Below, one piece after another: positions 1-36,010 of a DNA stretch of 36,010 nucleotides. Numbering within the stretch: position 1 is the stretch's first letter; every line of letters starts with the position of its first letter. The translations under genes were made by a program, and so were the position numbers. This stretch comes from Pseudomonadota bacterium (lineage in GTDB: Bacteria > Pseudomonadota > Gammaproteobacteria > Burkholderiales > Burkholderiaceae_C). The DNA is taken from the NCBI GenBank assembly GCA_030535425.1, contig JAUNHQ010000028.1, positions 1 through 36,010 on the forward strand. Direction: 5' to 3'. The notes under the pieces were generated by a model that saw only the letters and a list, made by a program, of their open reading frames with translations, did not search any database and was not told the origin of the DNA.

Positions 1-536
1 TTGGCTTCCGCTTCGCGCTTGGCTTGGGCCTCGGCTTCACGCTTGGCGCGGGCTTCACGCTCTTGGGCTTCGCGGCGGGCCTGGGCCTGTTCTTCGCGCT
101 GGCTGCGGGCGGCTTCTTCCTGGCGCGCGCGGGCCGCGTCGTCGGTGCCAGCTGGTGTGCGCTGGGCGGCGGGGGCCGGGGCCGGGGTGGGCGCGGGTGC
201 GGTGTCGCTGACCACTTCTTCGCGCTCGTCCAGGCTGGCGCTGGCGGCCACGCGGGTGTCGGCGGGCAGGCGCAGCGGGGCGGTGTCGTTTTTGTCGGGG
301 ATGGTGATGGGCGCGTTCACCGCCACGGGGCGGGGCTGGGTGTCGAACAGCAGCGGAAAGCCCACCACGGCCACGGCCACCAGCACGGCGGCGCCGACCA
401 GGCGGTGGCGGGCGCGGCGGCGCAGGGTGTCGATGGTTTCCTGGGGGCCGGTGGCGGGCTCATCCTTGCGGCGGCGACCCTTGGGCTCGGGTGCAGGCTG
501 GGCGTGGCCGCGCTGGCGGAACTTGAAAAATGCCAT
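1..536 (-). CDS. SPOR/DedD-type membrane-anchored protein, 3' end outside window
   Basis: The ATG is at 536 on the minus strand, and the frame runs open off the left edge, so only about 178 residues are visible. A basic N-terminal cytoplasmic segment (residues 1-45) is followed by one membrane helix (about 46-64, ending GFPLLF), a Pro/Ala-rich linker, and from about residue 133 a charged segment of repeated EAxAKRE-like units that looks like a coiled coil. In the Comamonadaceae a protein with this layout directly downstream of folC usually ends in a SPOR peptidoglycan-binding domain. That domain is not visible here, so the assignment rests on layout and context. The gene starts 17 bp after the folC stop and is probably co-transcribed with it. 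Confidence 0.7.
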   Translation of the reverse strand, partial: MAFFKFRQRGHAQPAPEPKGRRRKDEPATGPQETIDTLRRRARHRLVGAAVLVAVAVVGFPLLFDTQPRPVAVNAPITIPDKNDTAPLRLPADTRVAASASLDEREEVVSDTAPAPTPAPAPAAQRTPAGTDDAARARQEEAARSQREEQAQARREAQEREARAKREAEAQAKREAEA

Positions 537-553
537 GAATTCCAGGGGGGGGG

Positions 554-1864
554 TCAGCCGGGCGTGTGTGGGGCGGGTTGGCCAGCGGTCAGGCGCGGGA
601 TGCCCTGTTGCAGCACGCCGCCGACGGTGTAGAACGATCCAAAGACGAGGATTCTATCTGCGGGGGTGGCCCAGGCGGCGGCGGCTTGCAGCGCGGCCGC
701 TGGGGTGGCGAAGACGGCGCTGGCCGCGTCCTGGCGGCGCGTGATGCCCTGCCACGCGGCTTGCAGCGCAGCGCCGCTGGCGGCGCGGGGGGTGGGCAGG
801 TCGGTGAAGTACCAGTGGTCTACCAGCGCATCCAGCTTGGCCAGCATGGCGCCCCAGTCCTTGTCGGCCATGGCGCCAAAGACGGCGTGGGTGGCAGGGT
901 AAAAGCCCATGGCGTCCAGGTTGTGCGCCAGCGTGGCGGCGGCGTGCGGGTTGTGGGCCACATCCAGCACCAGCACGGGCTGGCCGGGCACGACCTGAAA
1001 ACGCCCAGGCAGTGTGACCAGGGCCAGGCCGTTGCGCACGGCCTGGGCGGTGATGGGCAGGCGCTGGCGCATGGCGGTGAGCGCGGCCAGCACCCCGGCG
1101 GCGTTGATGAGCTGGTTGGCCCCGCGCAGCGCGGGGTAGGCCAGCCCGGCATAGCGTCGCCCGCGCCCGACCCAGGCCCACTGCTGCGGATCGCCGCTGT
1201 GGCTGAAGTCGCGCCCGGCCAGCCACAGGTCGGCGCCGATCGTGTTGGCGTGCTCGATCACGCTGTGCGGCGGCATGGGGTCGCTGACGATGGCGGGGCG
1301 CCCAGGGCGCAGGATGCCGGCTTTTTCCAGCCCGATCTGCTCGCGCGTGGCGCCCAGCAGCTCCGTGTGGTCGATGTCGATGCTGGTGATGATGGCGCAG
1401 TCGGCATCGACCACGTTCACCGCGTCCAGCCTGCCACCCAAGCCCACTTCCAGCACCACCGCATCCAGCCCGCTGCCGGCCAGCAGGTGCAAGATGGCCA
1501 GGGTGGTGAACTCAAAGTAGGTCAGGCCAATATCGCCCCTGGCGCTTTCCACGTGGGCGAAGGCAGCTATCAAATCCGCAGCATTTGCCGGTTCACCGCG
1601 CAGGCGGCAGCGCTCTTCAAAGTGCACCAGGTGGGGCGAGGTGAACACGCCGGTCTGAAAGCCGGCCTGCTGCAAGATGGCCTCCAGCATGGCGCAGGTG
1701 CTGCCTTTGCCGTTGGTGCCGGCCACGGTGAAGACGGGGCAGTCAAAGCGCAGGGCCATGCGCTGGGCCACGGCGCGCACGCGCTCCAGGCCCATGTCGA
1801 TGCTGGCAGGGTGCAGGCGCTCGCAGTGGGCGAGCCATTCATCCAGGGTATGCAAGGTGCTCAT
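554..1864 (-). CDS. folC: Bifunctional dihydrofolate/folylpolyglutamate synthase
   Basis: This 436-residue Mur-ligase-family enzyme adds glutamate to dihydropteroate and to folates in the cytoplasm. The ATP-binding loop GTNGKGST is at about residues 49-56, followed by TSPHL, GGRLDAVN, the DIDHTELLG region and a C-terminal DVAHNPHA motif, all typical of FolC. Length is normal for the family. I chose the ATG at 1864 (MSTLHTLDEW) over the longer open frame starting at 1933 because family members begin with this segment and the extra 23 residues look like translated intergenic DNA. The gene diverges from the Spx-like gene at 1942 across 77 bp. A locally AT-rich stretch at about 1569-1596 resembles the tail of the dispersed repeats but encodes plausible FolC sequence. 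Confidence 0.93.
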   Translation of the reverse strand: MSTLHTLDEWLAHCERLHPASIDMGLERVRAVAQRMALRFDCPVFTVAGTNGKGSTCAMLEAILQQAGFQTGVFTSPHLVHFEERCRLRGEPANAADLIAAFAHVESARGDIGLTYFEFTTLAILHLLAGSGLDAVVLEVGLGGRLDAVNVVDADCAIITSIDIDHTELLGATREQIGLEKAGILRPGRPAIVSDPMPPHSVIEHANTIGADLWLAGRDFSHSGDPQQWAWVGRGRRYAGLAYPALRGANQLINAAGVLAALTAMRQRLPITAQAVRNGLALVTLPGRFQVVPGQPVLVLDVAHNPHAAATLAHNLDAMGFYPATHAVFGAMADKDWGAMLAKLDALVDHWYFTDLPTPRAASGAALQAAWQGITRRQDAASAVFATPAAALQAAAAWATPADRILVFGSFYTVGGVLQQGIPRLTAGQPAPHTPG

Positions 1865-1941
1865 CAGGGGGGCGATTGTGGCCGAGCCGCCTGCTTTTTG
1901 GTTACCCGCCGCCCGCCGCGTGCATGGCATCATCGCCCGCC

Positions 1942-2313
1942 ATGAACGCTCCGGCCCTGACCCTTTACGGCATTGCCAACTGTGACACGGTGAAAAAAGC
2001 CCGCGCCTGGCTCACCGCGCGCCGTGTGGCGCATGTGTTTCACGACTTCAAAAAGCAGGGTGTGCCCGCCGACGCCCTGGCGCACTGGCTCAAGGCGCTG
2101 GGCTGGGACAAAGTGCTCAACCGCCAGGGCACCACCTGGCGCAAGCTGGCGCCCGGGCAGCAAGCGGCCGTGCGCGACGCGGCCAGCGCCGCCGCCTGGC
2201 TGACCGAGCAGCCCAGCGCCATCAAGCGGCCCGTGGTGCAGTGGCCCGACGGCAGCGTGAGCGTGGGCTTTGCCGAGGCCGACTGGGCGCGCCGCCTGGG
2301 CCTGGGCGGCTGA
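1942..2313 (+). CDS. Spx/MgsR/ArsC-like thioredoxin-fold protein
   Basis: This 123-residue protein opens with LTLYGIANCDTVKKARAWL, the signature of the ArsC/Spx/YffB family, in which a single Cys near the N-terminus is followed by TVKKAR. Downstream it has HDFKKQGVP and IKRPVVQWPDG, also conserved in YffB-like proteins. The family includes arsenate reductases and thiol-dependent regulators; the small proteobacterial YffB-like members have no firmly established substrate, so I do not assign arsenate reduction. The start at 1942 fits the family; an upstream in-frame ATG would reach back over the folC promoter side. The stop is 16 bp before the cardiolipin synthase start, which suggests one transcript. 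Confidence 0.85.
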   Translation: MNAPALTLYGIANCDTVKKARAWLTARRVAHVFHDFKKQGVPADALAHWLKALGWDKVLNRQGTTWRKLAPGQQAAVRDAASAAAWLTEQPSAIKRPVVQWPDGSVSVGFAEADWARRLGLGG

Positions 2314-2329
2314 ACCGGCGCTGCCCCTC

Positions 2330-3790
2330 ATGTTCGACTGGCTGCAAAACATCACCTTCCTGGGCCAGACGCTGGGTTTTTGGCTGGGCCTGGTCTGGGC
2401 CATTTCCGACGCGGTGCTGATCGTCTGGATCATCTGGCAGCGCCGCTCGCCCGTGTCCACCCTCGCCTGGATCATGAGCCTGAGCCTGATGCCCGTCATC
2501 GGCCTGGCCGTGTACGCCTGGTTTGGCCCGCAGCGCATTCGCCGCCAGCGCCTCAAACGCTGGCACAGCCGCGCCGCCCACATGTCGCAGCAAGACTTGC
2601 AGCGCCTGCGCGCCGAGCGCCCCAACGCCCCCGACTGGGCCGTGCAGCACGCACGCCTGATCGACGCGGCCTGCGGCCTGCCCATGGCCAGCGCGCAGGC
2701 GGTGCAGCTGCTGCCCAGCGGCGGCGCCACGCTGGACGCGCTGCTGCACGAAATCGCCCAGGCGCGCCACCACGTGCATCTGGAGTACTACATCTTCGAG
2801 CCCGACCACACCGGCACCCAGCTGCTGCAAGCGCTCACGGCCCGCGCCCGCGCGGGTGTGCAAGTGCGCCTGCTGGTCGATGCCGTGGGCTCGGCGCGGC
2901 TGGTGTCGCGCCGCCATCGCGCGCTGCTGGCCGCGCTGCGCGAAGCCGGGGGCGAATACGCCATCTTCCACCCCACGCGGCTGGACCGCCTGCGCCCGCT
3001 GGTCAACCTGCGCACGCACCGCAAGATCGTGGTGGTGGACGGCTGCGTGGGCCTGCTGGGCGGCATCAACGTCACCGACGACGAAAACGAATACCTGCGC
3101 CCGCACGACGCCTACCGCGACACCCACCTGCTGCTGCGCGGCGGCGTGGTGCGCTGGCTGCAATACCTGTTCTTGCAGGACTGGCACTACGCCAGCGGCG
3201 CGCGCCCGCCCGACGAGGCCGCGCTGCTGCCCGAGCAGGCGCCGGGCCACATCCCCGTGCAAATCGCCGCCAGCGGGCCAGACACCGATGGCGAAGCCAT
3301 CCACCGCGCCATGATCGACGCGCTGAACATGGCGCGCGAGCGCGTGTGGCTGGCCACGCCCTACTTCGTGCCCACGGAAGAAGCCCGCCTGGCCCTGACC
3401 AACGCCGCGCTGCGCGGCGTGCAGGTCAAGCTCATCGTGCCCGAGCAAAGCGACTCGCGCATCGTCACCGCCGCCGCGCGCTCGTACTACAAGGAAATGC
3501 AAGACGCCGGGGTGCTGGTGTTCGAATACCAAAACCGCATGTTCCACGCCAAGACCCTGCTGGTGGACCAGCACTACGGCATGGTGGGCAGCGCCAATTT
3601 CGACAACCGCAGCTTTCGCCTGAACTTCGAAGTGGCCGCCGTGGTGCATGCGCGCGAATTCAACCAGCAGCTGGCCGACATGTTCGAGGCCGATTTGTCG
3701 CACTGCAAGCGCGTGCCTGCCCAGCGCCACGCGCCGTGGCACCAGCAGTTGTTCGAAGCCGTGGCGCGACTGGGATCGCCGCTGTTGTAA
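2330..3790 (+). CDS. cls: Cardiolipin synthase (phospholipase D superfamily)
   Basis: A 486-residue inner-membrane enzyme that joins phosphatidylglycerol to a second phospholipid to form cardiolipin. Two N-terminal membrane helices (about residues 10-35 and 45-65) precede two PLD domains, each with an HKD motif: HRKIVVVDG near residue 230, followed by GLLGGINVTDD, and FHAKTLLVD near residue 405, followed by GSANFDNRSF. Both catalytic His/Lys/Asp sets are present. The length matches bacterial ClsA. The start at 2330 (MFDWLQN) was preferred to an in-frame ATG at 2270, which lies inside the upstream gene. It follows the Spx-like gene by 16 bp. The 303 bp after it (3791-4093) hold one dispersed repeat copy and no gene I can support. 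Confidence 0.93.
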   Translation: MFDWLQNITFLGQTLGFWLGLVWAISDAVLIVWIIWQRRSPVSTLAWIMSLSLMPVIGLAVYAWFGPQRIRRQRLKRWHSRAAHMSQQDLQRLRAERPNAPDWAVQHARLIDAACGLPMASAQAVQLLPSGGATLDALLHEIAQARHHVHLEYYIFEPDHTGTQLLQALTARARAGVQVRLLVDAVGSARLVSRRHRALLAALREAGGEYAIFHPTRLDRLRPLVNLRTHRKIVVVDGCVGLLGGINVTDDENEYLRPHDAYRDTHLLLRGGVVRWLQYLFLQDWHYASGARPPDEAALLPEQAPGHIPVQIAASGPDTDGEAIHRAMIDALNMARERVWLATPYFVPTEEARLALTNAALRGVQVKLIVPEQSDSRIVTAAARSYYKEMQDAGVLVFEYQNRMFHAKTLLVDQHYGMVGSANFDNRSFRLNFEVAAVVHAREFNQQLADMFEADLSHCKRVPAQRHAPWHQQLFEAVARLGSPLL

Positions 3791-3885
3791 GCCGGTGCCA
3801 GAGGCGCTGGGACACCGGGCTTAGGCAAGGCCCGCAGGGTGCTGGCGCGTGGCTGGGGTGTTGCCAGAAAGCTTTTTTGATTGAA

Positions 3886-3945
3886 TGCCAAAAAGGCCAT
3901 TTGCGCACATTTGGCGGGTGTTTTTTGCTCTAAAAAATATAGAAA
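3886..3945 (+). repeat. Dispersed type A repeat, copy 1 (cls-selC gap)
   Basis: The core GGCCATTTGCGC (3895-3906) is flanked by pairing arms GCCAAA (3887-3892) and TTTGGC (3910-3915), then a GGTGTTTTTTGCTC tail and TAAAAAATATAG. The order matches the other type A copies in the window, while the arm sequence is unique to this copy. The element is clearly AT-richer than its surroundings. It lies about 95 bp after the cls stop and about 150 bp downstream of the selC 3' end. I see no open frame or other feature in the rest of the 3791-4093 gap, apart from a T-run on the minus strand near 4073-4079 just past selC. Confidence 0.7.
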
Positions 3946-4093
3946 AAAACGGCTTGAGATGGCGTGCGCACAAGCCTTGGAGGGCAGGCGGGTGCGCGGT
4001 CAAGGAAGGCGCGCGTGCTGGCCAGTGCGCCCGAGTTAGCCCATGGCGCTGGCGTAAAAGACAGAGGTGGAAAAAAAGAGGGGGAGAGGACAG

Positions 4094-4189
4094 TGGCGGA
4101 AAGGCATGGGAGTCGAACCCACCCGGCGGCGCGTGGCGCCACCCACCGGGTTTGAAGCCCGGCCCACCCACCAGGATGGTTGCCTTTCC
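4094..4189 (-). tRNA. selC: Selenocysteine tRNA, anticodon TCA
   Basis: The reverse complement folds as a 96-nt tRNA-Sec. It has an 8-bp acceptor stem (GGAAAGGC with GCCTTTCC) and discriminator G with encoded CCA. The D stem is 6 bp (CCATCC with GGGTGG) closed by a TGGT loop. The anticodon stem is CCGGG/CCCGG with loop CTTCAAA, giving anticodon TCA, which reads UGA. A long variable arm contains an 8-bp stem (GGTGGCGC with GCGCCGCC), and the T arm GTGGG-TTCGACT-CCCAT has 5 bp. The 8+5 acceptor/T geometry, 6-bp D stem and long variable arm are hallmarks of bacterial tRNA-Sec and distinguish it from tRNA-Ser. It lies 81 bp downstream of selB on the same strand. Confidence 0.97.
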
Positions 4190-4270
4190 TTGAGTTGCGC
4201 CTTGGCTGCACCGGCAGGGCAGTCAAGGCAAGGGGCGCTATTGTGCGTCAACTTCGCCCTGGCCTGCCCT

Positions 4271-6235
4271 TTACTGGGGGTCACTTTGCTGAAACAGCGC
4301 CGAGTCCGTGCGCAGCTTGTGCACGTCGCCCACGCGGCGGGTCAGGCCTACGCGGTCGAAATATTCGAGGATCTGGATGGCACGCTTGCGGCCCAGGCCG
4401 GTGGCGTCACGAAACTGCGCGGCCAGCACCTGGCCGCCGTGTTCGGCGGCCACGCTGCGGGCGCGGTGGGCCAGCTCGTGCATGGTGGGCAGGGGGTAGT
4501 ACAGGTCTTTGACCACGGCGTGCAGTTCGCCCCGGCGGGCCAGGCGGGCCAAGGTGGCGCGCACCAGGGGTTCGGGCTCTTGCGCGTCGCGCGCCAAATC
4601 GCGCGCCCAGGCGCCTTCAAACCCGGCTTGCAGCAGGGCGGGGGCAACTTTCTGGGCGATGCGGTTTTCGGTGGCCGACAGTTGCGCGCCGTGCGTGGGC
4701 AGGTGGGCCACGGCGCCGTGCAGCACCACGCGCTGGTCTTGGGCCAGGCGCGCGAGCAGGGCTTGCCACAGGGGGGCGGGCAGGCGCGGGGCGGCCAGGC
4801 GGCGCAGGCGGGCGGTGTCGGGGCCCAGTTCGTCGGGCTGGCGGTCGTGAAAGGCTTGCAGGGCCGCGATGGTGGCCTGGGCCAGGGTATCGGCGGCGGC
4901 AGCGCCCAGCGCGTGCTGGGCTGGTTGGCCGGGGTCGGCTGTGTCCAGCAAGGTGCCTGCGGGCAGGGCTTGGGCGGGCAGGGTGAGCAGGCCGAGCGCG
5001 GTGCGCAGGCGTTGCAGGTCGACGCCGTGGGGGGCGTGCTGGATGAGGGCGGCCACGCGGGCGGCGGTGTGGGGCAGGGCCAGGGCGGCCAGTTCGGCCA
5101 GGCGCTGGGGGGTGCGGCGGTAGCGGGTGGGGGCCAGCGGGTCGAGCACCACGCCGCCTGCCAGGGTGCGGCTGGCTGAGGCGTCGCGCAGCACCACGCG
5201 CTCGCCGTGCCAGGCGCCGATGGGGGTGTGCAGCACCAGTTGCACCAGGGCGCTGCCGCCGGGGGGCAGGGTGTCGGCATCGAGCACGGCAACGGTGGCG
5301 TTGACGTGGGCGGCGCCGATGTGGGCTTGCACGCGGGTGCCGCTGCGCAGGGGCTTGGCTTCGCCATGCCACAGGGTCAGGCGCGCGTCCAGCCGCTGGG
5401 TGGACAGGGCCACGGCGGGGCTGCACAGCCATTGGCCGCGCGCGACTTCGTCCTTGGCCACGCCGGCCAGGGCCACGGCGCAGCGCTGGCCTGCATGGGC
5501 GGTTTGAACGGGCTGGTTTTGCGCGTGCAGGCTGCGCACGCGCGCGCGCCGGGTGCCGGGCACCAGGGCCAGCTCGTCGCCTGCGCGCACGCTGCCGGTG
5601 TGGATGGTGCCGGTGACGACGGTGCCGGCACCGGTCAGGGTGAAGGCGCGGTCGATGGCCAGGCGAAAGGCGGTGTGGCCTTCGGGCGGGGCTGGATTTT
5701 GGGCATCATTTTGGCCGCTAGCGCTTGTCTGGAGGGTGGCAGCAGCTTCAAAAAGAAGAGCGCGCAGGGTGTCGATGCCTTGGCCCGTGTGGGCGGATAC
5801 GGCCACGATGGGCGCGCTGGCCAGCGGCGTGGGGGCGAGCAGGGCGGCCACGCTGTCGCGCACGGCTTGCACGCGGGCGGCATCGGCGCGGTCGGTTTTG
5901 GTGATGACGGCCACGCCGCGCGCCACGCCCAGCAGGCTCAGCACGGCCAGATGCTCCAGCGTTTGCGGCATGGGGCCGTCGTCGGCGGCCACCAGCAGCA
6001 GGGCAAAGTCGATGCCGCTGGCGCCAGCGACCATGGTGTGCACCAGGCGTTCGTGGCCGGGCACGTCGATAAAGCCGATGCGCTGGCCGGCAGGCGTGTC
6101 GAGAAAGGCGTAGCCCAGCTCGATGCTGATGCCGCGCTGTTTTTCTTCGGGCAGGCGGTCGGTGTCTACCCCGGTGAGGGCGCGCACCAAGGTGGTTTTG
6201 CCGTGGTCGATGTGGCCTGCGGTGCCGATGATCAT
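4271..6235 (-). CDS. selB: Selenocysteine-specific elongation factor SelB
   Basis: A 654-residue translation GTPase that carries Sec-tRNA-Sec to UGA codons followed by a SECIS hairpin. The G1 loop GHIDHGKT is at residues 7-14, switch II is DVPGHE near 57-62, and TKTD occupies the G4 position (SelB proteins often have TKxD rather than NKxD). The beta-barrel domain begins with [20 protein letters not shown], and the C-terminal third (about 400-654) fits the winged-helix array that binds SECIS RNA. Residues about 160-180, between the G domain and domain II, are encoded by a type B dispersed repeat. Length is close to E. coli SelB (614) plus this insert. It is followed by selC; selA is not adjacent, unlike in many selAB loci. 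Confidence 0.96.
5695..5755 (+). repeat. Dispersed type B repeat inside selB, in frame
   Basis: The 35 nt beginning GGCCGCTAGCGC at 5713 match the copy in hemE (from 21061) at 29 of 35 positions by hand alignment without gaps. The flanks are A/T-rich (ATTTTGGGCATCATTTT on one side, TTCAAAAAGAAG on the other). Read on the selB strand it encodes [14 protein letters not shown], almost the same peptide as in HemE, in the same frame. It sits in the linker between the G domain and domain II, where sequence is expected to be tolerant. Confidence 0.75.
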
Positions 6236-6309
6236 GAGAGGCTGGGGGCAAGAAAAGCGTAGCGGACGAGGTGCCAGCGAAAAAACAAGGCCGGGCGCGG
6301 CGGCAAGGG

Positions 6310-8141
6310 CTATTCGGTGCGCCCTTGCAGAAGCAGATCGACCACATTGTGGGGCAGCTCGCTCAAGGCGGCGCGCTCGCGGTTGATGTGGTCGATGACC
6401 TGGCTGGCATCGGTGCCGGGCGGCGGCGGACCGGCCCAGCCGGTGCGGTCGCCGTTGAGCTGCACTTCATGCAGGGCGGCGCTGGTGGGGGTGAGCACGG
6501 CAATGTGGTCGCGCCGCGCGCCCTGCACTTGCAGCACATAGGGCGCTGGCGCGTGTGCTGGCCCCAGCAGACGGCCGCGGAAGGCGTCGGTGCATGAAGG
6601 CAGGCCGGCCATGGCCTGCAGGCCGGCCAGAAAGTCGGTTTGCTGCCAGTGCCCTGGCACGGGGCCGGGGGGCAGACCGGCCGGGCCAATGACGACGGCG
6701 GGCACGCGGGCGGCGGCCGCTGGCCCCAGGCGCTGTGTTTCGCCAGGCTGCACAAAGGTCATGGCGCGGTGATCGCCCGTGATGACCAGCACCCCGTGCT
6801 GGAAGTAACCGCGCTCCTTGAGCGCCTGGACAAATTGGCCAAGCTGCGCGTCAGCCCAGGCAAAGGCCTGGGCTTCGTTTTGGATGGCAGTGCCTGGCAC
6901 ATGAAAGGGCGGATGGGTGGAAACGGTCAGGAGCACCGAGAACACGGGGCGTGTGCGCTGGCGCTCATGGTCGTACCACTGCAGGTAGCGGGTGTAGAGC
7001 GTGTTGTCGCCTGTGTCGCCAAAGGCGCCGCGCGGCAGGCTGGCGTAGGCAGGGTGCTCATGCCCTTCCACATGGGCAAAGCCCAGTTTCTGGAGCCAGC
7101 GGCCTTTGTGCAAGAAGCCCAGGTCGCCGGTGGTGAAAAAACCGCTTTGGTAGCCCGCCGTGTGCAGCTGGGCCATGAGCTGCGGCTCGGCCGCCTGCTC
7201 ATAGCCCGCATAAACGTGTGTGCTGTGGTAGCGGCCGATGGCAGGCAGGGGCGCGCGGGCAGTGAGCAAGGCAATGAGGCCGCCGTCGGTGGTGAAGCCG
7301 TTGGCGTAGAAGTGGGGAAAGTAGCTGTGGGCCTGGGCCAGCTTGTCCAGCTCTGGCGTGCTGCTGCCCAGGCCGCTGAGCAAGGCGCTGTGGTAGGCCG
7401 ATAAGGATTCAACGACCAGCAGGATGACTGAGCGCGGCGCTTGCCCGGCGGGTGCAGGCGCGCACGTGGCGGCGGGTGCGGGCGCGGCGCGCAGGCGGGC
7501 GTGCATGGCGGCGGAATAGGGCTTGTCCACGCTGCCGGGCAGGTTGTTGGTGAGCAGGTCGCGGTAGTACTCTGGCGCGATGTAGCTGGCCGCTGGCAGC
7601 GCCAGCGTGGCCCAGGGCAGCGCCGCAGCCAGTGCGGCCATGGCGGCAGCGGTGCGTGTGCCGGTGTGGATGCGGGCCATGGCACCGGCAAAGCCCACGC
7701 ATGCCAGCAGCCAGCCCGCCAGCAGCCACAGGCCTTGCGGCTTGCCCAGCAGGGCAGTGCCACGCTCCAGGCCGCGCCGGTGTCGCCCGAATAGCGCAGC
7801 AGGTCGGCCAGCTTCAGCCGCATGCCGAAGATCAGCAAGGTGCCCAGGTCGATGGCGTGCAGGCTCAGCAGCGCCAGCGCCGCGATGATCAGAGGCAGGC
7901 GCAGCCACCATGCGCGTGCGAGGCAGGCCAGTGCCGTCAGGCCCAGCAAGACGGCGAGCAGGCGCAGATCGTGCAGGGCAATGGGCAGGTTAAAGCAGCC
8001 CTGGCAGCCCATGTAGGCGCCCGCACCTGCGTCCATGGTGTGCATGCGCATGCCGGTGAGCATGGCCAAGCCGGCCAGACCGGCGCACAGCCAAGGCAAC
8101 CAGTGCCGCTGGGTCATGCGAGGGCTGGGGGTGGCGGTCAT
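6310..8141 (-). pseudogene. LTA synthase-like membrane sulfatase with apparent frameshift near 7740-7790
   Basis: Two overlapping frames on the minus strand make up one recognisable protein. The upstream frame (ATG at 8141) gives a membrane-helix-rich N-terminus reaching LKLADLLRYSGDTGAAWS. The protein-like sequence then continues in the other frame from LLGKPQGLWLLAGWLLACV through an alkaline-phosphatase/sulfatase domain: VVESLSAYHS, FTTDGGLIALLT with a likely nucleophile Thr, STHPPFHVPG and ITGDHRAM, ending at 6310. This is the LtaS/OpgB-type phosphoglycerol-transferase superfamily, with a membrane-bound N-terminus and a periplasmic catalytic domain. The switch needs one extra base or a -1 shift. 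I see no slippery heptamer, so a mutation or an assembly error is more likely than programmed shifting. The substrate is unknown. It lies 74 bp upstream of selB. Confidence 0.7.
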
Positions 8142-8324
8142 GGCAAAGGAGGGTGTTGACTGGCGTGCGGTGCCGCAGATGCCTGCACATGAAACCCCGC
8201 CTGTCGCGCCAGGGCCGCGTGGCCCATGTGTGCGATACCGTGCCTGGTAGCGCTGCGCGTTGCGCCTGGCCCTGCCACCAAATGCATCGGTTTGATTGGG
8301 TGCAGCTTTTCGCAGGGCGGCGCA

Positions 8325-9584
<1,260 letters not shown>

Positions 9585-10871
9585 TCAGACGCCGCCGCCC
9601 AGGCGGGTGTCGCCTGCACCGCCCATGCGGGAGTCGCCAAAGTCCGTCGAATGGAACCCGCTGTTGCCATAGCCGGTGCGGGCAAAGCCGGCCTTGCCGA
9701 AGCCGCTGGGGCGCACGTCCAGGGTGATTTCGGTGAACGAGGGTTCGTCGCTGGGGCGCTCTTCTTCGGCCTGGGGCTGGTTGGGGTTGAAGCGTCCGTC
9801 GTTTTGCAGGCGCCACATGAGGTTGGTGGGCGAGTCGGCGTTGGCCAGGCCTTCGTTGCGGTCGATACGGCCCTCGGTGATCAGGCGGGCGAGATCTTGC
9901 TCAAAAGTCTGCGAGCCTTCGGCCATGGCGTTGTCCATGGCTTCTTTCACGCCGGAGAAGTCGCCTTTTTCGATCAGCTCCTGGATCAGCTTGGTGTTGA
10001 GCATGACTTCCACCGCAGGTGTGCGGCCGCCATCCACAGTGCGTATCAGGCGCTGCGACACCACGGCCTTGAGAGCCGAGGACAGGTCGTTGAGCAGGGT
10101 GGGGCGCACTTCCACGGGATAGAAGCTGAGCACGCGGTTGAGCGCCTGGTAGCTGTTGTTGGCGTGCAGCGTGGCCAGGCACACGTGGCCCGATTGCGCG
10201 TAGGCGATGGCGGCGGACATGGTTTCGCGGTCGCGGATTTCGCCGATCATGATGACGTCCGGTGCCTGGCGCAGCGCGTTTTTCAGGCCGATTTGCAGTG
10301 TGGCGGTGTCAGAGCCCACTTCGCGTTGGTTCACCACGGATTTCTTGTTGGTGAACATGAATTCCATCGGGTCTTCGATGGTGAGGATGTGGCCGGTCAT
10401 GTTCTGGTTGCGGTGATCCAGCATGGCCGCCAGCGTGGTGGACTTGCCCGCGCCGGTGGCGCCCACCATGAGCACCAGGCCGCGCTTTTCCAGCACCAGC
10501 TTGGACAGCACCGCCGGCAGGTTGAGCGTGTCCAGCGACGGAATGTCCGGGCTGATGAAGCGGATCACCGCCGCGTAGGTGCCGCGCTGGCGCATGGCCG
10601 AGAGGCGGAAGTTGCCCACGCCGTGGATGGGGATGGCCATGTTCAGCTCGCCCGTTTCGCGCAGCTCTTCGATGCGGTTGGGCGGCACCACGTCCATCAG
10701 CAGGTTCAGCGGGCCTTCGGCGGGCAGCACCTGGTTGTTGATGGGAAAGTATTGGCCATCAATCTTGATCGTGGCCGGGGCATGGGCCGACAGGTACACG
10801 TCCGAGGCCTTTTTGGCGGCCATCAGGTGCAGGATGCGCTCCATCATGGTTTGCGGCGGGGCGACGGCCAT
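9585..10871 (-). CDS. pilU: PilT/PilU-family type IV pilus retraction ATPase
   Basis: A 428-residue secretion ATPase of the kind that powers pilus retraction at the inner membrane. It shows Walker A GATGAGKST, the Asp-box region EDPMEFMFTNKKSVVNQREVG, Walker B IMIGEIRDRETM and the His-box HVCLATLHANN. The wording of these segments and LSFYPVEVRPTLLNDLSSAL is closer to PilU than to PilT, but I cannot exclude a separate PilT/U paralogue. The start at 10871 (MAVAPPQTMMERIL) is preferred over one 21 codons upstream, which overlaps the dapD terminator. The last 40 residues form a Gly/Phe-rich tail (GFGKAGFARTGYGNSGF) not found in the core enzyme. It sits between dapD and dapE, separated from dapD by an intrinsic terminator. 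Confidence 0.87.
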   Translation of the reverse strand: MAVAPPQTMMERILHLMAAKKASDVYLSAHAPATIKIDGQYFPINNQVLPAEGPLNLLMDVVPPNRIEELRETGELNMAIPIHGVGNFRLSAMRQRGTYAAVIRFISPDIPSLDTLNLPAVLSKLVLEKRGLVLMVGATGAGKSTTLAAMLDHRNQNMTGHILTIEDPMEFMFTNKKSVVNQREVGSDTATLQIGLKNALRQAPDVIMIGEIRDRETMSAAIAYAQSGHVCLATLHANNSYQALNRVLSFYPVEVRPTLLNDLSSALKAVVSQRLIRTVDGGRTPAVEVMLNTKLIQELIEKGDFSGVKEAMDNAMAEGSQTFEQDLARLITEGRIDRNEGLANADSPTNLMWRLQNDGRFNPNQPQAEEERPSDEPSFTEITLDVRPSGFGKAGFARTGYGNSGFHSTDFGDSRMGGAGDTRLGGGV

Positions 10872-10900
10872 GGCACTTTTCCTTTGCAGGTGCAGGGGGA

Positions 10901-10952
10901 GAAAAAAGAAAAAGGCGGGCGCCAGCGCGTGCATGGACGCCTGGTGCCCGCC
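10901..10952 (-). terminator. Intrinsic terminator after dapD
   Basis: On the minus strand a 12-bp stem forms between 10941-10952 and 10914-10925 (GGCGGGCACCAG with CTGGCGCCCGCC, one wobble), with a 15-nt loop. It is followed by a T-rich run TTTTTCTTTTTTCTC (10913 down to about 10899). It begins 17 bp after the dapD stop and ends about 30 bp before the pilU start. pilU and dapE may therefore need their own promoter or readthrough. Confidence 0.85.
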
Positions 10953-10968
10953 AGGCGGTGGTGGTAGG

Positions 10969-11802
10969 TCAGGGGCGCAGCAGGTCGTTGATGCTGGTCT
11001 TGGCGCGCGTTTGCGCGTCCACGGTCTTGACGATGATGGCCGCGTACATGCTGTAGTCCTGGCCGCTGGCGGTTTTCTTGGGCAGGTTGCCGCTGACCAC
11101 CACGCTGCCGGCGGGCACGCGGCCGTAGCTGATCTGACCGGTTTCGCGGTTGAAGATGGGGGTGCTCTGGCCGATGTACACGCCCATGCCCAGCACGGCG
11201 TTTTCTTCCACGATCACGCCTTCCACCACTTCAGAGCGCGCGCCGATGAAGCAGTTGTCTTCGATGATGGTGGGGTTGGCTTGCAGCGGCTCCAGCACGC
11301 CGCCCAGGCCCACGCCGCCTGACAGGTGCACGTTCTTGCCCACTTGCGCGCAGCTGCCCACGGTGGCCCAGGTGTCGACCATGGTGCCTTCGTCCACGTA
11401 GGCGCCGATGTTGACGTAAGAGGGCATGAGCACCGCGCCCTTGCCAACGAAGCTGCCGTGGCGCGCCACGGCCGGGGGCACCACGCGCACGCCGGATGCG
11501 GCCATGTCGGCTTGGCTCAAGTGGCCAAACTTGGTTTTGACCTTGTCGAAAAAGCCCAGCTCGCCGGCTTTCATGAGCTCGTTGTCGGCCAGGCGGAAAG
11601 ACAGCAGCACGGCTTTCTTGATCCATTGGTGCACCGTCCACTGGCCCACGCCTTCGCGCGTGGCCACGCGCAGGCGGCCCGCGTTCAGCTCGGCCAGCAC
11701 GTGTTCGACAGCCTCGCGCACGGCCTGGGGCGCCTGGGCGGGGGAGAGCGTGGCGCGGTCTTCCCACGCGGCATCAATGGTCTGCTGCAATTGCTGGGTC
11801 AT
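10969..11802 (-). CDS. dapD: Tetrahydrodipicolinate N-succinyltransferase
   Basis: A 277-residue acyltransferase that succinylates tetrahydrodipicolinate with succinyl-CoA, the first step of the succinylase branch to diaminopimelate. The N-terminal helical domain is followed by a left-handed beta-helix of hexapeptide repeats ([42 protein letters not shown]). The signature [21 protein letters not shown] is intact. The start at 11802 ([10 protein letters not shown]) matches E. coli DapD in phase and length (274); the long upstream extension of the open frame lies inside dapC. It begins 8 bp after the dapC stop, so the two are translated from one message, and it ends just before a strong terminator. 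Confidence 0.97.
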
Positions 11803-11810
11803 GTTGTCTT

Positions 11811-13016
11811 TCAAGAGCGGGATTGGATGAACTGCACGATGCGCTGGGCGGCTTGCACGCATTCGCTGGTTTCGGCCACCAGGGCCATGCGCACGCGGCC
11901 CTGGCCGGGGTTGTGGCCCTGCACCTCGCGCGCTAAATAGCTGCCGGGCAAAACCGTGACATTGTATTGAGCGAGCAGTTCGCGGGCGAAATCTGTGTCG
12001 GAACTTTTCCACGCATCGGGCACACCAGCCCACAGGTAAAAGCCGGCGTCGGGCAGGCGCACGTCCATCACCTTTTCCAGCAGCGGGGTGACGGCGGCGA
12101 ACTTTTCGCGGTACTGGCGGCGGTTGTCCTGCACGTGGGCTTCGTCGTTCCAGGCGGCGATGCTGGCGGCCTGCACCACGGGGCTCATGGCGCTGCCGTG
12201 GTAGGTGCGGTAGAGCAAAAAGGACTTGAGCAGCGCCGCATCACCGGCCACAAAGCCCGATCGCATGCCCGGCACGTTGCTGCGCTTGGACAGGCTGGTG
12301 AGCATGACGAGGTTCTTGAAGTCCGCGCGGCCCAGCTGGGCCGCCGCTTGCAGCCCGCCCAGGGGCGGCTCGTCACGAAAGTAAATCTCGCTGTAGCACT
12401 CGTCCGAGGCGATGACAAAGCCGTGCCGATCGCTCAGATCGAACAGCATCTGCCATTCATCCAACGGCATGACCGCGCCCGTGGGGTTGCCGGGCGAGCA
12501 CACGTACACCAGCTGCGTGCGCGCCCACACCTCGGGCGGCACCTGGTCCCAGCGCGGGGCAAAGTTGCGCGCCGGGTCGCTGGCCACGTAGTGCGGCGTG
12601 GCCCCGGCCAGCAGGGCGGCGCCTTCGTAGATTTGGTAGAAGGGGTTGGGGCAGACCACGGTGGCGCCGGCGCGGGTGGGGTCGATCACCGTTTGCGCCA
12701 GGGCAAACAGCGCCTCGCGCGAGCCGAGCACGGGCAGCACCTGGGTGGCCGCATCCACCGTTATGCCGTAGCGGCGCTTGAGCCAGCTGGCGCAGGCCTG
12801 GCGCAGTGCGGGCGATCCGGCCGTGGGCGGGTAGCCCGCCAGGCCCGTGGCCAGATCGGCGGCCAGCGCCTGCTGAATGAAGGCGGGTGTGGCGTGCTTG
12901 GGCTCGCCAATGCCTAAGCTGATGGGGGGGTAGGCGGGGTGGGGCTCAACCCCTTCGAACAGCTTGCGCAGGCGCTCGAAAGGGTAGGGTTGCAGGCGGG
13001 AGAGCAGGGGGTTCAT
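11811..13016 (-). CDS. dapC: Succinyldiaminopimelate aminotransferase
   Basis: A 401-residue fold-type I PLP aminotransferase. It converts N-succinyl-2-amino-6-oxopimelate to N-succinyl-LL-diaminopimelate, the step between DapD and DapE. The PLP lysine is in [15 protein letters not shown] (about Lys244); SPGNPTGAV and [11 protein letters not shown] supply the conserved Asn and Asp/Tyr contacts, and the C-terminal Arg lies in GRVRMALV. Aminotransferases of this group are hard to tell apart from sequence alone; position 8 bp upstream of dapD strongly favours DapC. The ATG at 13016 is the first in frame and starts the typical [17 protein letters not shown] segment. A type A repeat occupies the 97-bp space upstream. 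Confidence 0.94.
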
Positions 13017-13061
13017 GGGCGGCGATGAGTGAGGGGCTGCGGGGGGTAGAAAGGGTGGGTG

Positions 13062-13119
13062 AAAAAGGCTTTTTGCGCTTTATTGACGAGGGTTTTTAGC
13101 TATGTTTTTAATATCATTC
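13062..13119 (+). repeat. Dispersed type A repeat between mnmH and dapC
   Basis: It reads AAAAAGGCTTTTTGCGC, then TTTATTGACGAGGG and TTTTTAGCTATGTTTTTAAT. The core is a GGCTTTTTGCGC variant, as in the 33690 copy. I cannot find a good pairing left arm here, so this copy may be decayed. Its tail overlaps the last codons and TGA stop of mnmH (13114-13116). It occupies most of the space where a dapC promoter would be expected. Confidence 0.65.
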
Positions 13120-14184
13120 ATCCGTTAAAGGCTCGGCCAGCAGCTGCGCGGCGGCCTGGGCCAGCGCCTGGGGGCTGGCGCTGGGCAGGTGCAGCACGGG
13201 CGCGGCCGCAAAGCGGCTGAAGTGGCGGCGCGTGGACTGGGCATAGCCGGGGTCGTAGTGCGTGGCCAGCAGCGCGCGCACCACTTCTTCGGTGCGGCCG
13301 GCGCGCACCTGGGCTTGCCAGGCCTGCACCACGGCGCGGCCGCGCAGGGCCACCAGGGTGTCCAGCCGGTGGCAGAAGAACTCAGGGTCTTGCACGAAAA
13401 AGGGGTAGTCCTGCATCAGCAGGGCCACGCGCTGGGCATCGGGCAGCTGCACGTGCAGGCAGTCGCTGGCGCGCATGGCGTGCATCAGTGCGTCGGGCAG
13501 GGTGCAGTTGCCCACTTTCTTGCTTTCGGCTTCCACGTACACGGGGCGGGCGGCGTCAAAGCCGCGCAGGGCCTGCCACACGCGCATTTCAAACTGCTTT
13601 TGCGAGGGCTGGGGCTGACCGGGAATCAGCCCCAGCACCGAGGCGCGGTGGCTGGCCAGCGCCTCCAGATCCAGCACTTGCGCGCCTTGCGCGGCCAGCG
13701 CCTGCAACAGCCGTGTCTTGCCCGAGCCGGTGGGGCCGCACAGCACGCGGTAGCGCAGGCGCTGGGCGTGCTGTGGCAGATCGGCCAGCATGGCGGTGCG
13801 AAAGGCTTTGTAGCCGCCTTCGATGCGGTGCACGTGAAAGCCGATTTGCCCCAGCACCAGCGCCAGCGCGCCGCTGCGCTGGCCGCCGCGCCAGCAGTAG
13901 ATGAGCGGACGCCAGCTTTTGGGCAGGTGCAGCGCGTGCTGCTCCAGGTGCGCGGCGATGTTGCGCGCCACCAGCATGGCGCCAAGCTTGCGCCCCTCAA
14001 ACGGCCCGAGCTGCTTGTACACGGTGCCCACGCGGGCGCGTTCGGCATCGTCCAGGCTGGGCCAGTTCAGCGCGCCGGGCAGGCAATCGTGCGCGTATTC
14101 GGCGGGGCTGCGTGCGTCGATGACGGCGCTGAATTCGTGCAGGCGGTGCAGCGCATCGGCAGCGCTCAAGGAGGCAACGCTCAT
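13114..14184 (-). CDS. mnmH: tRNA 2-selenouridine synthase
   Basis: A 356-residue enzyme (also called SelU/YbbB) that replaces sulfur by selenium, via a geranylated intermediate, at the wobble 2-thiouridine of Lys, Glu and Gln tRNAs, using selenophosphate. The N-terminal rhodanese domain has the catalytic Cys97 in YCWRGGQRSGA. A P-loop domain follows (GPTGSGKT at 150-157), then VYVEAESKKVGNC, characteristic of the family. The start at 14184 (MSVASLSAADAL) gives a normal length; the upstream extension runs through tesA in another frame. It begins 16 bp after the tesA stop. The stop codon lies in the edge of a dispersed repeat. Together with selB and selC it indicates that this organism uses selenium in both protein and tRNA. 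Confidence 0.94.
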   Translation of the reverse strand: MSVASLSAADALHRLHEFSAVIDARSPAEYAHDCLPGALNWPSLDDAERARVGTVYKQLGPFEGRKLGAMLVARNIAAHLEQHALHLPKSWRPLIYCWRGGQRSGALALVLGQIGFHVHRIEGGYKAFRTAMLADLPQHAQRLRYRVLCGPTGSGKTRLLQALAAQGAQVLDLEALASHRASVLGLIPGQPQPSQKQFEMRVWQALRGFDAARPVYVEAESKKVGNCTLPDALMHAMRASDCLHVQLPDAQRVALLMQDYPFFVQDPEFFCHRLDTLVALRGRAVVQAWQAQVRAGRTEEVVRALLATHYDPGYAQSTRRHFSRFAAAPVLHLPSASPQALAQAAAQLLAEPLTDE

Positions 14185-14200
14185 GGCGCGGGCGGGGGCG

Positions 14201-14908
14201 TTACTTGAGCAGCTTGCGCAGCTCGGGCCACATGTTGTCCAGGATGACGGGGTGGGCGGCGGCGGTGGGGTGGATGCGGTCGGACTGAAACAGCTCCAGC
14301 GCGTTGGGCCGGTCGGCCACGCCCTTGAGGAAAAAGGGCACGAGCGCGGCTTTTTCGGCCTGCGCCACCTTGGGGTAGAGCGCGGCAAAGCGCTGGCCGT
14401 AGCTGGCGCCGTAGTTGGGCGGCATTTGCATGCCCGCCAGCAGCACCTGGGCGCCGGCTTGCTGCGCGGCGCGGGTCATGGCGCTGAGGTTGGCCTCGGT
14501 CATCTCCAGCGGCAGGCCGCGCAGGGCGTCGTTGCTGCCCAGCTCGATCACCACCACGGCGGGCCGGTGGCGCGCCAGCAGCGCGGGCAGGCGAGAGCGC
14601 CCGCCCGAGGTGGTGTCGCCCGAGATGCTGGCGTTGACCACCTGGGCGGCGATCTTTTCGGCGGCCAGTTTTTTCTCCAGCAGCGCCACCCAGCCGCTGC
14701 CGCGGGCAATGCCGTATTCGGCGCTGAGCGAGTCGCCCAGCACCAGGATCAGCGGTGCGCCGGCGGCAGAGGCTGCGGTGGCCGGGGTGCTGGCGGGGGC
14801 AGCGGGCGCAGCCGCTGCGGCGGTGCCCGCCAGCGCCGCCAAGGCAGCGGCGGCGGCCAAGCGGATACAGTCACGTCGGTTCAAGAGATCAAGGCCTTTC
14901 AAATCCAT
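14201..14908 (-). CDS. tesA: TesA-like GDSL esterase/lysophospholipase, exported
   Basis: A 235-residue SGNH/GDSL hydrolase of the acyl-CoA thioesterase I/arylesterase type. A hydrophobic leader with an RR pair (NRRDCIRLAAAAALAALAG) indicates export to the periplasm. The catalytic Ser60 is in LGDSLSAEYG, block III is GSNDALRG, and the Asp/His dyad is in DRIHPTAAAHP. The ATG at 14908 overlaps the start codon of the divergent ABC ATPase gene. An alternative TTG at 14884 would start directly at MNRRDCIRL and remove the overlap, and I cannot decide between them. In many proteobacteria tesA is divergent from a ybbA-type ABC gene, as here. mnmH follows 16 bp downstream. Confidence 0.87.
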   Translation of the reverse strand: MDLKGLDLLNRRDCIRLAAAAALAALAGTAAAAAPAAPASTPATAASAAGAPLILVLGDSLSAEYGIARGSGWVALLEKKLAAEKIAAQVVNASISGDTTSGGRSRLPALLARHRPAVVVIELGSNDALRGLPLEMTEANLSAMTRAAQQAGAQVLLAGMQMPPNYGASYGQRFAALYPKVAQAEKAALVPFFLKGVADRPNALELFQSDRIHPTAAAHPVILDNMWPELRKLLK

Positions 14909-15623
14909 GACGGAAACAACAGCAGGCGCCGGCGCGGCGCCCATCATCGAGGTGGAGCATGTGCACAAGTCGGTCACCGACTCCAGCGGCACGCTGGATA
15001 TTCTGCGCGATGTCCACTTCAACCTGGCCGCGCGCGAGACGGCGGCCATCGTGGGTGCCTCGGGTTCGGGCAAGAGCACGCTGCTGTCCATCATTGCCGG
15101 GCTGGACGTGCCCACGCGCGGCACGGTGCGCCTGGGCGGGCAGGATTTGTTTGCTGTGGACGAGGACGCACGGGCGCAGCTGCGCGCACGCCAGCTGGGC
15201 TTTGTGTTTCAGAGCTTTCAGCTCATGGGCAGCCTGACGGCGCTGGAAAACGTGATGCTGCCGCTGGAGCTGGCGGGCCGCTCAGACGCGCGCGCCGCCG
15301 CTGCCGACATGCTGGCGCGCGTGGGCCTGGGCGAGCGGTTGAGGCATTACCCCAAGCTGCTGTCGGGCGGCGAGCAGCAGCGCGTGGCGCTGGCGCGCGC
15401 CTTTGTGGTGCGCCCGGCGGTGCTGCTGGCCGACGAGCCCACGGGCAGCCTGGACTTTGCCACCGGGCAAAAGGTGATGGAGCTGATGTTTGACCTGAAC
15501 CGCGAGCTGGGTACCACGCTGGTGCTGGTCACACACGACCGCGCCATTGCCGCGCTGTGCCAGCGCCGCCTGACGGTGGAGGCCGGGCGCATCGTGGCCG
15601 ATGAGCGCGCGCCCGCAGGCTGA
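14907..15623 (+). CDS. LolD/YbbA-like ABC transporter ATP-binding protein
   Basis: A 238-residue cytoplasmic ATPase. Walker A is GASGSGKST (50-58), the Q-loop is FVFQSFQLMGSLTALENV, the signature is LSGGEQQRVALARA, Walker B is VLLADEPTGSLD, and the H-loop is LVTHD. It belongs to the MacB/LolD/FtsE group that partners with FtsX-type permeases; divergent linkage to tesA suggests the YbbA subgroup. No permease gene follows: the next gene is a PPK2 kinase 69 bp away, so the partner must be elsewhere or lost. The start at 14907 shares two bases with the tesA ATG. AAGG at 14891-14894 could serve as a ribosome-binding site, though 12 nt is a long spacing. Confidence 0.92.
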   Translation: MTETTAGAGAAPIIEVEHVHKSVTDSSGTLDILRDVHFNLAARETAAIVGASGSGKSTLLSIIAGLDVPTRGTVRLGGQDLFAVDEDARAQLRARQLGFVFQSFQLMGSLTALENVMLPLELAGRSDARAAAADMLARVGLGERLRHYPKLLSGGEQQRVALARAFVVRPAVLLADEPTGSLDFATGQKVMELMFDLNRELGTTLVLVTHDRAIAALCQRRLTVEAGRIVADERAPAG

Positions 15624-15654
15624 AGGCGCAGGCGCGCGTGGGCGGGCCTTTTTT
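15611..15654 (+). terminator. Possible terminator after the ABC ATPase gene
   Basis: GCCCGC (15611-15616) can pair with GCGGGC (15642-15647), followed by C and six T residues (15649-15654). The 25-nt loop is long and the left arm lies within the last codons of the gene, so this is only a candidate. Confidence 0.4.
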
Positions 15655-15692
15655 GAAAAACACACTGGCGCAAAGCCTGGGAGAGCACACGC

Positions 15693-16529
15693 ATGGCAAG
15701 CAAAACACCCCGTCAGCCCGATTTTTCCGCCTGGCGGGTGCCCCACGGCGGCAAGGGCTTTGCGCTGGAGCGGCTGGACCCGGGGGCCAAGCCCTGCTCG
15801 CTGGGCAGCAAGGCCGAAGACAAGGCCCGGGTGGAAGCCTTGTCGCGCGAAATCGACGAGCTGCAAGACCTGTTCTGGGCCTGCCGGCGCCTGAAGCTGC
15901 TGGTGCTGCTGCAAGGCACCGACACTTCTGGCAAGGACGGCACCATCCGCGCCGTGTTCAAGGAAACCAGCCCGCTGGGCGTGCGCGCCGTGAGCTGGAA
16001 AGCACCCACGGCCACGGAGCGCGCGCACGACTTTCTGTGGCGCATCCACCAGCAGGTGCCGCAGGCCGGCGAGTTCATGATCCACAACCGCAGCCATTAC
16101 GAGGACGTGCTGGTGCCCGTGGTGCAGGGCCATCTGGACGCCAAGGCCACGGCGCAGCGCCTGCGCCAGATCAACGACTTTGAGCGCATGCTCAGTGAAA
16201 CGGGCACCGTCATCCTCAAGTTCATGCTGCACATCAGCTTCGAGGAGCAGCGCAAGCGCCTGCAAGAGCGGGTGGACAACCCGCACAAGCACTGGAAGTT
16301 CAGCATGGACGATATCGATGCGCGTGCGCAGTGGCCCCAGTACCAGCAGGCCTATGACCGCATGCTGGCCGCCACCTCTACCCGCTGGGCGCCCTGGGTT
16401 GTGGTGCCTGCCGACAGCAAGACGCACCGCAACCTGATGGTGGCCACCGTGGTGCGCGACAAGCTGCGCTCGCTCAAGCTGCGCTACCCGCCCGATGACG
16501 CCCGGCTGGCCGGGCTGGTCATCACCTGA
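15693..16529 (+). CDS. ppk2: Polyphosphate kinase 2 family protein
   Basis: A 278-residue PPK2-family P-loop kinase, which transfers phosphate between polyphosphate and nucleotides. Walker A is QGTDTSGKDGTI (about 74-85); the lid and Walker B regions are seen in NRSHYEDVLVPVV and INDFERML, and LKFMLHISFEEQRKRLQER and HWKFSMDDIDAR are conserved in the family. It is a single-domain enzyme. Nucleotide preference (AMP, ADP or GDP) cannot be read from the sequence with confidence. The ATG at 15693 follows a GGGAGAG stretch that can act as ribosome-binding site. The gene converges on the ferredoxin reductase gene, with a type A repeat acting as the likely shared terminator. Confidence 0.92.
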   Translation: MASKTPRQPDFSAWRVPHGGKGFALERLDPGAKPCSLGSKAEDKARVEALSREIDELQDLFWACRRLKLLVLLQGTDTSGKDGTIRAVFKETSPLGVRAVSWKAPTATERAHDFLWRIHQQVPQAGEFMIHNRSHYEDVLVPVVQGHLDAKATAQRLRQINDFERMLSETGTVILKFMLHISFEEQRKRLQERVDNPHKHWKFSMDDIDARAQWPQYQQAYDRMLAATSTRWAPWVVVPADSKTHRNLMVATVVRDKLRSLKLRYPPDDARLAGLVIT

Positions 16530-16538
16530 TGGGCAGTG

Positions 16539-16617
16539 CCCTTATGGGGTATGCATGAAAAATGCCATTTGCGCGCATTCCATAAGGGTTTTAAGCTATT
16601 AATATAATAGCTAATCG
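16539..16617 (+). repeat. Dispersed type A repeat with two hairpins, between ppk2 and fnr
   Basis: Arms CCCTTATGG (16539-16547) and CCATAAGGG (16580-16588) pair perfectly around a GCCATTTGCGCGC core (16564-16576). TTTTA follows, then a second perfect inverted repeat AGCTATT-AATAT-AATAGCT (16594-16612). It lies between two convergent genes, and the first hairpin followed by T residues can terminate ppk2 transcription. The TAG stop of the ferredoxin reductase (16611-16613) falls inside the AGCTA tail, so the element supplies the stop codon. Confidence 0.75.
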
Positions 16618-17705
16618 CAAGTGGGCTGCCCAGGCGGCGGATGCAGCAGGGCATGCAGCCGCGTGCTGCTGGTGGTGTACTGAAACGGCAAGGGATGGTC
16701 TGGCGCGATGAGTGCCTGCGCGGCATAGGCGGCCAGCGTGGCTTCGTGAAAGCCGCACAGGATGAGCTTTTTCTTGCCGGGGTAGGTGTTGATGTCACCC
16801 ACGGCGAAGATGCCCGGCTCGCTGGTCTGAAACTTTTCCGTGTCCACCACCAGCTGCTTGCGCTGCATGGCCAGGTGCCAGTCGGCCAGGGGGCCGAGCC
16901 GGGGGCTGAAGCCCTGGCAGACGAGCAGCACGTCGGCGGGCAGGGGCGTGGTCTGGCCGTCCGGGCCCATCACATGCAGTGCGCGCATGGGGCCGCCGGG
17001 CGTGTCCATGCCCTGCGCCTGGCCGACCACCACCCTCAGCGCACCCGACGCGCGCAAGCCGGCCAATGCCTGGGCCGTGTCTGCGTCGGTCTGGAAGGCA
17101 TCGCGCCGGTGCAGCAGCGTGACGCTGGCCGGGGGGGCGCTGGCGCCAGGGGGCATGGCGGTGCTGGCCCAATGCACGGCCTGGGCCACGGCGCTGGCTT
17201 CGCCCCCCGCGATGACCAAGTGCCGCCCCTGCACCTGCGCGGGTGAGGGCGGGGTGTAGAAGACCTGGCGGCCTTCCAGCGCCTGCACGCCCTCGATTTT
17301 CAGGCGCCGGGGCTCGAAAGCGCCCACGCCGGCGGCAATGAACACGGCCTTGGCCCGCAGACGCAGGCCCTGGGCGGAGCCGAGCAGGAAGCGCCCGTCG
17401 GCCTGGCGCTGCAGGCTGTCCACCACATGGCCCAGGTGAAAGACGGGCTGGAACGGCTCGATTTGCTGCATCAGCCCGTCCACCAGGGACTGGCCGCTGC
17501 ACTGGGGGATGGCGGGAATGTCGTAAATGGGCTTGTCCGCGTACAGCACGGAGGGCTGGCCGCCCACGTGCGGCAGGGCGTCGATGACGTGGGTGCGGCA
17601 TTCCAGCAGGCCCAGCTCAAACACGGCAAACAGGCCGACCGGCCCGGCGCCGATGATGGCGACGTCGGTGTCCAGCGGCTCGGCAGTGTCTGGCGCAGCA
17701 CTCAT
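16611..17705 (-). CDS. Ferredoxin--NADP reductase, thioredoxin reductase-like type
   Basis: A 364-residue flavoprotein that moves electrons between NADPH and ferredoxin. The N-terminal FAD Rossmann motif is IIGAGPVGLFAVFELG; the second nucleotide site is VIAGGEASAVAQAVHWA. The C-terminal FAD segment GDINTYPGKKKLILCGFHEA is characteristic of the TrxR-like ferredoxin reductases. The CxxC of true thioredoxin reductases is absent, supporting the reductase-of-ferredoxin call. It lies 48 bp downstream of the 7Fe ferredoxin gene on the same strand, a natural redox pair. The stop codon TAG is contributed by the edge of a dispersed repeat. Confidence 0.9.
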   Translation of the reverse strand: MSAAPDTAEPLDTDVAIIGAGPVGLFAVFELGLLECRTHVIDALPHVGGQPSVLYADKPIYDIPAIPQCSGQSLVDGLMQQIEPFQPVFHLGHVVDSLQRQADGRFLLGSAQGLRLRAKAVFIAAGVGAFEPRRLKIEGVQALEGRQVFYTPPSPAQVQGRHLVIAGGEASAVAQAVHWASTAMPPGASAPPASVTLLHRRDAFQTDADTAQALAGLRASGALRVVVGQAQGMDTPGGPMRALHVMGPDGQTTPLPADVLLVCQGFSPRLGPLADWHLAMQRKQLVVDTEKFQTSEPGIFAVGDINTYPGKKKLILCGFHEATLAAYAAQALIAPDHPLPFQYTTSSTRLHALLHPPPGQPTCD

Positions 17706-17753
17706 GGCGGGCAGGGCCGGGCGCGGCAGTTCGGCACAGCCCCAGGGGGGTTT

Positions 17754-18083
17754 TTAGCGAATCAGCTCGCTAAGTTTGCCGGTCTTGTCTTTCCACTGCT
17801 CGTGGTCGGGCAGCGGCTCTTTGCGCTTGGTGATGGTTTTCCAGCCGGGCAGGCGGGCCAGCTCGGCGTTGAGCGCGGTCATGTGCAGCTGGTCCTTGGG
17901 CAGGTCTTCTTCAGCGTAGATGGCGTTGACGGGGCATTCGGGAATGCAGACGGCGCAGTCAATGCACTCCTCGGGGTCGATGGTCAGGAAGTTGGGGCCT
18001 TCCTTGAAGCAATCGACGGGGCACACGTCCACGCAATCGGTGTATTTGCAGCGGATGCAGGCTTCGGTGACAACGTGGGTCAT
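17754..18083 (-). CDS. fdxA: Seven-iron ferredoxin FdxA
   Basis: A 109-residue ferredoxin with cysteines at 9, 12, 17, 21, 25, 40, 43, 46 and 50. [17 protein letters not shown] and [12 protein letters not shown] fit the 3Fe-4S plus 4Fe-4S arrangement of the Azotobacter FdI/FdxA family. The C-terminal tail ([20 protein letters not shown]) is also typical of proteobacterial FdxA. The start [17 protein letters not shown] is the usual family start. Its neighbour downstream is a ferredoxin-NADP reductase, probably its partner. priA lies upstream with 183 bp between (18084-18266), where I find no gene and no convincing promoter. Confidence 0.95.
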
Positions 18084-18266
18084 GGTCTGGTGTGTCGTGG
18101 GAGCGGGCCATGCGGGTGCCAGAACGCGTGGTGCCGCCGCTCGGGGTCAAGGGAAAACCCGCAAGTTTAGCCGTGCGGCAGGCCAGGCGATGCAGCCTGT
18201 GCCCGAAAGCCCCTGCGGCGTGGCGGGTGTGATGGATGTGGCGAATGCGTGGCGGCAGCAGGCCCG

Positions 18267-20417
18267 CTACACCGCCAGCGGGTCCACGTCCACCGCCCAG
18301 CGCACGATGGCGCGGTGCGTGGGGTGGGTGCGCCGCTGGTGCAGCAGCGGCTGGCAGGCGCTGAGCACGCGCTGCAAGGCGGCGCGCGAGGGGCTTTCCA
18401 GCAGCATCTGGGCGCGCTCGATACCCGCCACGCGCTGCACGGCCAGGGGCACGGCGGGATACCAGGTGACGTGGGCCAAGGCGGCGGCGCAGGCCGCGTC
18501 TTGGGCCAGGCTGTGCTGGGCGGTTTGGGCCACGTCGGCCAGAAAGTCCTGCGCGGCCTGCTGGCTGCGGGCTTCGGCGCGCAGCAGGGCCAGGTGGACG
18601 AAGGGGGGCAGGCCGGCCTGGGCGCGCTCTTGCAGCTGGCTGGCGGCAAAGCCGGGGTAGTCGTGGGTTTTCAGGGCGGCAAACAGCGGGTGCTGGGGGT
18701 GATGGGTTTGCACCCACATTTCGGCCTGCGCGCCCTGGGCCGCGTCGCGTCCGGCGCGGCCAGCGGCCTGCATGAGCAGGGCAAACAGCCGTTCGGGGGC
18801 GCGAAAGTCGCTGGAAAACAGCGCGCCGTCGGGGTTGACGGCGGCCACCAGGCTGACGCGGCGAAAGTCGTGGCCCTTGGCGATCATTTGCGTGCCCACC
18901 AGCACGTCAACGGCGCCAGCGTGGACCTGGGCCAGCTGCGCTTCGAGCTGGCCCTGGCCGCGGGTGGAGTCGGCGTCGATGCGGGCCACGCGCACGGGCT
19001 GGCCGTCGGGACGCTGCAAGGGGGCCAGCAGCTCGGCCAGTTTTTCTTCCAGCTGCTCGGTGCCGCGGCCTAAAGGGGTGATGTCCAGGTTGCCGCAGGC
19101 GGGGCAGGCGCGGGGCACGGGCTGGGCCAGGCCGCAGTGGTGGCAGCGCAGGGTGCGGTCGATCTTGTGAAAGACGCGAAAGGCGCTGCAATGCGGGCAT
19201 TCGCTTTTCCAGCCGCAGTCGGCGCAGTGCAGCACGGGGGCGTAGCCCCGGCGGTTGAGCAGCAGCAGGGTTTGTTCGCCGCGCGCGGCGCGCTCGCCAA
19301 TGGCTTGCAGCAGGGGCGGGGCGATGAGGGTGCCGCGCGGCTGGCGGGCCATGTCCACCCGGCGCACCAGGGGCAGGCCGTGGTTTGCCGCGTCGGCGCC
19401 GATGCGCCGGGGCATGTGCAGGCGCAGGTAGCGGCCCGGCCCGTCGGGCGCGGGGGTGCTGGCGTGCCAGCTTTCCAGCGAGGGGGTGGCCGAGCCCAGG
19501 ATGACCTTGGCGCCGCCCAGGTGGCCCCGGTACACGGCCAAGTCGCGCGCGGAATAGCGCGCGCCTTCTTGCTGCTTGTAGCTGGCATCGTGCTCTTCAT
19601 CGACCACGATGAGGGCCAGCCGCGGCAGCGAGGCGAGCACGGCCACGCGCGTGCCCAGCACGATGCGCGCCTGTCCCTGGTGGGCGGCCAGCCAGGCGGC
19701 CAGGCGCTGCGCGGGGGTCAGGCCGCTGTGCAGGGCCACCACGGCACCGGCGCCCAGGCGGGGGGCAAAGCGGCTGGAAAAGCGCGCCAGCAGCTGGGGG
19801 GTGAGGTTGATCTCGGGCACCAGCACCAGCACCTGCGCGTGCGCATCGCGCGCCAGGGCGGCTTCGGCGGCGCGCATGTACACCTCGGTCTTGCCGCTGC
19901 CGGTGGCGCCAAAGAGCAAGAAGGGGCCGGGGTGTTGCTCCATTTGGGCTATCGCGCTTGCCTGGTCTGGGCTGAGTGCTACTAAAGGTGAAGCATCTTG
20001 CGCTGCATGGCCCGCATGATCCGTATGGCCTGTATGGCCCATGGACGCGGCGCGCTTGAGGCGGCGGGCCATTTGCTCGCTGCTCAACGTCCGCAGCTGT
20101 GGCGGCAGCGCGGCCAGGGCCACTTCGCCCAGGGCGCGCTGGTAGTAGCGGGCGGTAAAGGCGATGAGCGCGCGCCAGTGCGCATCCAGCGGGGGCAGGC
20201 CATCCAGCGCGCCGGCCACGTCGCGCGCCTGGGCGGCCAGGGCCGCATCGGGCGCGGGGGCGGGGCCTTGCCACACCACGCCCAGCACTTCGCGCCGGCC
20301 CAGGGGCACGCGCACCAGGGTGCCGGGCGGCCAGGGCTGGCTGGCGCGGTAGGTCAGCGGCTCGGCCAGCCCGCTGTGCGCGGGGGTGGGCACGGCCACG
20401 GCAAGCCAGTGCGTCAT
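18267..20417 (-). CDS. priA: Primosomal replication protein N' / replication restart helicase
   Basis: A 716-residue 3'-5' helicase that recognises stalled forks and loads DnaB. The N-terminal DNA-binding domain is followed by Walker A FGATGSGKTEVY, Walker B/DEEH (VVDEEHDASYKQQEG), and the eight-cysteine zinc region (CADCGWKSECPHC ... LRCHHCG ... CPACGN) inserted between helicase lobes, then GTQMIAKGHDF and QAAGRAGR. Length is near E. coli PriA (732). The start at 20417 (MTHWLAVAVPTPAHS) fits the family. Residues about 126-138 are a run of (G/D)H(T/A) tripeptides from a 9-bp tandem repeat, and residues about 145-158 may derive from a dispersed repeat. Its 5' leader (20418 onward) is unusually rich in hairpins and has a DnaA-box sequence. 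Confidence 0.95.
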   Translation of the reverse strand: MTHWLAVAVPTPAHSGLAEPLTYRASQPWPPGTLVRVPLGRREVLGVVWQGPAPAPDAALAAQARDVAGALDGLPPLDAHWRALIAFTARYYQRALGEVALAALPPQLRTLSSEQMARRLKRAASMGHTGHTDHAGHAAQDASPLVALSPDQASAIAQMEQHPGPFLLFGATGSGKTEVYMRAAEAALARDAHAQVLVLVPEINLTPQLLARFSSRFAPRLGAGAVVALHSGLTPAQRLAAWLAAHQGQARIVLGTRVAVLASLPRLALIVVDEEHDASYKQQEGARYSARDLAVYRGHLGGAKVILGSATPSLESWHASTPAPDGPGRYLRLHMPRRIGADAANHGLPLVRRVDMARQPRGTLIAPPLLQAIGERAARGEQTLLLLNRRGYAPVLHCADCGWKSECPHCSAFRVFHKIDRTLRCHHCGLAQPVPRACPACGNLDITPLGRGTEQLEEKLAELLAPLQRPDGQPVRVARIDADSTRGQGQLEAQLAQVHAGAVDVLVGTQMIAKGHDFRRVSLVAAVNPDGALFSSDFRAPERLFALLMQAAGRAGRDAAQGAQAEMWVQTHHPQHPLFAALKTHDYPGFAASQLQERAQAGLPPFVHLALLRAEARSQQAAQDFLADVAQTAQHSLAQDAACAAALAHVTWYPAVPLAVQRVAGIERAQMLLESPSRAALQRVLSACQPLLHQRRTHPTHRAIVRWAVDVDPLAV
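19943..19985 (+). repeat. Possible type B repeat fragment inside priA
   Basis: TTTGGGCTATCGCGCTTGCC followed by TGGTCTGGGCTGAGTGCTACTAAA resembles type B in overall order: a T-run, GGC, GCGC, CTGG and an AGTGCTA tail. It matches the selB and hemE copies only loosely. The encoded ALSPDQASAIAQM is also plausible native PriA sequence, so this may be chance or an assimilated remnant. Confidence 0.35.
20004..20041 (-). repeat. 9-bp tandem repeat in priA encoding His-rich tripeptides
   Basis: Four degenerate 9-bp units (such as TGCATGGCC, CGCATGATC, CGTATGGCC and TGTATGGCC on the plus strand) encode GHT-GHT-DHA-GHA in PriA. They sit in the linker between the N-terminal domain and the helicase core. 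Copy number could vary between strains because the unit length keeps the frame. Confidence 0.7.
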
Positions 20418-20794
20418 GTGCGGGCCGGGCGCCGGGGTGCTATGGAAATCGACATGCAGTTTCGGCCTTAAGTGCTTGATGTACAAGCGATTGGGCAGTC
20501 ATGCCCAATTTCTGTGGATAACTTTGTTGAGAACCTGCGGTCACGGGCCGCAAAGCCTTGTCTGACAAGGCTTCCGTTAGGCTGCCCACGAAAAGAGCAA
20601 GAATTAAATCCTATATAAATCAATCACTTACGTGGGTGCTGCGTGCGCTGGGCGGCGGCGCATGGCGCGTGGCCGGGGCAGCGGGTTTTGTGCACAAGTC
20701 AAGCCCCCGGCGGCAAAAAAATTATGTAGCCAAAGGTTCACAAGGGCTTGACGAGGGGCGCTGGCGGCGTTCTGGCGCAGCGGCGGCATGGCGG
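20418..20794. other. Hairpin-rich priA leader region with DnaA-box sequence and AT-rich tract
   Basis: These 377 bp without a gene lie between the hemE stop and the priA start, both minus strand. Visible signals are inverted repeats GCTTG/CAAGC (20474-20488), ATTGGGCA/TGCCCAAT (20490-20509), TGCGG/CCGCA (20536-20552) and AAGCCTTG/CAAGGCTT (20553-20573). A perfect DnaA box, TTATCCACA on the minus strand, is at 20514-20522. CCCACG/CGTGGG (20585-20590, 20631-20636) bracket a roughly 40-bp AT-rich tract. TTGTGCACAA, one mismatch from a DnaA box in both directions, is near 20689-20698. The priA promoter should lie here, but I cannot place it. No chromosomal-origin genes (dnaA, dnaN, gyrB, rpmH) are nearby. 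Confidence 0.6.
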
Positions 20795-21997
20795 CTATGG
20801 GCGTGCGCGCAACTGGCGCGAATAGGTGTGCACCTCGTCCACCAGATGCGCCACGTGCTCGGGCGGGGTGTGCTGGCTGATGCCGTGGCCCAGGTTGAAG
20901 ATGTGCGTGCTGCCGGGTGTGGCGGAGTCGGTGTGGGGCGGGCCAAAGCTGTCCAGCACGGCGCGCACCTGGGCGCGAATGGCCTCGGGCGGGGCAAAGA
21001 GCACGTTGGGGTCGATGTTGCCTTGCAGGGCTTTTGGGCGGGTGAATGCAGGGTCTTTTTGGCCGCCAGCGCCCGTCTGGAGCGTGCGAGCAGCTATGTT
21101 TTCAGGAGTATTCTGGCCGTGGGCCTGAGCGCCGGCGGCTTGCTGCACGATGCGGCGCGCCGCGCCCAGGTTCATCGTCCAGTCCAGGCCCAGCACGTCG
21201 CAATGCAGGTGCGCCATCTCGGGCAGCCACAGGCCGCCGCCTTTGGTGAAGACGATGCGCGGCACGGTGGCGCCGTCTGTGCCCGTGCGCTTGAGCTGGG
21301 CCAGCACGCGCGCGGTGTAGGCCAGGCTGAAGGTCTGGAAAGCGCCATCGGCCAGCACGCCGCCCCAGCTGTCAAACAGCATCACGGCTTGCGCGCCGGC
21401 GTCGATCTGGGTGTTGAGGTATTGCGCCACCGCGTCGGCGTTGACTTGCAGCACGCGGTGCATCAAATCGGGCCGGGCGTACATCAGGGTTTTGACGTGG
21501 CGGTAGTCGCTGCTGCCGCCACCTTCAACCATGTAGCAGGCCAGCGTCCAGGGGCTGCCGGAAAAGCCAATCAGCGGCACGCGCCCGGCCAGGGCGCGGC
21601 GGATGCTGGTGACGGCGTCGAACACGTAGCGCAGCTGGTTCATGTCGGGCACGCGCAGGGCGGCCACGGCGGCTTCGTCGCGCACCACTTTTTCAAACTT
21701 GGGGCCTTCGCCTTGTGCAAAGGACAGGCCCAGGCCCATGGCGTCGGGCACGGTGAGGATGTCGCTGAACAAGATGGCCGCATCCAGCGGGTAGCGCGCC
21801 AGCGGTTGCAGGGTGACTTCGGTGGCGTAGTCCACCTGCGTGGCCAGGCCCATGAAGCTGCCGGCCTGGGCGCGGGTGGCGCGGTATTCGGGCAAGTAGC
21901 GCCCGGCCTGGCGCATCAGCCACACGGGCGTGTGGTCGGTGGCCTGGCCCAGGCAGGCGCGCAGAAAGGTGTCGTTTTGCAAAGGGGCGAAAGTCAT
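20795..21997 (-). CDS. hemE: Uroporphyrinogen decarboxylase
   Basis: A 400-residue cytosolic enzyme that removes four carboxyl groups from uroporphyrinogen III to give coproporphyrinogen III in haem synthesis. Signature 1 ([15 protein letters not shown]) is near residues 26-40 and signature 2 ([17 protein letters not shown]) is intact; [17 protein letters not shown] near the C-terminus is conserved. The start at 21997 ([12 protein letters not shown]) fits the family; the open frame extends upstream without homologous sequence. The protein is about 45 residues longer than E. coli HemE (354). A large part of the excess is at residues about 291-317, encoded by a type B dispersed repeat just before the KALQGN segment. 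Expected activity is retained because all recognised motifs are present. Confidence 0.95.
21055..21115 (+). repeat. Dispersed type B repeat inside hemE, in frame
   Basis: The core runs from GGCCGCCAGCGC (21061) to AGCAGCT (ending 21095), then ATGTTTTCAGGAGTATT. It matches the selB copy at 29 of 35 core positions. On the hemE strand it encodes [15 protein letters not shown], close to the SelB peptide and in the same frame. It lies in a loop before the conserved KALQGNIDP segment. Confidence 0.78.
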
Positions 21998-22237
21998 GCG
22001 GGGGATTGTCGCAGTTGCCGCCAGCTTGCAGCGCGCGGCGGCAGCGCGAGGCTCATGCGCGAAAAGCGCGGCAAAAGCTCGGGTTTGGGTAGCGATTGCC
22101 AGGCTGACATGTGCCTGCGCACCGGCTCGCAGGCGCGCTGATGTCCTACGCAAGAGCAGGGCGCGAGGCCGATAGCGGAAAGCCCGATACGGGCAGACAC
22201 TGACGCTATTCCATGCAACACACAAAAGGAGACGCGC

Positions 22238-22402
22238 ATGCTTCATTACGCCGTGGTTTTTTTCGTCATCGCCATCATTGCGGCGGTGCTGGGCTTTGGC
22301 GGCATCGCCAGCAGCGCCGCAGGCATTGCCCAGATTTTGTTTTTCATCTTCCTGGTGCTGGCGGTGGTGTCGCTGGTGATGAACCTCATCAAGAAGAAAT
22401 AG
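22238..22402 (+). CDS. DUF1328 small membrane protein
   Basis: A 54-residue protein with two membrane helices (about residues 4-24 and 30-50), beginning [20 protein letters not shown] and ending NLIKKK. The [20 protein letters not shown] segment is the hallmark of the DUF1328/YtjA family of inner-membrane proteins of unknown role. A strong ribosome-binding site AAAAGGAG lies 7 nt before the ATG, which fixes the start. It is monocistronic, with a terminator 15 bp after the stop. The 240 bp upstream (21998-22237) separate it from divergent hemE and must hold promoters for both, though I see no clear consensus. Confidence 0.9.
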
Positions 22403-22416
22403 CCGTCAAATGGAAT

Positions 22417-22446
22417 AAAAAATGCCCCTTGCGAGGGGCATTTTTT
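22417..22446 (+). terminator. Bidirectional intrinsic terminator after DUF1328 gene
   Basis: AAAAAATGCCCCT pairs with AGGGGCATTTTTT across a TGCG loop. The stem starts 15 bp after the DUF1328 stop and about 20 bp before the end of the convergent lipoprotein gene. A-run and T-run on the two sides let it work on both strands. Confidence 0.9.
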
Positions 22447-22465
22447 ATGGGCAGCGGCGGGCGTG

Positions 22466-23152
22466 TCAGCCCGGCAGCAGGCGCTTGTGAAGCGTGTTCA
22501 GGCATTCATCAACGGCCTGGCGCATGTGCTGTTTCAGCACGCTGGCGCCGTTGGCCAGCATCTGGTCGTAGGTGGGAAAGCGGTCGTCCACGCCAGATGG
22601 GGGCATGCGGTGGCAGTCGGCCTGGGCGATCACTTGTGCGGTCTGGGTGTCGATCAGCCGCGCGCGTGCGTTGTACTGCGCCATGTAGCGCGTGGCGCTG
22701 AGGTAGTGCATGCCCCAGCCCTGTGTTTGCACCGACAGCAGGTAGCGCGCCCGGGCCTTGGCGCTGGCGGCCAGGGCGGCGGGATCGTCATCGGTGCTGT
22801 TCAGGGGTGGATTGACCAGCCGCATGCCCCACTGGCGCTGCAGGGGCTGCACCAGCCGTGTGGCCAGGGCAGGGGCGGGGTCTTGCAATGCGTGCTCCTG
22901 GGCCACGCGCGCGCCGTGCGAGAGGGCGTTGCTGGTCAGAATGCCTGCCCCAATGGCACCCAGCCCGCCCCACAGCATGTTGCCCGATGTCATGACCTGG
23001 AACTCGCCCGCCGGATGCAGGGCCAGTGCCAGCGTTTGCCCGCGCAGGCTGGCGGCGTTATCGCGCGAGATCGACTGGGTGGTGGTGCAGGCGGTCAGCG
23101 ATAAGGCCAGCGGCAGAGCCAGCGCCAAGATGAACAGCAAACGGTTGGGCAT
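22466..23152 (-). CDS. Predicted lipoprotein of unknown function
   Basis: A 228-residue protein with a lipoprotein signal (MPNRLLFILALALPLALSLT, then lipobox LTAC with Cys22). The mature part has a short Gly-rich stretch (MLWGGLGAIGAGILTSNALSHG) that could insert in or lie on a membrane, and a C-terminal region with ARYLLSVQTQGWGMHYL and ARARLIDTQTAQVIAQADCHRM, reminiscent of outer-membrane lipoproteins that adopt a small alpha/beta fold. I do not recognise the family and assign no function. The start at 23152 puts the signal peptide at the N-terminus; an upstream in-frame ATG at 23245 would bury it. It is divergent from the PatZ-like gene and convergent with the DUF1328 gene. Confidence 0.8.
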   Translation of the reverse strand: MPNRLLFILALALPLALSLTACTTTQSISRDNAASLRGQTLALALHPAGEFQVMTSGNMLWGGLGAIGAGILTSNALSHGARVAQEHALQDPAPALATRLVQPLQRQWGMRLVNPPLNSTDDDPAALAASAKARARYLLSVQTQGWGMHYLSATRYMAQYNARARLIDTQTAQVIAQADCHRMPPSGVDDRFPTYDQMLANGASVLKQHMRQAVDECLNTLHKRLLPG

Positions 23153-23305
23153 GGAGTGAAGATCAGCGGTTAGAACAGTGGAAAACGGCTGTGCAGTATG
23201 ACGCACAGGCGTCAGTGCGGGTGCGGCCAGGCTGCGCTGTGTCAAACCCTTCAGACCAGCGCGTGCTAAAAAAACAGGTGCTTTTCTGGCCCTGCCGGGA
23301 CAGCC

Positions 23306-23383
23306 CGCCGCCTTGGGTGGCGGCGCGTCCGTGTTTTATCTTTCGTTTCGCCCCTTTGGTTTTTTATGGCGCCTTAAGGCGCC
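23306..23383 (+). promoter_or_regulatory. Hairpin and 16-bp palindrome in the patZ-like leader
   Basis: CGCCGCC (23306-23312) and GGCGGCG (23319-23325) form a 7-bp hairpin. About 45 bp further on GGCGCCTTAAGGCGCC (23368-23383) is a perfect palindrome ending 20 bp before the ATG. T-rich stretches lie between them. A position this close to the start suggests an operator or a structure affecting translation; the function is my inference. Confidence 0.45.
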
Positions 23384-23403
23384 TGGCTTCTTTTCAGACA
23401 CCC

Positions 23404-26091
23404 ATGGACCAGCACTACCTGACCCCCTTGTTCGAGCCCCAGTCCATTGCCCTGTTCACCGGCCCGCAGGATCAGCCGGAGCAGCAAACGCCGCAGGCGC
23501 GCGCGCTGCTGGCGCACATGCAGGCGCAGCCGTTCAAGGGGCACATCGTGCCGCTGGACATTCACACCAGCGGCACGCTGGCCGATCTGGCGCAGACGCG
23601 GGCCGACCTGGCCATCATCGCCTTGCCGGACGATGAAATCCTGCCCGCGCTGGAGCTGGCCGGGCGCATCAAGGTGCGCGCGGCGCTGGTGCTGTCGGCC
23701 GGTGTGGGCGCTGAGCAGGCCAAGCAAATGCACCGCGTGGCCCAGCGCCACGGCTTTTGGCTCATGGGGCCCAACAGCCAGGGCTTTCAGCGCCCGGTCT
23801 TGCAGCTCAATGCCAGCGTGGCGGGCGATCTGGCCGCGCAGGGGCAGCTGGCGCTGGTGTCGCAGTCGGGCGCGCTCACCGCCTCCATCCTGGACTGGGC
23901 GCGGCAAAACCGCGTGGGCTTTTCCAACGTCATTTCCCTGGGGGCGCACACGCAGGTGGGCTTGTGGGCGGTGCTGGACTATCTGGCCAATGACCGCCAC
24001 ACCCACGGCATCGTGGTTTACATGGAAGGCATTGCCAACGCGCGGCGCTTTACCAGCGCGCTGCGCGCGGCGGCCATTGCCAAGCCGGTGGTGGTGCTCA
24101 AGGCCGGGCGCAAGCTGGCGGGCAACGTGGCGGCGCAAACGCATTCGGGCGCCATCGTGGGCAGCGACGACGTGTTTGACGCCGTGCTGCGCCGCGCGGG
24201 GGCGGTGCGCGTGCGCTCGTTCGTGGACTTGTTCTCGGCCGCCAAGTGCCTGGCTTCGCGCTACCGGCCCGTGGGCCCGCGCCTGGGTGTCATCACCAAC
24301 GGTGGCGGCCCCGGCGTGCTGGCGGCTGATTACGTGACCGAGCTGGGCCTGTCGCTGGGCCGGCTGTCGGACGAGGCCGCGCGCCTGCTGGCGCCGCAGC
24401 TGCCGCCGGCGGCATCGCTGAGCGATTTAATCGATTTGTCGGAAGAAGCAGGCCCGGCGCACTTTCGCGCCGCGCTGGAAGCCGCGTCCAAGGACAAGCA
24501 GATCGATGGCGTGCTGGTGCTGTATTCGCCCAAGTTCGGTGGCGACGCCGAAGGTGTGGCGCGCGAGCTGGTGCAGCACAAGCCCAAGATGAGCAAGCCC
24601 CTGGTGGCCTGCTGGATGGGCGATGCCTCGGTGGGCGCGGCCCGCCATGTGCTGGCCGAGGCCAAGATTCCCAGCTTTCGCACACCCGAGGCCGCCGTGG
24701 GCGCCTTTGGCAACATCGCCAGCTTCTACCAGAACCAGCAGCTTTTGCAGCAAACGCCGCCGCCGCTGTCGCACCTGGCCACGCCCGATGTGGAAGGCGC
24801 GCGCCTGCTGATCGAGAGCGTGCTGACCGAGCGGCGCCAGGTGCTCACCGAAATGGAATCCAAGGCGCTGCTGTCGGCCTTTCACATCCCCGTCACGCAA
24901 ACCTTGCTGGCGCGCAACGCCAACGAGGCCATGATGATTGCCAGCCAGATCGGCTACCCCGTGGCGCTGAAGATCGACTCGCCCGACATCAGCCACAAAA
25001 GCGACGTGGGCGGCGTGGCGCTGAACCTGAGCAACGCCACCGCCGTGCGCGACACCTACCAGGACATGATGCAGGCCGTGCGCCAAAAGCGCCCCGAAGC
25101 GCGCATCAACGGCGTGACCGTGCAGGCCATGGCGCGCAAGGCCAAGGGGCGCGAGCTGTATATCGGCGTCTTCACTGACGACCCCTTTGGCCCCGTCATC
25201 GCCTTTGGCGCCGGCGGCACCATGATCGAGCTGATACACGGCCACGCCATGGAGCTGCCCCCGCTCAACCAGTTCCTGGCGCGGCGGCTGATCGAGCGCT
25301 CGCGCGTGCATGAAACCCTGGGGGCCTGGCGGGGTGCGGCGGCCGTCAACCTGGCCGCGCTGGAGCAGGTGCTGCTGCGCGTGTCCGAAATGGTGTGCGA
25401 GCTGCCCCAGCTGCGCGAGATGGACATCAACCCCATCATCGTGGACGAGCACGGCGTGGTGGCCGTGGACGCGCGCATCGTCATCGGCGCGGCAGCGCAG
25501 ACATCGCCCGGCCGAGCCGGGCGCTATGGCCACCTGTCCATCCTGCCCTACCCGGCGCGGCTGGAGCAGGTCTGGCCCCTGCGCGGCGGCGGCGAATACG
25601 TGCTGCGCCCCATCCACCCGGACGACGCGCAAATGCTGCAAGAGCTGGTCAAAAGTCTCTCGCCCGAAAGCCGCTACTTCCGCTTCGTCTCCAGCATGGC
25701 CGAGCTGCCGCCGGCCATGCTCTCGCGCTTTACCCTGATCGACTACGACCGCGAAATGGCCCTGTGCGCCGTGGCCGAGGTGGAAGAAGAAGTGGACGGG
25801 CAAACGCACAAGCGCCAGAAGATCATTGCCGTCTCGCGCTACGTCACCAACCCGGACCAGAGCAGTTGCGAGTTCTCGCTGGTCGTCAGCGACGCCTTTG
25901 CCGGGCAGGGGCTGGGCACGCGCATGATGCTCAGCATCATGGACGCGGCGCGCGAGCGCGGCCTGAAGGAAATCGTCGGCCTGGTGCTCACCCACAACAA
26001 CGGCATGCTCAAGCTCATGCGCAGCCTGGGCTTTGAGATCAAGGCCTACCCGGACGACCCGGACTTCCGCCTGGTCACGCACGCGCTGTAG
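23404..26091 (+). CDS. PatZ-like NDP-forming acyl-CoA ligase fused to GNAT acetyltransferase
   Basis: An 895-residue fusion with the domain order of E. coli PatZ/YfiQ and Salmonella Pat (about 886 residues): CoA-binding and succinyl-CoA-synthetase-like domains (about 1-470), an ATP-grasp domain (about 500-700; YPVALKIDSPDISHKSDVGG near 518), and a C-terminal GNAT domain (about 735-895) with the acetyl-CoA loop AGQGLGTRMM near 834. PatZ acetylates lysines such as that of acetyl-CoA synthetase. The ligase region keeps the THSGAIVGSDD segment holding the phospho-histidine of ADP-forming ligases (His about 247), so ligase activity cannot be excluded. The start at 23404 follows the family. Upstream lies a perfect 16-bp palindrome at 23368-23383. 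Confidence 0.9.
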   Translation: MDQHYLTPLFEPQSIALFTGPQDQPEQQTPQARALLAHMQAQPFKGHIVPLDIHTSGTLADLAQTRADLAIIALPDDEILPALELAGRIKVRAALVLSAGVGAEQAKQMHRVAQRHGFWLMGPNSQGFQRPVLQLNASVAGDLAAQGQLALVSQSGALTASILDWARQNRVGFSNVISLGAHTQVGLWAVLDYLANDRHTHGIVVYMEGIANARRFTSALRAAAIAKPVVVLKAGRKLAGNVAAQTHSGAIVGSDDVFDAVLRRAGAVRVRSFVDLFSAAKCLASRYRPVGPRLGVITNGGGPGVLAADYVTELGLSLGRLSDEAARLLAPQLPPAASLSDLIDLSEEAGPAHFRAALEAASKDKQIDGVLVLYSPKFGGDAEGVARELVQHKPKMSKPLVACWMGDASVGAARHVLAEAKIPSFRTPEAAVGAFGNIASFYQNQQLLQQTPPPLSHLATPDVEGARLLIESVLTERRQVLTEMESKALLSAFHIPVTQTLLARNANEAMMIASQIGYPVALKIDSPDISHKSDVGGVALNLSNATAVRDTYQDMMQAVRQKRPEARINGVTVQAMARKAKGRELYIGVFTDDPFGPVIAFGAGGTMIELIHGHAMELPPLNQFLARRLIERSRVHETLGAWRGAAAVNLAALEQVLLRVSEMVCELPQLREMDINPIIVDEHGVVAVDARIVIGAAAQTSPGRAGRYGHLSILPYPARLEQVWPLRGGGEYVLRPIHPDDAQMLQELVKSLSPESRYFRFVSSMAELPPAMLSRFTLIDYDREMALCAVAEVEEEVDGQTHKRQKIIAVSRYVTNPDQSSCEFSLVVSDAFAGQGLGTRMMLSIMDAARERGLKEIVGLVLTHNNGMLKLMRSLGFEIKAYPDDPDFRLVTHAL

Positions 26092-26151
26092 GGGCAGATG
26101 CGCCTGCCGGGCGGCGGGCTTGTCACTGGGCCGCCCTTTACACTGCGCGCC

Positions 26152-27396
26152 ATGAAGCTGATCGAACCTATCCTGGCAGGCGCCGAGGCCATCACCCAAC
26201 TGCGGCGCGACATCCATGCCCACCCCGAGCTGTGCTACGAAGAAGTGCGCACGGCCGATCTGGTGGCGGCCAAGCTCACCGAATGGGGCATTCCCGTACA
26301 CCGCGGCCTGGGGGTGACGGGCCTGGTCGGCGTGGTGCAGGGGCGCGACGGCGGCCAAAGCGGCCGCGCCATTGGCCTGCGCGCCGACATGGACGCGCTG
26401 CCCATGACCGAGTTCAACACCTTTGCCCACGCCAGCCGGCACAAGGGCAAGATGCACGCCTGCGGCCACGACGGCCACACCGCCATGCTGCTGGCCGCCG
26501 CGCAGCACCTGGCCCAGCACCGCGACTTTGACGGCACGGTGTACCTGATCTTTCAGCCCGCCGAAGAAGGCGGCGGCGGCGCCAAGGCCATGATGGACGA
26601 TGGCCTGTTCACCCGCTTTCCCATGGAAGCGGTGTTTGGCATGCACAACTGGCCGGGCATGGACGTGGGCAAGATGGCGGTGAGCGCCGGGCCCGTGATG
26701 GCCTCCAGCAACGAGTTCAAGATCACCCTGACCGGCAAGGGCGGCCATGCCGCGCTGCCACACACCGGCATCGACCCCGTGCCCGTGGCCTGCCAGGTGG
26801 TGCAGGCGTTTCAGACCATCGTCACGCGCAACAAAAAGCCGGTGGAAGCGGCGGTGATTTCCGTGACCATGATCCACGCGGGCGAAGCCACCAACGTCAT
26901 TCCCGACAGCTGCGAAATCCAGGGCACGGTGCGCACCTTCACGCTTGAAACGCTGGACCTGATTGAGCGGCGCATGCAGGAAGTGGCCGAAGGCATTGCC
27001 GCCGCCTTTGGCGCCACCTGCGCGTTTGAATTTCGCCGCAACTACCCGCCCACCATCAACACCGCGTACGAGGCCGACTTCTGCCGCCGCGTCATGGCCG
27101 GCATCGTGGGCGAGGCCAACGCCGTGGCACAGGAGCCAACCATGGGCGCCGAAGACTTTGCCTTCATGCTGCAAGCCAAGCCGGGGGCGTACTGCTTCAT
27201 CGCCAACGGCTTTGGCGCGCACCGAGCGGGTTACGAAGGCGGCGGCCACGACGCTGGGCCTTGCACCCTGCACAACCCGCACTACGACTTCAACGACGAG
27301 CTCATTCCCCTGGGCGCCACCTACTGGGTGCAGCTGACGCAGCAGTGGCTGGCCCACACCCCGCCGGCCGACCGGCCCCGGCCCGCAGGCCGCTGA
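26152..27396 (+). CDS. M20 family amidohydrolase (hippurate hydrolase-like)
   Basis: A 414-residue metallopeptidase of the M20D group, which removes acyl or amino-acid groups from N-acyl amino acids. Metal and catalytic segments are visible: RADMDALPM, HACGHDGHTAMLLAAA, PAEEGGGGAKAM with the catalytic Glu pair, a GGHAALPHTGIDP dimerisation-domain strand, and GAEDFAFML near the C-terminus. The substrate cannot be told from sequence; hippurate, N-acetyl amino acids or indole-acetyl conjugates are all used by relatives. The start at 26152 (MKLIEPILAGAEAI) matches the family. It follows the PatZ-like gene by 60 bp and may share its transcript. A type A repeat follows the stop. Confidence 0.92.
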   Translation: MKLIEPILAGAEAITQLRRDIHAHPELCYEEVRTADLVAAKLTEWGIPVHRGLGVTGLVGVVQGRDGGQSGRAIGLRADMDALPMTEFNTFAHASRHKGKMHACGHDGHTAMLLAAAQHLAQHRDFDGTVYLIFQPAEEGGGGAKAMMDDGLFTRFPMEAVFGMHNWPGMDVGKMAVSAGPVMASSNEFKITLTGKGGHAALPHTGIDPVPVACQVVQAFQTIVTRNKKPVEAAVISVTMIHAGEATNVIPDSCEIQGTVRTFTLETLDLIERRMQEVAEGIAAAFGATCAFEFRRNYPPTINTAYEADFCRRVMAGIVGEANAVAQEPTMGAEDFAFMLQAKPGAYCFIANGFGAHRAGYEGGGHDAGPCTLHNPHYDFNDELIPLGATYWVQLTQQWLAHTPPADRPRPAGR

Positions 27397-27429
27397 TACC
27401 CTTGTGCCTCACGGGACAAAAGGCCATGA

Positions 27430-27486
27430 TTCAAAATGGCCATTTGCGCGCATCCCTATTCAAAGTTCGCTATCTATTTTGTAGTC
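27430..27486 (+). repeat. Dispersed type A repeat after the M20 gene
   Basis: It reads CAAAATGGCCATTTGCGCGC, then ATCCCTATTCAAAG and TTCGCTATCTATTTTGTAGT. The core is perfect and a GCTA..TAGT tail is present, but no pairing arms around the core are evident. It occupies most of the 123 bp between two convergent genes (27397-27519). Confidence 0.7.
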
Positions 27487-27519
27487 ATCAGGGGTGGAAA
27501 ACGCGGGTGGGCGCTGCCT

Positions 27520-28005
27520 TCATGCGGCCGGGCTGTCCAGGTGGCGTGCCAGCAGTTGCAGCCAGGGGTCGTCGCTGTGGGCCGTCAGTTGGCGGGCGTC
27601 GCTGGCGGTCAGCACGGTCAGATCGGGCTTGCCGCCCTGCGTGACGAGCACGGGGCCGTACCTGGCGGCCCGTGCCACGGCGGCGGGGTGGCAAAGAAAG
27701 GTCTGGTGACTGAAAGACGTCAAGGGCGTCACCGCGCCTGTTGACGGGCTGTCGTTTTGGCTGTTCAACCAGATGCCTGGCCAATCGTCGGCGACGCGGG
27801 GTTCTGGCGCACGCCCCGGTGGCCATGGCTCCAGTGGTGCAGGCAGGGTGCTGCCGTGCAGACGGGGGGACGCCAGGCGAACCTTACCCACCACCAGCCA
27901 AGACAGGTTTTTCCACGTGACGATGACTGGGCCGCGCCTGGCTGCGCGTTCAATCGCATGGGCTTGCTTCAAGAAACTGCGGTGATCGGCAGTGACCAGC
28001 GGCAT
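27520..28005 (-). CDS. Small protein with two Phd/YefM-like modules
   Basis: A 161-residue protein built from an internal duplication. Residues 2-30 and 94-122 align without gaps with 17 of 29 identities, sharing PL....H..FL....A..RAAR.GPV.VT. The second copy continues GGKPDLTVLTASDARQL, very like Phd/YefM antitoxins (GPVxIT-x-GKPxxVLLSxxDYxxL); the first copy continues WKNLSWLVVGKVRL and lacks the GKP turn. A Pro/Trp-rich linker (51-80) joins them. Phd-type proteins bind DNA as dimers and neutralise Doc/RelE toxins. No toxin gene is adjacent: neighbours are an M20 hydrolase and DUF1415. A role as a stand-alone regulator or orphan antitoxin is inference. The gene diverges from DUF1415 across about 80 bp of AT-rich DNA. 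Confidence 0.7.
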   Translation of the reverse strand: MPLVTADHRSFLKQAHAIERAARRGPVIVTWKNLSWLVVGKVRLASPRLHGSTLPAPLEPWPPGRAPEPRVADDWPGIWLNSQNDSPSTGAVTPLTSFSHQTFLCHPAAVARAARYGPVLVTQGGKPDLTVLTASDARQLTAHSDDPWLQLLARHLDSPAA

Positions 28006-28084
28006 GGGGCGAAAGCATGGTTGTATCTATACGTTAGATTATGTTGCACAGCCTGTTTTTTGTCCTATCGGCACAATGCCGCCC

Positions 28085-28672
28085 ATGCCCGCTTGTCCGC
28101 CTGCACCTGACATCACCGCCGATGCGGTGATCGCCGCGACCCGCCGCTGGCTCGAACGCGCCGTCATCGGCCTGAACCTGTGCCCCTTTGCCAAGGCGCC
28201 GCACGTCAAGGGCCAGATCCACTACGCCGTGTGCGACAGCACCCAGCCCGCCGACCTGCTGGCCCTGCTGCGCGCCGAACTGCAAGCCCTGGTCCAGGCC
28301 GATGCGCGCACGCGCGAAACCACCTTGCTCATGGCCCCGCGCATGCTGGCCGACTTTCTGGACTTCAACGACTTTCTGGCCGACGCCGACCGCGTGCTGG
28401 ACGAGCTGGACCTGCACGGCATCTTGCAAATCGCCCCCTTTCACCCCCGCTTTCAGTTTGCGGGCACAGCGCCAGACGACATCACCAACGCCACCAACCA
28501 ATCGCCCTGGCCCACGCTGCACCTCATCCGCGAAGCCAGCATCGACCGCGCCGTGGCCGCCTTTCCCGAAGCCGAAGCCATTTACGAAGCCAACATGGCC
28601 ACCTTGCGGCGGCTGGGCCACGCGGGCTGGGCAGCGCTGGGCGTGGGGCCGGATGCGGCCGAATCTCCATGA
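28085..28672 (+). CDS. DUF1415 family protein
   Basis: A 195-residue protein with NLCPFAKAPHVKGQIHYAV near the N-terminus, DFLDFNDFLADADRVLDEL in the middle and a conserved HPRFQFAG....DITNATNQSPWP block, followed by HLIREASIDRAVAAFP. These are the hallmarks of DUF1415, widespread in proteobacteria with no assigned function. The start could be 28076 or 28085; neither has a clear ribosome-binding site, so I chose the second as closer to family N-termini. The stop codon overlaps the start of the next gene (ATGA), so the two are translationally coupled. The upstream gap (28006-28084) is AT-rich and shared with the divergent Phd-like gene. Confidence 0.85.
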   Translation: MPACPPAPDITADAVIAATRRWLERAVIGLNLCPFAKAPHVKGQIHYAVCDSTQPADLLALLRAELQALVQADARTRETTLLMAPRMLADFLDFNDFLADADRVLDELDLHGILQIAPFHPRFQFAGTAPDDITNATNQSPWPTLHLIREASIDRAVAAFPEAEAIYEANMATLRRLGHAGWAALGVGPDAAESP

Positions 28673-29574
28673 ATACTATTAAAAAAATAGCTAAAAACCA
28701 GCGTGTGAAAAGCGCAAATGGCCTGAAAGGCCCAGATCCCGCCAGCCTGGCCGAGCTGTACCCCGGCCAGTCTATTGAGCTGCTCAAGGCCCTGCACATC
28801 CTCACCCGCGACGGGCGGCTGAACCAGGATTCGCGCCGCAAGCTCAAGCAAGTGCAGCACCTGGTGCGCTTCATCGACACGCTGATCCAGGACGTGCAGC
28901 CCGACGCAGCCGCCTCCCTTACCCTGGCCGACCACGGCGCGGGCAAGTCCTACCTGGGCTTCATCCTCTACGACCTGCTGCTGGCGCAGCGTGCCAACGC
29001 CCGCGTGTACGGCATCGAAACCCGGCCCGAGCTGGTCGAACGCTCGCACGCGCTGGCCCAGCAGCTGGGCTTTGCGCGCATGCACTTTCTCAACATCCCC
29101 GCCGCCGCCGCCGCCAGCCACCCCGGGCTGCCCGAGCGCATCGACATCGTCACCGCCTTGCACGCCTGCGACACCGCCACCGACGACGCCATCGCCTTTG
29201 GCCTGGCCAAGCACGCCCGGGCCTTTGCCCTGGTGCCCTGCTGCCAGGCCGAGCTGGCCGCCTGCCTGCGCCAGCACAAGGCCCTGCAACTGGCCCGCAC
29301 CCCCTTGGCCGAGCTGTGGCGCCATCCCCTGCACACGCGCGAGCTGGGCAGCCAGCTCACCAACGTGCTGCGCTGCCTGTACCTGGAGTCGCAGGGCTAC
29401 CACGTCACCGTCACCGAACTGGTGGGCTGGGAGCACAGCCTGAAAAACGAACTCATCATTGCCCGCCACACCGGCCGCAAAAAGCACAGCGCCGCCCAGC
29501 GCTTGCGCGCCCTGCTGGCCGAATTCGGCCTGCAGGCGCTGCTGCCGCTGCGCTATGCGGCGCTGGCCTCCTGA
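28669..29574 (+). CDS. SAM-dependent methyltransferase (Methyltransf_32-like)
   Basis: A 301-residue protein. The SAM motif I is [18 protein letters not shown] (about residues 84-101), with the D-x-GxGKxxLG pattern of the Methyltransf_32 group; [16 protein letters not shown] fits motif II, and [17 protein letters not shown] plus LVPCCQAEL fit later family segments. The acceptor is not known; some relatives act on RNA. The start ATG at 28669 overlaps the DUF1415 stop by 4 bp. The first 20 residues ([20 protein letters not shown]) are encoded by a type A dispersed repeat, so the native N-terminus may have been replaced or extended. The next in-frame ATG is far inside the gene, supporting use of this start. 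Confidence 0.85.
28673..28730 (-). repeat. Dispersed type A repeat forming the methyltransferase N-terminus
   Basis: On the minus strand it reads CAGGCCATTTGCGC, then a spacer, GGTTTTTAGCTATTTTTTT and AATAGTA. The tail hairpin CTATT-AAAAA-AATAG (28676-28690) is present. It lies directly after the start codon of the methyltransferase gene and is translated through. Confidence 0.75.
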
Positions 29575-29750
29575 CGGGGCGGCTGCATGCGCGGCCTTGC
29601 CGCCAGCCAGGCCAAACCGCGCCGCATGCCCTTGCGCGCCACCGGTTTTGCTGCACTGCGGTAACATGCCCGCCCCCTCTTTTCGACAGGCTGGATGCCG
29701 GCCCCAGGCTCCTGGCACGCCAGCTACGCGACACGGCACCTGCCCCGACG

Positions 29751-32700
29751 ATGAACGCCCCGCTTTTGCCCCTTGCATCGCCCGCCGCCCACGAAGCGGC
29801 CCCGCGTCTGCGCGAGATTCCGTACAACTACACCAGCTTTTCCGACCGCGAGATCGTGCTGCGCCTGCTGGGCGAGCACGCCTGGGACCTGTTGCAGCAG
29901 CTGCGCGGCGAGCGGCACACGGGCCGTTCCTCGCGCATGCTGTACGAAGTGCTGGGCGACATCTGGGTGGTGCGGCGCAACCCCTATCTGCAAGACGACT
30001 TGCTGGACAACCCGCGCCGCCGCGCGCAGCTGGTGCAGGCGCTGCACCACCGCCTGGGCGAGATTGAAAAGCGCCGCACCCCGCAGCAAGACCCCGAGCG
30101 CGACGCGCTGGTGGGCGAGCTGCTGGCTGCTGCGCGCCGCGTGGTGGCCGCGTTTGACCGCTCGTTCGACAAAGTGGCCGAGCTGCGCCGCCGCGCCGCG
30201 CGGGCCTTGAGCCGCCACACGCACAAGGACAACATCAAGTTCGACGGCCTCTCGCGCGTCAGCCACGTGACCGACGCCACCGACTGGCGCGTGGAGTTTC
30301 CCCTGGTCGTGCTCACCCCCGACACCGAGGCCGAAATGGCCGCACTGGTGGCCGGCTGCATCGAGCTGGGGCTGACGGTGATTCCGCGCGGCGGCGGCAC
30401 CGGCTACACCGGCGGCGCCGTGCCGCTGGACTGGAAAAGCGCCGTCATCAACACCGAAAAGCTCATCACCATCGGCGCTGTCGAGCGCATCCGCCTGCCC
30501 GGCCTGGACCACGAGGTGCCCACCATCCACACCGAAGCCGGCGTGGTCACCCAGCGCGTAGCCGACGCCGCCGAGGCCGCGGGCCTGGTCTTTGCCGTGG
30601 ACCCCACCAGCGCCGAGGCCAGCTGCATTGGCGGCAACATCGCCATGAACGCTGGCGGCAAAAAAGCCGTGCTCTGGGGCACGGCGCTGGACAACCTGGC
30701 TTCCTGGCGCATGGTCACGCCCGATGCGCAGTGGCTCGAAGTCACCCGCATCGGCCACAACCTGGGCAAGATCCACGACGCCGACGTGGCCCGCTTTGAG
30801 CTGAAGTACTTTGACGCCAGCGGCCAGACCTTGCTGCGCACCGAGCAGCTGGACATTCCCGGCGCCAGCTTTCGCAAGGCCGGGCTGGGCAAGGACGTGA
30901 CCGACAAGTTCTTGAGCGGCCTGCCCGGCGTGCAAAAAGAAGGCTGCGACGGGCTGATCACCAGCGCCCGCTGGGTGCTGCACCGCATGCCCGAGCACAC
31001 GCGCACCGTGTGCCTGGAGTTTTTCGGCCATGCGCACGACGCCGTGCCCAGCATCGTCGAAATCAAGGACTTCATGTTTGCCGAGCAAAAGCGCACCGGC
31101 ACCCTGCTGGCCGGGCTGGAGCACCTGGACGACCGCTACCTGCGCGCCGTGGGCTACAGCACCAAGGCCAAGCGCGCCGACTTTCCCAAGATGGTGCTGG
31201 TGGGCGACATCACCGGCGACGACGCCGACGCCGTGGCCCGCGCCGCCAGCGAGGTGGTGCGCATCGCCAACTCGCGCGCGGGCGAAGGCTTTGTCGCCGT
31301 CAGCGCCGACGCGCGCAAGAAATTCTGGGCCGACCGCAAGAAAACCGCCGCCATCAGCCGCCACACCAACGCCTTCAAGATCAACGAAGACGTGGTCATC
31401 CCGCTGCCGCGCATGGCCGAATACACCGACGGCATCGAGCGCATCAACATCGAGCTGTCCTTGCGCAACAAGATCGAGCTGGCCGACGAGCTGCAAGCCT
31501 TTTTGCAGCGCGGCAACCTGCCCCTGGGCCGCTCGGCCGACGCCCCCTCGCCCGAGCTGCTGGCGCAAAAAGTCGAGCAGGCCCTGGCCCTGGTGCGCGA
31601 AGTGCGCGCGCTGTGGCAAGGCTGGCTGGACGACGTGGACACGCTCTTTCGCCCCCTGCAAAGCCACGAGTTGCGCGCGAGCTGGAAAACGCAAATCCGC
31701 GACCCGCTGCGCGGCATCTTTGCCGGCAGCGACTTTGAACCCCTGCTGGCCGCGCTGGGCCAAGTGCAGCAGCGCGTGCTGCGCGGGCGCGTGTGGGTGG
31801 CCCTGCACATGCACGCCGGCGACGGCAACGTGCACACCAACATCCCCGTGCACAGCGACAACTACCAGATGCTGCAAACCGCGCACGAAGCCGTGGACCG
31901 CATCATGGCCCTGGCCCGCAGCCTGGACGGCGTCATCAGCGGCGAGCACGGCATCGGCATCACCAAGCTGCAATACCTCAGCGACGCCGAGCTGGCCCCC
32001 TTTGCCGCCTACAAACAGCAGGTGGACCCGCAAGGCCACTTCAACCGTGGCAAATTGCTACGAAATCAGGAGCTGCCCGCGCGCGATGGACGGGCGCAAA
32101 CGGCCTATTTGAAGGCCGATTTGACCAACGCCTACACCCCCAGCTTCGGCCTCATGGGGCACGAATCGCTCATCATGCAGCAAAGCGATATCGGCGCCAT
32201 TGCCGACAGCGTGAAAGACTGCCTGCGCTGCGGCAAGTGCAAGCCCGAATGCAGCACCCACGTGCCCCGCGCCAACCTGCTGTACAGCCCGCGCAACAAG
32301 ATCCTGGCCACCTCGCTGCTGATCGAAGCCTTCTTGTACGAAGAGCAAACGCGCCGCGGCGTGAGCCTGAAGCACTGGAGCGAGTTCGAAGACGTGGCCG
32401 ACCACTGCACCGTCTGCCACCGCTGCTACGCCCCCTGCCCGGTCAAGATCGACTTTGGCGACGTGACCATGAACATGCGCAACCTGCTGCGCAAGATGGG
32501 CAAGAAAAGCTTCCGCCCAGCGGCGGCGGCCGGCGCCTTTTTCCTCAACGCCACCGACCCGCGCGTGATCGGCGCCACCAAGCTGGCCCTGGCCGCCAGC
32601 TACAAGGCCCAGCGCCTGGGCGCCGACGTGCTGCAAGCCGCCGCCCGCCAGCAAACCGCCCACCCCCCCGCCACCGTGGGCAAGCCGCCCCTGCGCGAGC

Positions 32701-33635
32701 AGGTCATCCACTTCGTCAACAAAAAACTGCCCGGCGGGCTGCCCAGCAAAACCGCGCGCGCGCTGCTGGACATTGAAGACCGGGCCTACGTGCCCGTCAT
32801 CCGCGACCCCCAGGCCACCACCACCGACAGCGAAGCCGTGTTTTACTTTCCCGGCTGCGGCTCAGAGCGCCTGTTCAGCCAGGTGGGCCTGGCCACCCAG
32901 GCCATGCTGTGGCACGCCCGTGTGCAAACCGTGCTGCCGCCCGGCTACGTGTGCTGCGGCTACCCCCAGCGCGGCAGCGGCCAGTTCGATTTGGCCAACC
33001 AGATGATCACCGACAACCGCGTCATGCTGCACCGCGTGGCCAACACGCTGAACTACCTGGACATCAAGACCGTGGTGGTCAGCTGCGGCACCTGCTACGA
33101 CCAGATCGCCGGCTACGAGTTTGAGCAAATCTTCCCCGGCAGCCGCATCATCGACATCCACGAATACCTGCTGGAAAAAGGCATCACCCTGCCCGAAAGC
33201 CAGCGCGGCGCCTACCTGTACCACGAGCCCTGCCACAACCCCATGAAGCAGCAGGCCAGCCTGAAAACCGTGCAGGCCCTGGTGGGCCAGCAGGTGCTGC
33301 AAAGCCCGCGCTGCTGCGGCGAAAGCGGCACCTTAGCCGTCAGCCGGCCCGATGTGTCCACCCAGGTGCGTTTTCGCAAGCAGGAAGAGATTGAAAAAGG
33401 CGCGGCCCAGCTGCGCGCCAGCGGCGCCGTGCCCGCGCAGGGCAACGTGAAAATCCTCACCAGCTGCCCCAGCTGCCTGCAAGGGCTGACGCGCTACCAG
33501 AACGATTTGCCCAACGGCCTGCTGCAAGCGGACTACATCGTCATCGAAATGGCCCGCGCCATCCTGGGCAAAAACTGGCTGCGCGAATACGTGGACAAGG
33601 CCAACGCCGGCGGCATTGAGCGCGTGCTGGTGTAG
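29751..33635 (+). CDS. Large FAD-linked oxidase/Fe-S/CCG-domain fusion (DUF3683 type)
   Basis: A 1294-residue D-lactate/glycolate-dehydrogenase-like fusion. A DUF3683-type N-terminal region (about 1-170) precedes an FAD-binding domain ([15 protein letters not shown] near 212) and an FAD-oxidase C-terminal domain ([28 protein letters not shown] near 730). Two 4Fe-4S motifs follow ([16 protein letters not shown] near 824, [18 protein letters not shown] near 886), then two CCG domains (FPGCGSER ... VCCGYPQ, and HEPCHNPM ... SPRCCGESG). This joins GlcD- and GlcF/GlpC-like halves in one chain, so it likely oxidises a 2-hydroxy acid and passes electrons to quinone; the substrate is unknown. Residues about 768-787, between the flavin and Fe-S halves, come from a dispersed repeat. 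The start at 29751 precedes [15 protein letters not shown]. Confidence 0.9.
32052..32111 (-). repeat. Dispersed repeat inside the FAD/Fe-S oxidoreductase gene, in frame
   Basis: On the minus strand it reads AAATAGGCCGTTTGCGCCCG, a short spacer, then CGGGCAGCTCCTGATTTCG and TAGCAATTT. GCCCG (32074-32078) and CGGGC (32091-32095) pair. The GGCCGTTTGCGC core looks intermediate between types A and B. On the coding strand it gives [18 protein letters not shown] between the conserved FNRGKLL end of the flavin domain and LTNAYTPSF of the next domain. Confidence 0.7.
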
Positions 33636-33650
33636 CCGCCCGCGCCCGCC

Positions 33651-33679
33651 GCGCATGGCCTGGCAGGGCAGCCATGCGC
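33651..33679 (+). other. Stem-loop after the FAD/Fe-S oxidoreductase gene
   Basis: GCGCATGGC (33651-33659) pairs perfectly with GCCATGCGC (33671-33679) across an 11-nt loop, starting 16 bp after the stop codon. No T-run follows, so it is more likely an mRNA-end stabiliser than a terminator. Confidence 0.5.
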
Positions 33680-33689
33680 AGTGTAGAAA

Positions 33690-33757
33690 TTGCTACTTAT
33701 TTTGTAGCTTAAAACCTTTATCAAACGTGCGCAAAAAGCCTTTTTGATAAAGGTTTT
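33690..33757 (-). repeat. Dispersed type A repeat that forms a bidirectional terminator
   Basis: On the minus strand it reads AAAAAGGCTTTTTGCGCACG between perfectly pairing arms, then a GCTACAAAATAAGTAGC tail hairpin (33692-33708). The arms AAAACCTTTATCAAA (33711-33725) and TTTGATAAAGGTTTT (33743-33757) give a 15-bp stem. On the plus strand the stem is followed by TTT, giving a terminator for the oxidoreductase gene; on the minus strand TTTTAAG follows, serving the TonB-like gene. Confidence 0.78.
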
Positions 33758-33760
33758 TTT
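33711..33760 (+). terminator. Terminator between oxidoreductase and TonB-like genes
   Basis: A 15-bp stem with a 17-nt loop is followed by an unbroken T-run through 33760 on the plus strand. The stem is formed by the arms of the dispersed repeat at 33690-33757 and lies between convergent genes. The A/T-rich stem is weaker than a classic GC-rich terminator, but its length compensates. Confidence 0.65.
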
Positions 33761-33795
33761 GCGTCTTTGCCCGCGTGTGGTGGCGCGCGGTGGGC

Positions 33796-34548
33796 TCATT
33801 CGCGCGAGGGCAGGGGCATGACGTAGTTGGGCGGTTGCCCGCCTTCGGGCGCCCAGATTTGCACCAGCACGGTGCTGGGCACGGGCACACGGCCAATGCG
33901 CGCGGCCAGCATGGGGGTGTGGGCCAGGCGGGCAAACAGCTGCTGCAGGGCCGGGTCGTCGGCAGCGGGGCCTTGCAGTTCAAAGCGTTCGATGCGCCCG
34001 CGCGAGTTGACCCACAGGCGCACTTTGACGCTGGGGTGGCTGGCGGGCCAAGGGGTGTCGGCCAGCGTCCATTCGCCATGCTCGGGCGCAGGGGCCGTGT
34101 CGGCAGAGTTGGCGTCCAGCCATTGCATGGGCTCGCTGCTGGCCAGGCGCGGCGGCACGGGTGGCGGAGGGGGCGCGGCCACGGCGGGCTCGGGCAGGGG
34201 CTCAGGCAGCGGGGCGGGTGGTGGTTCGGGCGGTGGTTTAGGTGGGGATTCGGGCGGGCGCGCAGGCGCGGGCTGGGGCCGGGCGGCGCGGGCCGTGGCG
34301 CGTGATGGGGGTGGTGGAGGCGCCCACTGTGGTGCAGGTGGTGTGACAGCGGGTGTGGCAGCGGGTGCCGGGGGGCTGGCCACGCGCACGTGCCAGGTCA
34401 TGGGCGGCGGGGGCAGGCGCGCGGCGTCGGTGTGGGTGGCGGGGGCGGGCAGGTGGCGCAGGCCCCACAGCACGGCGGCGTGCAGACCCAGGGCCAGCGC
34501 CACGGCGGCGGCCCAGGGCAGGCGGCTGTCGGCTGCGGGGGTGGGCAT
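33796..34548 (-). CDS. TonB-like proline-rich membrane-anchored protein
   Basis: A 250-residue protein with one N-terminal membrane helix (about 12-30, AVALALGLHAAVLWGL), a long Pro/Ala-rich spacer (about 48-145) and a C-terminal globular part (about 160-250) with VKVRLWVNSRGRIERFEL and VQIWAPEGG. This is the architecture of TonB-type energy transducers, whose C-terminal domain contacts outer-membrane receptors; the VNSRGRIERF strand is compatible with a TonB_C fold but motif support is thin. No exbB/exbD or receptor gene is adjacent. It begins 12 bp after the nrdR stop, so it is probably cotranscribed with nrdR. It could also be a general periplasm-spanning protein. Confidence 0.65.
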   Translation of the reverse strand: MPTPAADSRLPWAAAVALALGLHAAVLWGLRHLPAPATHTDAARLPPPPMTWHVRVASPPAPAATPAVTPPAPQWAPPPPPSRATARAARPQPAPARPPESPPKPPPEPPPAPLPEPLPEPAVAAPPPPPVPPRLASSEPMQWLDANSADTAPAPEHGEWTLADTPWPASHPSVKVRLWVNSRGRIERFELQGPAADDPALQQLFARLAHTPMLAARIGRVPVPSTVLVQIWAPEGGQPPNYVMPLPSRE

Positions 34549-34560
34549 GGCGGGAGGTGT

Positions 34561-35010
34561 TCAGCGCCGCACTTCGTCTACCAGGGCGCGGAAATCGTCG
34601 ATGTCTTCGAAGCTGCGGTACACGCTGGCAAAGCGCACGTAGGCCACTTGGTCGAGTTTTTTCAGCTCGCGCATGACCAGCTCGCCCAGGCGGGAGGAGG
34701 GCACTTCGCGCGCGCCGCCGGCCAGCAGCTTTTCTTCGATGCGCTCGATGGCGGTGTCCAGCTGCTCGGCGCTGACGGGGCGCTTGCGCAGCGCCAGCTC
34801 CAGCGAGGCTTGCAGCTTGGCGCGGGCGTAGGGCACGCGCCGGCCGTCTTTTTTGACGATGCTGGGAAAGCTGACGTCGGGCCGCTCATAGGTGGTAAAG
34901 CGCTTGCCGCAGTGCCCGCACTGGCGGCGGCGGCGGATGAAGTCGCCATCGTCGGACACGCGCGTTTCCACCACTTGCGTGTCGGTGTGGGCGCAAAAGG
35001 GGCACTTCAT
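34561..35010 (-). CDS. nrdR: Transcriptional repressor NrdR
   Basis: A 149-residue ATP-cone repressor of ribonucleotide reductase genes. The N-terminal zinc ribbon has Cys3, Cys6, Cys31 and Cys34 (MKCPFC ... [12 protein letters not shown]), followed by an ATP-cone ([20 protein letters not shown]-like segment from about 50). Length and sequence are standard. It lies downstream of glyA, an arrangement common in proteobacteria. A terminator (35097-35127) separates it from glyA. The dispersed repeat just upstream carries a TTGACA box, so nrdR may have its own promoter. The NrdR-binding boxes it recognises are not visible in this window, as no nrd genes are present. Confidence 0.97.
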
Positions 35011-35020
35011 GGCAGATGGT

Positions 35021-35079
35021 GAATGAAATAGGCCATTCGCGCGCGTCTGTCAAGCATTTTCAGCTATGGTTTTTGATGT
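35021..35079 (+). repeat. Dispersed type A repeat upstream of nrdR
   Basis: It reads GAAATAGGCCATTCGCGCGC, then GTCTGTCAAGC and ATTTTCAGCTATGGTTTTTG. The core differs from the consensus at one T/C position and no long pairing arms are visible. It ends 11 bp before the nrdR start codon on the opposite strand, so it makes up the nrdR leader. Confidence 0.65.
35025..35053 (-). promoter_or_regulatory. Candidate nrdR promoter within a dispersed repeat
   Basis: On the minus strand a perfect -35 TTGACA (35048-35053) is followed after exactly 17 bp by TATTTC (35025-35030), a weak -10 matching consensus at three of six positions. The spacer is the GCGC/GGCC repeat core. Transcription would begin a few bases before the nrdR ATG at 35010. 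Confidence 0.4.
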
Positions 35080-35096
35080 GACCTGCGAGAGGTCTG

Positions 35097-35127
35097 AAAA
35101 AGCGCGGCCAGATCAGGCTCGCCGCGC
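35097..35127 (-). terminator. Intrinsic terminator after glyA
   Basis: On the minus strand GCGCGGC (35121-35127) pairs with GCCGCGC (35102-35108) across a 12-nt loop, followed by five T residues (35097-35101). It starts 14 bp after the glyA stop and separates glyA from nrdR. Confidence 0.82.
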
Positions 35128-35140
35128 CCGCGCGCATGGC

Positions 35141-36010
35141 TTAGCCGTACACCGGAAAGCGCCGGGTCAGCTCGGCCACCTTGGCGCGCACGGCGGCCAG
35201 GTTGGCTTCGTCGTGCGGCTTGTCCAGCACGTCGGCTACCAGGTGGGCGGTTTGGCGCGCCTCTTCTTCCTTGAAGCCGCGCGTGGTCATGGCGGGAGTG
35301 CCAATGCGCACGCCGCTGGTGACCATGGGCTTTTCGGGGTCGTTGGGGATGGCGTTTTTGTTGATGGTCATGTGGGCGGCGCCCAGCACGCTTTCGGCCT
35401 CTTTGCCGGTGATGCCCTTGGCGCGCAAGTCCACCAGCATGACGTGGCTTTGCGTGCCACCCGAGACGATGCGCAGGCCGCGCTGGGTGAGCGTTTCGGC
35501 CACGACGGCGGCGTTTTTCTTCACCTGCGCGGCGTATTGCTTGAATTCAGGAGAGAGGGCTTCTTTGAAGGCGATGGCCTTGGCCGCGATGATGTGCATG
35601 AGCGGGCCGCCTTGCAGGCCGGGGAAGACGGCGCTGTTGATGGCTTTTTCGTGCTCGGCCTTCATCAGGATGAAGCCCGAGCGCGGGCCGCGCAGGCTCT
35701 TGTGGGTGGTGCTGGTGACCACGTCGGCATGGGGCACGGGGTTGGGGTATTGGCCGCCGGCAATCAGGCCGGCGTAGTGGGCCATGTCCACCATGAAGAT
35801 GGCGCCTACGTCTTTGGCCACTTTGGCAAAGCGCGCCCAGTCGATCTCCAGGCTGTAGGCGCTGGCGCCGGCCACGATGAGCTTGGGGCGGGTTTCGTGG
35901 GCCTTTTTCTCCATCGCGTCGTAGTCGATGGCTTCTTGCGCGTTCAGCCCGTAGGACACGACGTTGAACCACTTGCCCGACATGTTCAGCGGCATGCCGT
36001 GGGTCAGGTG
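35141..36010 (-). CDS. glyA: Serine hydroxymethyltransferase, 5' end outside window
   Basis: About 290 C-terminal residues of a PLP enzyme that interconverts serine and glycine with tetrahydrofolate, supplying one-carbon units. The frame is open to the right edge; the visible part begins with [15 protein letters not shown]. The PLP-lysine segment [14 protein letters not shown] is present, as are [13 protein letters not shown] and the C-terminal [16 protein letters not shown]. The reaction links functionally with folC at the other end of the window, but the 33 kb between makes that coincidental. A clear terminator follows the stop and nrdR is next. Confidence 0.97.

Follow-up and report, generated by a model that had tools for sequence, protein, structure and literature searches.

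A dispersed two-palindrome DNA element lies within hemE, selB and other genes of Comamonadaceae

The stretch of DNA analysed here (the window) comprises 36,010 nt of contig JAUNHQ010000028.1 from the assembly GCA_030535425.1 of a Pseudomonadota bacterium (Burkholderiaceae_C). The hemE and selB genes of the window each contain a copy of the same palindromic element, and further copies of varying strength were found in folC, priA, two other ORFs and intergenic regions (Table 1). The DNA cores of the hemE and selB copies (21057-21091 and 5709-5743, both on the minus strand) share 29 of 35 positions; the runners-up among the 35-mers of the window reach 22 and 23 of 35. The near-identity of the cores and their common frame, noted in the sequence-only reading of this DNA, were thus confirmed. 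The element is a dispersed sequence of about 41-64 bp in which two palindromes, GCTAT-N7-ATAGC (palindrome 1) and GCGCTTG-N5-CAAGCGC (palindrome 2), are held at a rigid spacing; by eye, the palindromes of the consensus are internal, and repeats at its ends are not evident. The N7 spacer was present in 37/52, 48/84, 21/31 and 18/22 of the CTAT..ATAG pairs in the four genomes sampled. The model of the element has 64 columns with 0.875 bits per column. The covariance model was trained on 34 of the 38 collected copies (four were left out), and both the hemE and selB copies were included, so their scores are high partly by construction. The covariation test of the element did not indicate any excess of compensatory pairs over shuffles, and Rfam gave no match to the element, with only tRNA-Sec found at gathering level (7 sources). 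RNA structure was rejected as the basis of the element because both compensatory change and an Rfam match were lacking.

Table 1. Copies of the element and of palindrome 1 alone in the window (scores in bits).
Feature	Host gene or neighbouring ORFs	Position	Strand	Phase and remarks	Covariance model	Matrix
Copy in hemE	20798-21997 (-)	21047..21110	-	phase 0; net insertion in loop	60.3	33.5
Copy in selB	4271-6235 (-)	5699..5762	-	phase 0	48.3	30.7
Copy in DUF3683/FAD-oxidase/Fe-S gene (type by Pfam)	ORF 29316-33635 (+)	32056..32119	+	phase 1; GAG in place of consensus closing TAG	33.7 (aligned 32056-32113)	20.5
Weak copy in folC	557-1933 (-)	1520..1583	-	phase 0, read LIAAFAHVESARGD	18.9 (E=0.00065 for 36 kb)	20.6
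Weak copy in priA	18267-20417 (-)	19932..19995	-	phase 0	9.0 (E=0.5)	13.5
Weak copy near start of ORF	methyltransferase-type ORF	28674..28737	+	phase 0; gene-edge class	12.5 (E=0.047)	13.9
Intergenic copy	11811-13016 / 13114-14388	13053..13116	-	overlaps stop codon of 13114-14388; palindrome 1 strong, palindrome 2 poor	11.5 (E=0.093)	19.3
Intergenic copy	34561-35010 / 35141-35995	35017..35080	-	absent from covariance-model matches in window		19.6
Palindrome 1 alone, GCTAT-N7-ATAGC	intergenic	16595..16611		10.7 bits, E=0.15; last base touches next ORF		
Palindrome 1 alone, GCTAC-N7-GTAGC	intergenic	33692..33708		10.9 bits, E=0.14		

The sequence-only reading had proposed a dispersed repeat, and its abundance is indeed far above chance. 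The genome from which the window derives contained at least 147 matches at E<=0.1 among the 150 candidates scored. At a threshold of 16 bits or more, 38 copies were counted in the 396 kb sampled from it, versus 0 in the reversed sequence. A congener held 186 such copies in 800 kb (reversed control 0), and two further genomes held 81 and 68 in 400 kb each (reversed controls 1 and 0); a few of the copies counted in these four genomes also belonged to the training set of the model. Matches were found in 47 of 150 genomes of Comamonadaceae, and a sample of 150 genomes from the order yielded, outside the family, a single genome with one weak match. The type strain of Comamonas badia carries two copies close to hemE. 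Within one genus, the number of matches per genome ranged from 0 (three congeners) to at least 150. The element-free congeners and the reversed controls argue against the view that both peptides are native parts of their families or resemble each other by chance, which we regard as very improbable overall. It is possible for the weakest copies alone: the match in folC (synonymous test 0/4000) may be in part native likeness, and the copy in priA lies over residues that are present in ortholog alignments too.

The wide range of copy numbers within a genus is also what a small palindromic mobile element akin to REPs, MITEs or Rickettsia palindromic elements would give, if it were copied as a unit and its coding copies were in-frame survivors. 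This explanation, which we consider possible rather than probable, is favoured by full-length copies with variable loops, by the presence of some copies within cassette-like arrays and by the depletion of the element in genes. After the exclusion of 9 of 373 copies of at least 16 bits as too close to the end of a stretch, 61 of the 364 classified copies were coding, compared to 55-60% of random positions. The copies at gene edges were mostly located at gene 5' ends (108/156). The strands were used almost equally in the four stretches (49:46, 46:45, 37:44 and 41:28), and the strand bias of an ssDNA-annealing mechanism was not seen there. Equal strands, together with the occurrence of copies in coding, non-coding and core-gene DNA, would also suit a DUS/USS-like signal for DNA uptake, which the competence machinery would recognise and which preferential uptake and recombination would multiply. 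We consider such a signal unlikely, given that the spacing of the copies was near random and not even (CV 1.06-1.12 in the congener G014), that copies lie in mobile cassettes, and that known DNA uptake signals are short, unlike this element in its length and palindromic form.

Translated copies avoid stops, in line with the sequence-only reading, and open copies occur in every frame. Of the 61 coding copies, 11 contained a stop and were excluded from the test of frames; the remaining 50, from four genomes, were distributed over all six strand and phase combinations (18, 12, 9, 5, 3 and 3). In the frame closed by the consensus TAG, all nine copies carried GAG at this position, and GAG occurred in 18 of the 281 copies that were non-coding or at gene edges. 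The frame of HemE and SelB was the commonest (18/50, 36%; P=0.014 versus its stop-free share). Despite this excess, the data do not support the single preferred frame that had been postulated. In a sample picked by DNA score, all 50 coding copies were closer to the element than their synonymous alternatives at p<0.05, and 44 of them at p<0.001.

In HemE, the element lies in a long loop of 61 residues between GLDW and GNxDP, whereas 77 of 80 named relatives have 27-32 residues there, and the loop is likewise short in the aligned structure 4exq. The idea of an ancient native segment is thereby refuted for HemE. Relatives without the long loop exist also within the genus: out of the 26 genomes with a match, 25 were taken in and 24 were parsed (G021 was not), and the loop measured 28-46 residues in 8 of the parsed congeners versus 50-61 in the other 16. 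A long loop common to 16 of 24 congeners, with an element that decays between species, would fit a mobile element. The copy in HemE is a real insertion, a point against the reading that we prefer below. The in-frame ATA-GCT codons were kept in 13 of the 16 long-loop species and were absent from G001, G007 and G022; an earlier count of 13/13 had excluded these three genomes. Elsewhere in HemE, conserved Ile was encoded by ATC 75 times, by ATT three times and never by ATA, and GCT was used for 4 of 169 conserved Ala codons. The core alone stands out. Over its full length, the element is more variable than the flanking sequence, with a mean pairwise identity at third positions of 0.54 versus 0.73 for the rest of the gene (14 species).

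The picture is different at other sites. In LpxB, RsmB, Rep and TsaD, the element aligned without a gap to distant solved homologs and lay over native codons in conserved domains; in methylmalonyl-CoA mutase there was no net change in length (profile 9-717 versus residues 10-718). In the CCA-adding-type enzyme, the element forms extra sequence, as in HemE. The SelB linker is longer than that of E. coli, and its length is nearly equal in element-bearing congeners, element-free congeners and several other genera; the element-free SelB of G008 has the same length as most element-bearing ones. Comparison of the congeners placed the left half of the selB copy over the native ALLFEA codons and the right half in the linker. 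Several coding copies are therefore not insertions but are laid over native codons at constant length. The proposal of inserts that E. coli-type proteins lack thus stood for HemE, and for SelB as regards the longer linker, but not for the left half of the selB copy. Similarly, insertion into linkers or loops holds for HemE and fails for the gapless copies. Gapless alignment and the SelB of G008 speak against a mobile element, for which length neutrality would have to reflect old insertions common to the compared species, or compensating deletions.

The conservation of A/T third bases was examined at three orthologous sites (HemE, SelB and LpxB). The ALLFEA stretch of SelB has six codons, of which four end in a common A/T base in 11 of the 12 species, while 2 of 419 columns outside it reached 10 or more species (P=1.7e-7). 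The set of 12 did not include G045, whose locus was not parsed, or G007 and G021, which also have GCT..GAA codons there. In LpxB, 8 of 23 site columns were conserved in at least 11 of 15 species versus 6 of 378 outside (P=8e-8), in a group that was chosen for bearing the element and that covered 15 of the 16 listed copy-bearing species (G008 and G003 absent); the six outside columns at the same level are unexplained. Of the 26 lpxB loci taken in, the search pattern did not catch those of G008 and G013. Rare A/T-ending codons kept across species point to a constraint on the DNA and not to a peptide linker, the role that had been suggested, and they argue against a mobile element. The sites are patchy: copy-rich genomes lacked the element in HemE (G022) and SelB (G008), it was absent from LpxB in G005 (34 matches in the genome) and G021 (61), and the likeness seen in a phosphatase was absent from G011 and G022 (11 of 21 loci parsed). 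Homogenisation by gene conversion among copies was disfavoured by eye, as different species have the same gene-specific departures from the consensus.

The best explanation, to which we assign a probability of about 0.5, is that the peptides of HemE and SelB arise when a composite palindromic site in the DNA, specific to one bacterial family and kept by selection or by biased recombination, is translated. Inside genes, it is apparently as a DNA sequence, and not as a source of peptide, that the element is maintained. Its core would be upheld as DNA by a putative protein that binds GCTAT-N7-ATAGC, and perhaps also the second palindrome, and that may give the site a function in the cell or promote its spread via recombination. 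Copies would enter loops as insertions, as in HemE, and elsewhere would replace resident DNA by recombination, the survivors being only those that the host protein tolerates. Selection for harmless insertion, as had been suggested, is possible but not required by the data. Several points weigh against this explanation: the element is longer than expected of a site for binding or uptake, a length that suggests it is copied whole, its spacing in G014 is near random, and its sites are patchy. More tentatively, and with considerable doubt on our part, a long two-palindrome signal present family-wide may have overwritten codons of core genes without length change, by biased recombination or uptake, its core then being kept as DNA; the proteomes of many family members would consequently carry the trace of the signal. 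If true, the proteins encoded by core genes would have their sequence moulded in situ by a signal at the DNA level, an uncommon natural experiment on the extent to which proteins tolerate a DNA constraint. Since copy-rich and copy-free species occur in one genus, the element also offers a handle on the long-open matter of how dispersed palindromes spread in bacteria. In practical terms, it marks DNA of Comamonadaceae, with integron cassettes as one example, and the Pfam family DUF1010 may in part represent the element read in antisense.

Sequence words of the element led only to papers unrelated by title, and the titles and starts of abstracts searched gave no description of it, apart from the beta-proteobacterial repeat element (BRE) as a candidate. 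The element resembles REP/BIME sequences as a short palindromic dispersed repeat. REPs favour gene 3' ends, whereas the edge copies of the element favour 5' ends. Spread by RAYT-type transposases was rejected, as the element and Y1_Tnp do not co-occur, which also argues against a mobile element. Y1_Tnp gave no match in G015, G016 and G020 (each with at least 150 element matches; 86, 99 and 76% complete) or in G021 (61 element matches), three of these four genomes being not or barely complete. Conversely, G026, G009 and G004 have Y1_Tnp and 0 copies of the element. A copy of at least 14 bits was found within 7 of 20 Y1_Tnp loci (1.8-3.4 kb), close to the expectation from density alone. By description only, BRE is a dispersed repeat of Bordetella and Comamonadaceae with some copies wholly within coding sequence, about 90 bp long (partial copies 40-60) with 69% GC in Bordetella, sometimes in tandem and with at most 29 copies per genome (PMC3110155), versus 38-186 copies of the element in the sampled stretches. 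In contrast to the occurrence of BRE in Bordetella, the single weak match outside the family came from the 150 genomes of the order, among which Bordetella is not necessarily included. The enterobacterial RU-1/2/3 repeats are likewise small and have open frames where they lie in genes, but they are longer (103-168 bp) and occur in other hosts (PMC2759123). Rickettsia palindromic elements, many of which lie inside ORFs and are read in frame as a peptide, share with the element a palindromic repeat in frame within unrelated genes, and are set apart by description as insertions of about 150 bp (PMC10969869). The element further differs from them in its use of six frames, its length neutrality in several genes and its conserved A/T third bases; extra sequence of their type was seen in HemE and the CCA-adding-type enzyme, but not in LpxB, RsmB, Rep and TsaD. 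The DUS/USS of Neisseriaceae and Pasteurellaceae differ from the element, which has two palindromes over about 41-64 bp and near-random spacing. According to PMC2397512, neisserial DUSs are conserved, occupy permissive regions of the core genome and originate through recombination, which lends the uptake reading some support. The element shares with these signals its many copies, on both strands and in coding and non-coding DNA, and its orthologous conservation, seen in the three genes examined but patchy in some species.

The near-identical cores in selB and hemE, from which the sequence-only reading had proposed a dispersed repeat, were present on the same strand and agreed at 29 of their 35 bases, compared with 22 and 23 for the runner-up 35-mers within the window. 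The consensus of 38 aligned copies was nGCTnnnAAATTnATAGCTGCTnGCGCTTGnnnnACAAGCGCTGGAGGCCAAAAA, followed by a weaker AA-rich tail, and contained two palindromes, GCTAT-N7-ATAGC and GCGCTTG-N5-CAAGCGC, separated by a gap of 5 bases. The palindrome spacing is rigid. A spacer of 7 was the commonest for CTAT..ATAG pairs in four genomes (37/52, 48/84, 21/31 and 18/22), and an ATAGC..GCGC distance of 5 was the commonest in three of these; in the genome of the window (G000), an 18-base form outnumbered the 5-base form (29 versus 23, n = 158). A clear single spacing peak for GCGCT..AGCGC was seen in congener G014 only (119/475), and AAGCGC..GGCC gave no clear single peak in the genomes examined. Compensatory pair changes in the element copies were not above those in shuffles, and no Rfam family matching the element was found at gathering level across seven sources.

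Sampling of contiguous stretches with a 37-column matrix (cut-off 16 bits) bore out the dispersed repeat, with copies far above reversed controls: 38 copies (control 0) per 396 kb in G000, 186 (0) per 800 kb in G014, 81 (1) per 400 kb in congener G011 and 68 (0) per 400 kb in G139, a genome of a different genus. Straight extrapolation would mean about 300 copies in G000 (a 3.31-Mb assembly of 144 contigs, 88.6% complete) and about 1000 in G014. The copies were split about equally between strands, and their distances in G014 were near random. An 18-base core pattern was found in 12 of 100 relatives, all within the same family, and its reversed control in none; G000 lacked the exact 18-base form and had five sites at most one mismatch from a close form. 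Searches with a covariance model built from collected copies gave at least 147 matches in G000 (E<=0.1, 150 candidates scored) and at least one match in 26 of 29 genomes of the genus, with no matches in congeners G004, G009 and G026, one in G024 and two in G012. Across the family, 47 of 150 genomes had a match (E<=1e-5, stricter filters, at most 35 candidates scored). Three genomes of a 150-genome draw from the order had a match, two being the family members G000 and G195 and the third, 78% complete, having one weak hit.

Coordinates of the features discussed in the text
Feature	Location	Strand	Remark
SelB core	window 5709-5743	-	
HemE core	window 21057-21091	-	
HemE loop	window 21050-21120		seems permissive
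tRNA-Sec gene	window 4098-4189	-	adjoins selB
ORF resembling selU	window 13114-14388		reading of the ORF
UvrA-type gene, G011	L319:22-4071	+	1350 residues; three called copies (16.2, 22.4, 32.4 bits)
Pfam DUF1010 (PF06231)	L365:1397-1639	-	E=3.8e-33, product residues 16-81

The position of the copies relative to genes was called with a dicodon coding model on 150-nt flanks at either side, and genes without a profile or Pfam match were named by reading of the ORFs. Only 61 of 364 classified copies sat in one continuous frame, and the same call returned 818-894 coding positions per 1500 random ones in each genome; the coding share is thus below the random expectation, and the copies are depleted in genes about threefold. 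Of the 156 copies at a gene boundary, 108 lay next to the 5' end of the gene, whereas random edge positions split 1837 to 1915 (P=7e-7). One preferred reading frame, as had been proposed, was not observed: the 50 open copies among the 61 used all six, namely (+,0) 18, (-,2) 12, (+,1) 9, (-,0) 5, (+,2) 3 and (-,1) 3. The frame shared by HemE and SelB was the commonest, with a modest excess over its stop-free share (P=0.014). The (+,1) frame, used by nine coding copies, was stop-free in only 4% of the 281 non-coding or edge copies, and TAG at -23 was replaced by GAG in 9/9 of these coding copies versus 18/281 of the others; translated copies thus avoid stops. A UvrA-type gene of G011 carried three called copies.

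The HemE element is, as judged by alignment, a true insertion, common by descent. The distance from GLDW to GNxDP was 61 residues in the HemE of the window versus 27-32 in 77 of 80 named relatives, so the insert-free versions sought by alignment do exist. Within the genus, the loop measured 50-61 residues in 16 of 24 parsed species and 28-46 in the other eight. The three remaining named relatives were L006, whose loop of 53 residues contained a diverged copy (27.8 bits), and L008 (Hylemonella) and L072 (Ottowia sp. oral taxon 894), whose loops of 40 residues each gave no element match at 14 bits or above, so the loop seems to be a permissive spot. A 900-base hemE stretch of L072 was identical, and at identical coordinates, in congener G005, which makes Ottowia the probable genus of the window and Comamonadaceae its probable family. 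For SelB, the E. coli protein was shorter by 15 residues, yet the linkers of congeners with the element, of G008 and G024 without it and of several further genera were nearly the same length. An ORF elsewhere in the window resembles selU. Several coding copies outside HemE are, on alignment, not insertions: the element-coded residues of LpxB (5w8s), RsmB (2yxl), Rep helicase (1uaa) and TsaD (3zet) aligned to solved structures without a gap, and methylmalonyl-CoA mutase was neither lengthened nor shortened overall relative to its profile. A CCA-adding-type enzyme had about 8 extra residues at the element, and a CobC/HisC-like aminotransferase had 6 in a weak alignment, its G000 ortholog being gap-free. 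The eight solved-structure searches and the mutase were a chosen subset of 55 queries.

Third-base conservation was evaluated at orthologous sites in HemE, SelB and LpxB. The in-frame hexamer ATA-GCT occurred at the HemE site in 13 of 16 long-loop species; conserved Ile codons elsewhere in HemE were ATC 75, ATT 3 and ATA 0, and GCT made up 4/169 of conserved Ala codons. An A/T third base elsewhere in HemE was common to 23% of other species and reached 13/13 in no outside column; all these comparisons with the rest of HemE left out the three species without the hexamer. Identity by codon position was 0.56, 0.66 and 0.54 in the HemE element versus 0.88, 0.91 and 0.73 in its flanks; the whole element is less conserved than the flanks, so only its core is kept. 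In SelB, one A/T third base was found at four of the six ALLFEA codons in 11 of 12 congeners, and such columns (at least 10 species) numbered 2/419 outside. Among 15 species grouped by carrying the LpxB site, A/T-ending codons in at least 11 were found in 8/23 columns at the site versus 6/378 outside, these six clustering far downstream in the ORF, 179-212 codons after LPGSR; species without the site mostly had other codons at those positions. For the histidine phosphatase, 11 of 21 loci were parsed, each with 31 residues, and the site scored 28.1 bits in G014, 8-11 in G015, G023, G010, G003 and G000, 4.0 in G007 and below 0 in G011, G022, G004 and G012. When each protein was rewritten synonymously 4000 times over a 37-nt window, the observed DNA score was rarely reached (p<0.001 in 44/50, p<0.05 in 50/50); as the test copies were picked by DNA score, this result locates the likeness in the DNA and gives no cause. 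Such a pattern is consistent with a DNA site that would have its core kept, or else driven, in place.

Plasmid records matching a composed 96-base query numbered 1830 and came mainly from Enterobacterales; identity was 80-95% in 1786 of them and mostly 80-90%. In LC623924.1 (L364), NC_009651.1 (L365) and AB571791.1 (L366), the match lay within an array of a class 1 integron, inside a cassette flanked by resistance cassettes, and an opposite-strand DUF1010 gene was annotated there in one of the three. The integron cassettes carried the element at 44-51 bits; over 310-326 bases they shared 86-88% identity with arrays found in G019, G016, G038 and, on its 3.9-Mb contig, G011. The DUF1010 span included FLASSACVASGTSYY, the other-strand reading of the element. 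Given this likeness and overlap, the cassette probably came from Comamonadaceae, and part of DUF1010 may stem from the element read antisense and so possibly be no real protein domain. Repeated-unit arrays with strong copies at L110 (G011), L109 (G038) and L092 (G016) resembled cassette arrays in look.

No transposase link was found when Y1_Tnp genes were compared with element copies, and the element was otherwise undescribed in the literature searched for sequence words and family repeats, most subscription journals lying outside that scope. The repeat BRE occurs in Bordetella and Comamonadaceae, with some copies within genes; we think that it differs from the element, because its description in part of PMC3110155 gives 69% GC in Bordetella and low counts. 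Neisserial uptake sequences, as portrayed in a portion of PMC2397512, are dispersed and conserved, occur in core genes and arise by recombination. The element is like them in these respects and unlike them in being longer and palindromic, with spacing near random. It likewise resembles the Rickettsia palindromic elements in being translated within genes, but differs from them, as described in part of PMC10969869, in its length-neutral copies and third-base conservation.
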